Shown here: piece after piece, positions 1 to 62,615 of the stretch
Numbering within the stretch: the first letter of the stretch is position 1
Layout: every line of letters starts with the position of its first letter
Assembly: GCA_003157875.1 (NCBI GenBank)
Contig: PMKV01000134.1
Span: 48,992-111,606 of the forward strand
DNA: 62,615 nucleotides
Source of the DNA: Chloroflexota bacterium
Lineage (GTDB): Bacteria; Chloroflexota; Limnocylindria; Limnocylindrales; CSP1-4
Direction of reading: 5' to 3'
Translations under genes and position numbers: made by a program
Notes under the pieces: model-generated
Told to the model about the DNA's origin: nothing
Database searches by the model: none
What the model saw: the letters and a program-made list of their open reading frames with translations, nothing else

Positions 1-630
1 GGCTACTGCCTGATGATCGGCGGGCCCGACGATGCCGTCGCCAGGATGGATCCACTCTTCAAGGCACTGGCACCCGGCCTCGGCTCAGCCGAACGCACTC
101 CGGGTCGCACCGGCGCGCCGACGACTGCCGAGCAGGGCTACCTGCACTGCGGCCCGGCCGGAGCCGGCCATTTCGTCAAGATGGTCCACAACGGCGTCGA
201 GTACGGCCTCATGGCCGCCTACGCGGAAGGGTTCAACATCCTCCACCACGCCGGCGTGGGGCTGGCGGGCCGCGAGATCGACGCCGAGACGACGCCGCTC
301 CGCGAGCCCGAGCTGTACCAGTACAACCTGGACCTGCCGTCCGTTGCCGAGCTGTGGCGCCGCGGCAGCGTCGTCGCATCGTGGTTGCTCGACCTGACCG
401 CACAGGCGCTGGTCGAGAGCCCGGATCTGGCGAACTTCTCGGGCCGGGTCTCAGACTCGGGCGAGGGCCGCTGGACGAGCATCGCCGCGATCGACGTCAC
501 GGCGCCGGCTCCGGTCCTCACCACCGCCCTGTACGAGCGGTTCCGCTCTCGCGGAGAGGCCGACTTCGGCGACAAGGTCCAGTCGGCAATGCGCTGGGGC
601 TTCGGAGGCCACCTCGAGAAGAAGGCGTAG
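1..630 (+). CDS. gnd: 6-phosphogluconate dehydrogenase, decarboxylating (5'-truncated by window)
   Basis: C-terminal two thirds of a short-type (about 300-residue) decarboxylating 6-phosphogluconate dehydrogenase, which converts 6-phosphogluconate to ribulose 5-phosphate and CO2 in the cytoplasmic oxidative pentose phosphate pathway. The frame is open to base 1, so the N-terminal Rossmann cofactor domain (roughly 100 residues) is outside the window. What remains is the helical substrate domain. [16 protein letters not shown] (residues 54-69 of the visible part) carries the catalytic Lys and the substrate-binding His-Asn pair, and the C-terminal FGGH is kept. The stop is 65 bases before a palindrome at 695-728. 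The family is firm; NAD versus NADP use cannot be seen here. Confidence 0.93.
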
Positions 631-694
631 CGCAACGCGGGCGACGCTCGGGCGCTGGACCACGACCCCGACCCCGAGCGGCGCAACACCATGG

Positions 695-728
695 TAGGGG
701 CGATTTGACATCCATCAAATCGCCCCTA
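695..728 (+). promoter_or_regulatory. palindromic operator/promoter of the ArsR-type gene
   Basis: A perfect 14-bp inverted repeat (695-708 and 715-728, six-base centre) lies immediately before the ArsR-type gene. It contains a consensus -35 TTGACA (705-710) and, 16 bp on, a -10-like TATTCT (727-732). The predicted transcript would start at about 738-740, on the ATG itself, so the mRNA may be leaderless. The core TTGA-N6-TCAA resembles ArsR/SmtB-family operators, so autorepression is the likely use. The same hairpin could also end the upstream gnd transcript, although no T-run follows it. Confidence 0.6.
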
Positions 729-739
729 TTCTTTGCGCC

Positions 740-1309
740 ATGGATCCTCAGCTTCTCGAGGCGCTTCGGGCTCTGGCGGATTCGTCGCGCCTCAGGCTCG
801 TGGGGCTGCTGTCCGGGCGAGCGATGGCGGTCGAGGAGCTGGCAGCGGCGAGCGGGCTTTCGGCCGGGACGGTAGTCCACCACCTCAAGCGGCTGGAGGC
901 GGCAGGCCTCGTCGCTTCGACGCCACGCCGGCCGTATGTGGAATACGCGCTGCGGGTCGATCGGCTGCAAGGGGTATCGAAGCAGCTGGCCGGCCTCGAG
1001 AGAGCGGACGAAGCCGGCAACGAGCTGGCGGGCCCCGACGGCGAGGCGCTGCCGGCATATGACGCGAAGGTTCTGCGAGTCTTCCTGCGCGACGGACGGC
1101 TGGTCTCGATACCGGCACAGGAGCGAAAGCGCGAGGCGATCCTGCGCTACCTGATGGCGCACTGCTTCGGCGAGGATCGGCCGTATCAGGAGCGCGAGGT
1201 CAACGAGCGTCTCGGCAAATACCACGAGGACGTCGCCGCGTTGCGGCGTTACCTCGTAGGTGCGGGCTTGATGACTCGGGCCGGCGGCGAGTACCGAAGG
1301 GTTGGGTAG
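740..1309 (+). CDS. ArsR-family HTH regulator with C-terminal DUF2087
   Basis: 189-residue cytoplasmic DNA-binding protein. Residues about 1-75 form a winged helix of the ArsR type: LLEALRALADSSRLRLVGLL, then a recognition-helix region LSAGTVVHHLKRLEAAGLV, then a wing. Residues about 108-187 match DUF2087 (KVLRVFLRDGRL, IPAQERKREAILRYL, YQEREVNERLGKYHEDVAALRRYLV), a domain often fused to such HTH units. No metal-binding Cys cluster is visible, so the inducer is unknown. The ATG directly follows a palindromic promoter with no ribosome binding site, which suggests leaderless, autoregulated expression. The target genes cannot be told from context. Confidence 0.85.
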   Translation: MDPQLLEALRALADSSRLRLVGLLSGRAMAVEELAAASGLSAGTVVHHLKRLEAAGLVASTPRRPYVEYALRVDRLQGVSKQLAGLERADEAGNELAGPDGEALPAYDAKVLRVFLRDGRLVSIPAQERKREAILRYLMAHCFGEDRPYQEREVNERLGKYHEDVAALRRYLVGAGLMTRAGGEYRRVG

Positions 1310-1315
1310 ATCCCG

Positions 1316-3418
1316 CTACCTGTCGTGGAGCTCATCGCGCTGCCATTGGCGACCGCCGCGCGGGGCCGACTCGTCAAGCAGATCCTCGGCCCGTCCTCGG
1401 GCCTCGTCATACGCCTCCCCGGTGCCGTCGATGACCGCCAGGATCTCCTCGCCGTAGCGTTCCAGCTTCAAGGGGCCCATGCCGCGAACGCGGCGGAGCG
1501 CCGGGAGGGAGCGCGGGCGAAGGTCGGCAATCTCCGCGAGGGTGGTGTCGTGGAAAACGACGTAGGCCGGCACGGCGTCCGCAGTGGCGCGTTCGCGGCG
1601 CCAGCGCCGGAGGGCGTCGAGCAGCCGCTCGTCGGGGGCGGCGGCGGTCGCCACGGGCGCGCCCGGGAGAACGCGGACCCGGTCGGCCGAGGTTGCGCCG
1701 CTCGCCGAGCGACGTCGGGCCGGACGAGGCACCTCGAACGCCTCCAGGAACCGCGACGGCTTGCGTGACGACGACGACAGCGTCAGGTGCCGCCGGGCGC
1801 GTGTGATCCCGACGTAGAGCAGCCGCCGCTCCTCCGCGATCTCGTCGGCCTCCTTGGCCTGGCGGATCGGCAGCGTGCCCTCGTCCAGGGCCGGGAGGTA
1901 GACGGCCTCCCATTCGAGCCCCTTGGCGCGGTGGTAGGTGAGCAGGTTCACGCCCTCGGCGGAGGCCGCCGCCTCCGCCTCGTGGCGGCGATCGAGCTCC
2001 GCCAGGACGGCGCCGATCGTGAGGCCCGGGTCGGCCTCCGCCAGGTCCTCGACTATGCGGAGCAGCAGCTCCAGGGACGCGGCGCGCTCGCGGCCTTCGG
2101 AGCCGGCGTCCGCGGCGACGTCGTCCAGCCCCATCCGCTCGACGAAGAGCCGCTCGACCGCGGCCGACAGCCCCTCGCCCGTCTCCTCCAGCGCGGCGCG
2201 CTTCATCAGCTGCCGCGCCTCTCGAACCTCGCGCCGCTCGAAGAAGCGGGCTCCTCGCACGGTGAATCCGATCTCGGCTCGGGTCAGGGCATCCTCGATC
2301 GCCGGAAGTTGGGCGTTGGTTCGCACCAGGACGGCCGTCTCGGTGAGGGCCACACCTTCGGCGGCCATCGCCCTGACCCAGGCCACGATGTCGCGGATCT
2401 CGGCCTCCGCTTCCGTGAAGCGTCGGATCGAAGGCGCGGGTCCGTCCGGCCGGACCGCCCGCAACGCGCCGCGGACGCCGCCGTCGACCAGGTGATTTGC
2501 GAGGGCCAGGATCTGCGGGCTCGAGCGGTAGTTGTCGGCAAGGGTCACCACCCGGGCGCCGGGATGGCGGTCGGCAAAGCCGAGCAGGAATTGGGGCGTG
2601 GCGCCGGTAAAGGTGTAGATGGTCTGGTCCGGATCGCCGACGACGGCCAGGTCGCGCGACTCGCCGAGCCACAGCTCCAGGAGCCGCTCGGAGAGCGGGT
2701 TGGTGTCCTGGTATTCGTCGACGCTGAACCAGCGCTTGCGCGACCGAACCAGCGCGGCGGCCTCCGGGTCGTCCTCGAGCAATTCGACCGTTCGAACGAG
2801 CATGTCCTCGAAGTCGAGCAGGTCGGCCTCGGCTTTGGCGCGCTCGTAGTTGCGGTACAGGCGGGCGAACAGGTCGGCCGGGATCGGCGCCCGATCGCCG
2901 CCGTCGGTGACCCAGCGGTCCGGCTTGATGCGGCGGACCTTGGCCCATTCGATCGTGTCGGCGACGTCCTTGGACGGCGTGAATCGGTATCCGCCGGGCA
3001 ACCGGCCGACGAGCGGCACGAGCAGGCGCAGCTTCGAGTCGAGGATCGACGGCAGCGGCTCGCCGCCGTGGCGGCTCGGCCAGAAGTGGCGCAACTGCGC
3101 CAGCGCCGCGGCGTGGAACGTGCGGGCCATGACGCCGCGATGACCCAGCACCGCCATCCGCTCGACCATCTCGCCGGCCGCCTTGTCGGTGAAGGTCACG
3201 AGCAGGATCTGGTCCGTGGCGACCGTGGCCGTTTCGATCGCGTACGCCGCCCGCCGGCTGATGACCCGCGTCTTGCCAGAGCCCGCCCCGGCGACGATCG
3301 CCAGCGGACCCGAGGTTGCGGTGACGGCCTCTCGCTGCGAGGGGTTGAGGTCTTCGAGCAGCCGGTCTGGGTCCAGGTTGTCGGGCAACGGACGCCTCGC
3401 GAGGGGATCGCCTCCCAC
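1316..3418 (-). CDS. uvrD2: UvrD2-like 3'-5' DNA helicase with C-terminal HRDC domain
   Basis: Superfamily 1A ATP-dependent DNA helicase, 700 residues, expected in DNA repair or replication restart. Visible motifs are: Q-motif-like LNPSQREAV (24-32), Walker A AGAGSGKT (43-50), DEYQDTN (234-240), GDPDQTIY (261-268), NYRSS (296-300), LLTYHRAKGLEW (492-503) and RRLLYVGITRAR (531-542). Residues about 597-665 form an HRDC domain, the layout of mycobacterial UvrD2. Unlike that protein, no cysteine is visible in the linker, so the tetracysteine element is missing. The start shown is GTG at 3418; a TTG at 3388 behind GAGG is an alternative that removes ten residues. Its 3' end lies 6 bases from the convergent ArsR gene. 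Confidence 0.9.
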   Translation of the reverse strand: MGGDPLARRPLPDNLDPDRLLEDLNPSQREAVTATSGPLAIVAGAGSGKTRVISRRAAYAIETATVATDQILLVTFTDKAAGEMVERMAVLGHRGVMARTFHAAALAQLRHFWPSRHGGEPLPSILDSKLRLLVPLVGRLPGGYRFTPSKDVADTIEWAKVRRIKPDRWVTDGGDRAPIPADLFARLYRNYERAKAEADLLDFEDMLVRTVELLEDDPEAAALVRSRKRWFSVDEYQDTNPLSERLLELWLGESRDLAVVGDPDQTIYTFTGATPQFLLGFADRHPGARVVTLADNYRSSPQILALANHLVDGGVRGALRAVRPDGPAPSIRRFTEAEAEIRDIVAWVRAMAAEGVALTETAVLVRTNAQLPAIEDALTRAEIGFTVRGARFFERREVREARQLMKRAALEETGEGLSAAVERLFVERMGLDDVAADAGSEGRERAASLELLLRIVEDLAEADPGLTIGAVLAELDRRHEAEAAASAEGVNLLTYHRAKGLEWEAVYLPALDEGTLPIRQAKEADEIAEERRLLYVGITRARRHLTLSSSSRKPSRFLEAFEVPRPARRRSASGATSADRVRVLPGAPVATAAAPDERLLDALRRWRRERATADAVPAYVVFHDTTLAEIADLRPRSLPALRRVRGMGPLKLERYGEEILAVIDGTGEAYDEARGRAEDLLDESAPRGGRQWQRDELHDR

Positions 3419-4188
3419 TCAGCGAGGCTTCGACTAGAGGGTATCAGCCGGTTCTTGCCCGCGGCTCATCGCCGGGCGACGATCGGCCCCGAGCCGGCCG
3501 TCGGGCGGAAGCTCGGCCGTGAACGCCCGGCCCGGATCAGGCGCCGGGACCGGCTGCGCGTCGGCCATTCGGCCGGCTCGAACCGCTGCGCTCTCGCGAA
3601 GAACGTGGATGTGGGTAAGGCCGGAGATGGGGCCGCGGTGAGCGTGGAGCAGTGCCATCGGATTGCCTCATTACCTGGCTCGGGCCGCTTGCGACGGACC
3701 TCGCCGCTTGGTGTTTGAGGCAATCTGCTCCAGGCTACCTTTCGATTGCCTGAATTACGGCCGCGAGTTTCTGATCAGCGGGGGTGGCCGCCGGATCGGG
3801 CGATTCGGCCGTCCCCTCTATCCCGCCGAGGGCCGCCCCCACCTCATTCTTGCCGAATTCTCACCAGAGAGCCATTGAGCAAGGCGTTCCTCGCCGGGGA
3901 GGCGGCGACACCCGCGAGGGCCCTTCCAGCCGGGGTGGCCACGCTCCCGAGGAGCCATTCGAGTAACGCTGGCGCGCCCGGCGAGCCGAGACGACGCCGT
4001 TCTCCTTGCCCAATGTGATCCTGGTGAGCATTGGGCAAGATCGTCCGTACCCGCCCGGCTGCCGGCTGAGGCGATACCGCTTATCGCAGTTATGCCGTTC
4101 ACTCAGAGCACCTCCGCCATAGAGACGGCGACCACGGTCAGCGGCGTGGGACTTGGATGCTCAAGTCCTCTCGCCCCGACCGCGGGCG
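3419..4188. other. 770-bp spacer with several inverted repeats, no gene seen
   Basis: Lies upstream of the UvrD2-like gene and downstream of the DEAD-box helicase gene. No open frame here has a ribosome binding site or recognisable product. Structure is present: GATTGCCTCA (3661-3670) is inverted perfectly at 3716-3725 and half-repeated at 3744-3751. CTTGCCCAATG (4005-4015) is inverted perfectly at 4029-4039 with a 13-base centre. The promoter of the uvrD2-like gene must lie in this region, but no clear -35/-10 pair was identified. Confidence 0.5.
4149..4168 (-). terminator. possible terminator hairpin after the DEAD-box gene
   Basis: GGACTTG (4149-4155) pairs perfectly with CAAGTCC (4162-4168) across a six-base loop, about 20 bases past the stop of the DEAD-box gene read on the minus strand. 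No T-run follows, so it is either a weak intrinsic terminator or only a 3' stabilising hairpin. Confidence 0.35.
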
Positions 4189-6111
4189 TCAGCCCTGGCG
4201 GCCGCCGGATCGGGAGATTCGCTCGCCGGGCAGGGAGGCGTGGTCGCGGCGATCGTCGGGACGGTAGGCGCCGCCGGACGGGCGGGCGGCCGCGGGTCGG
4301 TTGCCGGACCCCTGCGCCGGGCGGAACTGCGAGCCGTGGCGGGACGGCGACGCGGGGTTGCCTCCGGCGCGGTGGGCCGGAGCGTAGCCGATGGAGGTTC
4401 CGCTCGGCGCCGACGCGCGGGGCGGCGCCGACGCCCGAGGCGCCGAGCCGGACTGGCTGAAGTCGCTCGGCACGGGTCGGCGGAAGGCGCCCATCGGGGC
4501 GCGGCGCGGTTCGACGGGCATTGATTGGTTGAAGCCCTGGATCGCGGCCTGGCGGTAACCGCCGGCTGCGGCCGGGGGCGTCGCGGCCGGGCCGAAGCCG
4601 GTTGGGCGCCGGCCCGACGCGGGCGGTCGGCTTTCGAGCGGGCGTCGATCGCCCGCGGGCGGCCGATTCTCGATCGGGCGACGGCTCTCGGACGCGGGCC
4701 GTCCGGCGGGCGCAGGCCGGCTCTCGATCGGTCGTCGGGGCTCGGCCTGGCGTCGAGCCGGCGGACGCCGGCCATCGCTGGGTCGAGAGACGCCGTTGCT
4801 CCGCTGACGGATCGGCTCGCGCGGGATCGAGCGATTGACCTCGAAGCCGGACACGATCTCGCGTCGGATCGGCTGGCGGAGGAGCGACTGGATGTCGTCG
4901 AGGAGCGTCGTCTCGTCGATGCAGACGAGCGAAACGGCGTCGCCTTCCATTCCCGCTCGGCCCGTTCGACCGATGCGATGGACGTAGTCCTGGGCCACCA
5001 TCGGCAGCTCGAAGTTCACTACATGAGGCAGACCGTCGATGTCGAGGCCGCGGGCGGCGATCTCGGTGGCAACCAGGATGGCGACGCGTCCGGCCTTGAA
5101 GTCGTCGAGGGCGCGGACTCGCTGGCCCTGGCTCTTGTTGCCGTGGATCGCGGCGGCGAGGATGCCGTCCTGACCGAGCTGCTCGGCCAGGCGGTTGGCG
5201 CCGTGCTTGGTTCTGGTGAAGACGAGGGCGCGGTCGATCCGGCCCTCGCGGATCAGATGGCTCAGCAGCTCGCGTTTGCGCTCGCGGTCGACGGGATAGA
5301 CGACCTGGCGGACCAGCTCGATCGGGGCGTTCCGGCGCGCGATCTGAACGTGGGCCGGGTCGTGGAGGAAGCCGTCGGCGAGATCGCGGATCTCGTCGGA
5401 GAAGGTCGCCGAGAAGAGCAGGTTCTGGCGGCGCTCGGGGATCAGCTCCAGGATGCGACGGATGTCGCGGATGAAGCCCATGTCGAGCATTCGGTCGGCT
5501 TCGTCGAGGACCAGGATCTCGACCGACGACAGGTCGATCGTGCCCTGGCCGGCGTGGTCGAGCAGCCGGCCGGGAGTGGCGACGACGATCTCCGGACCGT
5601 TGCGCAGAGCCCGGACCTGGGGCTGGAAGCCGACGCCGCCGTAGATAGTCGTCGAGGCGACGGGGCGTCCGGCGCCGTAGGTTCGGACGCTCTCCTCGAC
5701 CTGGAGGGCCAGCTCGCGAGTCGGCGTCAGAACGAGGCAGCGGATCGGCAGACCGGTGACACCACGCCTTACCTTGCCGCCGGGCAGATAGCGAACCGGC
5801 GGTCGGTTGGCATTGAGGAGCTGGAGGATCGGCAGCACGAAAGCGGCCGTCTTGCCGGTTCCAGTCTGGGCGCCGGCCAGGAGGTCGCGGCCGGCAAGCA
5901 CGATCGGGATCGACTGGGCCTGAACCGGCGTGGGCTCGGTGTAGCCCTGTTCGGCCACGGTGCGGAGAAGCTCGGGGGTGAGGCCGAGCTGGTCGAAGGC
6001 GAGCGGCGCACTCGAAGGGACGGTCGCCGGCGCGCTTTGGACGGACGTCGGCACGGGTTGGGCAGGCGAAGAAGGGCGCTCGGCGACAAAGCCGCGCTGT
6101 ACGAAAGACAT
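4189..6111 (-). CDS. DEAD-box ATP-dependent RNA helicase with long basic tail
   Basis: 640-residue cytoplasmic RNA helicase for RNA unwinding in ribosome assembly or mRNA turnover. From the start chosen here the motifs are: Q motif FDQLGL...GYTEPTPVQ (39-64), Walker A AQTGTGKT (81-88), PTRELA, DEAD (203-206), SAT (234-236) and HRIGRTGR (378-385). The first 430 residues match the RhlE group. Residues about 430-640 are a low-complexity Arg/Pro/Ser/Ala tail with repeated RRPIE(S/N)RP-like segments, typical of RNA-binding extensions. ATG 6111 is preferred because AGGAG precedes it (12-base gap) and it gives the usual MSF start; an upstream in-frame ATG at 6150 lacks a ribosome binding site. Confidence 0.92.
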
Positions 6112-6290
6112 GAGAGCAATAGCTCCTGGCGGGCCCACCCGCGTATTCATTCAGCGGGGCCGGTCAGGGCGAGGGAGTGGATCGAGATCGGGCGGTGAGT
6201 TACCGGGACGCCGACCGTAGCGTCCATTCGTTCACGAAGGCGCTAAGCATACACGCCATTCCAGATTCGAGGCTGCCGCGGGTCGGGAGG

Positions 6291-7307
6291 TTAGCTGCCG
6301 GCCAGGGCGCCGTCGATCTCGGCCAGCTCGGTCGGGTCGAAATCGGGCTTGTCCAGGGCCCGGACGTTGTCCTCCAGCTGGGCCACGGAACTGGCCCCGA
6401 TGATGGCCGAGGTGACCCGCTGATCGCGCAGGACCCAGGCCAGGGCCATCTGGGCGAGCGTCTGGCCGCGGCGTTTGGCGATGGCGTCGAGGGCGCGGAT
6501 GCGCGGCAGGTTCTGCTGCACGGCATCCACGGTCAAGAACCGCGAGTGGGTCGCGCGCGAGCCGGCCGGCACGCCGTCGAGATAACGATTGGTGAGCTGG
6601 CCCTGCGCCAGCGGCGAGAAGGCGATCAGGCCGATTCCCTCCTGGCCAACCGTGTCGAGCAACCCGTCCTCGATCCCTCGAACGAGCATCGAGTACTTGA
6701 CCTGGTGGATGAGCAACGGCGTGCCCAGGCTTCGTAGGATCGCCACGGCTTTGCGAGTCTCCGCGGGCGGGTAGTTCGAGACGCCGGCGTAGAGCGCCTT
6801 GCCCTGCCGGACGGCCGTGTCGAGCGCCCCCATCGTCTCCTCGAGCGGCGTCTCGGCGTCGAGGCGGTGGGAGTAGAAGATATCGACGTAGTCGAGGCCG
6901 AGCCGCTTCAGGCTCTGGTCGAGACTTGCGAGCAGGTATTTGCGCGAGCCGAAGTCGCCGTAGGGTCCGGACCACATGTCGTAGCCGGCCTTGGTCGAGA
7001 TGACCAGCTCATCGCGGTAAGGCCTGAAGTCCTCGCGAAGGATCCGGCCGGCATTCGTCTCGGCCGAGCCGTAGGGCGGGCCGTAGTTGTTGGCCAGGTC
7101 GAGATGAGTGATCCCCAGGTCGAAGGCGCGGCGGACGATGGCCCTCTGGGTTTCTGCCGGCGCGGCGTCGCCGAAGTTATGCCAGAAGCCGAGCGACAGG
7201 GCCGGCAGCTTGAGCCCGCTGCGTCCGGACCGGCGATACGACATGCCGTCGTAGCGATCGGGCGAGGCTACGAACGGCGGAATGTCCAGGGGCGGCTTCT
7301 CGGGCAT
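6291..7307 (-). CDS. mgrA: aldo/keto reductase, L-glyceraldehyde-3-phosphate reductase type
   Basis: 338-residue cytoplasmic NADPH-dependent oxidoreductase of the YghZ/MgrA branch, which reduces L-glyceraldehyde 3-phosphate and toxic aldehydes such as methylglyoxal. The AKR catalytic tetrad is complete: Asp70 and Tyr75 (DLANNYG), Lys106 (STKAGYDMW) and His147 (YSHRLD). YGSAETN and SRKYLLASLDQSLKRLGLDY are close to the YghZ signature, and a C-terminal IIGASS cofactor loop is present. The ATG is preceded by GAGG 11 bases upstream. It stands alone between the DEAD-box gene and asnB on the same strand, with no evident pathway partner. Confidence 0.92.
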   Translation of the reverse strand: MPEKPPLDIPPFVASPDRYDGMSYRRSGRSGLKLPALSLGFWHNFGDAAPAETQRAIVRRAFDLGITHLDLANNYGPPYGSAETNAGRILREDFRPYRDELVISTKAGYDMWSGPYGDFGSRKYLLASLDQSLKRLGLDYVDIFYSHRLDAETPLEETMGALDTAVRQGKALYAGVSNYPPAETRKAVAILRSLGTPLLIHQVKYSMLVRGIEDGLLDTVGQEGIGLIAFSPLAQGQLTNRYLDGVPAGSRATHSRFLTVDAVQQNLPRIRALDAIAKRRGQTLAQMALAWVLRDQRVTSAIIGASSVAQLEDNVRALDKPDFDPTELAEIDGALAGS

Positions 7308-7387
7308 CTATCGGTGAACCTCAATGCGGCGGCACCGAAAGCGTACAACGGGCCGCGGCGGGCTGGGCACGCGGCCGTGGAGAGCGG

Positions 7388-9280
7388 TCAGGGCAGGGGC
7401 TCTTCCCCCGCCACTCCTCGCAACCACATCTCGAGATTGAGGACTCGCCACAGCATGCTGCTGGGGATGCGACCGGCGTTGAACGCGTCGACGGCCTGGA
7501 GAATCGTCCCGGGGCCCAGCAGGTCCGCCGCCTCGGCCCGCGACGCCTTCGCCAGCCTGCGCCAGGCCGGTTCGCACTCTCGCAGCCAACGCCCCTCGGG
7601 CGGCTGGAAAGCTACCTTGTCCTGCCGGCCCAGCACCTTGTCCGGCACGATCCCTCGCATGGCCTCCCGCAGCGCCATCTTGTGCTGACGCCGGCCCGTG
7701 ATCTTCAGCCGGTCCGGCAGCAGCAGACTGGCCTCCGCCAGACGATGATCGAGGAACGGTACGCGGGCCTCGATGCTGAAGGCCATGCTGTTGCGGTCCT
7801 CGTACCGCAGCAGGTCCTGAAGGCTCGCGGCCGTGTCGAACCACAGGTTCTTCGCCAGCAGCGTGCCCGGCTGGGATGGCGGCTGCTCCACCGCCCGAAG
7901 GTTCGCCGCGGCCCGGCCGATCCACTGCGACGGCATGCGGCGCCGGTTCAATCGGGCCGGGATGGGGTGCGTTCCGAGGACCGCGAAACCGAGCGGGGCC
8001 CTGTAGGGTCCGCGCTCCGCCGCTATCACCCGACCCGCCCGGAAGGCCGTCCGGGGATTGCGCAGGGCTCCCGCGAGACGCAGGGCGTGGTACTTCCCGT
8101 ATCCGCCCAGAAGCTCGTCGGCACCCTGCCCATCGAGGAGCACCTTCACTCCGGCCTCGTGCGCAATCCGCATGACGTGGTATTGGGCAACGATGCTGGT
8201 CGAGCCGAAAGGTTCGTCCTGCGCGTGCAGGATTCCCGGCAGCGATTCGAGGAACAGGGCGGAGTCGGGGGTAGTCGTGTGAAGGTCCACGCCGGTTGCG
8301 GCGACGACGGCGTCGACGTAGGGGCGCTCGTCGATGCCGGCCTCCCTGAATTCGGCGAAGAATGCCATCTGCGGCGTGGCCTCGCGCTCGCGGTGGCTCC
8401 GTCCCGCATCGAACAGGCTGTTCGAACGAAGCAGGGCGGCAACGCTCACGATCGATGAGCTGTCGAGACCGCCGGACAGGCAGGAGCCGATGGCCACGTC
8501 CGACCGGAGCTGCAGGGCGACGGCATCGATCAGGAGTGACTTGAACTCCGCGATCCGATCGTCGTCGCCCGGCCGGCGCCCAAACGACAGGTCCGTGTTG
8601 AGCCGAGGAGCCGGCCAGTAGCAGTGCCAGCGGCGCCCGCCTGGCGAGATCGTGAGCGAATGGGCCGCGGGGAAGCATTCGATGTCCCGAAAGAAGGTGT
8701 CCTTCCCGCGGGCGATCGTGGCGTCGAACAGGTACCTCCCGACGACCTCGGAATTCGGGTCCCCCGAGGTCCAGGGCAAGGTGAGCAGGGCCTTGATCTC
8801 GGATGCGAAGGCCAGGCTGCCAGATCCTTCCGCCAGGAACAGCGGCTTCACGCCGAAGCGGTCGCGAGACAGGAAGAGCGTTCGCTCATGGGCGTCCCAG
8901 ATGGCGAAGGCCCAGATGCCGTTCAGACGTTGCACGCAATCCTCGCCCCAGGCGGCGTATGCCGCGAGCAGGACCTCCGTGTCCGAGGCGGTCGTGAAGG
9001 TATGCCCGACTGAAGTCAGCTCGTCGGCCAGCTCGAGGAAGTTGTATATCTCGCCGTTGTAGACGATGGTGTATCGGCCGTCGGGCGAGACCATCGGCTG
9101 ATGACCGGCGGGCGTGGGATCGATGATGCTGAGCCGCCGCATTCCGAGCACGGCCCCCTCCAGAGCCGCGATTCCCTCGTCGTCGGGGCCGCGGTGGATC
9201 AGCCGCTCCAGCATCCGGCGGACGAGGGCGGGATCGGGGCGCTCACCGGTCAGGCCCAGGACACCGGCAATCCCGCACAC
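7388..9280 (-). CDS. asnB: asparagine synthetase (glutamine-hydrolysing)
   Basis: 630-residue class II amidotransferase: it makes asparagine, or amidates another acyl-adenylate, from aspartate, glutamine and ATP. The start is GTG with AAGGAG five bases upstream, placing the nucleophilic Cys at position 2 (MCGIAG). The glutaminase domain covers residues 1-190 (RGPDDEG, VYNGEIYN). The synthetase domain follows, with the PP-loop SGGLDSSS at 269-276 and a DGQGADELLGGY segment. Sequence and length fit AsnB-type enzymes in cell-wall or exopolysaccharide settings as well as primary asparagine synthesis. The gene is monocistronic as far as can be seen. Confidence 0.93.
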   Translation of the reverse strand: MCGIAGVLGLTGERPDPALVRRMLERLIHRGPDDEGIAALEGAVLGMRRLSIIDPTPAGHQPMVSPDGRYTIVYNGEIYNFLELADELTSVGHTFTTASDTEVLLAAYAAWGEDCVQRLNGIWAFAIWDAHERTLFLSRDRFGVKPLFLAEGSGSLAFASEIKALLTLPWTSGDPNSEVVGRYLFDATIARGKDTFFRDIECFPAAHSLTISPGGRRWHCYWPAPRLNTDLSFGRRPGDDDRIAEFKSLLIDAVALQLRSDVAIGSCLSGGLDSSSIVSVAALLRSNSLFDAGRSHREREATPQMAFFAEFREAGIDERPYVDAVVAATGVDLHTTTPDSALFLESLPGILHAQDEPFGSTSIVAQYHVMRIAHEAGVKVLLDGQGADELLGGYGKYHALRLAGALRNPRTAFRAGRVIAAERGPYRAPLGFAVLGTHPIPARLNRRRMPSQWIGRAAANLRAVEQPPSQPGTLLAKNLWFDTAASLQDLLRYEDRNSMAFSIEARVPFLDHRLAEASLLLPDRLKITGRRQHKMALREAMRGIVPDKVLGRQDKVAFQPPEGRWLRECEPAWRRLAKASRAEAADLLGPGTILQAVDAFNAGRIPSSMLWRVLNLEMWLRGVAGEEPLP

Positions 9281-9379
9281 GGCGACTCCTTCGAGTGAAG
9301 CTCAGTGGATGACGCCGGCCGCTCCACCAACGTCGCCGCAACTATAGCCACTCGCCGGAACGCGCCGCCGCGCGCCCAA

Positions 9380-10969
9380 CTACGCGCTGACGAGCGGCGA
9401 CTGGGCGAGGACTGCGCCGGAGCCGTCGATCGCCCGGACGGCCACCAGCCGCGGCCGCCCCAGGACGACGATGGCGGTCTCGAAGCCCATGCGAGGTCGC
9501 GACCCGAGCGCCATCAGGGCGTCGGGAGAATCTCCCCCCAGGACGACCCACGTCGCCACCTCCGTCGCCCCGTTCCAGCTGGCGTAGACCGTCGTGTCGG
9601 CGTCGCCTTGCTGGACGGCAACGGCGGGCAGTTCGGCCGGCCGGCCGTGCCAGGGGAATCGAAGGGCACGATAGGAGAACGAGGCATCGGGCAGGCGCGC
9701 GTCCAGAACCGTTGTCCCGTCGGCGGTGAACTCCGTGAAGTACGGCTGATCGCCCCACCCGACAACTACGTTTCCGTTTGGGAGCGGCTGCATGCTGCCC
9801 TGGCTGCCCGCCGAGAGGGGGCCGGTATGGATGTACTCACGACGCAGCGTCGCGGTACGGGCCGTTTCATCGACCTCGAGGACCACGCCGCGCGATTCGT
9901 TTTCGGTCGGGGGTTTCGAGCCGTTGCTGCCGTCGTCGAAGAGCGAGATCGTGCCGTCGGGCTGTCGCCGGGCGTCGTGCTGCCATGAGAACTGCGCGCC
10001 CAGGCCCATCGTGAAGTCGCTCTGCTTCCCGCCCAGCCGCCAGATCACGGCGCCGGTGTGCCTGTCGATCTTGTAGACGGCCCAGGTGTGGCGCGCCGAG
10101 ATGAGCAGGTTGCCGTCCGAATCGACGTCGATCGAGTTGATGTGGAAGTAGTCGAATGGCTGACCTGACGGCGGCGCGGCATACGACTCGGTCGGGCTGA
10201 CGTGGTCCGCGCTGCGCCATTCGAAGAGAAGCTTGCCCGACGCGATGTCGACCTCCTGAACGATCGACTCGAGCAGCTGCGGGGTCGCCGGCGACGCCCC
10301 CGGAGAAGCCACCGGAGTCGCCCCCGGAACGGCTCGCGGCGCATACACGGTGAAGAGCGCGGTGCCCTCGGGCGTCGTGATGAACTCGTGGAGATCGCCC
10401 TGCAGACCGTTGGCGGCCCGGACGCGACCGACCTCCGTGTAGGTCTCGTCGATCATCGGGTACTCGCCCTGGCCGGTGCCGAGGGCGACCGTGCCCTCCC
10501 ACCACGTCAGAACCGGAGCCTCCCGGTACGTCCCGACGCGCAGGTTCAGCGCTCGCTTGCCCGCCGTGGGGTGGATCCAGACGGGCGAGCCGGTGTTGTC
10601 GACGACGATTGGTCCGGGTCCGGTGGCGGGTGTGAGCATGACCCCGCCGGCCGTGGCGTTGAGTCCGGGCTGGGTCACCGAGATGAGCGGGCTCCAGAGA
10701 TCCGGGCGCGAGCGGTAGCCCTGCGAGCCAGGCGGAGTCGAAGGCTTCGGCGCGGCCTGTGCCGCCGAAGCGGGCACGGACCTGGACTCGACGCCCCAGT
10801 ATCCCAGCGAGGCAACGCCGATGGCGACGCCGCCGGCAACCGCACCGCGGAGGAAGGCTCGGCGGCTCAGCCGAACCCCACCCCTCGCAGTCGTGTCCGG
10901 GACATGACCAACCCGCAGCTCGCCGTGGCCCGGCTGGATGGGATCGTGGATGCCGGCGTCGTCGCTCAT
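9380..10969 (-). CDS. Tat-exported arylsulfotransferase (ASST)-family protein
   Basis: 529 residues. A twin-arginine signal SRRAFL at 35-40, followed by a hydrophobic stretch to about residue 60, predicts folded export and possibly membrane anchoring. The remainder matches the ASST/Arylsulfotran_2 beta-propeller family: GPGPIVVDNTGSPVW, QGDLHEFITTPEGTALF, the FDYFHINSIDVDSDGNLLIS segment bearing a conserved His, WQHDARRQPDG, and SRGVVLEVDE. Family members transfer sulfate between phenolic esters or act only as propeller scaffolds, so the substrate is unknown. ATG with AGAAGGAG seven bases upstream is a strong start. The 186 bp before it is shared with a divergent small gene. Confidence 0.85.
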   Translation of the reverse strand: MSDDAGIHDPIQPGHGELRVGHVPDTTARGGVRLSRRAFLRGAVAGGVAIGVASLGYWGVESRSVPASAAQAAPKPSTPPGSQGYRSRPDLWSPLISVTQPGLNATAGGVMLTPATGPGPIVVDNTGSPVWIHPTAGKRALNLRVGTYREAPVLTWWEGTVALGTGQGEYPMIDETYTEVGRVRAANGLQGDLHEFITTPEGTALFTVYAPRAVPGATPVASPGASPATPQLLESIVQEVDIASGKLLFEWRSADHVSPTESYAAPPSGQPFDYFHINSIDVDSDGNLLISARHTWAVYKIDRHTGAVIWRLGGKQSDFTMGLGAQFSWQHDARRQPDGTISLFDDGSNGSKPPTENESRGVVLEVDETARTATLRREYIHTGPLSAGSQGSMQPLPNGNVVVGWGDQPYFTEFTADGTTVLDARLPDASFSYRALRFPWHGRPAELPAVAVQQGDADTTVYASWNGATEVATWVVLGGDSPDALMALGSRPRMGFETAIVVLGRPRLVAVRAIDGSGAVLAQSPLVSA

Positions 10970-11155
10970 GTGTCGGCTCCTTCTGGAGCCTCAATGCCAC
11001 TCCGGCCGCCTGAACAAGTCCTGAAGCCGCGCGGCCGGATCGCTGGGCGGGTCGACTCGAACGTCGTTGACGACTTCGATGTGGTCATGGTGTCCGTCCG
11101 GGCGGCCTGGAGTACAGTCAGTCCGCAGGCGGTCCAAGCCGCCGCGGGAGGTTTC

Positions 11156-11383
11156 ATGGATGTCGTCGAGTTCCAGCGTCTCACCGCTCGGGTTGTCGCG
11201 ACTCGAAACTCCGAATCGCGCGCCTTTCTCCTGGCGTTTGACCGGGCCCCCGGGGCGCTCTTCGGCTGGTCCGAGCGAACTTGTGCGAACTGGCGGGCGT
11301 GGAGTCGCGCCAACGATGCGCTGCAAGGGGCAGTCGTCCAGCTGGAAGCCTTTCTCGGCGCAGACGTCCCCCAGGCTCGCTAG
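11156..11383 (+). CDS. small protein of unknown function
   Basis: 75-residue frame with a good ribosome binding site (GGGAGG, five bases before ATG 11156). It begins MDVVEFQRLTARVV, has no signal peptide or membrane segment, and has a Trp/Arg-rich centre (GWSERTCANWRAWSRAND), so it is probably a small helical cytoplasmic protein. It is divergent from the arylsulfotransferase gene and ends 13 bases before the convergent SGNH-hydrolase gene. I do not recognise a family. The frame stays open far upstream, but that part only mirrors the opposite-strand gene. Confidence 0.5.
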   Translation: MDVVEFQRLTARVVATRNSESRAFLLAFDRAPGALFGWSERTCANWRAWSRANDALQGAVVQLEAFLGADVPQAR

Positions 11384-11396
11384 CCCCGGTACCACC

Positions 11397-12629
11397 TCAT
11401 CCGACCATAAGGCGGTAGACGCGGAACGTCTTGCCCGAGCCCGCCTTCGTCCTGAAGGTGATCGTATGCGGGCCATCGGCGAGCGAGGTGGTGATGACGA
11501 AGCCGGCCATGCGCCACCAGTCGCTCGGGGACCAGCTGTCGTGCGAGGTGTCCAGCTCGGCCCAGGCCGCGCCGTCGATCTGGTAGTCCACGATCGCCGA
11601 GTCCCCGGCCACGGCCGTATACAGCCCGACGATCGTGCCCTGGAACGAGAATGAGATGGTGGAGCCCGGAGTGGACGAAGCGACGAAGCTGATCGGCTTC
11701 TTCAGGTTTCCGTTGTTCTGCGCTGGCATGAAGTCATCGACGGCCGCGAAGCCGTTCGTGGCCGTGGCCTTGTCGTAGGAGACGAGCGAGGCGTGCTCCC
11801 ACGGAGCCACCGTCATGGGCGCCGGCATCGAATAGGGCACCGCCTTCTGATCCTTCTGGCTCCACATCATCCCCAGGAAGCCGGTGATGAACTGGGCGTA
11901 AATGGTGCTGCCGAACTCATTCGGATGAACGCCGTCGTCGGAGAACTGATTCCAGGTGAACTCCCCCGCTTTCACCCGATCGTAGATCTCCTTGTAGAGG
12001 TGGAGCGAGCAGTTGCCGTAGTGCGCGGCGACCTGCTCATGAACGACGACGGTGTCCGGCAGCACTCCCTTGTCCAGCCCGTCGCCGAACCAGCTGGCGG
12101 CGATGTGCATCTGGACGATGTCGATGTCGGGGCTCAGAGCCCTGGCGTGCCGAACGATCCCCTCCATGGCCTCGGCGCTCCCGCCGTTGACCGCGAACTC
12201 CAGGAACAGCAGGTCAACCGGGCCTTTGGAGAAGACGTCCTCCTCGAGCCTGAAGGCACCCAACTCGGCGGGAGTGCCGTTCATGCCGGCATTGATGAAG
12301 TCGAAGGTGGTGTCGGGGAACTGCTGCGTCAGGTATTCCTGGACCTTGTCGCGCCAGGTCGTGTTCGTCACGGATCCGCCCAGGAAGGCGACTCGGCCGG
12401 TCTTCTGGGTGACGAACTTGTCGCGACTCCGCATCAGGTTGCCCCGCACGACGTAGTTGGGTGCTTTCTGCGGGCTGGCGCCGGCGTCCGGCGAAGGAGA
12501 CGCACCGAGGCCCGGCGAGGGTTTCGTTGGTGCGCTCGACGGCGTCGACCCCGACGCGCCGCAGGAGGCCGTGGCCGAAACCATCAGCGCGACGATGAGC
12601 ATGAGCGCCAGGCGGCGAACACGATTCAC
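11397..12629 (-). CDS. SGNH/GDSL-hydrolase lipoprotein
   Basis: 410-residue lipoprotein esterase-like protein. The signal peptide ends in lipobox SATASC (Cys23 from the start chosen), followed by a Ser/Pro linker. The hydrolase domain shows block I FLGGSVTN with the nucleophilic Ser, block II-like NAGMNGT, an Asn in FLEFAVNGG, and the C-terminal catalytic DGVHPNEFG with Asp and His. A C-terminal beta-sandwich (about 290-410) may bind carbohydrate. Such enzymes deacetylate surface polysaccharides. Start choice: AGGAGG followed six bases later by GTG 12629 fits better than the overlapping ATG 12644, which has no site of its own. It forms an operon with the GH16 gene 11 bases upstream. Confidence 0.86.
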   Translation of the reverse strand: MNRVRRLALMLIVALMVSATASCGASGSTPSSAPTKPSPGLGASPSPDAGASPQKAPNYVVRGNLMRSRDKFVTQKTGRVAFLGGSVTNTTWRDKVQEYLTQQFPDTTFDFINAGMNGTPAELGAFRLEEDVFSKGPVDLLFLEFAVNGGSAEAMEGIVRHARALSPDIDIVQMHIAASWFGDGLDKGVLPDTVVVHEQVAAHYGNCSLHLYKEIYDRVKAGEFTWNQFSDDGVHPNEFGSTIYAQFITGFLGMMWSQKDQKAVPYSMPAPMTVAPWEHASLVSYDKATATNGFAAVDDFMPAQNNGNLKKPISFVASSTPGSTISFSFQGTIVGLYTAVAGDSAIVDYQIDGAAWAELDTSHDSWSPSDWWRMAGFVITTSLADGPHTITFRTKAGSGKTFRVYRLMVG

Positions 12630-12640
12630 GGAGATCCTCC

Positions 12641-13567
12641 TCATTGCTGTGGCGGCACGTAGGCCCAGACCCGAACGTAGTCGTAGTAGGTGTAGTCAGG
12701 CAGGGTCGCCTGATCGATCGGCGCCGTCCCCCAGTTGCAGATCTCGTCTGACAGGATGACGAAGTTGGGCGTTTGGTCGACGCCGCCTGCGCTCGTATGC
12801 CACGTCTCCTTGCCGTCGATGAAGAAGACGTACCGGTCGGGATACCAGTCGAGCCGGATGGTGTGCCAGCCGCCGTCGGTTAGCCCCATGCCTTTGACCA
12901 TCTGCACTGCGCTCTGCTGGTCGGCGTCGTAGCCGTCCCAGTGCAGAGCGTGATCCGCCGTGTCGTCCAGCCAGATCCTCTCGAATATGTCGATCTCGGT
13001 GCCGTCACGGCCGGAACCGTCGACGTTGGTCTCGCTCTCGTTCCAGAGCCAGAAGGCGCCCCCATGGCCCGGCTGCGTCGGGAGGCGCATGCGGGTCTCG
13101 TACCGCCCGAAGGCCTGCTCGAAGGGATTGGGCTGGCCCTTCTTGCCCGTGACAATCGCCGCCGTCGAGTAGCCAGGGTTCTCCTTGGCGGCGCGGATCA
13201 CAAGAGCGCCGTCTTTGAGGTAGACGTTTTCGTTCTTGTAGTTCCGGCGCCAGGGCTGGTCGGGCCCCATGTCCTGTGCGGCATCAACGTGCCACCGGCT
13301 CGTGTCGAGCTCCGCGCCGTTGAACTCGTCGTCGAAGGTGAGCGGTCCGAAGGTGCCGCCCGGAAGCACCGCGCACGCGCCGGCGGTCGGCGGCGACTCG
13401 GACGGGATCGCCTGTTGCGTCGGGCAGGGCGTGGTCGCCGGACCGACCGTGGCTGTTCGACTGGACGTCGCACCGGGCGTCCCGGTGGGCAACGCGGCGG
13501 TGCAGCCGGCCACAAAGACGACGGCTATCAGGCCCCCGAGTGCGCGCCGGATCTGGCTCAGGCCCAT
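12641..13567 (-). CDS. glycoside hydrolase family 16 lipoprotein
   Basis: 308-residue secreted endo-beta-glucanase-type enzyme of clan GH-B. The signal peptide has lipobox VAGC (Cys22) and is followed by a Thr/Pro linker. The catalytic concanavalin-like domain (about 70-308) carries the hallmark E-x-D-x-x-E as EIDIFE (Glu191, Asp193, Glu196) in a GRDGTEIDIFERI context, plus a Trp-rich substrate groove (WLWNESE). It would cut beta-1,3 or mixed-linked glucans or related polysaccharides outside the cell. ATG 13567 is preferred because GAGAGGAG lies four bases upstream; a GTG at 13585 would extend it by six residues. It is followed closely by the SGNH-hydrolase gene, suggesting a joint role in polysaccharide trimming. 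Confidence 0.9.
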   Translation of the reverse strand: MGLSQIRRALGGLIAVVFVAGCTAALPTGTPGATSSRTATVGPATTPCPTQQAIPSESPPTAGACAVLPGGTFGPLTFDDEFNGAELDTSRWHVDAAQDMGPDQPWRRNYKNENVYLKDGALVIRAAKENPGYSTAAIVTGKKGQPNPFEQAFGRYETRMRLPTQPGHGGAFWLWNESETNVDGSGRDGTEIDIFERIWLDDTADHALHWDGYDADQQSAVQMVKGMGLTDGGWHTIRLDWYPDRYVFFIDGKETWHTSAGGVDQTPNFVILSDEICNWGTAPIDQATLPDYTYYDYVRVWAYVPPQQ

Positions 13568-13667
13568 TTCACTCCTCTCCCTCACCAGCCCGTGGGACGG
13601 CGGATCTCGCCGGCAAGTCGGTGGCCAGGTCTCGTGTCCCGCTCGTCGGCCTTCCGCGGCACAATCC

Positions 13668-13727
13668 CTACCGCCGCGGCACGTACGCGTAGACCCACAC
13701 CCAGTCTACGTCGGAGTAGCCCGGGCC
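13668..13727 (-). pseudogene. remnant of a second GH16 C-terminus
   Basis: Read on the minus strand, this stretch encodes PGYSDVDWVWVYAYVPRR and a stop. That matches the last 18 residues of the neighbouring intact GH16 protein (PDYTYYDYVRVWAYVPPQ) at about half the positions, with conservative changes elsewhere. No GH16 sequence precedes it, so it looks like the surviving tail of a duplicated gene. Confidence 0.5.
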
Positions 13728-13924
13728 GGTCGAGTGTTGGGGAGACAACGGCGCACGCGACGAGTCCAGAGCCGGGTGCGGAGGCACAGCAGAGCACTCG
13801 CGACCTTGCTGCCCCAACAGGCGTCCTGCTCGTTAGCACGATCGGGTTGTTGACAAGCTCCTGGGCTCGCCGACACTCGTCTGAGTTCTTCCGTAACGTG
13901 GGTTTTCAAGGGAGCCGGTCTGCC

Positions 13925-15349
13925 GTGCCGATCCGCAAGCGCATGCCGCTGCTGGCCCCTCTGCTCGTCCTGGTCGGCTTGCTGACCGTCGGGGGCGCAG
14001 GGCCGGTTCTGGCGGACTCGCGCCCCACCATCGTCAGCCTCACGCTCGATGCCAACAACAGGGCTGTCGTGACCTGGCAAAAGGAAGAGTGGCAGGCCTC
14101 GCTCGATGTCTGGTGGAGCGGCGGCGACGGCAGCGTCGCGGCCCCGGACACCAACTGGAATGGCCACTACGGCTGGCCGCTGGTGGACTGCTGGGGCGGC
14201 GAACAACACGGCCAGCCCACAGGCCGGGGGCCGGACACGACGTGGCTCTATGGACAGCACTGCCAGGGCCAGGACGTTCCGGACGAAGCCGACAGCACGA
14301 CCACGAACGTTGCGCTCGCACCCGGGACGTACTACTTCCAGGTCATCATCGCCGGCGAGAATGCCGCCACGGGCGCGAAATGCAGCTACCAGGACAAGGG
14401 CCTGCCGACCGAATGCCTGAGCATCCATTACTCGGACACCTACCGGGTCACCGTCGCGCCGCTCAGCGGCCCGACCAACGCGGGCCCGGAGACGAGTCAG
14501 CCGCTGCCCGAGCAGACGCTGTGCGTCGGGCAGGCCGGTCCTACCTGCCCTCCCGACGCGAACCCGAGCCCACAGGAGATCGACGGGCCGGGTGACATCG
14601 ACCTCCCGCAGGGTGGCCACGTCGACGTTGCCAGTGGCGGCAAAGCGACTCTGCATCCCCCCTACAACTTCGACGTCGAGCTCGGTGAGATCCACTTCTC
14701 CGAGGACCTCGCCGTCTTCCATTGCCCGGCCTGGACCGAACCCTATCCGCCGGAAGCGACGCTGGGCAGCTGGATTGGCATCCGTTGCCGCACCGTTACG
14801 ACTCCTCACGCCGGAGCCCTGGTCGAGGGGACCGATTTCGACGTCAGGGTCAGCGCGACGACCACGACGTTCTACGTGTTCTCCGGCAAGATCGAGGTAT
14901 CAGACCTGGGTCACCAAGGGGTCGTGTCCGTGGGCCCGGGTCAGATGACGAGCGTGCTCGACGGGCAGACTCCGAGCGCACCTGTCGCTTTTGACACGAG
15001 CGACCCCTCTCTGCGGTGGTGGCAGACGGAAGCCAGCGACCCCGGGGTTGCGGCGATCGTCCTGGTATCTCTGGGCCTGCTCCTGCTCTATGTCTTGCCC
15101 CTCATCGTGATCCTGGTCCGACGTCCCGAGCGCTGGCGGCGCGCAGCATTGATCGACCTCCTGGCCGGCTGGACGGTCATCGGCTGGATCGCGGCCCTGG
15201 CGCTCGCCCTGACCTTGCCCCGCCCCGGCTCGACCTACATCCCGACCCCGGCGCTTTCGCCGGACGGAAGGTGGTGGTGGGACGGACAAGCCTGGCGTCC
15301 CATGCCCCCGCAGCCACCCGCTGCGGGGCCACCAACCGGCTGGCCCTAG
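13925..15349 (+). CDS. secreted FecR-like protein fused to a superinfection-immunity-type membrane tail
   Basis: 474 residues from GTG 13925, chosen because AAGGGAG stands ten bases upstream and the start supplies a basic n-region (PIRKR); ATG 13943 is an alternative. There is a signal peptide to about residue 35. A Cys-rich extracellular domain follows with paired cysteines and a WSGGDGS/GHYGWP segment. A FecR-like beta-helical stretch is at about 215-350 (ALVEGTDFDVRV...FYVFSGKIEV...VSVGPGQM). Two or three membrane helices come next, the last (LIDLLAGWTVIGWIAALALAL) strongly like the superinfection immunity protein family. The C-terminus SPDGRWWWDGQAWRPMP resembles the DUF2510 Trp motif. 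Function unknown; an envelope sensor or anchor is plausible. Confidence 0.75.
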   Translation: MPIRKRMPLLAPLLVLVGLLTVGGAGPVLADSRPTIVSLTLDANNRAVVTWQKEEWQASLDVWWSGGDGSVAAPDTNWNGHYGWPLVDCWGGEQHGQPTGRGPDTTWLYGQHCQGQDVPDEADSTTTNVALAPGTYYFQVIIAGENAATGAKCSYQDKGLPTECLSIHYSDTYRVTVAPLSGPTNAGPETSQPLPEQTLCVGQAGPTCPPDANPSPQEIDGPGDIDLPQGGHVDVASGGKATLHPPYNFDVELGEIHFSEDLAVFHCPAWTEPYPPEATLGSWIGIRCRTVTTPHAGALVEGTDFDVRVSATTTTFYVFSGKIEVSDLGHQGVVSVGPGQMTSVLDGQTPSAPVAFDTSDPSLRWWQTEASDPGVAAIVLVSLGLLLLYVLPLIVILVRRPERWRRAALIDLLAGWTVIGWIAALALALTLPRPGSTYIPTPALSPDGRWWWDGQAWRPMPPQPPAAGPPTGWP

Positions 15350-15413
15350 GATCGGCTGGACGCCTTCGGGAGTGTGCCCCCGTCAACTGATGGGATGCCG
15401 TTCCGAGTCTCCG

Positions 15414-15747
15414 CTACCCCTGGACGACCGCCGGCGCGTACCAGGCGCCGTCGGTCGCAACGATGAGCACGCCGTCCCCTACGGGGAACGCCCGAGGGTT
15501 CGCTCCCGGCGCCGTCCAGTCCGCAAGCGTCGCCGCATCCTCGCCAAACGTAGGAGGGGTCCAGGTCTGGCCGTCGATCGACGACCAGCACGCCAGTCGG
15601 CCCGAGTCGACTTGACAGCCGATCATGTGGTTGCCGTCGCCAGTCAAGGTGGCATCTGCCCCAAGTGGCGTGGTCAACTTCGTCCACGACGGCGCCCTCC
15701 CCAGCCGGCAGCGTCAAGGCCACCCCAACCGCTCCTTCCCCAACCAA
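15414..15747 (-). pseudogene. frameshifted fragment of a BNR/sialidase-type secreted protein
   Basis: The 3' part (to about 15713) reads SWTKLTTPLGADATL...ACWSSIDGQTWTPP...GVLIVATDGAW, the Asp-box-like style of BNR/exo-sialidase repeat proteins. Just upstream the matching text continues in a different frame (GVALTLPAGEGA), and no start or signal peptide is present. It therefore looks like a truncated and frameshifted remnant rather than a working gene. A related but longer fragment lies at 40094-40939. Confidence 0.5.
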
Positions 15748-15863
15748 CGGGCCACTCCCTCGACTACGTTCTCGCCCAATGCACCATATCGACGGAATGG
15801 AGGGTGTGAAGGTTCAAACGATCTCAAGAACGGCACGACGAGAGCAACCTCGGACTACCCGCT

Positions 15864-16253
15864 CTACGAGCCATCCAGGCGAATGGCGATCCCGACCTGG
15901 CGACCCACCCAGCCGTCCCCGGCGTGTCGAGCGTTCCACCAAAACAGGAGTCGAGCCTGTGGACCATATCGCCGCCGGAGCAGGGAGATCGTGACCGCAG
16001 TCTCTGCGTCATCCTGCAAGCGGGCCGTGCCCGCGACGACATCGCCAGTCACGCGACCCCGCATATCGCACGGGGCGAGCAGGACGCGGTTGTTGTTCCG
16101 TAGTCGCTTCACCTTGCCCGACGATGGCGCTGCGTAGACGACGAGTTCGTCCCCCTGCCGCGCCACCCATACCGGCGTGGCTACGGGCGTGCCGTCCCGC
16201 CGGAAAGTCGTGAGCGAGAGGTACCTACACCTCGCGAGTATCTCCACATCCAT
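15864..16253 (-). CDS. PPOX-class flavin/F420-binding oxidoreductase
   Basis: 129-residue split-barrel protein of the pyridoxamine-phosphate-oxidase-like superfamily, close to the actinobacterial Rv2061c group that uses F420 or FMN. It starts with the typical LARCRYLSLTTFRRDGTPV, then VWVARQGDELVVYA, a basic SGKVKRLRNNNRVLLAPCD phosphate-binding region, VVAGTARL and a C-terminal IAIRLDG strand. ATG 16253 is preferred: GGAG is six bases upstream and the length fits the family. A longer frame beginning at GTG 16316 only adds an unrelated leader. The substrate is unknown and it has no operon partner. Confidence 0.85.
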   Translation of the reverse strand: MDVEILARCRYLSLTTFRRDGTPVATPVWVARQGDELVVYAAPSSGKVKRLRNNNRVLLAPCDMRGRVTGDVVAGTARLQDDAETAVTISLLRRRYGPQARLLFWWNARHAGDGWVGRQVGIAIRLDGS

Positions 16254-16362
16254 GGTGCACTCCAAGCTCTTCGGCTGCCGCATCGGCGCTAGGCTCGCCT
16301 GGAAATGTGAACTCACGGTGTAGCCGCGACGGATGCACTGAGAAGCCGCCGCTGTGCTCTAC

Positions 16363-17517
16363 CTACCCGCCGTTGCCCTGGCAGAGATAGTCCGCATCGA
16401 AACCGCCGGAGGGATACTGGACCAGTGCGACACGGCCGCCGGTGAATCCTTTGGCGCCGCAGCTGGATACCGCCTGCCCGGCGGAGTTGGCACCGGCCAA
16501 CCAGCTCGGATAAGCCGAGAACTCAGACGTGCCGCCGGTGATCTGGTTCCACTGGTATTGAGTCGAGTAGAAACCGATGCCGGCCGTACTTACTGATTGA
16601 AGATACGCGACCGCGCCCTCGAGAGCCGCCACGTTGAGGGTGGTGTCGGTCTGCCAGCTGTTGATGATCTCGACGTCGAGCCACCACACGTTCGGGGATG
16701 GCGTGCTGGTTGCGCCCTGAGGGGCCAGGCCCAGGGAGACGTAGGCCCCGACCGCCGTCTTGTAGGAGTCGGCCGCCGCGTTCCAGCCGTAGTCATAGGC
16801 GCAATCGGCGGTATCTGATTCCGGCACCTCTAATGTGTTGCATTGGCGCGGGGAGGTTTGGTTGTTGGGCCAGCGGGAGGAGAGAATGGGTCCGGGGTTG
16901 CCGGTGTTGGCGTAGAACTGCGCCTTCACTCCGCCCGCCCACGTGAGCTCGGGCGGACCATCGCCCGCACTCAGGCATGGGTTGGCGCTGAAGACGATCC
17001 CTTTGTTCACGCCCACGATCCCGTACTCGGCGTCGGTGGGGAATGGGCTGCCGCACTGCGGGTAGGAGATGTCGAACCAGCAGGGTGTCGCTGCCGTCCG
17101 GCAGTCGAGAGCATGCTGCCAGCCCAGGTCGACTTCGGCCACGGCCGCGTGGACCCCGATTGTGGCCGCCACAAGGACGCCGACGCTGAAGACGGTGGCC
17201 CATATGCTCGGGAAGGCGCCCAGCCCGAGCATGTCGCGTCGCGCTTTGCCGGCCAGAACGTATGCGTCGAGGACGGCCCACAGGTGGTAGACGAACAGCA
17301 TCAGATCGAGGATCAGCAGGCTCGTCAGCCACTCCTGGTCCAGCGCCAGACCGAACAGCGAGTTACGGTCGAAGATCAGGAGCAGTGCGAATACGCTCAG
17401 GATCGCCAGCGTCGGGATCGCCACGATCGCGGCACGAACCCGATTCCCGGCCGATGCCTGCCCAAGGCCCGGGAACAGGAAGGACAGCAGCGCGGCAGCA
17501 AATGGAGTCTTGAGCAA
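16363..17517 (-). CDS. membrane protein with C-terminal GH25-like (lysozyme-fold) domain
   Basis: 384 residues. Residues 1-130 are hydrophobic with about four membrane helices and begin LLKTPFAAALLSFLFPGLGQ, the opening seen in many small membrane proteins. Residues 150-384 are predicted outside the cell and resemble a GH25-type barrel: CWFDISYPQC, GIVGVNKGIVFSANPCL, WWLDVEIINSWQ with a catalytic-type D-x-E, GFYSTQYQW and YPSWLAG. It may cleave or bind peptidoglycan. TTG 17517 is preferred because GGAGG is seven bases upstream; ATG 17580 has no site. It is divergent from the NagZ-like gene, which fits a shared cell-wall role. Confidence 0.68.
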   Translation of the reverse strand: MLKTPFAAALLSFLFPGLGQASAGNRVRAAIVAIPTLAILSVFALLLIFDRNSLFGLALDQEWLTSLLILDLMLFVYHLWAVLDAYVLAGKARRDMLGLGAFPSIWATVFSVGVLVAATIGVHAAVAEVDLGWQHALDCRTAATPCWFDISYPQCGSPFPTDAEYGIVGVNKGIVFSANPCLSAGDGPPELTWAGGVKAQFYANTGNPGPILSSRWPNNQTSPRQCNTLEVPESDTADCAYDYGWNAAADSYKTAVGAYVSLGLAPQGATSTPSPNVWWLDVEIINSWQTDTTLNVAALEGAVAYLQSVSTAGIGFYSTQYQWNQITGGTSEFSAYPSWLAGANSAGQAVSSCGAKGFTGGRVALVQYPSGGFDADYLCQGNGG

Positions 17518-17659
17518 CTCATACCCTCCGGGCCACGATGGTACGGCAATTCCAGGCGTGTAGGCCGCCGTGGAGCGCATGGCCGAGTGATGGTGTTGGT
17601 CGATGCTCGGCTCCGAGCCGACCGGGGAGGCTGGAGCCGGGATCGCCTAACCTTTGCCA

Positions 17660-18910
17660 ATGACTCGATCACGGCTGCCGACACGGGTTGCGTTGCGATC
17701 TCTTGCGCTGTGTCTCGCGGCGATCGTGGCCGCGTCGTGCGCGACGACGCCTTCGTTCTCGTCCGGCCCGAGCGCCAACCCGGGCCAATCCGACTCGGTG
17801 CCCACGGCCACCTGGTCAGGCGCGACGGTGGGCTCCAGTCCGACTCCCGAGAGATCGGCTACTTGCGCTGCGCGAACTTTGGCCGACATGACCGAAGAAC
17901 AGCGCGTTGGGCAGCTGTTCGTGCTCGGAATCGAAGGCAACAACCTGTCGGCTGCGGAGATATCCGCCATCGAGACCGACCACATTGGGTCCACCTATCT
18001 GGTCAACTCGCGGACGGGGGGAGTCGACAGCGTTCGAACCCTGACGAGTGCCATCGACGCGCTCGCGACCGACTCGAATACGGACCGCGTCGGGTTCTTC
18101 GTCGCCACCGATCAGGAGGGTGGGTGGGTCCAGCGCCTGAGCGGCCCTGGATTCGCCACGATCCCATCCGCCCTGGTTCAGGGCCAGATGCCGACCGCGA
18201 CCCTCCAGACAGACGCCACCACCTGGGCCCGAGAGCTCCTGGCCGCTGGCGTCAATCTCGACCTCGGGCCGGTCATGGATGTGGTGCCGCCCGGGTCGGA
18301 GGCGATCAACCAGCCGATCGGGGCGTTGCAGCGCGAGTTCGGCCATGATCCAACGACCGTTGGCAGCCACGGCGCAGCGGTGGTGGAGGGCATGGCCCAG
18401 GCCGGCGTAGCCACCACGCTCAAGCACTTCCCAGGCTTGGGGCGAGTGGTCGGAAACACCGACACGACCGCCGGCGTGGTCGACTCCACCACCACGTCCG
18501 GCGACCCATATCTGGACGCCTTCCAGACCGGCATCAAGGCCGGGGCGCCGCTGGTGATGGTTTCACTCGCGACCTACACAGCCATCGATCCCGATCACCA
18601 GGCGGTCTTCTCGCCGACCATCATCGGGATCCTGCTGCGTAGCCAGCTCGGCTTCAAGGGCGTGGTGGCATCAGACGATCTCGGAGCCACGGCTGCAGTC
18701 TCCTCTCTCGCGCCGGGCGCTCGAGCTACCGGGTTTATCGCGGCGGGCGGGGACTTGATCCTCGTCGGGAGCGTCAGTCCGGCTTCCGAAATGGACGCTG
18801 CGGTCCTGGCTCGGGCCCGGTCCGACACCCTTTTCGCGGCTCAGGTCGACACCGCCGCTCTGCAGGTTCTCGAAGCCAAGGTGACCTACGGGCTGCTTTC
18901 CTGCGGTTGA
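17660..18910 (+). CDS. nagZ: NagZ-like GH3 beta-N-acetylhexosaminidase lipoprotein
   Basis: 416-residue exported GH3 enzyme. A signal peptide with lipobox AASC and a Ser/Pro linker precede the TIM barrel: MTEEQRVGQLFVLGIEG, DQEGGWVQRLSGPG, GVNLDLGPVMDV, the invariant KHFPGLG, then VVASDDLGATAA with the catalytic loop region. The usual NagZ His-Asp dyad (KH.GRD..DSHR) is changed here (the segment after KHFPGLG reads RVVGNTDTTAG), so activity needs proof. It would remove N-acetylglucosamine from muropeptides or chitooligosaccharides outside the membrane. ATG 17660 follows a possible TTG by two codons, and no strong ribosome binding site is seen. Confidence 0.83.
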   Translation: MTRSRLPTRVALRSLALCLAAIVAASCATTPSFSSGPSANPGQSDSVPTATWSGATVGSSPTPERSATCAARTLADMTEEQRVGQLFVLGIEGNNLSAAEISAIETDHIGSTYLVNSRTGGVDSVRTLTSAIDALATDSNTDRVGFFVATDQEGGWVQRLSGPGFATIPSALVQGQMPTATLQTDATTWARELLAAGVNLDLGPVMDVVPPGSEAINQPIGALQREFGHDPTTVGSHGAAVVEGMAQAGVATTLKHFPGLGRVVGNTDTTAGVVDSTTTSGDPYLDAFQTGIKAGAPLVMVSLATYTAIDPDHQAVFSPTIIGILLRSQLGFKGVVASDDLGATAAVSSLAPGARATGFIAAGGDLILVGSVSPASEMDAAVLARARSDTLFAAQVDTAALQVLEAKVTYGLLSCG

Positions 18911-18965
18911 CGTGGATCGATGGCCGGCCGGTGTGCGAGGGACACGACACCATGACGGGCCGGTC

Positions 18966-20105
18966 TCAGTAGGGTCGCCGCCGGTCCACCCAGACAAAGG
19001 CGATTGCGCCACAGAACAACGATCCCAACAGCAGGACGCCCGACTCCATGGCGACGGTCTGCCAGTACCACGACCCCGGCAGGACGTACTGGATCTGCTG
19101 GGGGAAGTGGCTCGGATCGATGGTCGGTGTCTGACACGCCACGCCCATATTCGGATTGCCAGGCGTGGCCTGCGGACCTGGTGAACTCGAGGCGCTCGGT
19201 GAGCTGGAGTCGGCAGGAGAAGCCGAAGCACTCTGCGTCGGCGTCGGCACGCACACCATGTTCTGCTGGTACCAGTCATTGACCTGAGCGTCGGTGGCCT
19301 CCTTGCCGTCGATGTACGACTTGCTGTAGACGAACATGTCGGCGAAGCCGCTTCCCGGCCCGTAGGCCACATAGCCTTGCTGCGGCTGGTCCGGCAGGAC
19401 CTGCTCAATGGCGAACGGCCTCAGGACGTAGTGGGTCATGCCGGCGTCCCAGACACCCCTCACGAAGAAACAGACAACGAGCGCGATTACCACTGCGGGC
19501 ATGGTCCGACCGAAAAGGGTGCCCAGGGCAAAGGTTCCGGCGAACGCGGCCAGTGCCCAGAAGACATCGATGACGCCGCGGCCCAGGTAGTTCGAGAATG
19601 AGTTGTAGGGGTTCAGACCGGGGTTCAGGGCGCCCTCCAGCACGTTGGCGGCCAGACCCACCGCGAGCATCAGCGACGCGAGCAGCAGGACCCCTGCCAG
19701 AACCTTGCCCAGAAGCCAGCGCCGCCGAGAGCCCGAGAGGGCCCAGGAGAGTGGCGCCGTTCCCTGTTCTATCTCCCTGGCCACCAGTGGCGCCCCCACA
19801 ACGATCCCGGTGAGCAGCGGCACGAGCAGAAGCAGGAGCTGGACAAGGTTCATGTCCAGGCTGCCCTTCATATCGGAGAACGACTTGGCGAGTTCGTTGC
19901 AGTGCGCCTGGGCCGCGGTAATCGGCCCCTGCGACGGATCTACGAACGAGCCTTGATAGCTTTGCAGGCACGACAGCGGCACGTTGAGGGAGTTGAGCCG
20001 AAAGGCCTCGATGAGGGCTGCCGCCGTCAACCCGACGCAGACGATCGTGACCGCCAGGGTCTCGAAGCGGTGCTGTTTGAAGGTCAGCCTGATTCGGGAA
20101 AGCAT
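18966..20105 (-). CDS. ABC transporter permease, ABC-2 type
   Basis: 379-residue membrane subunit. Helices are at about 17-38 (ETLAVTIVCVGLTAAALIEA), 90-110, 140-165, 190-225 and near the C-terminus (about 350-370). Between the last two groups lies a long extracytoplasmic segment of about 120 residues with a Ser/Pro-rich patch and several cysteines, unusual for this family. MLSRIRLTFKQHRFE is typical of permeases encoded beside a cytosolic ATPase. ATG 20105 is preferred over 20111 because GAGGG then lies eight bases upstream. It follows the ATPase gene after a gap of only a few bases, forming a two-gene exporter; the substrate is unknown. Confidence 0.82.
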   Translation of the reverse strand: MLSRIRLTFKQHRFETLAVTIVCVGLTAAALIEAFRLNSLNVPLSCLQSYQGSFVDPSQGPITAAQAHCNELAKSFSDMKGSLDMNLVQLLLLLVPLLTGIVVGAPLVAREIEQGTAPLSWALSGSRRRWLLGKVLAGVLLLASLMLAVGLAANVLEGALNPGLNPYNSFSNYLGRGVIDVFWALAAFAGTFALGTLFGRTMPAVVIALVVCFFVRGVWDAGMTHYVLRPFAIEQVLPDQPQQGYVAYGPGSGFADMFVYSKSYIDGKEATDAQVNDWYQQNMVCVPTPTQSASASPADSSSPSASSSPGPQATPGNPNMGVACQTPTIDPSHFPQQIQYVLPGSWYWQTVAMESGVLLLGSLFCGAIAFVWVDRRRPY

Positions 20106-20116
20106 GGTCATCCCCC

Positions 20117-21034
20117 TCAGTTGAGCTGCAGGCCGATGCTCCGCCCGGCGGCGAGGTATCCGAGCACGACATCCTCCAGGCTGGCCGCCTCCGACGTCTC
20201 GCCCTGGCCGGTGCCCTGGTCGCCGCCCGGACCGGCGCCCGGCGCGAGCCGCCACAATGTCATGATGGTCTTCCCGTTCCTGCCCAGGAACGAGCCCACG
20301 GCAGTCCCGCCCGGAGGCGGCGAGTCGGCCTCGGTGAGTCGATGAGTCTGTCGGGCTTCCTCGAGCGGGCAGTCGAGCCTGACCTTGCCGCCGCCCAGGA
20401 TGACCAGCCGATCGCAAGCGTCTTCGACGTCGGTGACGATGTGCGACGACAGCAGCGCCGTCGAACCCTCCGCCTTGACCGCGTCCAGAAGGACCTGGAT
20501 GAACTCGCGACGAGCGAGTGGATCGAGGTTGGCGAGCGGCTCGTCGAGCAGCAGCACCTTGGCCCGCGTTCCGAGCGCCACTGCCAGCCCGAGCTGGGCC
20601 GCCTGCCCGCCGGAGAGTGTGTCGGCCCTCTGATCGAGCGGGATGCCGAGCTGGTCGAGCCGGCGCCTCGCGTAGTCCGAGTCGAAGCCCGAATGCAGGC
20701 TCCGCGCCATCGCCAGGTGGTCCTCGACGCTCAGGCCTCGGTACACGGCAGGCGTCTGCGGCACGTATCCCACCCGCCGCAAGGCCTCGCTGCGATGCTT
20801 CCAGGGGTCAACCCCGTCGACCTCGACAGTGCCGGCGTTCGGCCGCTCGAAGGCCATGCAGACGCGGATGAGGGTCGTCTTCCCGGCACCGTTCGGCCCG
20901 ACCAGCGCGGTGACGCTGCCGGCGGGGATCGCCAGATCCACCTTGTCGAGCGCGACCTTCTTCTTGAAGCGCTTGCTCAGACCGTGGGCCGCCAGCGCAG
21001 CCGTGCCGATCGAAGCCCCTCGGTCGATTACCAT
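20117..21034 (-). CDS. ABC transporter ATP-binding protein
   Basis: 305-residue cytosolic ATPase that drives the permease encoded just downstream. Walker A GPNGAGKT (46-53), Q-loop YVPQTPAV, signature LSGGQ (140-144), Walker B LLLDEP (161-166), D-loop NLD and switch His in LLSSHIVTDVED are all present. The C-terminal 70 residues are a family-variable extension. This type (CcmA-like) powers efflux of antibiotics, lipids or peptides. ATG 21034 is chosen because GGGGAGG lies five bases upstream; an in-frame start 33 codons earlier has no support. Confidence 0.92.
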   Translation of the reverse strand: MVIDRGASIGTAALAAHGLSKRFKKKVALDKVDLAIPAGSVTALVGPNGAGKTTLIRVCMAFERPNAGTVEVDGVDPWKHRSEALRRVGYVPQTPAVYRGLSVEDHLAMARSLHSGFDSDYARRRLDQLGIPLDQRADTLSGGQAAQLGLAVALGTRAKVLLLDEPLANLDPLARREFIQVLLDAVKAEGSTALLSSHIVTDVEDACDRLVILGGGKVRLDCPLEEARQTHRLTEADSPPPGGTAVGSFLGRNGKTIMTLWRLAPGAGPGGDQGTGQGETSEAASLEDVVLGYLAAGRSIGLQLN

Positions 21035-21185
21035 TCCAGCCTCCCCACTCCTGGCGCCCTCGCATCCAGCGGCTTGCGTTCGCCGGAACGGTAGCACCCC
21101 ACGACGGTCGGCGAATGGCGGGTAAACCCGCAACTGCTGCTTCGACTACCTCAGCTCCCGACCACGACAGTCAAGGCGTACAAAC

Positions 21186-21218
21186 GAGGCGACCGGCAGC
21201 TGGTCTGCCGGTCGCCTC
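21186..21218 (-). terminator. strong hairpin ending the large surface-protein gene
   Basis: A perfect 14-bp stem (21186-21199 with 21205-21218, five-base loop) lies 30 bases beyond the stop of the minus-strand gene ending at 21248. On that strand it is followed by GTTTGT. A bidirectional role is possible, but the plus strand has no gene upstream. Confidence 0.7.
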
Positions 21219-21247
21219 AACTTCCGCAAACGTTGCCCGAGTCGCGG

Positions 21248-23848
21248 CTACTTCTTGGCTCTGGTCAAGGTCGCGTCGACGCCCAGCCTGTTGGTTGCCC
21301 CGACCTTGAGAGCTGCGGCCCGGGCGAGGTTGTCTACGGTTCCCTTCTTGCCGACGTATCCGATGTTGAACACGCCGGCCGGGTCCACGACGCGAACCTT
21401 GTACGAGCCCGAGTTGAGGCCCGCAATCGAATATGTACCATTTCGAGCTGTAAACGCGGAGCCCACCACGGCGCCCGTGGTCGGGTCGAGGGCGTCGGCC
21501 CGAATGCCCAAGATGCCCTTCCCGTTTGGACCGGTGACGGTGCCCTGAATGGCCACAGCGTCGGGGATCCTGACGATGAGACCGTTGATCCCGGACGCGC
21601 CGATGGTCACGATGCCGGCCTTGGTCGGGTCGAGGGTGAAGTGGCTGCTCCCGTGACGTGCGTACCAGCCTTGCTGGGAGCGCGCGACTTCGAGCGGACC
21701 AACTGGTCCTCCTCGGCCGGCATCGATGATGTTGCCGTTACCACCAACCAGGATCTGGTAGCTGCCGGGCGCCGCGCTCGCGGCGAACCATCCCGATGGG
21801 TCCGTCAACGTCAACGACGGCAACTCTGAGCTCCCGGCCTTGTACAGGTAGACAAAAGCGCTGCCGAGAGGTGCTCCCGCGCTGTCGAGCAGGCGGCCCG
21901 CAATCTGCGGCAGGTCCGGCTGGACGATCGTGATTCCCTGTCCACCGCTTGCAGTGGCGGCGACGGACGATGCGAGCGTTTGGTCGAAGGTGAACGCGCC
22001 CGGAGATGTGGCTGAGTAGTAGCCAACTCCCTGCCCTCCGCCGAAGTCGATATCGAGCTGGTATGAGCCGGCAGGGACGGCCACATCGAATGCGCCGCGC
22101 GGCTGCCAGATCGTGTTGCCGAAAAGGCCCTGGCTCGAATCGACGTAGACCTCCGCCATCTCAACCGGGATGCCGTTGGGCATCACAACTCGACCGGTGA
22201 TGTGCTCGGCAACCGGAATTGTCACGCTCACCGAGGAGTCTCCCGAGACCGTGATGATCGCCGCCTTCGATGCATCGTCGGTTACGCCACTGCCTGTCCA
22301 GAAGCCGCCAACGTACTGATTGTTCGTCGGCTGGATCAGGAGGTCGTACTGGCCGGCCGGCACGCTGCCGATGCTGAACGAGCCAGAGCCGTCGCTCGAA
22401 CCCCCGCCGTAGAAGTAGCCGCATACCACGCACGACAAGGAGAGCCGCGCGCTGGCGACCGGGTTGCCGTCAGAACCGAAGACAGAACCCGACAGCGTGT
22501 AGAACGTGCCGAGCTGGGTCATATGGATCGTCAGGCCGGACGCCGAACCAGCCGACACGTCGACCGGTGTGGCGTCGGCGGGCTGGGGAACGACGCCGTC
22601 CTTGGAGTAGTAGCCCGACGGTCCCGTACCCATGACCTGCAGGACGTACGTGCCGGGCGCAAGGTTCGTCAGGCTGAAAGTTCCGTCCATTCCGCTGGCG
22701 GATCCGTTCGGGGTGATCGGGTACGGTTCGGACACGATCGCGCCGTTGACCCAGAGTCGCGGATAGACGAAGACACCCTGCAGCGGCGTCCCGTCAGCAG
22801 CCAGAGCGGTTCCGCTGATCGACCGCCCGGGCTGGGCGACGATGTCCAGGTTCTTGACGGAGCCCGCGGCGAGTGAGATCGGGAGGGCCTGACTCGAAGC
22901 CGGCGTCACGCCAGTGCGACTCAAGAACTCGGGTGCGTATGTCCCGCTGGGATCACTCACCACAAGGAATCCACTTTGCTGGGGAGTACCGCCGGGGATC
23001 AAGAAGGAACCATCGGTGGTCGTAGTAACGTTTTGATAGATCTCCATGCCGCCTGGATCAGTGAACATGACTGTCATGCCGGCTAGAGGGTTGCCCTGCC
23101 CGTCCCTGACGTGACCGCTGATCGAGAGTGCCTTCGGGAGGGTGATGCTGATGCCCGTCAGATCGGACGAGCCGATCGTGTATGCCATGGCCTCGAAGTC
23201 GGTGTGGACGAGACCGGCGCGACCGGCATATCCGTCCTGGTAGGCAGCTGTGCCGTCTTCGAAGAACAACGAATACGACCCTGGCTCGAGGCCCGCGAGA
23301 TTGAAGGACCCGTCCGCAAGGGTTTGGGCGGAGCCTGGGCGCGCTTCGACCGTGATACTCGCGAGTGGCTTGCCACCCGGCCCGAAGACGTGGCCTGAGA
23401 TCGAGTAGGTCTTGGGACAGGTCACGCTGAGGCCTGTCACGGCTGCCCCGGCCACCGTGAAAGCCTGCGCCTCCGACTCTTTCGTCGTGATGCCGGTCGG
23501 TGCGAGGTAGTGCTTGACCCACTGACCGCCGCACGAGGCTCCGTTGAACGCGATGCCGTAAGTGCCATCGGTTACGCCCGCGAACGTGAAGTTGCCGTTG
23601 GCGTCTGTCGCGACGGACAACAGGTCGGCGCCGTAGTTGCCCACGGCGCCGACCAACGTCACATTGACGTTCGCCACGGGACTGCCCTGGGCGGAGAGAA
23701 CGGTTCCCGAGACAGAGACGCCGTCCGCCAGTGCCGAGGCCGGCAGACAGGCGAGGGTCAACGCGGAAGTGATGATGGCCAGCGCCGCCCCGCGGACCAG
23801 CCGGAGGCGACGATTGCGATTGTGCAATCGAAACTGGGTTGGCGTCAT
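21248..23848 (-). CDS. large secreted protein with eight carboxypeptidase-regulatory-like repeats
   Basis: 866 residues. The signal peptide is residues 1-42 (basic n-region, LAIITSALTLACLPASALA). The remainder is a chain of about eight beta-sandwich repeats of the carboxypeptidase regulatory-like/CarboxypepD_reg type. Each opens with an (I/V)SG(H/T)V-like strand and a GxPLxxxxV turn and ends in GSYxL (for example YSISGHVFGPGGKPLASITV, RSISGTALAADGTPLQGVFV). No sortase or membrane anchor is visible, so it is either free or wall-associated, probably adhesive or structural. ATG with AGGAGG eight bases upstream is a strong start. A terminator hairpin follows. Confidence 0.85.
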   Translation of the reverse strand: MTPTQFRLHNRNRRLRLVRGAALAIITSALTLACLPASALADGVSVSGTVLSAQGSPVANVNVTLVGAVGNYGADLLSVATDANGNFTFAGVTDGTYGIAFNGASCGGQWVKHYLAPTGITTKESEAQAFTVAGAAVTGLSVTCPKTYSISGHVFGPGGKPLASITVEARPGSAQTLADGSFNLAGLEPGSYSLFFEDGTAAYQDGYAGRAGLVHTDFEAMAYTIGSSDLTGISITLPKALSISGHVRDGQGNPLAGMTVMFTDPGGMEIYQNVTTTTDGSFLIPGGTPQQSGFLVVSDPSGTYAPEFLSRTGVTPASSQALPISLAAGSVKNLDIVAQPGRSISGTALAADGTPLQGVFVYPRLWVNGAIVSEPYPITPNGSASGMDGTFSLTNLAPGTYVLQVMGTGPSGYYSKDGVVPQPADATPVDVSAGSASGLTIHMTQLGTFYTLSGSVFGSDGNPVASARLSLSCVVCGYFYGGGSSDGSGSFSIGSVPAGQYDLLIQPTNNQYVGGFWTGSGVTDDASKAAIITVSGDSSVSVTIPVAEHITGRVVMPNGIPVEMAEVYVDSSQGLFGNTIWQPRGAFDVAVPAGSYQLDIDFGGGQGVGYYSATSPGAFTFDQTLASSVAATASGGQGITIVQPDLPQIAGRLLDSAGAPLGSAFVYLYKAGSSELPSLTLTDPSGWFAASAAPGSYQILVGGNGNIIDAGRGGPVGPLEVARSQQGWYARHGSSHFTLDPTKAGIVTIGASGINGLIVRIPDAVAIQGTVTGPNGKGILGIRADALDPTTGAVVGSAFTARNGTYSIAGLNSGSYKVRVVDPAGVFNIGYVGKKGTVDNLARAAALKVGATNRLGVDATLTRAKK

Positions 23849-24139
23849 TGGACCTTCCTCCTCAATGCCGTCTCGGTGCGGCGAGCCCCCTCGCCGGCTC
23901 GAGCGGTCATGCCGTTGGATGATAGCGAGCGAGAAGGACCCATTTCTGGTCCGGACGGAGCGCCAGACGCGCTACCCCCGACCCCGTGGCCGTGGACTTC
24001 CGCGTTGCCGGGTCGATGAACTCGGCACTATCCAGGTCCCGGCCGCACCGGCCCAAGTCCTTTCCGCGCCTAGTAGAATCGCCAACCTCGGAGGCTATCC
24101 GATGGCGAATCGCGTGATCGGCAGGCGGCATCTCCGTTG

Positions 24140-24586
24140 ATGGGAGTGAGCGACCAGATGGGCCCCGACAACCTCGCGATCGAGTATCGGGGCGAGCCGC
24201 CAACGGCCGAAGAGTTTGAGCGTCTCTTTCGATCGAGCGGCTGGGCCGAGGCGTCAGCGGTACCTGCCGATCGGCTGGCAGCATCACTGTCGTGTGCCTG
24301 GTACGCGGTCTGCGCACGTATCGATGGCGAAGCGGTAGGCACCGGCATCGTTCTGTCCGATGGGGCCCTGCATGCCCTGATCGTGGACGTGATCGTGATG
24401 CCGGAGATGCGCGGACGCGGCATCGGAACAGAGATCATGAGGCGACTGATCGCCCGATGCCAGGAGGCTGGCGTGCTCGGGGTCCAGCTCTTCAGCGCCC
24501 GCGGCAAGCGCGACTTCTACGAACGCCTGGGCTTCGTGGCCCGCCCCGATGACGGGCCCGGCATGGAACTTGGTGGGCTGCCCTAG
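24140..24586 (+). CDS. GNAT-family N-acetyltransferase
   Basis: 148-residue acetyl-CoA-dependent acyltransferase. Motif A is VDVIVMPEMRGRGIGTEIMRRLIARC, with the R/Q-x-x-G-x-G/A phosphate loop (RGRGIG). Motif B is near GVQLFSARGKRDFYERLGFV, the usual YxxxGF ending. The N-terminal strands (LAIEYRGEPPTAEEFERLF, GEAVGTGIVLSDG) fit the fold. The acceptor is unknown; in this subgroup it is often an amine or an antibiotic. Starts at 24140 (ATG) or 24158 (ATG, with GGGAG 11 bases upstream) are both possible. The gene stands alone. Confidence 0.88.
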   Translation: MGVSDQMGPDNLAIEYRGEPPTAEEFERLFRSSGWAEASAVPADRLAASLSCAWYAVCARIDGEAVGTGIVLSDGALHALIVDVIVMPEMRGRGIGTEIMRRLIARCQEAGVLGVQLFSARGKRDFYERLGFVARPDDGPGMELGGLP

Positions 24587-24700
24587 CCCGACGAGTACGC
24601 GCAAGGGCTCGCCACGAAGATGCAGGGGACAGCGCCGAACTCGATGGCGTCGAGCCGGCAGAGCCCGTGAACTGGTAATCCTGGTGGCTGCTCGGTCTTG

Positions 24701-25177
24701 TTAGGCGCCCACTTCAAAGGTGCTGACCGGGGTCTGCAGCATGCCCACGGCCCAGGTGCTTGCCGCGGCCTGCTGGACGCCGCCCGCCGGCTGAGCCTGC
24801 GCCGCAGAGGTTCGGTTAGCCATCTGCGTCGCGATCTGGGTGGCCTGGTCCGCTGTGAGGTTGGAGTTCGACCCCTTGATGGCGGCCGCAAGAGCGCTGA
24901 CGAGAGCGTTCTGACTGACGCCCCGCGACGATGCGATCGAGGCGAGACTCTGACCACTTTGGAGCGCCGCGACGAGGTCGCTCGTGCTCATGCCGAGTAG
25001 CTGGCTCGCGGCGCTCATCGCGCCTCCGCCGCCGTGATGATGGTGGTGATGCGGGTGGGTCCCGGTCGTACCCTGGGCGGCCCCCGCGGCCGACGGCGTA
25101 ACGGGCAGCTGCACCGGCGACAACCCGACGGCGTTGACCTGAGCGGTGCTCAACTGGATCGGTGATATCGCGTCCAC
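24701..25177 (-). CDS. His-rich helical protein of unknown function
   Basis: 158 residues from GTG 25177, which has AGGAG six bases upstream; a longer frame exists but lacks a start signal. No signal peptide is seen. The first 45 residues contain two matching segments, ISPIQLSTAQVNAV and LSPVQLPVTPSA. A THPHHHHHHGGGG run at about 40-52 could bind Ni or Zn. Residues 60-110 form an Ala/Ser-rich helical domain (MSTSDLVAALQSGQSLASIA, GVSQNALVSALAAAI), followed by TADQATQIATQMANR. I do not recognise a family. The helical part recalls LysM-like or small dimeric modules. Confidence 0.62.
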   Translation of the reverse strand: MDAISPIQLSTAQVNAVGLSPVQLPVTPSAAGAAQGTTGTHPHHHHHHGGGGAMSAASQLLGMSTSDLVAALQSGQSLASIASSRGVSQNALVSALAAAIKGSNSNLTADQATQIATQMANRTSAAQAQPAGGVQQAAASTWAVGMLQTPVSTFEVGA

Positions 25178-25345
25178 GCTTAGCTCCTGGCTAGCGGTCT
25201 TATGCCCTCCATAGGGAAGTGTCGGCGGTCGGGAGGCCCGTCGAAGCCACAGCCGAGGGTGGACGCCTAGGTGGAACGCCGGCACTTTCGGCGCTTGGCT
25301 TCTGCTTGGTTGGGTCGGGCGGCCCGACACCATGGAACGATCGTG

Positions 25346-25438
25346 CGAACCCGCGACATTCAGCTTGGAAGGCCTGGACCTCTATGGTGTGGCGCCCCTC
25401 GTGGAGGGGCGTGCATTTCGTGTCCAGTTATCGTGTCG
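25346..25438 (-). repeat. tRNA-Gly-linked repeat unit, copy 1
   Basis: On the minus strand this unit starts CGACACGATAACTGGACACG, passes through a perfect hairpin CGCCCCTC-CAC-GAGGGGCG, and ends in GGCCTTCCAAGCTGAATGTC plus CGCGGGTTCG, the anticodon-to-T-loop part of a tRNA-Gly(UCC). It stops in the T loop. There it joins a short palindromic sequence (CACGATCGTTCCATGGTGTC), so this copy looks like a broken junction. It lies in a 380-bp gene-free spacer (25178-25557) with nothing else recognisable. Confidence 0.7.
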
Positions 25439-25557
25439 TGCTGAGCCTGCCACGACAACGCGACGCGGACCTCCGAGGGTCGTGCCAGACGCCGCCTCCC
25501 TGGAGGTGCTGAGCGAAACTCGCCCGTGGACAAATCATCGCCGCCGCCTATTGGAGA

Positions 25558-26082
25558 TTACGACGGGGAGTCCGGTGGCCAATCCTCGTGGACGAACACT
25601 CTGACAGACAGCTGATAGCCTGAATAGGATTGCTGGAGATCAGAAGGAAGGCCGCTCGAATCCGCTGGATCGATCCAGACGCTCAGCCACAGGCCCGGTT
25701 TGGTCCACTGCGCATTACCTAGAGCGCCGACGTAGGTTTCCCCAGGAGACCGCGTCCATCCTCGAGAGGTAAGGGCGCGATCGTAGAAGGCGATGACCTG
25801 GTCGGGCGTGGCGTTGACCGCCAGGAAGCGGCCATACTCGGCCCCAGATACGGGGGGAACGGGACCGTCCGTGCGGGGGCCAGAGGTCTCCTGAACGACC
25901 TTCGCGCCGGGGTAGATGAGCGACGCTTCAGGCAGCTCGCGGAGGGCCGCGACGGGCCCGTAATCGCCGATGCAGCCGGCACACGTGATAGCCACAAGAA
26001 AGACGGCAACGATCCTTGCGATCCCCGGAAGCCTGGACGCTCCGCGTGATGGGTCTGGCCTCTGGGTCTCCGAATTGCCCAT
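25558..26082 (-). CDS. lipoprotein of unknown function
   Basis: 174 residues from ATG 26082 (GTGAGG five bases upstream). After a polar leader, a hydrophobic segment ends in lipobox TCAGC at about residue 37, predicting a lipid-anchored extracytoplasmic protein. The mature part has LPEASLIYPGAKVVQET, ATPDQVIAFYDRALTSRGW (a helix-strand pattern common in small Chloroflexota and actinobacterial lipoproteins) and WLSVWIDP. The role is unknown. Upstream lies a 200-bp non-coding stretch. Confidence 0.72.
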   Translation of the reverse strand: MGNSETQRPDPSRGASRLPGIARIVAVFLVAITCAGCIGDYGPVAALRELPEASLIYPGAKVVQETSGPRTDGPVPPVSGAEYGRFLAVNATPDQVIAFYDRALTSRGWTRSPGETYVGALGNAQWTKPGLWLSVWIDPADSSGLPSDLQQSYSGYQLSVRVFVHEDWPPDSPS

Positions 26083-26273
26083 CAACGCCTCACCTCACCA
26101 ACCGCGGTCATCTAGCGCCGGAACCAAAGCGCCGACCGGAAAGCAGAACGGTTGTCTCCGTCAACGAGTCTACGGAGCGGTGCGAGCGAAGCGGTGTCGG
26201 CTTTGCGACAGAACCCGGGCGAGTGCGGCGTTGCTGGCTCCGAACAGCGCGACGAGGATGGCAGGGCATTTGA

Positions 26274-26456
26274 TCAGGTTCGTTGACCTGCGCTTTCGTC
26301 TCTCGGATCTGGCTTCGCCGAGGTCGTTGTCTCCAGAGCAGCCAGTGCCGCTTCAATGACGGCCGGCTCGTGCTGAGAACCAACCATCTGCAGGAGGATC
26401 GCTCGGATCCGCCCGCGATTCCCGTCGTCGAGGCGTGATTCGAGGTTCCGCACCAC
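26274..26456 (-). CDS. small ORF or gene fragment
   Basis: 60 residues from GTG 26456 (AGAGG seven bases upstream): VVRNLESRLDDGNRGRIRAI, then a Gln/Ala-rich helix (EPAVIEAALAALETT) and a charged tail. Its composition looks coded, unlike its surroundings. It begins 21 bases from a tRNA-Gly-linked repeat, so it may be the 3' end of a gene cut by that repeat rather than a full small protein. No family recognised. Confidence 0.35.
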   Translation of the reverse strand: MVRNLESRLDDGNRGRIRAILLQMVGSQHEPAVIEAALAALETTTSAKPDPRDESAGQRT

Positions 26457-26476
26457 CTGCAGGCCTCTGAGTTCTG

Positions 26477-26589
26477 GGAGCGGGAGACGGGTCTCGAACC
26501 CGCGACATTCAGCTTGGAAGGCCTGGGCCTCTATGCAGTGTGGCGCGCCTCGCGGCCGGGCATGCATTTCGTGTCCAGTTATGGTGTCG
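26477..26589 (-). repeat. tRNA-Gly-linked repeat unit, copy 2
   Basis: Fullest copy of the unit. On the minus strand it reads CGACACCATAACTGGACACG, a GC-rich middle (CATGCCCGGCCGCGAGGCGC), a short GAGGCC-CA-GGCCTTC hairpin, then the tRNA-Gly(UCC) 3' half through T-arm and acceptor (CGCGGGTTCGAGACCCGTC, TCCCGCTCC). One extra C separates it from an encoded CCA. No 5' half of a tRNA precedes it, so it is not a functional tRNA gene. Confidence 0.75.
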
Positions 26590-26648
26590 TCGATCTGCGG
26601 TCCCTGACACGCTGGTGAACGCGTTTCGTGCCCACGAGCGGACACAGA

Positions 26649-27797
26649 TTATGGCTCGAACAGCTCGGCCGATGACAGGATCGCGTCGTCCGGCCCGGTG
26701 CCGCCGGCGATCAGGACATTGCCATTCGCCAGGGTAGTGACCGACGCGAAGTGGAGAGGAATGAGTGGCGGGCCGGTCTTGCTGAACGTGCCAGTCCTAG
26801 GGTCGTACAACTCGGCGTAGGTGTTGCCGACCGCCTCATGCGCTCCACCTACCACAAGCACTCGTCCGTCAGGGAGGAGAGCCGGTTGAACCTCGTCACG
26901 GACAACTGTCATGGGACCGGTCGGATTGAACGTGCCCGTCGCAGGATCGTAAATCTCGGCATCGAAATCGATGAGCAGTACTCGTCCGTCTTGGAGCAAG
27001 ACCATGCTCAACATGACGTGAGATGACGCCATCGACCCGGTTGGCGTGAACGTCCCGCTGACCGGGTCGTATATCTCGGCGGAGGACAGTCCAGCGCCAC
27101 CAATGACCAGGACACGCCCGTCCCTGAGAAGAAGGGCATGCGATCCGCTTCTGCGTGATTGCATCGAGCCGGTCGCAACGCTCATCCCCGTAGCAGGGTC
27201 GTAGATGCTCGCTGTGGCGAGGAATGAAGGCGGATAGCCTGGATGTTCCGGGTCAGACGTGACGCCGCCTATCAGCAGGAGCCGTCCGTCCTGGAGAACA
27301 ACGGGAGTAGTCCCGCCCGAGTAGGTCAGAGGCGACACGCCTACAACGAGACCTGTTGTCGGGTCGTATTCCTCGTCGATGGTTGTTTCCAAAGCCGTGA
27401 GACCCGATTGGTGCCCAATGAGGACTCGGCCGTTGGGCAGTGGAAGCACGTCCATGAGCTGAGTCGGGTGGCTTAGAGAGCCCGCAGTCGTGAACGTGCC
27501 CGTTCGCGGGTCGTAGATCTCACAGGCGGAGAGATACGTCTCGGGGCCAGAACCGTTTCGATCCCCGATGCCACCGAGAAGGAGGACCCGACCATCGACC
27601 AGTCGAACTGCGTAGTGTTGATAGCGGGCTGTCGACATCGATCCGGTAGCGACGAAGCGACCGGTCGGAGAAGGTGAGGCGCCTGTATTCGGCGACAATG
27701 CTGCTGTTGTGGACGACGAGGCGCAAGCCGCCGCCAAGAGGCCGATCAGGCCAACCGACGCGGCTCTCCTCATAGCCAAACTCGCGAGCGTTATCAC
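26649..27797 (-). CDS. kelch-repeat-like lipoprotein
   Basis: 382 residues from GTG 27797 (GGAGGGG four bases upstream; ATG 27773 is an alternative). A signal peptide with lipobox LLAAAC is followed by a Ser/Thr/Pro linker. The rest is a beta-propeller of about six blades of the kelch/Kelch_4 type. Each has LLxDGRVL(L/V)(I/L)GG and (A/S)E(I/L)YDPxTGTF units, for example LLRDGRVLVIGGAGLSSAEI. Such propellers act outside the cell in protein or glycan binding. The frame runs open another 110 codons upstream, but that part crosses the tRNA-Gly pseudogene and is not coding. Confidence 0.85.
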   Translation of the reverse strand: MITLASLAMRRAASVGLIGLLAAACASSSTTAALSPNTGASPSPTGRFVATGSMSTARYQHYAVRLVDGRVLLLGGIGDRNGSGPETYLSACEIYDPRTGTFTTAGSLSHPTQLMDVLPLPNGRVLIGHQSGLTALETTIDEEYDPTTGLVVGVSPLTYSGGTTPVVLQDGRLLLIGGVTSDPEHPGYPPSFLATASIYDPATGMSVATGSMQSRRSGSHALLLRDGRVLVIGGAGLSSAEIYDPVSGTFTPTGSMASSHVMLSMVLLQDGRVLLIDFDAEIYDPATGTFNPTGPMTVVRDEVQPALLPDGRVLVVGGAHEAVGNTYAELYDPRTGTFSKTGPPLIPLHFASVTTLANGNVLIAGGTGPDDAILSSAELFEP

Positions 27798-28038
27798 GAC
27801 CCCTCCATCCCCGACGATCTGCGGAACCAGCCCGGTGCGACCGTGGGGCGTGCGGCCCCAACGATCATCGGCGCATTCGAGCAAGCTCAGTATCAGGGAG
27901 CCAAGGGATTGCGCGTGTCGTCCAAGAGACAGCCAGCGCTGGGGACTTCGACCGGCTGAGCGCTGTAGCAGCCTGGCGCAGCCTTCGTCGGCCGCTTGCC
28001 TACAAGGCTGAGTGTCGTGCCAAGCACGAAATTGGGAT

Positions 28039-28113
28039 TGGAGCGGGAAACGGGTCTCGAACCCGCGACATTCAGCGTGGAAGGCCGATCCTCTACCGGA
28101 TGGGCAAGGATGG
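28039..28113 (-). pseudogene. degenerate tRNA-Gly(UCC) gene
   Basis: On the minus strand the order is a D-arm-like CCCATCCGGTAGAGG, an intact anticodon arm TCGGC-CTTCCAC-GCTGA (anticodon TCC), a T-arm GCGGG-TTCGAGA-CCCGT, and the acceptor 3' strand TTCCCGCTCCA with encoded CCA. The 5' acceptor strand expected to pair with it (GCGGGAA) is absent, GCCATCC standing there instead, and the D stem has mismatches. It is therefore a tRNA remnant, the most complete of five in the window. Confidence 0.7.
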
Positions 28114-28240
28114 CCGCACCGGCTCGTCACCATGACTCCATCGCGTGACTCGTCTGAGCCCGCGACCCTCTGATCTGCGCGGCCGGCATGTTCCGGCCCT
28201 CCCGGATCGATAGACCTTGGCCCGTCGCACGCGCCTCTAT

Positions 28241-29410
28241 ATGATGGCCGACGTGAACATACGTGCCGGTCTCACTCCGCTGGCGATGATCGCCGCGCTC
28301 TTGTTCGCGGCCTGCGGCTCCGGGATATCGTCTGCCGCCCCTTCGGTTTCGACCGGAGTTCCCGCCTCGGCTGCGACCGCCACTACTGGACCCGCCAGCC
28401 CGCTTCCAATTGCCACCCTGACGCCAGCGCCGGCCGTGATCGACGCCGACCTTGCGGCGGCTCTGGCGTATGCCACGGCCGACGTGAGCTCGGTCGAGTT
28501 CACCGACTGGGCGCGCCTTTTCGGCACGCGCCCGGATCCGAGCGCCGAGTCCGCCGCGCTCGTCGACCTCTCCAAGACCCACGCCATCCCGGCGAGCGGG
28601 CTGCTGTCCTACGCCGCGACAATTCGGCCGCAATGGAGCTTTGGGGTTGGCGACCTTGCCTGGGAGGCCGACTTCGCGAACTCGGGGGCGCCGTTCACCG
28701 TGCTCCAGTTCCGCGATACGTTCGACATCGCCTCGCTCGGCCCGTTGATGGAGGGCCGCGCATACACCAAGGACGCCGTCGTCGACGGCGTCCAGCCGTA
28801 CGCGCACGCGCTCGACCTGACGAAGCCGTTCATCAGCCAGGGACCGCAGTTCATGACGAACCTCGGGCTCGACGTCGCCCGCCACCGGTTGATCGTCGCC
28901 GCCAGCACCGACTCCCTGACGGCCGCGGTCCAGGCGCGCGCCGCCGGCCCGGCCGAGGCCTCCCCCGGAGCGCGAGCCCTCGCCCTCGCAGCCGCGCTCG
29001 GTTCGCCGTACGCCGCGATCCTATCGGTCGATCCCGGCGCGTGCAGCACGTTCGGCGGCCCCAACCTGACGTCCCCGAGCCCGAGTGCCACGTCGGGACT
29101 GTCCGCTCTGGGCGTCACGACGGGGACGGCGCTCGGGTTCTCGGAGGTCGCCGCCGGCGGCGGCGCGGTCACGGTCGCGCTGCTCTATGCAGACTCGGCG
29201 AAAGCAGCCGCTGACCTTGCGCCCCGAAGCGCCTACGCCGCCGGCGCCGTCGCCCAGGACGGGCAGCCCTACGCTTCGACCGTGCTCGCGCTCGCCAACG
29301 GCCGCACGGCCGGTGCCGTGCTTGTCTTCGACGGGACGCCCGCGGGTCCCGTCTCGCGCGTCCTGACGGCGTTCATGCGCCGGGACCTGCCATTCGCCGC
29401 CTGCCCTTGA
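28241..29410 (+). CDS. secreted lipoprotein of unknown function
   Basis: About 389 residues. After MMADVNIRAGLTPLAMIAALLFAACGS, with lipobox FAAC, comes a Ser/Thr/Pro linker and a globular Ala/Asp-rich domain (about 80-389) with no recognised motif. Recognisable stretches include SSVEFTDWARLFGTRPDPSA, RPQWSFGVGDLAWEADF and AHALDLTKPFISQGPQFMTN. ATG 28241 or the next ATG 28244 is the likely start; a TTG at 28217 is possible. No clear ribosome binding site is seen. It diverges from the kelch lipoprotein gene, with the tRNA-Gly pseudogene between them. Confidence 0.75.
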   Translation: MMADVNIRAGLTPLAMIAALLFAACGSGISSAAPSVSTGVPASAATATTGPASPLPIATLTPAPAVIDADLAAALAYATADVSSVEFTDWARLFGTRPDPSAESAALVDLSKTHAIPASGLLSYAATIRPQWSFGVGDLAWEADFANSGAPFTVLQFRDTFDIASLGPLMEGRAYTKDAVVDGVQPYAHALDLTKPFISQGPQFMTNLGLDVARHRLIVAASTDSLTAAVQARAAGPAEASPGARALALAAALGSPYAAILSVDPGACSTFGGPNLTSPSPSATSGLSALGVTTGTALGFSEVAAGGGAVTVALLYADSAKAAADLAPRSAYAAGAVAQDGQPYASTVLALANGRTAGAVLVFDGTPAGPVSRVLTAFMRRDLPFAACP

Positions 29411-29631
29411 GCGCGCGGCGCATCACCAGAGTCTCTGCCTGATGATTCGCGCGCTGAGGACACCTCCCGAAACTGCGGCCGGGGCGACGGCTTGCTGACC
29501 TGGCGGCACTTCCCACCGAGAGAGGGTCTCCGAAAGGCAAGGCTCGGTGCAATCAATGGACTGACCGTCGGCGCGCTCCGGTTCGTGGCCCGCAGTTAGC
29601 GTCTGAACGAGGCGACAAGGGTGCGGATCGT

Positions 29632-29732
29632 CGGGTCTCGAACCCGCGACATTCAGCTTGTAGGGCCTCAAGCCCTATGCGCTGTGGCACCGTGCTTGAA
29701 GGGCAAGCGTAACGTGTCCAGTTGTCGTGTCG
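29632..29732 (-). repeat. tRNA-Gly-linked repeat unit, copy 3
   Basis: Most diverged copy. On the minus strand it reads CGACACGACAACTGGACACG, a middle segment, a perfect hairpin TAGGGC-TTGAG-GCCCTA, then ACAAGCTGAATGTCGCGGGT and TCGAGACCCG. The hairpin differs in sequence from copies 1 and 2 but keeps its pairing, and similarity to the acceptor stem is lost after ACCCG. It lies in a 680-bp gene-free spacer (29411-30089) where nothing else was recognised. Confidence 0.65.
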
Positions 29733-30089
29733 TCGGCCTGCCCGCTGCGACCACTGTCGGAGCCCGAGGTGGTCCCAGCCGTCATCGCCTGAACGCAGAC
29801 GAGCGGGTCGCGGACGGTCCTGGTGCTGGGCTCGTCTGAGCCCCCGGCGTCGACCGACGTTGAAAGACCGAACGTAGCCGAGTCTCGCGTTCCGGACCAA
29901 TCAGACGCAGTTCTTCTTGGCGAGGCATCGTTCCAGCGGTAGCATGGACCCGGTCCTCCAGGCGGCGAAAACGAAGGAGGAGATGGGCGGCCCTGACGTC
30001 CAGCCGCCGCTCCACGTCCCAGCCACCAGCGACCACGCGCATTCCGATGTTCGTTCAGACGGTCGTGATCGACCCGGAGGGAATCGGCT

Positions 30090-30956
30090 ATGAAATGCCG
30101 TGCGATTGCGTTGTGTGCAGGCCTGCTGCTGCTGGGCTTGATGCCGGGATCGGCCCTGGCCAAAGCCACCGTGGATCAGCAGAACGTCGTCTATAACGCC
30201 GGCTTTGGTGGTGCCCAAACTCTCGCCCAGACTTTCACGGTCGGCAGGACCGGCACGATGACTCAAGTCGACCTGTACATATCGGAGTCCCCGGCGAAGG
30301 CCGTCACGGTGCACATCCAGGCTGTCCCGGTCACCTACCCGTTCGGCAACGACCTTGCGAGTGGGTCGTCGGCTTCTGTGAACGCTGAGGGCTGGTACAG
30401 CTTTTCGTTGTTCCCGGCCATGAGCGTCACAACCGGACAGAAGTACGCGATCGTCTTCAATTTGGGCGCTACCGGCGACGTATACGGTTCAACTTCAGCC
30501 GATGAATATGCTGGCGGCCAGGCGTTGCTTGAGGACCCGTCCTGGTCGGCCTTCGCGGGGACCATTGATTTCGACTTCAAGACGTACGTGGAAGCTCCCG
30601 CGCCGACGCCCGCGCCGACGCCCACGCCGCCGACTCCCACGTTTGCGCCGGGCGCCACCGCCACGCCCAGTGCGAAGGCATCGATCGGCTCGACCGACTC
30701 GACGGCGTCCGTCGTCCCGAGCGCGACTGACACGTCCGGCCCGACTCCATCGCCGGCGGCGACCGAGCCGGCAGCTTCCTTGGTCCAGGCCACCAGCGCC
30801 ACGCCGAGCCCGCAGCCCGACTCGGGATCGGGCAGCTCGGCCGGCTCCTCTGGCTCGACATTGCCGATTGTTCTGGCCGGGATCGTGGCGCTGGGCCTGG
30901 TACTCGGCGGCGTCTCGTTCGTACTCGTGCGGCGGCGACGGCAGGCCATCGGCTGA
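30090..30956 (+). CDS. signal-peptide surface protein with Pro/Thr linker and C-terminal membrane anchor
   Basis: 288 residues. Signal peptide MKCRAIALCAGLLLLGLMPG ends near ALAKA. An extracellular beta-sandwich follows at about 26-165 (QTLAQTFTVGRTGTMTQVDL, GWYSFSLFPAMSVTTGQKYA). A PTPAPTPTPPTPT linker comes next, with a single helix LPIVLAGIVALGLVLGGVSF at about 255-280 and a basic RRRRQ stop-transfer. ATG with GGAGG nine bases upstream is a good start. Its signal peptide and layout match the gene at 37519-38916, so the two are paralogues. The role is probably display on the cell surface. Confidence 0.8.
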   Translation: MKCRAIALCAGLLLLGLMPGSALAKATVDQQNVVYNAGFGGAQTLAQTFTVGRTGTMTQVDLYISESPAKAVTVHIQAVPVTYPFGNDLASGSSASVNAEGWYSFSLFPAMSVTTGQKYAIVFNLGATGDVYGSTSADEYAGGQALLEDPSWSAFAGTIDFDFKTYVEAPAPTPAPTPTPPTPTFAPGATATPSAKASIGSTDSTASVVPSATDTSGPTPSPAATEPAASLVQATSATPSPQPDSGSGSSAGSSGSTLPIVLAGIVALGLVLGGVSFVLVRRRRQAIG

Positions 30957-31108
30957 CCTGTGTCGTGACGCAACACGGCGACGATATCGGCAGTTGGTTC
31001 CGACTCTATGGTTGAACAGCGAAGGTCGGAGTCAGTCCCGACGGAGCTTGCCGATTGCGGACCGCGACCGTCGCCTTATGTCCCACTGTCGAGCGAGAGC
31101 GCCCAGCC

Positions 31109-31672
31109 TCAGCTGCAGGTCCAGGTCTCGCTGCCGCTGACGGCCTTCTCGTTTGAATCCTGGAGGTTCTGGAACGTGGCGGAACCCGAGCCGTCGGCGT
31201 TGACCGTGACCGACCCAACGCTCGAGTCGACCTGGTCGTATTCGTCTCCCTTCGGGCCGGTCAACTCAACGGAGTTCCCGAACGTCTTTGGGTCTGAGTA
31301 CGTTCCGGGTCCGGTATACGGCTGGACGTTCCAGTTGAGCTTGGAATCCTGAGTGTTGGGCTGCGGGATGCTCCAGGTATTGCTGGAGAAGCCGGTCTTG
31401 GCCAGCGCGGAGCAGGCCGGGAGCACAGACAGCGAATCGGTGAACGTGAGCGTGAACTTGACGGCTCCGGTGACCGTGAGAGTCGCGACGAATTGGTGGC
31501 TGCCACCCGAAACCGGGGCTGTCGTCGGGTTTGCTGCCTGGCTGGTGGAACCGGGCGCACTCGAGGAACCGGCCGGTGCCGACCCGTTCGTGGGAGGTGC
31601 GGAGGCGGTTGACGAGCTGCATGCCGCAAGCACGAGCGCGGCCCCCGCAAGGATCAACCCGAATCGTCGCAT
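31109..31672 (-). CDS. lipoprotein of unknown function
   Basis: 187 residues. Signal peptide MRRFGLILAGAALVLAAC gives lipobox LAAC at residue 18, followed by a Ser/Thr/Ala/Pro linker to about residue 58. The small beta-rich domain has paired cysteines (LPACSALAKTGF, ETWTCS at the end) and HQFVATLTVTGAVKFTLTFT. ATG is preceded by GGAGGGAG about seven bases upstream. Convergent with the surface-protein gene at 30090-30956, 152 bases apart. No family recognised. Confidence 0.78.
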   Translation of the reverse strand: MRRFGLILAGAALVLAACSSSTASAPPTNGSAPAGSSSAPGSTSQAANPTTAPVSGGSHQFVATLTVTGAVKFTLTFTDSLSVLPACSALAKTGFSSNTWSIPQPNTQDSKLNWNVQPYTGPGTYSDPKTFGNSVELTGPKGDEYDQVDSSVGSVTVNADGSGSATFQNLQDSNEKAVSGSETWTCS

Positions 31673-31831
31673 CTGAACTCTCCCTCCAGAGGTGCCAGTG
31701 TCCCTCCGACGCGCATGCTACAGGCGCGAACATTTCCTCGCACAAACAACTCGGGGGCGGCCGGATCCGATCCTATGGCTGCGTCGTCGTCAGGAACACG
31801 GCGAAACACGCTCGGCCACGAGGCATGAGAA

Positions 31832-31864
31832 CGCGCCCCGGGGCCTTGTGAGCCCAGGGGCGCG
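31832..31864 (-). terminator. GC-rich hairpin after the RCC1-repeat gene
   Basis: CGCGCCCC (31832-31839) pairs with GGGGCGCG (31857-31864), and inner GGG/CCC pairing leaves a nine-base loop. It lies 25 bases past the stop of the minus-strand gene ending at 31889 and is followed on that strand by TTCTC. A probable intrinsic terminator. Confidence 0.55.
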
Positions 31865-31888
31865 CCATTGGGGGAGATCGTCCGCCGG

Positions 31889-33277
31889 TTATGCGTGCGG
31901 CGTGACCGGTGCGGTGGGCGCGGACGCCGGGCTCGTGCCGAGGGGGTTGGTCGCAGTCACCGTGAACGTGTAGGCCTTGCCGTTGACCAGGCCCGTGACC
32001 GTGCAGGTTCCATTTCCGCCACCTGTCGTGCAAGTCTTGCCGCCCGGCGAGGAGGTCACGGTGTAGCTCGTGATGGCCGCGCCGTTGTCCCACCAATCCG
32101 TCCAGCTGACCACGGCCGACCTGTTGCCGGCCACGGCGCTCACCCAATAGGGCGCCCCGGGCGCCGAGGGCGTCTGCCATAGAGCCAGACTGAAGTTCTC
32201 ACCTGCAGCCACCGCGACGAAGTTGCCCTGAAGCCAATTGACCACGTCCGTCAGCGTCGTCTGGCCGGAGCTATTGTCCCCCCACGCCCAGACGCGTCCG
32301 TCCTTCAAGGCCAACGCGTGGGTCCCGCCCGCCGCGATGGCGCTGAAGCCGTAGACCGGGTTCACGCACGTGTGAGTCAGGTAGTTGTAGAGGCTGCAGG
32401 GAGTGGTCAGCTCGCCAAGCTGGTTGCTGCCCCAGCCGCTGATGATGCCGTTGGAGTTGAGGACCAGGCTGAACTCGTCCCCGGCGGCGACGGCGGTGGC
32501 GCCGCTCAAGCCCGACGGGACTTCCGTCTGGCCGAAAGCGTCGTAACCCCAGGCGATGACCGAGCCGTCCTGGCGAAGCCCCAGCACCTGAGAGCGGGCG
32601 CTGACCGACTTCAGGTTGGACAGCGGCAGGAGGATGTATCGAGGCCCGACGGGGACGACGACATTCGGGATGTTGGTTGCGCCGTAGTAGTCGTTGCCCC
32701 ATGCCACGATCGAGCCGTCCGACTTGAGGGCCACCGCGAACGAGTTGCCTGCGGAGATGGCCACGACTCCGGACTCGGCGGCGGGGGGAATGTCGATCTG
32801 GTGATGGCTGTCGTCGCCCCAGGCGACGACCGAGCCGTCCGACTCGAGCGCCAGCGCGAAGGTGTCGCCGGCTGAGATCGCCTTGACGTTCGAAAGCCAG
32901 CCCGGCACGTTTGTCTGGCCCCATGTGTCGTCGCCCCAGGCAACGACCTTGCCATCCCATGTCAGGGCCATGGCCATGTCGGTTCCCGCCGAGATGGCGA
33001 CGACGCCCTGCTGGGCGGCGAAGGGCACGTCCGTCTGGTGATGACTGTCGTCACCCCAGGCCGTGACGTAGCCGTAGTCAGGACCGCCTCCCGTGGTAGA
33101 CGCCTTGACCGGGGTCGGCAGCATCCCGGTGAGGGCCACTGCCAGCGCCCCTGCAGCGAGCGCCGCGGTGGTGCTTGCGCGGAGAGCCCGGCCCCCGGCC
33201 TTGCGACCGGCGCCGAGCTCGTTGCCTACTGTGACCGAGTGGTCCACACGGACCGCCTGGTTCGTCGTCGATGCCAC
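31889..33277 (-). CDS. secreted RCC1-repeat protein with fibronectin type III domain
   Basis: 462 residues from GTG 33277, chosen because GGGGGAAAGGAG stands just upstream. A long basic n-region precedes a signal sequence ([20 protein letters not shown]). About six RCC1-type propeller repeats follow, each VVAWGDD...QTxVP...VVAISAG..FALAL.SDG, typical of bacterial RCC1_2 repeats. A C-terminal fibronectin type III domain (about 370-462; [39 protein letters not shown]) ends the protein without an anchor. It is likely an extracellular binding protein. Its upstream region shares a palindrome and spacing with that of the gene at 37519-38916. Confidence 0.86.
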
Positions 33278-33406
33278 TTGAACCCGCTCCTTTCCCCCGC
33301 CCTCGGTCATTTGCCTCGGGCTACCCATGCAGGCTCGTGGCCGCCTGTAAGGGCCGCCGTCGGGCAGGGAAAAGGTTTCGCGACGTTATGTAAGGGCTGG
33401 CTTACA
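33278..33406 (-). promoter_or_regulatory. conserved upstream region of the RCC1 gene (GTAAG palindrome)
   Basis: Contains TGTAAG-GGCTGG-CTTACA (33389-33406, perfect 6-bp arms) and a second GTAAG at 33347-33351, 43 bp from the first when like points are compared. Nearer the gene it has a GC-rich segment and a GGGGGAAAGGAGCGGGTT ribosome-binding block. The same elements in the same order and with the same 43-bp spacing precede the gene at 37519-38916. It is either a two-site operator or a structured leader. Confidence 0.6.
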
Positions 33407-33410
33407 TGGA

Positions 33411-34389
33411 CGGCGAGGTTGCGCCCCGAAGCCTTGCGACCCCGAGGCGCGCCTTCGTCTCGGCGGCTGGATGCAGCAAAGGAAGTTGCGACCAGTGAGC
33501 GGACGGACCCGTATCGAGTGTGGACATCTCCTGAGCCCCCATGGTCGGTGGCGCACGCTGCGCCTCCCGTCGCGGGTCGGTCTCGCCACTGGCTCGGCGC
33601 AGGCCCCGGCGACCAGCGTTGGCCAGCGTGTCCCAGCCCCCCGTGCGCAGCACATTCTCCCACCGAGCGATAGGCGCTTGACCAGTTCATGGGGCATGGT
33701 TGGGGTTAGGTCGTGCGACCCGAGACACCACACGAAGACGCTATCGCTGGATCGCGACCGCTGGGTGACTAGGTGGCAGGGTGTCACCGGGCCGAGCTGC
33801 GACTCGCTAGTCGGCCCTCATTACCTGGCCAAGCAACGCAGCGATCGTCCTGATTCGCTTCTGGTATTCGTCGCTCATATCCACAGCTGCGGGGATTCGG
33901 CCCGGCGAGGAACACGGGCACCAGCCCAACGAACAGCCGCCTATGCACAGCGACCCCCTTCCCAAATGCCGTCACCCAACGGCGCTCCGCGGCGGTCACG
34001 GACGCTGCGGCCCCTGGAGCGCAACGGACATGAGTGTAAGCCCGCCGGAGCACGGCCGAAACCCCGCCACTATGGCTGCATCGTACGGCGCGAGGGGAGT
34101 CAGGCCGACACCATGCTGGGAAGGTGGGGAGCGGGCGTGTCGCACCCGAGGGCTGCCGGGTTCAGACTGAAGCGGTTGCGCTGCAGGTGCGTCGCCCGCG
34201 ATGGTCACCGTCGACGATCACTGGCGGTGAGTCAACGCCCTCCCAGACGAGCGGCGACCACCGGCGGGGCCCTAGCCTGCGGCAGCGTCGATATCCGCCA
34301 CAGTCCGGCCGACGGAAGCTGTGGCGTAGTCGTACGCACCTCGGCGCCGCCGTGGGCTCTGGGTCCTGAAGTGCCTGCCCACGCGGCGA
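33411..34389. other. about 1-kb spacer without a convincing gene
   Basis: Frames are open here on both strands, but they are Arg/Pro/Ser-rich, lack start signals and show no domain. A 42-bp sequence at 34068-34109 recurs in diverged form at 45914-45955. It may be a decayed gene region, a large 5' region, or host an RNA gene I cannot recognise. Confidence 0.4.
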
Positions 34390-34581
34390 TCAACGGATGA
34401 TCGCGACTCCGATCTCGACGAACAGCGCAACGACAGCAACCAGCCCGAGCACAGCGAAGGCACGCAGGTGCAGCATGTACCACGCCCGGACCCTTGGAAT
34501 CAGGGTGGAGGCGACGACGAAGGCAGCAAGCGCCACCGTGTAGAGCACCAGGAGGACCGCCGCCAGCTTCAAGCCATCCAT
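34390..34581 (-). CDS. small membrane protein
   Basis: 63 residues with two membrane helices: KLAAVLLVLYTVALAAFVVA (about 5-26) and an AFAVLGLVAVVALFVEIGVA segment (about 42-61), joined by a basic loop (PRVRAWYMLHLR). ATG 34581 has AGGG close upstream. It follows the next membrane-protein gene after only four bases, suggesting an operon of two. Function unknown. Confidence 0.6.
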   Translation of the reverse strand: MDGLKLAAVLLVLYTVALAAFVVASTLIPRVRAWYMLHLRAFAVLGLVAVVALFVEIGVAIIR

Positions 34582-34585
34582 AGCC

Positions 34586-34849
34586 CTAACTTACCGCAGC
34601 TGGAGCGTGGTTCCAGTGGTGGCGGGTGGGAGCCGCTGGCCTTGCCGGGGGGCGTTCAAACACCGGGGGCAGCACGATCCACACCAGCCCGGCCACGACG
34701 ACCTGTGGGCCAATCACGAGGGCCCAAGCAACGGACGGGTTCGTAACACACATGCTACAGCCGGCCGCTACAGCGATGCCTGCGGCGACCAGTCCGATGC
34801 CGAGAACTGACAGCGACAGCAAACCTCGAACGACTGAGCTCCTGTTCAT
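34586..34849 (-). CDS. small membrane protein
   Basis: 87 residues from ATG 34849 (AGGAGG six bases upstream; an adjacent ATG 34852 is too close). Two membrane helices are at about 8-29 (GLLSLSVLGIGLVAAGIAVA) and 38-60, with a CSMC pair between them. The cytoplasmic tail is Pro/Arg/His-rich. It is first in a two-gene unit with the protein at 34390-34581. Function unknown. Confidence 0.62.
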   Translation of the reverse strand: MNRSSVVRGLLSLSVLGIGLVAAGIAVAAGCSMCVTNPSVAWALVIGPQVVVAGLVWIVLPPVFERPPARPAAPTRHHWNHAPAAVS

Positions 34850-34969
34850 CATGTCCCTCCTGGAGAGCGAGATAAGACGCTACGCTCCGGACCTGCCTGA
34901 GCGAGTCCGGGGCCGTTCGGCGGCGGCTCGGGGCGGCACCGCCGCGCCCGAGCCGCCCATTCGACAGTG

Positions 34970-35530
34970 CTAACAGAGGAACGCCCCGACAAGGGCGTCA
35001 ATGGAAGCGCCGGCCGCCAGGAGCGTACCGATCGCGCCCGCCAGCCATGGAGAGATGACGATACCGAAGGGGAGCTCGAGCCACCACCCGAAGTAGGCGG
35101 CGGCCAAGAAGATGCCCGCCCCCATGCCATAGATGGCGGACGTCACGAAGAACATGCAGATCGGGTTGGAGTCGGGCGTAACGACCAGCTTGGCGTCGGG
35201 TGGCTGGAGCGATGTGACCTTTATCACTTGCTGCCCGCCAACGCGGGACGCGGTCAGGGTGTAGCCGCTCGGCAACGCCATTGACGCTGTCTGACCGTTC
35301 TGGATGCTGCCAAGCCATGTAGCCAGCTGTTGCTCTTGAGCCAGTTGCGCGCCAGTCAACTGCGGGCCGTTCGCTGTCACCGACGGGCTAGCGACCGGCA
35401 CCACAACCTTGGTTGTTGGTGACGCTGCGGCGACGCCGCCAGCGGTAGCGAAGGCACCGGTGACCGCGAGGGCCGTGGCCAGAAACAGGGTAAACACCCT
35501 CCGCTGACCGCTCCGTAAGCGTCGGATCAT
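34970..35530 (-). CDS. exported protein with Gly-rich hydrophobic C-terminus
   Basis: 186 residues from ATG 35530 (GAGGAGG seven bases upstream). The signal peptide (basic RRLRSGQRRV, then VFTLFLATALAVTGAFATAG) ends near residue 35. The middle domain is polar (QLTGAQLAQEQQLATWLGSI, GYTLTASRVGGQQVIKVTSL). The last 65 residues are strongly hydrophobic and Gly/Ala-rich (AIYGMGAGIFLAAAYFGWWL, PWLAGAIGTLLAAGASIDAL) and end in Cys. This C-terminus recalls class II or circular bacteriocins, but no leader peptidase site or transporter gene is adjacent, so a membrane-embedded exported protein is equally likely. Confidence 0.6.
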   Translation of the reverse strand: MIRRLRSGQRRVFTLFLATALAVTGAFATAGGVAAASPTTKVVVPVASPSVTANGPQLTGAQLAQEQQLATWLGSIQNGQTASMALPSGYTLTASRVGGQQVIKVTSLQPPDAKLVVTPDSNPICMFFVTSAIYGMGAGIFLAAAYFGWWLELPFGIVISPWLAGAIGTLLAAGASIDALVGAFLC

Positions 35531-35932
35531 TGCCATTCCTCCTCATGTCGGGGACCAATCAAAGGAGGGGGGTGTGACCAGCATCTTCCCCCCGTTGGCG
35601 ACCCGGTCACGATCTGCCAACGGCCGATGGTAGTTACACTGGGCTAGGTCAGCCAATACAACGGCTTGCCTAGCGAGTCAACTGCGGTTGGACTAGCTAG
35701 CCCTGGACTCAGCAGCGCTGCGCTCTCCCTCTTCTGACAGGCCTCGACCGGATCGACGTGCTGGGGCTCGGCCAGACGATGATCTACCTAAGCGCGCACG
35801 TGGTCCCATCACGCGCTGGCGGCGGTGCTACCGACCGAGTTCAGTTCAGCAGTAGGCCTTTGGGCTGGAGGAACAGAACCTACGACCGAACGTGCCGGAT
35901 CGTCGTTCGACCCCAACGGCTGACCCCACACG
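35531..35932. other. gene-free region before the 105-bp repeat
   Basis: Lies between the divergent genes at 34970-35530 and 36006-36941. One open frame on the plus strand (35758-36066) runs into the next gene but has no start signal or domain. Promoters for both neighbours should be here; none stands out. Confidence 0.35.
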
Positions 35933-36037
35933 ATGACCTGATAGTGATCGACGAATCGCTCAGGGTCTCCCGGCGACCACCGGGGGCTTTCACACAGCCT
36001 TGGACATGCTTCCCTCGCGACGGCTCTCGACTACTGC
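35933..36037 (+). repeat. 105-bp direct repeat, left copy
   Basis: Identical at 104 of 105 positions, in the same orientation, to 53955-54059. It contains three adjacent hairpins: 35937-35964 (CCTGA...TCAGG with inner AGTGAT/ATCGCT), 35969-35984 (CCCGG-CGACCA-CCGGG) and 35985-35999 (GGCT-TTCACAC-AGCC). The right end holds the first codons of the CHAP-domain gene. The two copies could be the borders of an integrated element. Confidence 0.85.
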
Positions 36038-36941
36038 CAATGTCATTGCCATTGGCGGTTCCCTAGTAGCCGCCAGCCCGGTGGTCGCTGCGGCGGAGGG
36101 GCCGCACGTCATGACTGTGCATACGGTGCACTTGGACATGCCCCCCACGGGAAGCTCGGCCGGGGGTTCGCAATCGAAGCAATTCAGCTTCACCGGCGGC
36201 AGTTACGTCATGACGATCGGCTTCTTCACTTTGAATCCTAACCAGATAGTAGGCAAGCCCCGAAAGAACGCGGGGGGCCAGTACGGTACCCCTGACCCGA
36301 CCGATAACGAGGGGTGGGAGTCGATCGGAAACCAGATGGTGAAACTGGGCGCGGGCACCCAGACAGTGGCATGCACCTTTGGGCCACAGGAGCCTGACCC
36401 CGTCTTGGACCCCGGCCTCTGGGACTACCGCGTGGATTGTTCCATCGGTGGGACGCCGGAGCCTGAGTGGTCCTTCTCCCCGGAGAGGAGTGGCACCTTC
36501 AACTGGCAGGTCTCACTCGCTCCGAGCCCCGCGCGGGTCATCGGCAACACGGCCACAAAGAACCCGTTCGCCGAGGGTCAGTGCACATGGGGAGCGGAGC
36601 AGGAGATGTACTTGGCAACGGGGAAGTTCATGCAGATGACAGGCGACAAGAACAAGAAGAATGCCTATCAGTGGGACTCCACCCTCAACGCCATGAAATG
36701 GGTTCGTAGCCTCACTCCCCAGTCGAGATCCGTGGTTGTCCTCAGTCAGGCGGCAATGCAAAACGCCGATGGCCACGTCGCCTGGGTCGAAGGCGTCGAG
36801 TATGACGACGGCGTCACCTACCTTCACACGATCGAGATGAACGCGCCGGGCTACCCTAACCAGTGGGTATCGGAGCGGCGGGAATACGACGGAGGGACAG
36901 ACAACCAAGTCCCGCGCATGGACTTCATCCTCGCTCCATAG
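36006..36941 (+). CDS. secreted CHAP-domain peptidoglycan amidase/endopeptidase
   Basis: 311 residues from ATG 36006 (a TTG lies at 36000; no ribosome binding site in either case). Signal peptide residues are about 1-30 (TTANVIAIGGSLVAASPVVA). An N-terminal domain of unknown type (about 30-180) has FSFTGGSYVMTIGFFTLNPN and paired Cys. The C-terminal CHAP domain (about 185-305) has the nucleophile in NPFAEGQCTWGAEQEMYL and the His in QNADGHVAWVEGVEYD. It would cut peptidoglycan cross-links or stems. The usual GQCTWYA reads GQCTWGA. The first ten or so codons and the leader belong to the 105-bp direct repeat. Confidence 0.82.
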   Translation: MLPSRRLSTTANVIAIGGSLVAASPVVAAAEGPHVMTVHTVHLDMPPTGSSAGGSQSKQFSFTGGSYVMTIGFFTLNPNQIVGKPRKNAGGQYGTPDPTDNEGWESIGNQMVKLGAGTQTVACTFGPQEPDPVLDPGLWDYRVDCSIGGTPEPEWSFSPERSGTFNWQVSLAPSPARVIGNTATKNPFAEGQCTWGAEQEMYLATGKFMQMTGDKNKKNAYQWDSTLNAMKWVRSLTPQSRSVVVLSQAAMQNADGHVAWVEGVEYDDGVTYLHTIEMNAPGYPNQWVSERREYDGGTDNQVPRMDFILAP

Positions 36942-36989
36942 AAGAACCATCGGGGGATGGTTGACATGACCCACGGCTTCGCGATCGAA

Positions 36990-37014
36990 GGGCCGCCGGC
37001 ACCCCAGGCGGCCC
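36990..37014 (+). terminator. possible terminator hairpin after the CHAP gene
   Basis: GGGCCGCC (36990-36997) pairs perfectly with GGCGGCCC (37007-37014) across nine bases, 48 bases past the CHAP-gene stop. No T-run follows. Confidence 0.45.
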
Positions 37015-37518
37015 CTCGATGCGCCAACCGGGCAGTAGGTGCGCGTCAGTACGTCCGGGGCATCGGTGCGTTTGCGGTGCGGACGGCCACTCGCTCGGCT
37101 CCATGCAAAGCCTCCGGATCAACTCGCCGAAGCATTGCCAAGCTTCGCCCAGGCTGATCTGCGGACCCAGATCCAAGCCACCAGTTGTCAGCGTTCTCAT
37201 TCCGACCCGCAACCGTCGCCGTGTCGGGTCAACGAGCCCCGGCTCAAGTTCCCACTATGGCTGCCTAGTGATCAGATCTGGAAGAACCGCCTCACGGCGC
37301 GCAAGAGACCCCAGGTGAGTCTTCGGTCGGCGCGCTGAACCGACCGGCGCCTGCGCTTTCCAACTGGCATACGAGATCGTGTCGGCTCCGGGGCGAACTG
37401 AGCATCGGAGCCCATGACGTCCCTCCTTGAATAGCCCGTCACTCGCCGAACCGGGAAGGGCCCGGCGAGGGACGCACTTGGTTGCGTGTAGAGCGGTCGG
37501 GCGCCGTTGGGCCGGCGC
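37015..37518. other. gene-free spacer between convergent genes
   Basis: About 500 bp between the ends of the CHAP gene and the fibronectin-III surface gene. Open frames are short, Arg-rich and without start signals. A 9-mer TATGGCTGC at 37256 recurs at 31775 and 34071. Nothing else was recognised. Confidence 0.4.
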
Positions 37519-38916
37519 TCAGGAAGCGTCCGGAAGGCCGGTCGTCGCCGGCGGATCCGGTGTGAGCGCCTTGTCGGGCGCCGCCGACTCGGGCGCCGCA
37601 GTCTCGGCGGTCGTGGCCGTCGCAGGAGAACCGCCCGAGGTTGGCTCACTCGACGGCCCGGCCGCCGGAGCAATCCCACGGCGAGAGCGTCGGTACATCC
37701 AGGCCAGCGCCACGGCGAGCACGACCGCGATGCCGACGACCACGATCAGCCCGATGAGCAGCGCCGTGTTGTCCCCGCCCGAGCCAGTCGTGGACGAAGC
37801 GGCGCCCGGCGCGGTCGATGGCAAGGTCGATGGCGCGTCCGTGGGCAGACCGGGCGGCAGCGTTGCGCGTGCGTCCGGTGTCGCGGGCTTCGACGGCGCC
37901 GAAGCCGGGCCGGTCCCGGCCGCGTTGGTGGCTGTGACCGTGAACGTGTAGGCCGTACCGTTGGTCAGGCCCGTAACCGTGCACCAGAGCTTTCCGTTGG
38001 TGGAGCACGTTGCTCCACCCGGGGTGGCGGTCGCGGTGTATCCGGTGATCGGGCTGCCGCCGTCGCTCGAGGGTGCGGTCCAGGCGACTCGAGCCGAACG
38101 GTGCAGCGCATTGCCGGAGACACCGGTCGGAACTCCGGGGACGGCCGACGCGGCGGCCGACGAGGCCACGGGCGTCGGCGCGGCTGTCGGTGCGGCCGTC
38201 GGCGCAGGCGTCGGTGCGGCTGGCGGTGCGGGTGTCGGCGTGGGTGTCGGCGTGTCGGTCGGGATCAGTTGGAAGATGTACGGGGGAGGGGGCGGCGCCA
38301 CGTACGTCTTGAAGGCGAAGTCTTCGGGGCCCATGCTCATCATCCCGGGGTCAACCCAGCCCCCCACGTTGATCCATGCCTGGTTGCCGCCACCGAGACC
38401 CGAGCTGGCGCCCCAGGCCTCCACGGAGGCGCCGGACTTCTGCGTGTTGAAGACGAGCGCGTAGTGGTCTCCGGCCGTGACGCTGGCCGGCGTCGAAAAC
38501 GGGAAGTCGACCCAGCCCATGGTAGTGGGCACGAGCACATAGCTGGACGTCGCCAGCGGAGTGCCGTCAGGGACATACCCACAACCATGCGCACAATACG
38601 CGCCCTCCAGGGTCACGGTGAGGCCCCCGCTCGTCTTGTTGTTGCTCAGCAGTAACTCGGCATCGGTGAGCTGGCCGGTCTTGCCGGCCGTGAAGATTTG
38701 GGTGACGTCATCCGGGTAGTTCGAATAGCAGCCAGAATTGGGGGTAGTGCACTCAGGACCAGGCAAGGATTGATCCAGCACTGCACCGCCGCCTCTCGCC
38801 AGGCTGCACCCCGGCATCAAGCCCAGCATCAGCAGACCCGCGCATGCCGCAAGCGCACGACGTTTCATGGCCGAATGCCGACCTCGTGCCCCGACCCAGG
38901 ACCCTTCGGAATCCAT
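37519..38916 (-). CDS. surface protein with fibronectin type III domain and membrane anchor
   Basis: 465 residues from ATG 38916 (AAAGGAG nine bases upstream); ATG 38868 would start exactly at the signal peptide [20 protein letters not shown], as in its paralogue at 30090. The order is: signal peptide, an N-terminal Cys-containing beta domain ([34 protein letters not shown]), a [10 protein letters not shown] linker (about 225-260), a fibronectin type III domain ([40 protein letters not shown]), a second linker, the helix [20 protein letters not shown], and a basic then Ala/Thr/Pro-rich cytoplasmic tail. Surface display or adhesion is likely. Its upstream region matches that of the RCC1 gene. 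Confidence 0.83.
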
Positions 38917-39050
38917 TACAACCCGCTCCTTTCCCCCAGCTCGGTCTTCCAAATCCGTCTCTCCGAGCCACAGGCAGCCTCGCCGGCCACTGTAAGAGCG
39001 AGTCTGGTGCCATGCAAGAAGTTGTTTGCGCCGCGTAAGGGCGCGCTTAC
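38917..39050 (-). promoter_or_regulatory. conserved upstream region of the fibronectin-III gene (GTAAG palindrome)
   Basis: GTAAG-GGCGCG-CTTAC at 39035-39050 and a second GTAAG at 38992-38996 are exactly 43 bp apart. A CTCGG-rich segment and the block GGGGGAAAGGAGCGGGTT lie just before the start. Same order and spacing as 33278-33406 before the RCC1 gene, with the rest diverged, which points to selection on these elements. Confidence 0.6.
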
Positions 39051-39275
39051 GAATGCCGGTTCAGTCGGCGCGCAAGGTCGGATCGTCTGGCGGCACCAAC
39101 CCGACATGGTGCCCCTCCTCGCTATGCCATCCAGACCGACCGCCGCCAACGCCGAACTCGATGCACGATGTGGTCATCGTGCCGACGCCAGCCCACTGTT
39201 CCGGTAGGCGAGTGGCGCCTCATCTGACGCTCCCCAAGGGGGGAGGGCGCACGAGCCAAACGAATTGTGGCGGGC

Positions 39276-39312
39276 TGGAGTTCTACGCCGGGAATTGAAC
39301 CGGCCTCTACCG
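39276..39312 (-). other. tRNA 3'-end-like fragment
   Basis: On the minus strand GCCGGTTCAATTCCCGGC is followed by GTAGAACTCCA. The invariant TTCAA loop, a following seven-base strand and an encoded CCA resemble the T-arm and acceptor end of a tRNA gene. The T stem has mismatches in the standard register, and no matching GTTCTAC acceptor strand occurs upstream, so this is at most a fragment. Confidence 0.3.
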
Positions 39313-39385
39313 AAGTCGTCCAGGGGTGCTACTTGTGGACCGATGCTAGCCTGCGCCTGAAGCGCAACGTCAACGGGAGGGAGAC

Positions 39386-40048
39386 GTGATCGATTCGAGA
39401 GGCGCGGACCCAGCGGTCAGATTGAATCAGCGCACACGGCGCGGTGTCCTGGCATGGATAGGGCTCGGCGTTCTTGCCGTATGCGTCCTGGAGTTCCTGG
39501 GCGCTCGATTGTTGATCGTCCAAGGGTTCGATTGGGTCGACCCGGTGATGCTGATCCCAGTCCCGTTGGTCATGGCGATTGGGCTCGGCATAGTGGGGAC
39601 GGTCACGGAGTGGACCATCACAGACAATCAGTTGCGCCGTAGAGGTTGGCTTTCTCGGCCCGGCCGCGAGCCATCCGCCGTCGGGGAGCTCGGTCCACAA
39701 CTCGAGATCGTCCACGAAACCAGGTCTACCTGGCGCATCCGGCCGTACGGACCCGCGATGTACGTGGCGCGCGGTCAAGCCGCATCCCTTGTCGGTGCAA
39801 TGGGGCGGGCCGGAGTGCGCGTCGTCGACTGGCGTGGTGACTGGGAGCGCCGGCATCGGTTGCTCGACAGACTAGGTCTGCTGATCGGGCTGGCCGGCGG
39901 TGTGGGCCTGCTCGTGACGGTCGCACAGGGACCGCTGCGCGCTGTCGGTTTCGCAGCCTATTGCATGTTTTGGGGCGCCCTGATGCTGGGCTTCGCAATC
40001 GACTATCTGCCCTGGAGAATGCGGAGGAACCCAGCTCAAGTCGGCTGA
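39386..40048 (+). CDS. membrane protein of unknown function
   Basis: 220 residues from GTG 39386 (GGGAGG five bases upstream). Membrane helices are at about 20-45 (GVLAWIGLGVLAVCVLEFLG) and 54-73 (PVMLIPVPLVMAIGLGIVG), with a pair at about 160-205. The central cytoplasmic part (about 75-150; WTITDNQLRRRGWLSRPG, VARGQAASLVGAMGRAGVRV) has the layout of a bacterial PH-like module between helices. No partner gene; function unknown. Confidence 0.7.
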   Translation: MIDSRGADPAVRLNQRTRRGVLAWIGLGVLAVCVLEFLGARLLIVQGFDWVDPVMLIPVPLVMAIGLGIVGTVTEWTITDNQLRRRGWLSRPGREPSAVGELGPQLEIVHETRSTWRIRPYGPAMYVARGQAASLVGAMGRAGVRVVDWRGDWERRHRLLDRLGLLIGLAGGVGLLVTVAQGPLRAVGFAAYCMFWGALMLGFAIDYLPWRMRRNPAQVG

Positions 40049-40093
40049 TCGGCCTGGCTCTGCCCCGGACGAGGGCGGGAGAGTAGTGAGACG

Positions 40094-40939
40094 ATGCTGG
40101 TATCGACCAATGGCGCGGTCTGGACAGACCTCAACGAGACGAAGGTCTTCGGCCCTGGCGGTCTCGGCGGTGTTTCCGGTGGCGGCTCCGGCTTCGCCGG
40201 CCTGGGCTTCGTCGACAACAAGCAGGTCCTTTGGACTTCGCAGGACGGGCTGACCTGGCAGCGGCGAGCGCTGCCAGACGAACTGACGCAGTCCGGGGCC
40301 AGCGCCGCCAACCCGGCTTCGATCGATGGCGCGGTGGTCCTGCCAGGTGTGCGCCTGGAGTCCGGTCCCACCATCTCAAGCGCCTCCGGCTTTGCTCCCG
40401 GTGCGGGGGTCCACAGCTGTGCGACCGGCACCGGCCCAGACGCCACTCCGATATATGCGCCGGCCCTTTACGACTCCTCGGATGATGGCGCCAGTTGGGC
40501 GGCGGTCACCCTCCCGGGGGCCGCGGACGCTATCTACGTGTCGCTGTCCCTGGTCCGGCTCAACGACCACACCCTGATCGCCATAGAGTGGTACCAACAA
40601 GGCAACGTCGGTCCGAACTGGCTGTATTGGATCTCCTCGGACGGGTCGAACTGGAAGCCAGTCTCCTTTGTTCCGTTGGCCAACTTCTCGTTCCCAATGG
40701 CCTTGCCGGCCCATGAGGGCGGGCTCTTCTATTCCACTATGGATTGTCCCCCAGCCGGTTACTGCCACTTAGTCCTCAGCATGTACGCGCTGTCTGCGGA
40801 CGACCACATCGTCACGCTGGACCAAGCCGGCGACATTCCGCCGGTGAATCCGGGCCCGGGAGTCGAATTGGCAATCGGCCCGGCGGGCGTCCTGGCCAGC
40901 GATGGTGGCTCCAATATGTGGCTCGGCGCCAGGACCTGA
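40094..40939 (+). pseudogene. BNR/sialidase-type protein, probably 5'-truncated
   Basis: 281 residues of Asp-box-like propeller sequence: LVSTNGAVWTDLNETKVFGP, QVLWTSQDGLTWQRRALPD, YDSSDDGASWAAVTLPGA, LYWISSDGSNWKPVSF. Related proteins are exported and carry an N-terminal signal peptide; here the frame begins inside a blade and has none. GGGAG lies 12 bases before ATG, so expression of a shortened cytoplasmic protein is possible, but a truncated remnant is more likely. It resembles the smaller frameshifted fragment at 15414-15747. Confidence 0.55.
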
Positions 40940-41261
40940 TCCCCTCGCGTCTCCACGGAACCAAGTCCGCCCTGCTGGCCTGCGGTTTCGCTCTATTTGG
41001 TCATGGTTGGGCGGCATCGAGCTCGACAACGGGATAACCGCCAGAGTGGTCGCAGCGTTGGGCTCAACAGTCCGTCCCGCTGCCATCGACCGTTCTCGGA
41101 TCTGCCCGCCACACTCCGGCCGCCTACGCCCACGGTCTGGCATTGGCCTTGCCAGAACAGGTTGCAATGGCGCGCCCGACAGGATTTGGACCACCGTTAA
41201 CCACCAGGATTCCGCTCGAGTTCCGAGGTGAGTGGCTGGCAGCTGCGGAGGCCAAGTCGGC
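40940..41261. other. gene-free spacer before the phage-like module
   Basis: About 320 bp without a supported frame, repeat or hairpin. The promoter of the methyltransferase gene should be here; no clear element was seen. Confidence 0.35.
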
Positions 41262-42494
41262 ATGACCGCCCTCGCCCTCCTCACTGTCGAGCAGGTCCCG
41301 ATCGATCTGCTCCGTCCCGACCCGGCAAACCCACGGCGCATCAGCGACGAGGAACTCGACTCCCTGGAGCGGAGCCTCCGCCAGTTCGGATTCGTCCAAC
41401 CCGTTCTCGCGCGCAAGGATGACGGCACCGTCATCGGTGGCCACCAGCGCCTCCTGGCTGCTCGGCGACTCGGGCTGACCACCGTTCCCGTGACTTGGCT
41501 CGATCTGTCCGTGGACCAGGCGCAACTGCTCAACCTGGCGCTCAACAAGATCTCCGGCTCCTGGGACGAACAGCTCCTGGCCCGAATGCTGGCCGACCTG
41601 GAGGCCAGCCCGAGCATCGACTTGACCCTTTCAGGCTTCGGCGAGGACGAGATCAAGGATCTGCTCCATTCCTTGGAGACGCGAGAGAAGAAGGAGCGGG
41701 CGGAAGACTTCGATCTGGACTCCGCTCTGGAAGATGCAGCCCGCACTCCACGGACCAAACCTGGCGACCTATGGGCCCTGCGTGACCATCGCCTTCTGTG
41801 TGGTGACGCCACTGTGGCCGAGAACGTGGAGAGGCTCCTAGTCGGGGCTAAGGCCGCGATGGCGTTCACGGACCCGCCGTACAACGTCAGCCTCGGCGAC
41901 CACGGTGGCCAGCAACGGGGAGCCCGCAAGCGCCGCATCGCCAACGACTCGATGGATCCGATCGCATGGGAGATATTCGTCCGGGCCTGGGGCCGGAACC
42001 TCCTCACCAGCGTGGACGGCGCCATCTACGTCTGCATGTCCAGCAAGGAGATGCCACTAGTCTCCCGAGTCCTAGCCGAAGAAGGCGGCCACTGGAGTGA
42101 CACGCTGATCTGGAGAAAGGACCGGTTCGTTCTCGGTAGAGCCGACTATCAGCGGGCATACGAACCGATCTGGTTCGGCTGGCGGGAAGGTGCCTGCCAC
42201 CACTGGTGCGGCGATCGAGACCAGGACGACGTCTGGGAGATCAACCGACCATCGGACGCTCCGCTCCACCCAACGATGAAGCCTCTTCCGTTGATGGAGC
42301 GTGCGATCGCTAACAGCTCCACTCCGGCAGATCTGGTCCTCGACATGTTCGCCGGCTCAGGGAGCACCCTCATCGCCTGCGAGCGGACTGGCCGACGCTG
42401 TGCGGCGCTCGAACTCGATCCCCGCTATGCGGACGTGATCCTGGCCCGCTTCGAGAGGTTCAGCGGCGAGACTGCGAAGAGGATCGATGGCTAG
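41262..42494 (+). CDS. ParB-domain DNA methyltransferase (phage type)
   Basis: 410 residues from ATG 41262 (GGAGG ten bases upstream; GTG 41232 is an alternative). An N-terminal ParB/Srx-like nuclease domain (1-100) contains GGHQR (59-63). A class-beta N4-cytosine/N6-adenine methyltransferase domain follows, with catalytic DPPYN (204-208) before the AdoMet motif DMFAGSGST (361-369). This fusion is common in prophages and integrative elements, where it modifies element DNA or blocks host restriction. Its 3' end overlaps a convergent HTH gene by 35 bp. There is no cognate nuclease beside it, so it is probably an orphan enzyme. Confidence 0.9.
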   Translation: MTALALLTVEQVPIDLLRPDPANPRRISDEELDSLERSLRQFGFVQPVLARKDDGTVIGGHQRLLAARRLGLTTVPVTWLDLSVDQAQLLNLALNKISGSWDEQLLARMLADLEASPSIDLTLSGFGEDEIKDLLHSLETREKKERAEDFDLDSALEDAARTPRTKPGDLWALRDHRLLCGDATVAENVERLLVGAKAAMAFTDPPYNVSLGDHGGQQRGARKRRIANDSMDPIAWEIFVRAWGRNLLTSVDGAIYVCMSSKEMPLVSRVLAEEGGHWSDTLIWRKDRFVLGRADYQRAYEPIWFGWREGACHHWCGDRDQDDVWEINRPSDAPLHPTMKPLPLMERAIANSSTPADLVLDMFAGSGSTLIACERTGRRCAALELDPRYADVILARFERFSGETAKRIDG

Positions 42495-42663
42495 GGCGAC
42501 CGGGCTTGCCCAGGCTGGTAGCTCGGTATCGCTCCAGCTCCTGCGTGGTGATGACGTAGGTCTTGCCGAAGAGCCGGGCGGCAAGTCTCCCGCCCTGGAC
42601 CTGGTGGCGCAGGGTCGCTGCGCTAATGCCGAGTTCGGCTGCTGCCTCGGTGAGGGTCAACAT
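42460..42663 (-). CDS. excisionase-like MerR/HTH_17 DNA-binding protein
   Basis: 67 residues. MLTLTEAAAELGISAATLRH followed by GGRLAARLFGKTYVITTQEL is the winged-helix pattern of HTH_17/excisionase-family proteins (helix-turn-helix, wing Gly, then ELERYR). The basic tail reads RPSHRSSSQSRR. Such proteins direct excision or act as small repressors. ATG 42663 has GGGAG upstream. It ends inside the convergent methyltransferase gene (35-bp overlap) and lies three bases after the next gene, the last of three on this strand. Confidence 0.82.
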   Translation of the reverse strand: MLTLTEAAAELGISAATLRHQVQGGRLAARLFGKTYVITTQELERYRATSLGKPGRPSHRSSSQSRR

Positions 42664-42666
42664 CCC

Positions 42667-42909
42667 CTACTCCCCCTCGGGCTCGGCCATGAGATCGGAC
42701 TCGATCTCGGAGAGCCAGCCCTCCAGGCACTGCCCCCCGCCTTCGTCGGTACCCATCCCGACCTGGTAGGCATCCAGGCGGTAGGTGTTGTAGCCGGCGT
42801 GGCGGAGGGTGCGCTGGTACTCGGTCCAGCGGTCGGTCCATTCCTGCCAGGCCGCACGCACTTCTTCGAGTTCGTCGCGAAGCTCGTTGGCCTTGTCGGT
42901 CGTGATCAT
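42667..42909 (-). CDS. small charged protein of a phage-like module
   Basis: 80 residues: a long amphipathic helix (MITTDKANELRDELEEVRAA, WQEWTDRWTEYQRTLRHAGY) and an acidic C-terminus (EIESDLMAEPEGE). AAGGAG five bases before ATG 42909 is a strong ribosome binding site. It sits between two other small genes with gaps of nine and three bases, typical of an early phage operon. No family recognised; a coiled-coil partner protein is plausible. Confidence 0.65.
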   Translation of the reverse strand: MITTDKANELRDELEEVRAAWQEWTDRWTEYQRTLRHAGYNTYRLDAYQVGMGTDEGGGQCLEGWLSEIESDLMAEPEGE

Positions 42910-42918
42910 GGCTTCTCC

Positions 42919-43143
42919 TTACTTGGCTTCGGGGGCGTACTCGCCCTCGTTGAAGAGGCGGTCGCTGAGGGCCTGGAGCATCCGGCGGGTCTCGACCATG
43001 TCGCCGACGTGGCCCCAATGGATCTGCTCGGGAGCCGGCGCGTCGTCGTGGTTCTCGATCGCCTCGTGAATGCGCTCGATCAAGACGAGGGCATCGGCGT
43101 GGGCCGCCATATAGGCATCGAGGGCGGTGGGCTTGGTCGGCAT
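42919..43143 (-). CDS. small helical protein of a phage-like module
   Basis: 74 residues, all helix-forming: ALDAYMAAHADALVLIERIH, ENHDDAPAPEQIHWGHVGDM, ETRRMLQALSDRLFNEGEYA. AAGGAG six bases before ATG 43143 marks the start. First of three genes reading leftward from the 43196-43227 palindrome, so it is probably under that element's control. Function unknown. Confidence 0.65.
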   Translation of the reverse strand: MPTKPTALDAYMAAHADALVLIERIHEAIENHDDAPAPEQIHWGHVGDMVETRRMLQALSDRLFNEGEYAPEAK

Positions 43144-43195
43144 CTGGGTCTCCTTGGTGGCTTTTGCTGGTCACATACACGCTCGGTACCGGCCA

Positions 43196-43227
43196 GATTT
43201 GGATGTGCCTATCGGCACGTTCAGATC
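43196..43227. promoter_or_regulatory. imperfect palindrome between divergent phage-like operons
   Basis: GATTTGGATGTGCC (43196-43209), four bases, then GGCACGTTCAGATC (43214-43227): 11 of 14 arm positions pair. It lies 53 bp upstream of the leftward small-gene operon, inside the 322-bp divergent spacer, the place expected for a repressor or excisionase site. A second hairpin, CTGACGG-CCGCT-CCGTCAG, is at 43420-43438 near the rightward operon. Confidence 0.5.
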
Positions 43228-43465
43228 GGGGGTAGGCGCGGCGAAACGAGGGCGCGCGTGGGACGCGGAAGCGACGCGTTGGGCAACCAGCCAAGCCCTG
43301 CGCAATCGGCCCACGTGAGGGCCGTGTCGGGCCCACGCGCGGCAGGGGCGGAAGGAGCCAGCGTGCGGTGTGGGCCCAGCAGAAACCGACACGATGGCGA
43401 GATAGCGACCCGCCGCTCTCTGACGGCCGCTCCGTCAGCGGCCGCTGACAACCGTTGGTAATGCG

Positions 43466-43885
43466 ATGGTAATCAGACGCCGCTGCTCCTTCGCCAAGAC
43501 CGACGGCGAAGCCTGCGCCATGGCGCCCCTGCACGACCGGCCCTACTGCTTCAGCCACGATCCCGAGCGGGCGGCAGACGCAGCCGAGGCACGACGACTC
43601 GGTGGTCTGCGCCGGCGCAAGGAGGGCACGATCGCGGTCGCCTACGACTTGCCCGGGCTCGACAGCGTTACCGGCATACGTCGGCTCCTCGACGTCGTGG
43701 TCACCGATGGGATCGGTCTCGACAACGGCATCCCCAGGCTTCGAGTCCTGATCTCGACTGCTGTCGCCGCAACCAACCTGCTCAAGGTCGGCGAGTTCGA
43801 GGACCGTGTGGCGGCCCTGGAGGCCGCGATCGCTCACGGTCAGTCCGACGAGGACGCCGCCTTCGGGGCCGAGGAGAACCGATGA
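43466..43885 (+). CDS. small Cys/His-motif protein upstream of a coupled gene
   Basis: 139 residues. The N-terminus RRCSFAKTDGEACAMAPLHD followed by RPYCFSHDPE has three Cys and a His (C-x9-C-x10-C-x2-H), a zinc-knuckle-like pattern found in many small phage or integrative-element proteins. RRLGGLRRRKEG is a basic stretch, probably nucleic-acid binding. The second half is helical (RRLLDVVVTDGIGLDNGIPR, EFEDRVAALEAAIAHG). Its stop overlaps the ATG of the next gene (ATGA), so the two are translationally coupled. It may play a terminase-small-subunit-like or DNA-packaging role, but that is a guess. Confidence 0.68.
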   Translation: MVIRRRCSFAKTDGEACAMAPLHDRPYCFSHDPERAADAAEARRLGGLRRRKEGTIAVAYDLPGLDSVTGIRRLLDVVVTDGIGLDNGIPRLRVLISTAVAATNLLKVGEFEDRVAALEAAIAHGQSDEDAAFGAEENR

Positions 43886-44697
43886 CACTGGAACGCCGAC
43901 TCGACGGCATCGAGAAGAACCTATCTCCTACTCAGCTCGTCCTGCGCTGGCTGGCCGAGGCTCATGCCTTCGGGAGCCTGGAAGCCTACGTTGGCTCGCT
44001 CCTGGATCTACCCGGCAACCAGCAGCCGATCGACCGTCTCTGCCGTGACGCCCACGACGGTGTCCGGGCGAGCCTGCGAGGCAAACGGCCCGAAGTCGTC
44101 GATGCCGCGGTCCGGAGCGCTCTGCGCGAGACCGTGTTTCGGTATGAGCTGGTGCTGGGCATCTACGTGGCCGCAAAGGAGCTGCTGGATCGCGAGACGT
44201 TGCTCGAAGCTCTCTTCGCTTCCCAGCTGGCTCTGCTCGTGAGGGACGAGCGCAACCAACGCCCCGCGGATGAGTCGCATCTTGCGTACCTGGGTCAATG
44301 CCGTGATCTCACCGCCGGGGCGGTGAGCGAGTTACTGGCGGCCCAGGCTGCCCGAGCCACTGTCGAGGCCCGCTACCTACAAGGCCAGGCAGCCCTCTTC
44401 CCGGACGTGGCCGAGGCGTTCGACGACCAAGTCCGTCGCAGTCAACAACTCGCGGAGATGGCAGCCGACATGGCCGAACTGGATGGCGTCGAACCGGAAG
44501 AGAGAGGCGAACCCGCTGCACCCGCGTGGCGAGTGGACCAGCTTGTTGCCGATCTCGTGGAACCGGCCAGGTCTACCGCCCTGGAGAAGCTCGGCGAGGG
44601 TTCGAGAGCGCTCAGCATCGCCAGCGACTGGCTGAAGACGAAGTTCTCGGCCGGGTCAGTCGCGATGGATCGGCCAGATGCCGCCGCCCAGGCATGA
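43882..44697 (+). CDS. helical protein of a phage-like module
   Basis: 271 residues, almost entirely helical, soluble and acidic, starting MTLERRLDGIEKNLSPTQLV. GAGGAG five bases before ATG 43882, and overlap with the previous gene, give a firm start. Segments include AHAFGSLEAYVGSLLDLPGN, LVLGIYVAAKELLDRETLLE and QAARATVEARYLQGQAALFP. No catalytic motif was recognised. Coupling to the Cys/His protein suggests they form a complex. It is followed by a cluster of palindromes. Confidence 0.65.
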   Translation: MTLERRLDGIEKNLSPTQLVLRWLAEAHAFGSLEAYVGSLLDLPGNQQPIDRLCRDAHDGVRASLRGKRPEVVDAAVRSALRETVFRYELVLGIYVAAKELLDRETLLEALFASQLALLVRDERNQRPADESHLAYLGQCRDLTAGAVSELLAAQAARATVEARYLQGQAALFPDVAEAFDDQVRRSQQLAEMAADMAELDGVEPEERGEPAAPAWRVDQLVADLVEPARSTALEKLGEGSRALSIASDWLKTKFSAGSVAMDRPDAAAQA

Positions 44698-44713
44698 TGT
44701 CCAGCCCTCAGCT

Positions 44714-44897
44714 GCGGGACAAGCGGGACAACTAGAACCGCTGTCCCGGGACATGTCCCGGCAACTCCGGCCGGTGCTCTTGTCAGCCCCGTAACCCTGC
44801 TGAGGTGACTGATCCCGCCTCGGTAACCTCGGTGTCAGTGCGCGGGCCCGCGGCGTAACCTGGCGAGGTTACAGGGCGGTAACCGAGCCGAGGTTAC
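44714..44897. promoter_or_regulatory. iteron-like cluster of two repeat families
   Basis: Family one: GCGGGACAA twice in tandem (44714-44722, 44723-44731), then TGTCCCGGGACATGTCCCGG (44742-44761), whose first 12 bases are a perfect palindrome. Family two: GTAACC at 44791, 44823 (GTAACCTCGG), 44855-44872 (GTAACCTGGCGAGGTTAC, perfect 7-bp arms) and 44879-44897 (GTAACCGAGCCGAGGTTAC, 6-bp arms). Gene-free and placed right after the phage-like module, it looks like a multi-site operator, partition site or replication origin. Confidence 0.6.
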
Positions 44898-44946
44898 GAG
44901 GCTCCAGCTCGCGCTCTCGGTCGGAGACCGAAGCGCGCACCCTCCG

Positions 44947-45825
44947 TCACCAACCGAGACGGCGGCAGAGGTCCGTCGCGTATGACCGTCCGCCGGAGTC
45001 CCAGATCTCGATGTGAGCGTTCGTCCAATACCCCTCGCAGACAAGCGAATCCCCCGACGGCGCCAGCGGGTGCGCGTACTTGATCCAGGTTCCGTCAGCG
45101 GGAGGGTAGGCCGCGCCGAAGGCATTACAGACCGGCAGGTCGGCAAGGACGGTGGCGTTGTGACCTTCCACCTGGAGCCCACAAGCAGCGGTCGAGATGG
45201 GGGTGAAGACCGGCTTGCGCGTGGGCGCCGACGTGGGCGTTGGCGGGGGAATGCCATTGGCGAGGTCGACCAGTCGCGAACAGATAGACGTGCCGTATAG
45301 GTTCAGGGAGCCCTGATCGCGAACCGTGAAGAGATCGCCCGCGTAATGGACCTGGCAGATCGACGCGCCGGCCGGCTGCTGTCCGCCGGAGTACACGTAC
45401 CAGGTTCCTCCGTCAGTGGTTTGGGTCAGCATCGAGTCGCACTGGGCTTGAGCGTCGGCCCCTTGTACCGTCACACTCACGGCCGCGCCGTTGAGCCCGA
45501 CCGAGCACGAGGGCGTTACTGCGCCCACGAAGTAGCCGCGAAAATCAGGGCTCAGCGCGAAGAGCGCGCCCAGGCCAACGCACAGGGCGAGTACGAAGAC
45601 CGCGGCCAGCCGCCACCAGGGGACGCCGCTCTTGGGCGCCACGGCATAGACGATCTGCGGCTGGTACTGAGGGGCAGCAGGAGGCGGAGGAGCATAGGAG
45701 CTCTGGGGCGTGGCGGCCGCCTGGGGCGATCCACAACGCGGGCAATACCTAGGGTTAGGACCTACTGGCGCACCACATCTCGGGCACCATTTGTCGGCCC
45801 CTGCTCCGCCAGCCGTACTCGCCAC
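44947..45825 (-). CDS. zinc-ribbon membrane protein with extracellular Cys-rich domain
   Basis: 292 residues from GTG 45825 (GGGGAG four bases upstream). An N-terminal double CxxC zinc ribbon (WCPRCGAPVGPNPRYCPRCG, residues 13-32) is followed by a Pro/Gln/Ala linker, one membrane helix (WRLAAVFVLALCVGLGALFA, about 71-90) and an extracellular domain with about eight cysteines, probably paired, in two similar halves (each with CxVxx..A near the start and TW(Y/I)xY..). The layout matches the protein at 54053-54961. The topology suggests a cytoplasmic sensor or anchor head with an outer binding domain. Confidence 0.75.
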   Translation of the reverse strand: MASTAGGAGADKWCPRCGAPVGPNPRYCPRCGSPQAAATPQSSYAPPPPAAPQYQPQIVYAVAPKSGVPWWRLAAVFVLALCVGLGALFALSPDFRGYFVGAVTPSCSVGLNGAAVSVTVQGADAQAQCDSMLTQTTDGGTWYVYSGGQQPAGASICQVHYAGDLFTVRDQGSLNLYGTSICSRLVDLANGIPPPTPTSAPTRKPVFTPISTAACGLQVEGHNATVLADLPVCNAFGAAYPPADGTWIKYAHPLAPSGDSLVCEGYWTNAHIEIWDSGGRSYATDLCRRLGW

Positions 45826-46171
45826 CGGACTCCCCTAGCTCGCCTCTCGTTTCCAGCGAGCTATGCCCAAGATGCTACGCCTCGGCGGGTCGTCCGAGCG
45901 AGCCAATGGCGCTCACTATGGAACGACCGTGTCGTGCGAGTCGAGTCAGGCCGACGCTCTTGGGTCGGGGCACATGCCAGAGGCGTCCGTGGCCGAGCGC
46001 CTGAAAGGCAGTATTTCAGTTTGGCGTTGACGTGCGAAGAAGCCCAGCCAGGCGGTCTGGGCTTCTTCGTGTTTCCGAAGCCGAGGTCACCTGTAGGGGG
46101 CAACAGCCGGCTCCTGGGGGTGGCAAGCGCTGAGGGCGGCGCTCGCCACGCTGACCATCCCAAGACGCGCG
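45826..46171. other. spacer with a dispersed short repeat and a terminator
   Basis: Holds the 42-bp sequence 45914-45955 that resembles 34068-34109 (same length, 13-base identical right end GAGTCAGGCCGAC, identical left end CACTATGG) and the terminator at 46036-46068. No gene seen. Confidence 0.45.
46036..46068. terminator. strong terminator-like hairpin
   Basis: GAAGAAGCCCAG (46036-46047) pairs perfectly with CTGGGCTTCTTC (46057-46068) over a nine-base loop; GTGTTTCC follows on the plus strand. It lies about 100 bases beyond the stop of the minus-strand gene ending at 46172 and may serve that gene, or act in both directions. Confidence 0.65.
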
Positions 46172-47119
46172 CTAGCAGTTGGTCAACCCTTGGCCGGTGC
46201 CCGCTTTCACCCAGAACGTGTAGAAGTTGTAGCTGTTGCTCAACACGGTCCACGGATCTCTTGAACAGCGCTGATCCCAGATGCCCGTGGTGGTGACCCA
46301 CTTGCTCCATGATGAGCCGGCCTTGAGTTCGAGGCCGCTGGCGTCCGCTCCGAAGTAGACGTAGAAGGGCGTCTGCGTGGTACCCGCCGTCTCGAAGTGG
46401 AACCCGACCTCGGCTCCGCCGGAATTGCCGACGTACCCCGGTCGCCCGTCGTACCTGTAGATGAAGGCTGGAGACATCAAATAGGACGTCATGCCAGGCA
46501 CCGCCACTCCCCAGATGCCGGTCGTGCCTCCGTAGTAGCTGATGGTGTATGACGCGCCGACCGCGTGGGCGCCGCTCGGCAATTGGTCTTGGTCAATGAA
46601 CGTACACATCTGCGTTCCGCCCGCGCAGTTCCCCCCCATTCCGCCAGCGACAGGTACATCCCATTCGATGAATGCCTTGGGGCTATAGGCTACGTGAAGC
46701 TGCCCTGATCCGTCCTTCCGCGTGCCCTGGTACCAACCGGTCCTGATCATCCCTCCGTAGTACATGCCCATTTGCACGTAGGCTTCGGCTTCGTTGGTCG
46801 TGATGGTGGCGATCGGCGAGGTGATCTCCCTCGTGTGCGGCGCGGAGATCGACCCCGTGACGCCGCTCCAACCTTCGTATGGCCAGGCCATGGTCCCAGA
46901 GCAATGGTTCGTTGAGTTGGACGAGGCGGTGTACTCGTACGCCTCGCCCAAGCCGCTGCCATCGCAGACAGTGGGCGAAGCCGCTGGGGCTTTGGCAGCA
47001 TTCCTCGGAGTAAGCGGAACCGCGGCCGCCGATCCGGGTAGAGCCATAGCCAGAAGGAGTCCTGCCAGGAGCCCTGCGCGCAGACTCCCCGAGCCAGCTA
47101 CGGTCTTGTGGATCCCCAT
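46172..47119 (-). CDS. secreted protein of unknown function
   Basis: 315 residues from ATG 47119 (GAGGAGGAG seven bases upstream; a longer frame has no start signal). Signal peptide to about residue 33 (LRAGLLAGLLLAMALPGSAA). The mature protein is beta-rich with few charges and several Tyr/Trp/Gly segments: AEAYVQMGMYYGGMIRTGWY, SYTISYYGGTTGIWGVAVPG, EVGFHFETAGTTQTPFYVYF; Cys pairs are near the start and the end. It is likely an extracellular beta-sandwich. Nearby genes do not suggest a function. Confidence 0.75.
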   Translation of the reverse strand: MGIHKTVAGSGSLRAGLLAGLLLAMALPGSAAAVPLTPRNAAKAPAASPTVCDGSGLGEAYEYTASSNSTNHCSGTMAWPYEGWSGVTGSISAPHTREITSPIATITTNEAEAYVQMGMYYGGMIRTGWYQGTRKDGSGQLHVAYSPKAFIEWDVPVAGGMGGNCAGGTQMCTFIDQDQLPSGAHAVGASYTISYYGGTTGIWGVAVPGMTSYLMSPAFIYRYDGRPGYVGNSGGAEVGFHFETAGTTQTPFYVYFGADASGLELKAGSSWSKWVTTTGIWDQRCSRDPWTVLSNSYNFYTFWVKAGTGQGLTNC

Positions 47120-47591
47120 GGTGCTCCTCCTCGCCGTGCACATCCGACTTGGACGTCGTGTGGTCCGGGTCACGGCCCTCACAGACTACCATCCCAAATG
47201 GCGCCCTCGATGCGCCCGTGGGAGGAATTCGCTCAGTAGCCTCGGCGAGTGGCGAGCGAGCATTCACACACGGTTGCGTTCTCCGCCGTTGGGCCCGTTG
47301 ACCCTGATCCTGGGGCCTCCCCCCAGATGCGGTCTTCGAGTTGGACACGGCACCGACAGCACGTGCGAGCTCGGCGGCGGAGAGTGGCAACTGGACTTGC
47401 CGCGAGCCAGAAAGGCCAGCCAAGGAATAAGCCTTACGCTTCGCCGGCCAGAGTACGGCCGCCCTCCTACGACTCCAAACCGCCAGGATCTGTTGGTGGG
47501 TGATTGATCGGGGCTCGTCGGGCTGAGGGTCAAATCGACACCATGAAACCATCGTGTCGCAACCCACCGCTCTGGCTGCCGCTGTCGAGCG

Positions 47592-47641
47592 TCTGCCTTC
47601 CAAGCTGAATGTCGCGGGTTCGAGACCCGTCTCCCGCTCCA
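47592..47641 (+). pseudogene. 3' half of a tRNA-Gly(UCC) gene
   Basis: Anticodon arm TCTGC-CTTCCAA-GCTGA (one mismatch), variable bases, T-arm GCGGG-TTCGAGA-CCCGT, acceptor strand CTCCCGC, T and encoded CCA. No GCGGGAG acceptor strand is found upstream, so only the 3' half is present, as left by tRNA-targeting integration. The spacer before it (47120-47591) has no gene but holds a 24-bp near-palindrome, CGACACCATG-AAAC-CATCGTGTCG (47536-47559). It is on the opposite strand to the other four tRNA-Gly pieces. Confidence 0.75.
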
Positions 47642-47673
47642 CTTCCCTTTTCCAAGCTCAGCCTTCCCTTGAC

Positions 47674-48276
47674 TTACTTGGGTGGCTTCACCTGCACAAC
47701 CCCGAGTTCCGCCTGGATGGCTTCCTCGAATGCGTCCAGTGCATCCCGGCCGGCCCTGTCTACTGCCTCCCACCCGGGTACGTCGCCAGGGATCAGCCGG
47801 TAGCCACCCCGCTCCCCTTGGACGGCAAAACCCAGCACGCTATCCATGGCAACGTCCAAGCGGTCGGTAGCCTTGCGAGTGTCTGGCTGGCGGCTAATGA
47901 GGCGCAATTCCCGCACCCATCGGCCCCAATCACGCGGCATCTGCACCGTCACGTCAGTCGGCATGTTGCCCTTCTGGCGGCCGAATACCTCGGAGTCCAC
48001 CCCGATGAGCGTGGCGTCGGCGGCCTGCGCTATGGAGATGGCGAGTTCACGGACCCGGTCAGCGAACCGGGCAGCCCGCACCTCCTCCCGGTCGGCGTCA
48101 GCCATCTGCTTGGCGGCCAGGGCCGACTCGCGGGCCGCGTCCGCTGCAATCTTGGCTGCCTCCCGTGCCGACCCTGCGCTGATCCGTCCCCCGATCGCGA
48201 CGCCAGCCAACCCCGTCAGCGCGGCCCCCGCGAGGCCGAGGACGGCTGCCAGAACGGTGGCCAGACTTTGATCCAT
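47674..48276 (-). CDS. membrane/coiled-coil protein, third of three paralogues
   Basis: 200 residues. One N-terminal membrane helix (about 5-28, ATVLAAVLGLAGAALTGLAG) then IGGRISAGSAREAAKIAADA and a long coiled coil (ARESALAAKQMADADREEVR) leading into FADRVRELA. The C-terminal helical domain keeps WVRELRLISRQ and DAFEEAIQAELG. The same elements occur in the two genes upstream, so the three arose by duplication. No enzyme motif. The ATG lies only three bases after the previous stop, so it is in an operon; its 3' end is 33 bases from the tRNA-Gly fragment. Confidence 0.7.
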   Translation of the reverse strand: MDQSLATVLAAVLGLAGAALTGLAGVAIGGRISAGSAREAAKIAADAARESALAAKQMADADREEVRAARFADRVRELAISIAQAADATLIGVDSEVFGRQKGNMPTDVTVQMPRDWGRWVRELRLISRQPDTRKATDRLDVAMDSVLGFAVQGERGGYRLIPGDVPGWEAVDRAGRDALDAFEEAIQAELGVVQVKPPK

Positions 48277-48279
48277 GGC

Positions 48280-48885
48280 CTAGCCTTCGCCCGCTTCTAG
48301 TTCGACCGGCGGCCGGCCGAGTTCGGTTCGGAAGGCAACTTCGAATGTCGCTACCGCGTGTTCGTATGCCGTGACAACCGACTCCCACAGGTCGTCCTTG
48401 GGACTACCGACCGTCCTCGTCCCGTACACATAGCCGAGTTTCACCCAGGCCGTCGTCAGGCCCTCCACCGCGTCATAGGCAACCTGGGTTCTAACCAGCA
48501 GCCGCAGTTCCTGGCCCACCTGTCCAACAGTGACGGCGGGTTCCGGGTTTGGCACCTTCCTGCCCTCACCTCGTTCCACCGCCCACGTCCAGGTCAGCAA
48601 ATGGCGGTCCGCCACGTCCAACATCTGCGCCGCCAGTTCGCGAACACGATCGGCGAATCGGGAATCTCGCGCGTCGCGAAGATTCTCAGTCGTCGTCTGC
48701 CGGGCAGCCCAAGCGGTAATTCCGGCGCCAAGAACGCCGCCAGCCACCCCCGCCCCGCCGCCCACCAGTGCGCCCTGGACGGCCGGGTCGTTGATCCGCA
48801 CGCCCAGCAAGGCTGCCCCTGCAAAGCCGACCACAGCCGCGGCAGCCGCGACCAGGACCACAGCCCAACGTCCGCGGTTGCTCAT
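48280..48885 (-). CDS. membrane/coiled-coil protein, second of three paralogues
   Basis: 201 residues. Two N-terminal membrane helices (about 8-28 and 38-60, separated by a Gly-rich turn) replace the single helix of its paralogues. Then TENLRDARDSRFADRVRELA matches the coiled-coil exit of the other two, followed by VGQELRLLVRTQVAYDAVEG and ATFEVAFRTELGRPP. The ATG overlaps the stop of the upstream gene (ATGA at 48882-48885), giving translational coupling. A membrane-tethered signalling or structural role is possible, but no family is recognised. Confidence 0.7.
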   Translation of the reverse strand: MSNRGRWAVVLVAAAAAVVGFAGAALLGVRINDPAVQGALVGGGAGVAGGVLGAGITAWAARQTTTENLRDARDSRFADRVRELAAQMLDVADRHLLTWTWAVERGEGRKVPNPEPAVTVGQVGQELRLLVRTQVAYDAVEGLTTAWVKLGYVYGTRTVGSPKDDLWESVVTAYEHAVATFEVAFRTELGRPPVELEAGEG

Positions 48886-49553
48886 GTTCGAGGGGAGTCG
48901 GGATCGTGATTTGCCGTAGACATGCTCGCCGGCAGGCTAGGCGGTATGGGCAGGACGGGAATCCGTTGAATGGGTGGGCGCCCGAGTTCCACGCGGATGG
49001 CGTCCTCAAACTTCAGCGACTCGTCAATCCATGCCCGGTATGCCTGCCGCCAGTCGTTCACGTTTTCCGCAGTAGGGTGACTCACGACGATGTTGACGAG
49101 GTACGCGAAGAACAGCGTGCCCATGAACTTCCCGATACCTTCGTAGGTTCCGAGCAAGCGGACCAGCAGCCGCAGTTGTTGGGCTGTCCTGGCGATCGAG
49201 GCCAGTTCCACGGCCGGCCACTCGGGGACATCGCGCTTCGAGACAGCGGCCACCACCGCGGCGTCACACGAGGTCATGTAGCGTCTGGCGTCGTCGAGTA
49301 GCTGCGAGGCCAGTTCTCGGACCCGATCCGCGAAAAGGGCGGCCCTGGCTTCCTCCCTGTCCGCGTCCGCGGTTTCCTTGGCTATGGCGGCAGACTCCCG
49401 CGCCGCGTCGGCGGAGGACTTGGCGGTGTCGCGCGCGGCGTTGCCGCTGATCCGACCACCGACCACCACACCGCCAAGGCCGACAACGGCGACCAAGACG
49501 ACTCCGGCCAGCGTGATGAGTGCCGCGAGAACGATCGCCCACCCTTGGTCCAT
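48882..49553 (-). CDS. membrane/coiled-coil protein, first of three paralogues
   Basis: 223 residues from ATG 49553, which gives MDQGWAIVLAALITLAGVVL and so aligns with the MDQ start of the third paralogue; a longer frame to 49601 is less likely. One membrane helix, GGRISGNAARDTAKSSADAA, a coiled coil ending ADADREEARAALFADRVREL, then AQQLRLLVRLLGTYEGIGKF, a hydrophobic patch (MGTLFFAYLVNIVV) and FEDAIRVELGRPP. First gene of the three-gene operon. No ribosome binding site was seen, so it may be leaderless. Confidence 0.7.
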   Translation of the reverse strand: MDQGWAIVLAALITLAGVVLVAVVGLGGVVVGGRISGNAARDTAKSSADAARESAAIAKETADADREEARAALFADRVRELASQLLDDARRYMTSCDAAVVAAVSKRDVPEWPAVELASIARTAQQLRLLVRLLGTYEGIGKFMGTLFFAYLVNIVVSHPTAENVNDWRQAYRAWIDESLKFEDAIRVELGRPPIQRIPVLPIPPSLPASMSTANHDPDSPRT

Positions 49554-49986
49554 GCCGCGATTGTCGCAGGACCGGCTGACTGTGACCGACCGAACCTGCA
49601 CCGTGTGCAGCGGCCCAATGCCCGCCGACGTCCGACGGGATTGACATAGCGCCTACTGCAACCCGCCTTTTGCAAGGCTGCGTTCAACGCCCGATACCGA
49701 TCCGCTGCCACGATGTCCGACTGCCACTCCCGATCACGCCAAATCTGGCGGGATCGAGTTTCCCGCTCGTGCAAGCAGCGCCCTCGATATGGTCCAGCAT
49801 GTGGTCATGGCCGAATGTGCACGATGGCTGCATTGTCGGCACCAGACCGGACGCGCAGGAATAGGGCTCACACGACACGGGTGACTGTGCGGAGCGGCGA
49901 GTGCCAGTTTTCAGCTGCACGGTCTTCGGACGGAGTCGATCGCCGTTGATGACTGTTGCCGCTTCGGCCGCCGGTGGCCTGGACTC
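49554..49986. other. gene-free spacer
   Basis: About 430 bp upstream of the three-paralogue operon and downstream of the anti-sigma-like gene. No supported frame. The only repeat seen is a GATGGCTGC variant at 49826. The promoter of the three-gene operon should lie near 49560-49650. Confidence 0.35.
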
Positions 49987-50697
49987 CTAGAAATGCGGTT
50001 GATCCAACTCCCCGCTGATCGCTCCGGTTGCGTCGCGGGCGACGATCCTGAGGATCTTGCCTCGTTCCGGCCACCAGGCTAGGTAGAAGCCATGGCCTAG
50101 GCTGGCTGTGACATCCGCGCCGGACTCCAGCTCGACATCGACAGTCGTAGCCAGTGTCCCCGAATGCCCGATCACCATGTCGAAGCTGTCTGAACCCCCG
50201 GCCCCGATGAGGAAGTCGAGTCTTGAGCTATCCGTCGAAGTGAAGCGCCCGTACGAGGAAGTCGCGCTCCCCACGGTTCCGGAGCGGTCCCAGTAGAACC
50301 GGCACGTAGCGTTGTTGGTTCCATCCGTGAAGAGGGCCACCGCCCCGTTTCCACGACCATCGACCACGCTGAAGGGGAGACCGAAGTCTATCGGTCTGCT
50401 CGCAAGCGTCTTGTCTGAAACCACGCCATTGCCGCAGGTAGCCTCGGCTCGGGCAATCAGCACAGAGTCCTGGGGAAGCGGTACTGCCGTCCAAGCGTCT
50501 ACTGGCTGAACGGCCGATCCGTCCGGGCGAAGCAAGAGGAAGCCGGCGAGCAGAACCGCCACAACGAGGCTGGCTGCGCGGAGTAGCAGCCACCGGCCGC
50601 CACGGTTCTTTCTGGCTCCTACGAGTTCGGGCCGAGTCGGGACTGAGATGTCCGCGAAGGCCGAGCGTATTCGTTCGGAGAGCGCATCATCGTCCAT
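49987..50697 (-). CDS. probable anti-sigma factor/membrane regulator of the ECF sigma
   Basis: 236 residues from ATG 50697 (GAGG about seven bases upstream). The cytoplasmic head (about 1-35, DDALSERIRSAFADISVPTR) lacks a zinc HxxxCxxC motif. One membrane helix follows (LLLRAASLVVAVLLAGFLLL) and an extracytoplasmic beta-rich domain with two cysteines (about 60-236; DSVLIARAEATCGNGVVSDK, GTVGSATSSYGRFTSTDSSR). Its start overlaps the end of the sigma gene by 11 bp, the usual sigma/anti-sigma arrangement, so it probably holds the sigma factor until an envelope signal arrives. The assignment rests on context. Confidence 0.68.
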   Translation of the reverse strand: MDDDALSERIRSAFADISVPTRPELVGARKNRGGRWLLLRAASLVVAVLLAGFLLLRPDGSAVQPVDAWTAVPLPQDSVLIARAEATCGNGVVSDKTLASRPIDFGLPFSVVDGRGNGAVALFTDGTNNATCRFYWDRSGTVGSATSSYGRFTSTDSSRLDFLIGAGGSDSFDMVIGHSGTLATTVDVELESGADVTASLGHGFYLAWWPERGKILRIVARDATGAISGELDQPHF

Positions 50698-51226
50698 CGT
50701 GGTTCCTCGTATTCGGTGTCGGCTCGAGTCGCTGTCGAAGCCTTGCAAGCGCCCGATGCAGATGGGCCGTCACCGCGCCTTCCGTTATGCCCAGCGACAA
50801 GGCCGTGCCTCGTGTGTCTAGTCCAATGAGGATGCGGAGCGCAACGACCTGGCGCTGTCGCAGAGGCAGCGCCGCGACGGCGCGAATCACATCGGGGTCC
50901 GCAACGCGTGACTCATCCAGAATTGACATTCCGGCTGCCAGTGGCAGGAGTCGCTGAATTCGCCGCCACGACGAGACGGCATCGTTTAGGGCGACTCGGA
51001 TGACCCACGCGATCGGCTTCTCTTGTCCAGATACGGCGTCCCAACGTTCCAGAGCGCGCAGGTAGGCATTAGCGACTGCGTCCTCGGCCGCCTGCCGGTT
51101 ACGCGTGACGACCAGCACCGCCCTGTACACAGCGGGGTAGGTGGCCTCAAAGAACTCGTGGAATGCCGGCGATCGCTCCTCCGACACTTCGACTGGCCTC
51201 GTCGTCAGACTGATCGTTGCCTCCAT
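50687..51226 (-). CDS. ECF-family RNA polymerase sigma factor
   Basis: 179 residues. Region 2 (about 20-90): FHEFFEATYPAVYRAVLVVT, AEDAVANAYLRALERWD and the -10-binding KPIAWVIRVALNDAVSSWRR. Region 4 (about 118-170): ALPLRQRQVVALRILIGLDT, ALSLGITEGAVTAHLHRALA, RLRQRL. It directs polymerase to a small regulon, probably including its own operon. The ATG has only a weak AGGAC site. A perfect 12-bp palindrome GAGGGGCCCCTC (51242-51253) lies just upstream and may be an operator. It is coupled to the membrane protein gene downstream. Confidence 0.9.
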   Translation of the reverse strand: MEATISLTTRPVEVSEERSPAFHEFFEATYPAVYRAVLVVTRNRQAAEDAVANAYLRALERWDAVSGQEKPIAWVIRVALNDAVSSWRRIQRLLPLAAGMSILDESRVADPDVIRAVAALPLRQRQVVALRILIGLDTRGTALSLGITEGAVTAHLHRALARLRQRLEPTPNTRNHDGR

Positions 51227-51284
51227 GTCCTATCAACGTTTGAGGGGCCCCTCGCACTTACACGCCCGCAGAAATCGGCGAATG

Positions 51285-52970
51285 TCAGAAGACTCCCTCA
51301 GGGTCATCAACTCGACCGGCCAGATACGCCGCCAGGTAGAACCCCTGCAGATCCATGACATTGTCGGGCGAAGCTGCCGGATAGTGCCAGTAGCCTCGGT
51401 CGTCCGCGAATAGGGCTGAGACCTCGCTCCCGCCTGCGGAGAGTTGGCCCAGTCTCCGCGCGATTGCGTTTGAGAACAGGTCTGGTTCGTGGCTCGCATC
51501 TGAGCTGAACGCCCCGGACGCCAGCCGTCGTGTGCCAACGTAGTCCTTCGATCGAGCGCACGTGTCGTTCAGACCGAGTGCCTGCCCCCACAACCAGGCC
51601 GCGTATGCCTCAGGAACGGAACCGAACGTCGCGGCCGACACGTACGAGGGTGCGAGGGCAGGTCTGATTGGCAGTCCAATGAGTGGGGCCATGGCGGCGA
51701 AGCTGAGGGTGTCCGTGTCGCCTGAGCTCAGCTTGGAGGCGCGGTTTCGCAATGCGGTGACTACTCCCTCGGGAATCGGCCGGCCGAGCGACTTGGCGAG
51801 CGAAACGATGAAGTAGGCGCGCCGGCCCTCGCCCCCTTTCACACCGCCCTGTGCAATTCCATCCAGCCAAGCGGACTCTTCAGCCGAGACCGCTTTCTGG
51901 TCGAATGCTTGCCCGGTGGAACGGGCCAGCATCACCCCAAAGTAAGTCGTCTCCGGGTCGGGTACGGGTGCCTTCTGCATCCATCCAGAAGGGCCCGCTG
52001 AGGAAGAGATAGTCTCCAGTCCTCGATCCGGGACGGTCCATCCGAGTTCGATCGCCATCCAGGTGGCATGAGGATCCCCCAGAGAAGGTTGAGATGACGT
52101 AGCGATCAAACCATCGGAGAGGGCACCCGGACTTGCCGAAGGGGCGGGGATTTCGATCGCAATGCCGTTATCCCTGGCGATCTGCTTCACGGCTGCCCGC
52201 ACAGTCAAATCGGCGGGCGACACATCCTGGTGGGTTGCGCCAACAAGCTCCTCCAGCCGTAGGGCAAGATTCTTGGCTTCACGAGCGCGTGTTCCTTGGT
52301 CGAGGGAACTATCGGCGACCTGCCAGACTGGGATTATGTGGTCGAGGCCCTCGGCGACGGGTTGAGGACTGTCTGTAACTCCCGGTAGCTCGTGGTCAAC
52401 CTTGGTGGCAACCTCGCTCGGGATCTGGATGCCCATAAGTGTCAAGAGTCCCGTCGCCCGAGCGGTCGCCGTCCAATCGGTAGGCTGACTTGGAGCCCAA
52501 CGGTACAGTCCACCGTCTCGGAACTGTTCGAGAGATCGGCTCACATCGTCCGCACCGGGCGGTCGGCCCAGATCAACCAGGGCGCTGACCGCGAGACTCA
52601 GATTCTCAAGCGGGGGCAGTCCGTCCGCGGGTTGTGGATCTCTGACGATTGCATCGAGCCACTCCTGGCAAGCTGATGGCACAAGCCCGACGGGCGTAAT
52701 CCTCAGGGCGGACGCCGCATGAAGCATCCAACTGGTTCTGTACAGGGAAGGCTGCGCGGCCAGATTCGGGATGGAGCTGTATCCGCCCGCATCCTGCGCG
52801 GTCCAGGTCCAACTCTCCTGAAGGTAGGCCGACAGGGCGGAGTCAGGGTCGGCCACCACCAGAGGAGATGAAGTGGGGAGCGAACACGCATTCACGACGG
52901 CCAGGCAGACGAACGCTAATGCGGCCGCCTGCCTGGGCCAGCCGGGGCGGAACGTTGGGCCGAGACCCAT
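51285..52970 (-). CDS. large lipoprotein, possible alpha/alpha-toroid fold
   Basis: 561 residues. Signal peptide with lipobox VVNAC (Cys29). The mature protein is mostly helical with recurrent segments of the style YRTSWMLHAASALRI, NLSLAVSALVDLG, TDWTATARATGLLTLMG, ATWMAIELGW and RRAYFIVSLAKSLGRP. This repeated pairing of Trp/Tyr-rich turns with Ala/Leu helices is like squalene-cyclase/alpha-2-macroglobulin toroids, without the cyclase DxDD or the thioester CxEQ. It stands 58 bases upstream of the sigma gene on the same strand and may be co-transcribed or belong to the sigma regulon. Substrate unknown. Confidence 0.68.
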   Translation of the reverse strand: MGLGPTFRPGWPRQAAALAFVCLAVVNACSLPTSSPLVVADPDSALSAYLQESWTWTAQDAGGYSSIPNLAAQPSLYRTSWMLHAASALRITPVGLVPSACQEWLDAIVRDPQPADGLPPLENLSLAVSALVDLGRPPGADDVSRSLEQFRDGGLYRWAPSQPTDWTATARATGLLTLMGIQIPSEVATKVDHELPGVTDSPQPVAEGLDHIIPVWQVADSSLDQGTRAREAKNLALRLEELVGATHQDVSPADLTVRAAVKQIARDNGIAIEIPAPSASPGALSDGLIATSSQPSLGDPHATWMAIELGWTVPDRGLETISSSAGPSGWMQKAPVPDPETTYFGVMLARSTGQAFDQKAVSAEESAWLDGIAQGGVKGGEGRRAYFIVSLAKSLGRPIPEGVVTALRNRASKLSSGDTDTLSFAAMAPLIGLPIRPALAPSYVSAATFGSVPEAYAAWLWGQALGLNDTCARSKDYVGTRRLASGAFSSDASHEPDLFSNAIARRLGQLSAGGSEVSALFADDRGYWHYPAASPDNVMDLQGFYLAAYLAGRVDDPEGVF

Positions 52971-53004
52971 GGCCTAGGTCAGCCCTATCGGGCTGGAATC
53001 AAGA

Positions 53005-53814
53005 TCACGGGATCACGTAGCTCGCCGTGTTGGCCCACCATGAGCCACCCAAGTTTATGTGATAGGTCGACGTCTCAGTGAAGCCATTGAGACTGTAGCC
53101 TTGCACGTGGATCCCATAGGTGTAGTTGTAGACGTTCCATGACTGTTGCCCGGTGATCGCGTCCGGGCAGTAGCTGTACCCGTTCGTGATGGGCGAGAAA
53201 CCAACGCCCCCGCCAGCCGGAAGCGAGAACGTGACGCCAGTCATTGCCCAGCCGGAAGCGGTCCATGTGTCGCAGTTCTGGATCGAGTCGGCGTTCCAGG
53301 GAATCTGGCCCCCCCAGTAGGTCCTAGAGACCGTGTCGAGATAGATGTCTTGGGGGTAGCCGGTCCAGGGATTGTTGTTCGTGAGCGTGATGTTGCTGCG
53401 AAAGCCGGTGTAGAGAGTGCCACCGTTGTTGGGGTAGCCGGGGGCATACCCCCAGTTGGACGCCCCAGCCGACATCGTGCAGGCGCTTGACACCTGGAAG
53501 ATGTAGCCGCTCGGGACCACGTTGCGGCAGTCCGTGTTCCAATTAGTGACCGAACTGGAGCTGGCCGTCACTGACGACGCGACTCGCGGATCACTCGTCG
53601 TGGCCAGTCCCAGAGCAACTGCTTGTGACTGAGACAGATCAGCATTGACCTTGGTTCTAAGCCTCGGATCGTTGGTGATGACCACTACGGTGCCCGTCGA
53701 GTTCCGAGACACGACCCTTACACCCGCAGCCGTGGTCGGCCCAGCAGCTGAGACTGGAGCCGTTCCTGCGATCATCAGCGCCAGGGCGCAGATTGGCACA
53801 ACCAATCGTTTCAT
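53005..53814 (-). CDS. secreted protein of unknown function
   Basis: 269 residues from ATG 53814 (AGGAGG five bases upstream). Signal peptide MKRLVVPICALALMIAGTAP cut near VSA-A. A short N-terminal region (RVVSRNSTGTVVVITNDPRL, LSQSQAVALGLATTSDPRVA) precedes a beta-rich C-terminal domain with four cysteines and many Asn/Tyr/Trp (GYIFQVSSACTMSAGASNWG, DIYLDTVSRTYWGGQIPWN). Probably an extracellular binding protein. It lies 34 bases upstream of the toroid-like lipoprotein gene, same strand, so it may be in the same transcript. Confidence 0.75.
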   Translation of the reverse strand: MKRLVVPICALALMIAGTAPVSAAGPTTAAGVRVVSRNSTGTVVVITNDPRLRTKVNADLSQSQAVALGLATTSDPRVASSVTASSSSVTNWNTDCRNVVPSGYIFQVSSACTMSAGASNWGYAPGYPNNGGTLYTGFRSNITLTNNNPWTGYPQDIYLDTVSRTYWGGQIPWNADSIQNCDTWTASGWAMTGVTFSLPAGGGVGFSPITNGYSYCPDAITGQQSWNVYNYTYGIHVQGYSLNGFTETSTYHINLGGSWWANTASYVIP

Positions 53815-53954
53815 TGGATCCTCCTCAAAGTTGCGACCCGGGGTCTCGCCCCATTTGATCCGCCAGTCGAGTATCAGATGACGGAGGGAAGCAGGCGAAT
53901 AGGCATAATGCCGTAGAGGGCTCCACGCGTGAGTGTCAGCGCAGTCCTAACCCC

Positions 53955-54059
53955 ATGACCTGATAGTGATCGACGAATCGCTCAGGGTCTCCCGGCGACC
54001 ACCGGGGGCTTTCACACAGCCTTGGACATGCTTCCCTCGCGACGCCTCTCGACTACTGC
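53955..54059 (+). repeat. 105-bp direct repeat, right copy
   Basis: Identical to 35933-36037 except for one base (C for G near 54045), same orientation, about 18.0 kb away. The right end covers the stop codon and last residue of the zinc-ribbon gene at 54053-54961; the three hairpins of the left copy are conserved here. Read on the minus strand it follows that gene and may act as its terminator. Confidence 0.85.
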
Positions 54060-54961
54060 ACCGTGTAGGAAGCCTGCGCCAGCACGCTACCGCCCGAATC
54101 AAACACGTACATCGTGTATGACCCCGGGATAAAGAAGGCACATACATAGCCATAGGCGAGAAGATCGCCCAAGGACCCAGTGTCGCTCAGATACCACGAT
54201 CCTCCGCTCTGCTGCGTAAATCCCCACTCCTGAACAGACTTGGTGTCGAAGACGCCTGCCCCCTGGACTGTGCCTTCCTTGATTGTGATCTCGTCGGTCG
54301 CCGGCACCGAAGCCGGCAGTTGGATGGTGATCGTATGCGTCTCGCCAGTGCACGTGTAGGTGGAGGGGACAATTGACAGGCTGCCGGCCGGAGACAGGTG
54401 GCTGCCACCGCCAGCCGTCATCATGAATGCGCCTGCGATGATGACCACGACCAATCCGATCGCACCCAGGGCCACGAAAATGGTGGTCCAGTTTCGGCTA
54501 GCAACGATCGGTGCGTAGCCGAATCCCTGATATCCAGAGGGTTGGCCATAGCCCTGGGGCGGCGTGGCCGGCGGCTGTGAGTAGGCCTGCGGTTGGCTAT
54601 AGCCCTGGGGCGGCGTGGCCGGCGGCTGTGAGTAGGCCTGCGGTTGGCTATAGCCCTGGGGCGGCGTGGCCGGCGGCTGTGAGTAGGCCTGCGGCGTGGA
54701 ACCCGTCACGGATAGGCCTCCCAGGACCACCACAGGACCCGGTTCGGGCTGCCGAGCAGCACGACTGTCGTAGCCGCAGTTGCCGCATTGAGTGTAGCCA
54801 GGGTAGAGCGGCGCGTGGCAGCGCTGGCAGGTGGAAGGGGCTGCCTGTTGCTGCGGCGGCATGGCCGGCGCGCCAACATATCGGAAGTCGAGCCCACACC
54901 TCTGGCAGATCGGATAGTCGCCCAGGCGCGGCGTCGCGCAGCGTGGGCACTGGCTCGTCAT
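54053..54961 (-). CDS. zinc-ribbon membrane protein with Pro/Gln/Tyr repeats
   Basis: 302 residues from ATG 54961 (AAAGGAG five bases upstream). Two zinc ribbons at about 5-23 (CPRCATPRLGDYPICQRCG) and 45-62 (CQRCHAPLYPGYTQCGNCG) are followed by three copies of a 17-residue repeat QAYSQPPATPPQGYSQP, a membrane helix (IFVALGAIGLVVVIIAGAFM) and an extracellular beta-rich domain with two cysteines. This is the layout of the protein at 44947-45825. The ribbons may bind DNA or protein at the membrane while the outer domain senses a ligand. The last codon lies in the 105-bp repeat. Confidence 0.75.
   Translation of the reverse strand: MTSQCPRCATPRLGDYPICQRCGLDFRYVGAPAMPPQQQAAPSTCQRCHAPLYPGYTQCGNCGYDSRAARQPEPGPVVVLGGLSVTGSTPQAYSQPPATPPQGYSQPQAYSQPPATPPQGYSQPQAYSQPPATPPQGYGQPSGYQGFGYAPIVASRNWTTIFVALGAIGLVVVIIAGAFMMTAGGGSHLSPAGSLSIVPSTYTCTGETHTITIQLPASVPATDEITIKEGTVQGAGVFDTKSVQEWGFTQQSGGSWYLSDTGSLGDLLAYGYVCAFFIPGSYTMYVFDSGGSVLAQASYTVQ
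54551..54694 (-). repeat. 51-bp tandem repeat inside the zinc-ribbon gene
   Basis: About 2.8 copies of a 51-bp unit starting at 54551, 54602 and 54653, nearly identical, encoding the QAYSQPPATPPQGYSQP linker. Copy number probably varies between strains. Confidence 0.9.
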
Positions 54962-55165
54962 CGGGTCTCCTTTGCTGGACACCAAATAGCGCCAGGCGCT
55001 GGCCTGGTTCGGCTACTACCAGGAAATGCTCGGGGCGTCGCTCGCGCTGGCAGTGTACGAGTGCAGCATAGGTGGCGGTGATGCGCCCCAAGCGAGGATT
55101 TCCCCGAGAAGTTGGTACCTGCCAGGCCAGTCGGGGCGTCACGATCGCTGGATCGTGACAGGGCG

Positions 55166-56350
55166 CTACTCGGGCTCGAGTCCACGCGGGTCACCGACGG
55201 CCCGCCATAAGCGTCGGCCGAACGCCACAGCCGTTTGTTCGCGGCTGGGGTCCGCTGTCCCAGTCAGCCGTGTCCACTGCCAGAGATCTACAGCTAGGGG
55301 CAAAGAACTCATGTTCATCCCCGTGCCGTCCTCGTCGAGCCTGCGTGACTGTGAACCCAGCACGCGCACGTCCAAGAACACCTGATGGGCTGGCGGGATC
55401 TGGAGCCCGCTCGCAGACAGCACGCCCCGGATGAGGTCGGCGAACGGAGTGACGCCCAGGTATGAGCTCGCTGATGCGGCGCGTAAGAAGATGGTCCCGT
55501 CGGTGTAGCGTGCCGCCACTTGGAGTCCGCCGACGAGGATCACCCGATCCTCACGGTGGTAGATCGGCTTCAGTCCGAGAACGGCCGGAGTGGTGAAGAT
55601 GGACCCCGATCCGGCGCGGCCCGATCGCGTCAACAGATTGGCTAACGATCCCTCGCCGAGAGGCGGAAAGGGAACCGCGACTATCTGCGTCACGTACGGG
55701 GCGGCACCGGTGTCGAGCAACTCAGCACCGGGGCTAGCCCCGTGGATCTCGTCGGCACGTCTGTATACGGAGGTCGGACCCGCCGTACCTCTCGCGACCA
55801 GCGCATCGATTGTCGCCTTGTCGGTCACGGGATCAGAGCCACCCGGGTTGCGAAGGTAGATCCGACCGTTGCGAGCAAGAAGGTGAGGTGTTTGTGCTGA
55901 TGACTCGACGCGGGCGGCCACGACAACCCGGCCTGGTTCGTCAGGCGACGGGATCTGGACCGTGTCCCAAGTGGGCAATGGGCTGACGTGGCCGACGACA
56001 CAGTCGCTGACACGGCGGATCCAATCCTCGCCGGGCTCAAGCCCCGGAAAGGCGTCGATTGTGTTGTCGCTTGCCTTCGCCGTCGTCCCCCAGAGAACGA
56101 AACCTCCAAGCCGGTTGGCGAAAGCGCAGACCGCCTTCTCAACATCCGGGCAATCGAACAGCTCCTTGAACTCAAAGAAGAGCGTTTCGCCCTTCCCTTC
56201 CGCTCGGAGGCGGTTGAGGAGCGCCGAGTCCCATCGTTGGAGTGGCTCTGGAACAAGATCGTCGAGTATGGTCACGGAACGATTATCGGCCTCGCTGGTC
56301 GAATGTTCATGACGACCTGACGCACTCATCGTGTCGGCCGGCTGAGCCAC
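55166..56350 (-). CDS. AlbA_2 (Schlafen-type) DNA-binding protein of the R-M operon
   Basis: 394 residues from GTG 56350 (ATG 56329 is an alternative). Residues about 50-165 form an AlbA_2/Schlafen-like domain: ETLFFEFKELFDCPDVEKAV, CAFANRLGGFVLWGTTAKAS, VVVAARVESSAQTPHLLARN, GRIYLRNPGGSDPV. This fold binds nucleic acid or ATP and, in several defence proteins, has nuclease activity. The C-terminal half (about 200-394) is unassigned. It begins 15 bases after the hsdR stop on the same strand, so it is probably the last gene of the restriction operon and an accessory defence or regulatory component. Confidence 0.78.
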   Translation of the reverse strand: MAQPADTMSASGRHEHSTSEADNRSVTILDDLVPEPLQRWDSALLNRLRAEGKGETLFFEFKELFDCPDVEKAVCAFANRLGGFVLWGTTAKASDNTIDAFPGLEPGEDWIRRVSDCVVGHVSPLPTWDTVQIPSPDEPGRVVVAARVESSAQTPHLLARNGRIYLRNPGGSDPVTDKATIDALVARGTAGPTSVYRRADEIHGASPGAELLDTGAAPYVTQIVAVPFPPLGEGSLANLLTRSGRAGSGSIFTTPAVLGLKPIYHREDRVILVGGLQVAARYTDGTIFLRAASASSYLGVTPFADLIRGVLSASGLQIPPAHQVFLDVRVLGSQSRRLDEDGTGMNMSSLPLAVDLWQWTRLTGTADPSREQTAVAFGRRLWRAVGDPRGLEPE

Positions 56351-56365
56351 TTTCTCGCGTAGCGG

Positions 56366-59300
56366 TCACGCCGCCACTGCGGTGGCCCGGACCCGGAGCA
56401 ATGTGGCAATGAGCTCGTCCACCTCGCCCGAGGCGAAAAGGCCATCCGGGCCGCGGGGGGTGATGTCCGTGAACGGCGACTCGTAGAGCAGCACCGCCGG
56501 CATGACGCCGTGCTCCGTGAGGTGATCGACGATCAGGTTGACGAACTCGATCTGGTTGGCGCCGAGAGTCTTGCCGGCGAGGAACCCAGCCAGGGCCTCT
56601 TTGGCGGCCCCCCGATCGAGGCCGACGAGCGACCGAACGAATAGGCCGAGGCCGCTCGACTCCTTCTTGGCTCGGTCGATCTGCTCGGGGCCGCCAACGC
56701 CGCTCTCCACGAGCATGCGCTCCAATTCGGTGATGTCTGTGGCCGTGAGCGGGCGGTTCATCCGTAGCTTCGCGATTGCGGCGTGATCCTGATGCTCACG
56801 CAGAAAGACCCGGGCCTTGGCGCGGAACTTCTCGAAGTCCCAGCCTGCGGCGAGGCCGGGGAGTTCGACCTTCTCCTCGGGCCCCATCTCGTCCTCGAAG
56901 TCGGCGAAGACCACACGACGCTTCTGCTTCTCGATGAGCTTGGCGAGGTCCCGGAGGCGGCGCCGCACCAGCTCCAGCATCGGGACGGTGACGTTGACCC
57001 ACCACTCGTCCGTCTGGATCTCGGCGATCAGCGGCAACTGGGCCCGAACCATTGGGATTGCGGCCTTCTCTTCCAGCAGGCCGGCGATCGTCTTGACTTG
57101 ATCGCGGAGCTTCTCGAAGCCGGTACCGGCATGGAGAACGCATAGCTGCAGATTCAGGATGAGGAGATCAAAGCGCTTGGCCTCCTCCGACTCTGGGTCA
57201 AGCTCGGCCGGAAGACCCGCCACATTGCGCCCAAGCGCAGAAGCCTGCTCGACCGACAACGTCGCCCATGCCTCTGGCTTCGCGTACGTCTCTACGAGTC
57301 GTCGCTGCGGGCGAACCAGGAAGTTGTCCAGGTTCATCGCGGCAACTTCGCGATGAAGCGATTCGGCTAGGGCGCCGCGTACACCTGCATCGGTTGTTGG
57401 GTCGCCGAACGGCGTCAGGACCGTCGCCGCGGCCGCAGGACCACCGGCCGGAACCAGACGTTTGTCCAGAGCCCCCACTACCTCCAGCCGCCTGACGAAG
57501 AGCCGTTTCCCCAGCGACTCCCCCGCCGACCCCTCAGTCATCTCCGGGTTCTGGCCGAAGAACTCCAGGTTGCCGCAGTAGTCGAAGAGCTGGAAGCAGT
57601 CCTTGTCCTGGCCGGGTTCGAACAGGTTGGGACAGAGGCGCGTGCCTCGGCCCAGCATCTGCCAGAACTTGGTCTTCGAGCGGACCATCTTGAAGAAGAC
57701 CAGGTTCACAACCTCGGGGATGTCGATACCCGTGTCGAGCATGTCCACCGAGATGGCGATGTGCGGCGAGCGCTCCTTGTTCGAGAAGTCATCGATGAGG
57801 TTCTGAGCGTACTCGGTGCGATATGTCACTGCGCGGGCGAAATGGCCGTGGTAGTTCGGGTAGTTGGCGTTGAACCGCTCGGCGATGAAGTCCGCGTGGT
57901 CTTGGTTCTTGGCAAAGACGATGGTCTTGCCCAGGCGATCGCCGCCGGCGACGGTCAGGCCGCGGGTCATGAGGTGGGCAAGAACCTTGTCCACCGTGTC
58001 CTTGTTGAATAGCCACTGATTGAGCGCGCCCGCCTCGATGCGGTCCGGGACCACGCCCTCCTCGTCCCATTCGAGAGCGTCCCATTGGTCCTTTTCGGCC
58101 TCGGACAGCTCGTCGTAGCGGATGCCCTCGCGCTGGAACTTGAGCGGCACCGACACGGCCTTCGGCGGAACCAGGAAGCCATCGCGAACGGCCTCTTCGA
58201 GCGAGTAAGCGTCGGTCGGGACGCCCGTTTCGAGGTCGAAGAGGCTGTACGTATTGCGGTCGATCTCGTCCTTGGGCGTCGCCGTCAGGCCGACCAGCAG
58301 CGAGTCGAAGTAGTCGAAGATGGCGCGGTACTTCGCGAAGACCGAACGGTGCGCCTCGTCGATAATCACGAGGTCGAAATGGCCGGCCCCAAAGCGGCGC
58401 TGCCCGTCCGCTGCCTCGTCGATCAGCCCCATCATCGTCGGGTAGGTGGAGACGAAGACGCGGCCCTCGCCATCGCGGTCGGTGACCAGGTTCACCGGCG
58501 ACGAGTCGGGCAGGTGGCGCTTGAACGCGTTCTCGGCCTGCTTGACGAGCGCGACGCGGTCCGCAAGGAACAGCACGCGCTTGGCCCAGTTGGCCCGCAT
58601 CAGCAGGTCGCACAGGGCGATGACCGTGCGCGTCTTACCGGCGCCCGTGGCCATGACCAAGAGCGCCTTCCGGTCGCGGTCGCGCTCGAATGACTCGGCG
58701 ATGCGGCGGATTGCCCGCGTTTGGTAGTAGCGCTCCACGATCGCCCCGTTGATCTCGGCAGAGGCGAGCGGCTTGCGGCTGGCTCGACGCTGGATGAGTA
58801 GCTCCAGCTCGGCCTTCTTGTAGAAGCCCTGTACCCGGCGGGGCGGGTAGTTGGTGTCGTCCCAGATCCAGTGGTCGTAGCCGTTCGAGTAGAAGATCAC
58901 CGGGCGCCGGCCGAACTGGCGCTCCAGGCAATCGGCGTAGAGCTTGGCCTGCTGCTGACCGGCGCGCGGGTCGCGCCGCGTCCGCTTTGCTTCGACGAGC
59001 CCGAGCGGCTTGCCATCGTCGCCCCAGAGGACGTAGTCGACGAAGCCCTTCTCGTGGGTGTTGGGCATGCCCGCGATTTCGAACTCCCGATCGTGCGCCT
59101 GATCCAGCGGCCAGCCGGCTTCCTTGAGCAGGAGATCGATGAAGTAGTCGCGCGTCTCGGCTTCGAGGTAGTCGTGGGTGTCGGGCTGGGCGGCGGCTGC
59201 CTTCTTGGCCTCGGCCACCAGCGCGCGAAGGCTCGCCAACTCCTCGTCCAGTGCGGCCTTGTCGGCCAGGATGACGGCAAGTTTCTCGTCTTTGGCCTGC

Positions 59301-59782
59301 GATTCGGCCTGAATTGCCTTGAGCTGTTCGAGCGTCTGGCGCGTGACGAGCGCAGTCCGCGGCAGAGCCGAAGGGTCGAAGACGAGGTCGCCCGCCGGCC
59401 GGTCGGCTTGGGCGTATGTCCGTGCAAACCAGTAGCAGACGTGGAAGAGTTCGCCGACGGCTACCAGGGCGTCGTCGGTCGGGATGGGCGGGTGGCTGTG
59501 AACCGCCCGATTGCCAAGCGTCACGATCACGCGGGCCTTGTTTAAGACCGCCTCGCCCGCGACTGTCTTGAAGCTCGGCTCGTAGATCAGTGCGGAGAGG
59601 TTGTCCTGGTATGGCAGCCGCAGCGCAGCGTCGTGCTTGTATGCCCAGGCCACAGCCAGTTCGAGCGCCCGCCGCGCGTAGAAGCACGCCGCCCGCGGGT
59701 CCGAACGCACCGCCACCTCAGCCCGGATCGCGGCTTCGGCAACCTCCGGCCACTCTCCTTGGAGGAAGCGGAACTGGCTCAT
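56366..59782 (-). CDS. hsdR: type I restriction endonuclease subunit R
   Basis: 1138 residues from ATG 59782, whose first base overlaps the last base of the previous stop (TGATG). Domain order: an N-terminal DUF4145/HEPN-like helical domain (1-120, with R92-AVHS-H97); coiled coil; a PD-(D/E)xK nuclease (Asp249 in FVDYVLW, Glu264 and Lys266 in LVEAKR); a superfamily 2 translocase with ATGAGKT (378-384), DEAH (475-478), LTATP (499-503) and GRGTRL; and a C-terminal helical region binding HsdM/HsdS. It cuts unmodified DNA after translocation. A frame reaching further upstream overlaps the preceding gene and is not used. Confidence 0.95.
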   Translation of the reverse strand: MSQFRFLQGEWPEVAEAAIRAEVAVRSDPRAACFYARRALELAVAWAYKHDAALRLPYQDNLSALIYEPSFKTVAGEAVLNKARVIVTLGNRAVHSHPPIPTDDALVAVGELFHVCYWFARTYAQADRPAGDLVFDPSALPRTALVTRQTLEQLKAIQAESQAKDEKLAVILADKAALDEELASLRALVAEAKKAAAAQPDTHDYLEAETRDYFIDLLLKEAGWPLDQAHDREFEIAGMPNTHEKGFVDYVLWGDDGKPLGLVEAKRTRRDPRAGQQQAKLYADCLERQFGRRPVIFYSNGYDHWIWDDTNYPPRRVQGFYKKAELELLIQRRASRKPLASAEINGAIVERYYQTRAIRRIAESFERDRDRKALLVMATGAGKTRTVIALCDLLMRANWAKRVLFLADRVALVKQAENAFKRHLPDSSPVNLVTDRDGEGRVFVSTYPTMMGLIDEAADGQRRFGAGHFDLVIIDEAHRSVFAKYRAIFDYFDSLLVGLTATPKDEIDRNTYSLFDLETGVPTDAYSLEEAVRDGFLVPPKAVSVPLKFQREGIRYDELSEAEKDQWDALEWDEEGVVPDRIEAGALNQWLFNKDTVDKVLAHLMTRGLTVAGGDRLGKTIVFAKNQDHADFIAERFNANYPNYHGHFARAVTYRTEYAQNLIDDFSNKERSPHIAISVDMLDTGIDIPEVVNLVFFKMVRSKTKFWQMLGRGTRLCPNLFEPGQDKDCFQLFDYCGNLEFFGQNPEMTEGSAGESLGKRLFVRRLEVVGALDKRLVPAGGPAAAATVLTPFGDPTTDAGVRGALAESLHREVAAMNLDNFLVRPQRRLVETYAKPEAWATLSVEQASALGRNVAGLPAELDPESEEAKRFDLLILNLQLCVLHAGTGFEKLRDQVKTIAGLLEEKAAIPMVRAQLPLIAEIQTDEWWVNVTVPMLELVRRRLRDLAKLIEKQKRRVVFADFEDEMGPEEKVELPGLAAGWDFEKFRAKARVFLREHQDHAAIAKLRMNRPLTATDITELERMLVESGVGGPEQIDRAKKESSGLGLFVRSLVGLDRGAAKEALAGFLAGKTLGANQIEFVNLIVDHLTEHGVMPAVLLYESPFTDITPRGPDGLFASGEVDELIATLLRVRATAVAA

Positions 59783-60300
59783 CACGCCGACTGTGCGCGC
59801 GAAGACGCGACGGTGAGCACCAGCGAGACGAGCCGGTGGGTGCTCTCGAGTACGGAGTTGGCCATTCCGAGAGTGACTGCATCCTGCGAAGCCGGGTGGG
59901 AGTACAGATTGCGCAATTTCGCTCCGGTCCGGGTCAGCTCCGCGATGGTCGAGGGCAGCACGTTCTCGCGTTCCGCTTGGTCCACCAGCTTCTTGAATGG
60001 CCACCGCTCGTGCCCTGGGTAGAGGATTCGTAGAGATGCCTCAACCGCCTGGAGCGCCACCAGGCATGCGACGGCCATGAACTCGTAGTCAAACCATGAG
60101 TGCACGAACAGGCTCCTCGCCATCTTGAGCAACCTGGTAGGACCATCGGACTCCGATGGCGGCACTTCCACCAACGAGTCCCAGCTTGACGCAATCTGGG
60201 CCAGCTTCTCGAAGGTCATCGGGTGTGGCTGTCCCTCAGCGTCAACGCCGCCGACGGTGATTTCCCACCGAGGATCCGGCTGGGGCTCCGCAGATGTCAT
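59782..60300 (-). CDS. HEPN-like protein inside the type I R-M operon
   Basis: 172 residues from ATG 60300 (a GTG at 60318 is possible; neither has a strong ribosome binding site). All-helical: LLKMARSLFVHSWFDYEFMA, VACLVALQAVEASLRILYPG, FKKLVDQAERENVL, then GAKLRNLYSHP, which fits the HEPN catalytic pattern R-x4-H (Arg130, His135). HEPN proteins are often RNases of toxin or abortive-infection systems; catalytic activity here is inferred only from the motif. Its stop overlaps the hsdR start by one base, so expression is coupled to hsdR. It lies 54 bases after hsdS. Confidence 0.68.
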   Translation of the reverse strand: MTSAEPQPDPRWEITVGGVDAEGQPHPMTFEKLAQIASSWDSLVEVPPSESDGPTRLLKMARSLFVHSWFDYEFMAVACLVALQAVEASLRILYPGHERWPFKKLVDQAERENVLPSTIAELTRTGAKLRNLYSHPASQDAVTLGMANSVLESTHRLVSLVLTVASSRAQSA

Positions 60301-60354
60301 CGCGCCACTCGCACACACGGCCAGTCACGTTCGAGGAAAGCAAACTGGCTCACG

Positions 60355-61569
60355 TCACAGTTCGCCACTGAAAGCGCGGAGCTGAATGGAAGCGAAGAGC
60401 GCGTCGAATCGAGCTTGAGACACCCGGTGTTGTTCGCGCAGCGTCTCTACCATCGCGACCCTGTCGGCGAACACCCGCTGAATCGCAATCGGCGGGACCG
60501 CCAGATGCCAGCTCCGGAGTGCAGTCAAGTTGAAGTACTTCTGCACGGACGTGGATGCGCTCCGATGGATCTGTTCCTGGAACGTAGGCATTCTTATAGC
60601 GGCGTGGAGGAAGACCGGCAACACTCGGGATGGATTGACCGTGATCTTGCAAACGCCGGTTGTCGAGAGCAGGGCGTCGCCGATGTCGTCCGGGAAGATG
60701 CACGAGTTACCGAGAGTCCCAACACGCGTGATCAAGACATCTTGGGGCCAAATGCGGCTCCGCCGCAGGGACTCGAAGACAGATCGGTCGATGAAGAGCA
60801 GATCAGACCGTACGAATTCCCCTCCCTTGGAGACATTGCCAATCCGGATTACGGGTATCCCGGACTGCTTGTAGTGGTGCCGTTTCAGGCTGGAGCCGAA
60901 TGGCCCATCGACAATCGCATGTTTCTCGCCCGAGGCGATAGAAGCGATCGACTCGATAGGCCAGCCCATGTCCCCTGCAACCGGGTCGCCGAACATGTCG
61001 AGGAAGATGGATTGGGTGAGGGTATCGAGTTGGGCGAGGGCGGCACGGCGCTTGGCCCGCAGCGCTTCCGCCCGGTCCAACACGTCCGCGATTCGCCGCT
61101 GCTCCGGCAGTGGCGGGAGGGGCACTGAGATGCTGGCGAGGTCGGTCTTGCGCAGTGACGGAACGGTCGTGGCGGATGCCATGCGGTACAAGTCCACCGT
61201 CCGGAGGAAGTGGTAGAGATACCGACTCTCAATGCGCGCCGTCGGTATGGCCGCCATTGCATTGTTGTCGACCAGCAGTGGGCATCCTGCGATGACTCGA
61301 TGGTTCTGACGGATCGCCTCGCCGATCTTGGCGAAGAGGACACTTCCCTGGGGGATTGGCGTGGCGCCCAGCCGCTTCAGATCGACCTTGTCGACGTAGT
61401 GGTTGGACGAAGACAGGACGGACTTGCCGTTCCGCCCAGCTTTGGAGATGTCGCCGACTTTAGCCAAGGGATAGTCGCCGGCGGGTCGGCCTTGAAGATC
61501 CAACGGAAAAGCAACGCCGGCCCGGAGCGAGACGATATCTCCGAGGTGCGTGAGGGTCATGTCCCTCAC
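60355..61569 (-). CDS. hsdS: type I restriction-modification specificity subunit
   Basis: 404 residues with the two-half HsdS layout: target-recognition domain 1 (about 1-150, [40 protein letters not shown]), central conserved helix [20 protein letters not shown], target-recognition domain 2 (about 195-360, [33 protein letters not shown]) and a distal helix. It sets the bipartite DNA sequence recognised by the complex; that sequence cannot be read from the protein. GTG 61569 overlaps the hsdM stop (GTGA) and has AAGGGA seven bases upstream; ATG 61560 is the alternative. Confidence 0.95.
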
Positions 61570-62615
61570 TTCAACATCCCTTCCAGCTCGGCCATCTCCT
61601 GCTGGATCTCCTCCTCCAGCTTCGCCAGGTCGGCAAGGATCTCCTTGGGCGCCCGATGTTCGATCTCCTGGTGGACCTCTTCCCTGTAGCGATTGAGGGA
61701 GAGGTCGTAGCCTTGGGCGACGATGTCTGCCTTGGGGACGCAGAAGCTCTGTTCGGTTCGCGGGCGCTCGCGCTCTGCGGCGTCGCGCTCGGCCCAGCGA
61801 GCAAGCGCATCGGGCAAGTTGTTCTTGGCGTGTTCTTCGGCGGTCAGCGCCGTCGTCGGAACCGGGCCGAGCTTGTCTTCCGACAGTAGCGGCGTGCGTT
61901 TGTCGTCGAGGCTCCAGCCGTCCGCTTCGACGTCGTAGAACCAGACGTGGTCGGTGCCTCCGGAGTTGGTCTTGGTGAAGAGCAGGATCGCGGTCGAGAC
62001 GCCGGCGTAGGGCCGGAACGCGCCGCTCGGCAGCGACACCACGGCGTCCAGCTTCTGCTCCTCAACCAGCATCCGACGCAGCGTCTTGTGGGCGTTGCTC
62101 GATCCGAACAGAACGCCGTCGGGCACGATGACCGCCGCTCTGCCGCCGGGCTTCAAAAGTCGCAGGAAGAGCGCCAGGAAGAGCAGTTCGGTCTTCTTGG
62201 TCTTGACGATCGCCAGGAGGTCCTTGGCGGTGTTCTCGTAGTCGAGGCTGCCGGCGAAGGGCGGATTGGCGAGGACCAGGGTGTAGGCCTCTTCGTCGGC
62301 GGAGTGGTCCTGCGCGAGCGAGTCGCGGTAGCGGATATCCGGGTTCTCGACTCCGTGGAGGAGCATGTTCATGCTGCCGATGCGGAGCATGGTGTTGTCA
62401 AAGTCGAAGCCGTGGAACATCCCGTCGTGGAAATGAGCCCGGTGCTTGGCGTCGTGGAGCAGGCCGGGCTCGTTCGTGCGCAGGTACTCGCCGGCCGCCA
62501 CCAGGAAGCCGGCCGTGCCGCAGGCGGGGTCGCAGATGATGTCCGTCGGCTGGGGCGCGGTCATCGCCACCATCAGCGCGATGATGTGGCGCGGCGTGCG
62601 GAACTGGCCGTTCTG
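61566..62615 (-). CDS. hsdM: type I restriction-modification methyltransferase subunit (5'-truncated by window)
   Basis: About 349 residues of an N6-adenine methyltransferase; the frame is open to the window edge, starting [16 protein letters not shown], so the N-terminal helical domain and true start lie outside. The AdoMet motif [16 protein letters not shown], catalytic NPPF (in [12 protein letters not shown]) and [18 protein letters not shown] are present. The C-terminal coiled coil ([20 protein letters not shown]) contacts HsdS. It methylates the host target and, with HsdS and HsdR, forms the restriction complex. First gene of the operon; its stop overlaps the hsdS start. Confidence 0.95.

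Follow-up and report, generated by a model that had tools for sequence, protein, structure and literature searches.

Integrons have a tyrosine recombinase gene whose start is preceded by a site and, on the same side, by an array of cassettes, and we know of no conserved slot order in them. In Tn916/Tn1549, a tyrosine recombinase uses variable 6-bp coupling sequences, which are derived from the target and need not match. In the dif (pdif) modules of Acinetobacter, genes are flanked by tyrosine-recombinase sites whose spacer is 6 bp long, and single modules have replaced one another where the left and right spacers match (PMC13141974). These dif systems use host XerC and XerD, have unlike half-sites and modules of alternating orientation, and lie on plasmids. 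Tycheposons have a tRNA gene at the border and an XerD-like recombinase (PMC10872708).

We analysed a window of 62,615 nucleotides, the whole stretch of DNA given above (C6:48992-111606; a C6 position is the window position plus 48991). The nearest known systems are the dif modules and integrons, and the present system is neither. Like dif, it has gene modules between putative tyrosine-recombinase sites with a 6-bp spacer. It differs in that a recombinase gene, scoring below the XerC/XerD cut-offs, lies beside a site, in that both half-sites fit one pattern, and in that the sites keep one orientation (93/95) and a conserved spacer order in islands on chromosomal Chloroflexi contigs. As in integrons, the cassette array is 5′ of the recombinase (80 vs 8 sites) and in one orientation (51/51), but the recombinase is not of the IntI type (39.7 bits against the integron integrase profile TIGR02249, cut-off 265). 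The islands are tRNA-bordered with an XerD-like recombinase, as are tycheposons; here, however, the tRNA-adjacent recombinase is of the serine type, and the array of spacer-typed sites lies inside the island. In contrast to Tn916/Tn1549, the same 6-bp spacers recur in order. Among the literature matches listed, judged by title and the start of the abstract and mostly outside subscription papers and preprints, none described a platform that has a recombinase of its own and keeps its addresses in a conserved order, and none described such arrays in Chloroflexi.

Sequence comparison makes it likely, in our judgement, that cassettes are swapped between matching-spacer sites in islands at tRNA-Arg, and that the two copies of a 105-bp repeat in the window are left cassette ends in the GACCTG slot of two head-to-tail islands. 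The sites, the repeat copies and the genes next to them are:

25325–25348, plus strand: site GGAACG, exact core, at which a tRNA-Gly 3′ fragment is cut short
28125–28148, plus strand: site GACTCC, 1 core mismatch
35744–35906, plus strand: C-terminal remnant of a serine recombinase, directly left of copy 1
35926–35949, plus strand: site GACCTG of copy 1 (CACGAT-GACCTG-ATAGTG), 1 core mismatch
35933–36037, no strand: repeat copy 1, left edge inside the GACCTG site
36000–36941, plus strand: CHAP-domain protein, start inside copy 1
39161–39184, plus strand: site GTGGTC, core exact
43387–43410, plus strand: site GGCGAG, weak, 3 mismatches over two 9-base half-sites
47536–47559, plus strand: site GAAACC, no mismatch to the 9-6-9 pattern
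53948–53971, plus strand: site GACCTG of copy 2 (CCCCAT-GACCTG-ATAGTG), 2 core mismatches
53955–54059, no strand: repeat copy 2, left edge inside the GACCTG site
54053–54985, minus strand: zinc-ribbon protein, the sole called gene between the sites at 53948 and 55137
55137–55160, plus strand: site CGCTGG, core exact
55166–62573, minus strand: SLFN/AlbA protein and type I restriction-modification genes, from the CGCTGG site to the next recurrent-spacer site at C6:112055

The eight sites were picked by recurrent spacer, which left out matches at 34065, 34106, 39091 and 56313 and a 1-mismatch match near 48645; the last is inside a called gene. All eight lie outside called genes, as do 25% of window positions.

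The two repeat copies are on the same strand and 104/105 identical, as the first-pass annotation had reported. The sole mismatch (CGG/CGC) is synonymous in the CHAP frame. The edges are sharp: the best local matches in the flanking 400 bp covered 9 columns upstream and 14 downstream, and ungapped extension to 119 bp lowered identity to 94%. Identity runs rightward from AT-GACCTG for 105 bases with one mismatch, and leftward the copies have nothing in common, as exchange within the spacer would be expected to produce. The annotation's link between the repeat and element borders holds at the left edges, which coincide with candidate recombination sites; at the right edges (36037 and 54059) no recombination site was seen. 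As the annotation described, the CHAP gene starts within copy 1, and the right end of copy 2 covers the final bases of the zinc-ribbon gene. Copy 2 carries the CHAP gene start as well, cut after about 11–13 codons. Its cassette spans 53.95–55.14 kb and shares only 97 bp beyond the spacer with copy 1. A GACCTG cassette end probably moved between the islands and would then have undergone a deletion or an illegitimate join to the zinc-ribbon gene. Inside the zinc-ribbon gene (54540–54694), a sequence is repeated three times in tandem with a period of 51 bases; the copies are 98% alike and encode a Pro/Gln/Tyr-rich stretch.

We searched for the repeat elsewhere. In its own genome, the 105-mer matched twice and no more (draft of 185 contigs, 75% complete). 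Positions 35900–36060 gave one match among 60 relatives (27 bp in G022, E 0.0045), which we took as unrelated. Searching 106 other genomes of the family with the CHAP protein gave no relative at E 1e-8, so an empty site could not be sought through it. An exact 37-mer of the repeat had 0 matches in IMG/VR, and the repeat matched none of the phage and plasmid records (near mode), which ruled out a phage or plasmid sequence within these collections. A known RNA was ruled out by an RNA search with no hit at E up to 5.

In the strongest rival reading, the repeat has no connection with the sites and came about through a chance illegitimate duplication or through misassembly. That the sequence is a MAG, that the right edges have no site and that there are only two copies would fit such an origin. 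However, the left edge falls within a site, and the spacer of this site is present in five other genomes of the genus (G010, G011 in three places, G012, G016 and G017), and similar short flanks starting at the spacer occur at CACCCG sites: two G011 contigs share 67 bp from the spacer onward (91% alike), and G011:C60 and G015:C67 share 28 bp (96% alike). We regard this explanation as unlikely.

The 18-kb interval between the repeat copies crosses a boundary between two putative islands, whose parts in the window are:

24615–41192, no strand: putative island A, decayed, left part lost
41008–41192, plus strand: island A/B boundary, with the decayed end of a serine recombinase next to a 3′ fragment of tRNA-Arg (near 41.17–41.19 kb)
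41193–62615, no strand: putative island B, window part, extending to the tRNA-Arg at C6:123543-123615
41262–42494, plus strand: ParB-domain DNA methyltransferase, left-arm marker of an island
43466–44697, plus strand: two left-arm genes, which also follow the methyltransferase in G009, G015, G016 and G017

An island at tRNA-Arg is expected to have a tRNA 3′ fragment at one end and an intact tRNA with an integrase at the other. Both ends are present, with an intact tRNA-Arg(CCG) and a serine recombinase at C6:121.9-123.6 kb, which suggests integration at this gene. From left to right, island B contains the methyltransferase, the two small genes, GGCGAG (weak), GAAACC, GACCTG (copy 2) and CGCTGG in the window, followed by GCGAAC, CCGCGC, GTGGTC, a tyrosine recombinase, a DnaB-like protein and the serine recombinase. 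The spacer GGCGAG also occurs near the same methyltransferase in G009 and G015. The site order in island A is GGAACG, GACTCC, GACCTG (copy 1) and GTGGTC, and its positions 24615–24663 are 82% like 44453–44502 in the left arm of island B. G017:C48 shows the same tandem plan. Scaffold gaps lie at C6:111607-111608, 111905-111906 and 122150-122217, and the genomes compared are drafts. Because islands A and B are in tandem and each has a GACCTG slot, the 18 kb runs from this slot in one putative island to its counterpart in the other.

The first-pass annotation had instead proposed one mobile or excisable 18-kb island with the 105-bp repeats as attachment sites. The repeats are direct and the spacers at both left edges are equal, so two such sites could in principle excise the interval, and to that extent the proposal stands. 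A single island is not supported, however: the serine-recombinase remnant and tRNA-Arg 3′ fragment at 41.0–41.19 kb form a boundary within it, further sites lie inside at 39161, 43387 and 47536, and parts of it occur separately in relatives. The methyltransferase named in the proposal is present; the segment ORFs scanned gave no excisionase or integrase hit. One of two small ORFs on the minus strand (42667–43143) matched a PHROG, of unknown function. A single 18-kb element is very improbable.

We then return to the reading of cassettes swapped between matching-spacer sites. The site pattern, CACSAT-N6-ATSGTG, consists of palindromic half-sites around a 6-bp spacer, with both C and G at the S positions of either half-site, paired or unpaired. 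The exact core occurred 125 times in 21 genomes of the genus and the reversed pattern once. We tested gaps of 2 to 12 with CGNCACSAT-N-ATSGTGNCG in about 468 kb of loci not chosen for sites. At ≤1 mismatch, gap 6 gave 5 matches, gap 10 gave 1 and the other gaps 0; at 2 mismatches gap 6 was less prominent (12, with 8 at gap 4), and at 3 it was not prominent (37, with 64 at gap 7). Among 107 family genomes, 188 exact sites were in the 16 with the recombinase and 126 in the 91 others; of these 91 genomes, in which no recombinase was detected, 41 had no site and 10 had 5–9. At the GACCTG site of G016 and G010, 770 bp were common at 97% up to the site, and nothing was found past it. Two sets of pattern matches were set aside. 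G011:C66:1468, considered as an empty site for window position 17590, was judged to be a coding stretch that matches the pattern by accident. Viral contigs with GACCTG (17 loci) or GGAACG (4 loci) had one site each and no recombinase in the examined stretch, and were taken as chance.

The tyrosine recombinase (C6:116147-117124) is to the right of the window, 13 kb right of copy 2. In profile searches it resembled XerA/XerC/XerD with scores far below the cut-offs. It has the superfamily residues R-K-HxxR-H-Y: R172, R173, K198, H269, R272, H295 and Y304 are each conserved in no fewer than 34 of the 35 sequences in the alignment (two of which are the query itself), and we take these to have the corresponding catalytic roles. 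A site with ≤3 mismatches ended 16–26 bp before query codon 1 in 24/30 recombinase loci (16/30 at ≤1 mismatch, 11/30 exact); the other 6/30 had no such site at this distance, and some of these 6 are fragments. On 18 recombinase contigs, the 80 upstream sites (≤1 mismatch) were spread over 330 kb and the 8 downstream over 187 kb, and 5 of these 8 were in G017:C68, where a second array and recombinase come next. G066:C64 shows the plan best, with eight sites within 27 kb upstream and none in 19.5 kb downstream. The gene-side DNA of TTGGTC sites was alike (77–84%) at 5/6, and the other side was unlike. Beside the same flank, the recombinase-adjacent spacer may be GGGCGA or GCCGCG instead of TTGGTC; similarly, G013 and G015 have the same flank with CAAGCC and GGAGTC. 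Ten recombinase loci are outside the family (L251-L260); L255 and L259 had an upstream site with 1 mismatch, and the others had 2 or more mismatches. In L236 (G103:C60), four extra recombinase C-terminal ends, 1.3–2.6 kb apart, lie left of a fuller copy (positions 3667, 6289, 7916, 9814 and 11100); these may form an additional array, based on the 3′ end of the gene. A catalogued viral sequence, IMGVR_UViG_3300039412_001175 (L261, L262), has one full and one partial recombinase of the same family (88%/85% identical).

Spacer direction on recombinase contigs was uniform (55/55 overall; 51/51 for the 14 spacers seen at least twice), and 93/95 recurrent-spacer sites within contigs had one orientation. 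Spacer order was only moderately conserved over whole contigs, where 45 comparisons agreed and 24 did not (24/5000 shuffles as high); with exact sites alone, unsplit, 4 agreed and 6 did not. Because contigs often hold tandem islands, we split them at the methyltransferase or the recombinase, located by protein search, with the split lists made by hand, and 32/35 cross-genome comparisons then agreed (0/20000 shuffles as high). The lists drop one-site parts (the first array of G017:C68, both halves of G015:C45 and the G017:C42 site after the recombinase), G002:C17, whose spacer has no orientation vote, and the inverted CTGCTC sites of G011:C50 and G011:C52. The two CTGCTC sites of G017:C48 were assigned one to each side of the split. 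Copy 2 was entered in the neighbour-pair test and is absent from the 32/35 order test. Neighbouring spacer pairs were repeated in 17 genome pairs (shuffle means 4.7 and 5.5; 0/5000 as high in each of two shuffles).

We compared cassette contents at matching addresses. Of 342 same-spacer site pairs across genomes, 329 were without homology, in DNA or by tblastx, in the 600 bp to each side, and 9 of the 13 with flank homology belonged to the recombinase spacer. Among 77 cassettes (≤9 kb), 11 neighbouring address pairs were found in at least 2 genomes, and a comparison between genomes of the cassettes at these pairs gave no homologous ones. Conversely, 13/15 homologous cassette pairs in different genomes had neither address in common. 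These data suggest that addresses stay while cargo changes, and that cargo also changes address, which is the main weakness of a strict spacer rule. For spacer matching there are the order and the same-spacer junctions; against it are differing spacers beside the same flank and cassettes with neither address in common. In the window, three adjoining genes at 47674–49601 are of similar build, with an N-terminal hydrophobic segment by eye; the first and third are 67% alike in DNA, and none had a Pfam or PADLOC hit.

The proposed island plan is a tRNA-Arg 3′ fragment, the ParB-methyltransferase, two small genes, and an array of cassettes separated by CACSAT-N6-ATSGTG sites, then the tyrosine recombinase, whose start codon is closely preceded by a site, the DnaB-like protein, and the serine recombinase beside tRNA-Arg. 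The tyrosine recombinase would bind the half-sites and exchange strands across the 6-bp spacer, and sites with equal or nearly equal spacers would recombine best, possibly through circular intermediates. As the half-sites are alike, we propose that the spacer alone gives direction and matching, so that cassettes could be lost, gained or replaced while the spacer order stays. That the palindromes are instead operators of an island-encoded regulator and the repeat a plain duplication, with no recombination at the sites, is highly doubtful: the sites are palindromic and mostly intergenic, with one copy just upstream of the recombinase start codon, but such a role leaves unexplained the conserved direction and order of the 6-bp spacers and the homology ending at sites.

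A broader claim, which we judge to be evenly balanced, is that cassette exchange in these islands is a natural form of ordered recombinase-mediated cassette exchange, with heterospecific sites, 6-bp spacers as addresses, and one slot swapped without disturbing the others. If true, integrons would not be the only chromosomal cassette platform: uncultured Chloroflexi would have another, whose cargo includes defence genes (type I restriction-modification) and which has slot order as an added rule. It would explain how these islands can renew their content and remain colinear, and it would make available, for a single enzyme, recombination sites that are orthogonal to one another.

We also observed a second type of array, made of tRNA-Gly(TCC) 3′ halves, many with CGACACGATAACTGGACACG at a fixed 74 bases before. 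In 7 genomes of the genus, an intact tRNA-Gly(TCC) is followed downstream by such halves, which all point the same way and recur every 0.7–6 kb. In the window they lie at 25339, 26488, 28051 and 29632 (minus) and 47595 (plus); the array also occurs at L035 (8.9–13.7 kb) and L068-L078. The arm includes the half-site CACGAT, and its 13 named-genome loci are titled Chloroflexi bacterium (12) and Cellulomonas (1). We rejected the 105-mer as such an arm: scored on all 21 columns, it held rank 21 in the window, though the inner 10 bases came third. In 8 of 13 loci (L108-L120), a member of a second tyrosine recombinase family has a tRNA gene no more than about 0.4 kb away, and the tRNAs differ (Ala, Val, Gly, Thr, Arg). 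A c-di-GMP-II-GAG riboswitch is present at 33566–33650 (minus; 60 bits, gathering score 40), upstream of an RCC1-repeat protein at 31889–33328.
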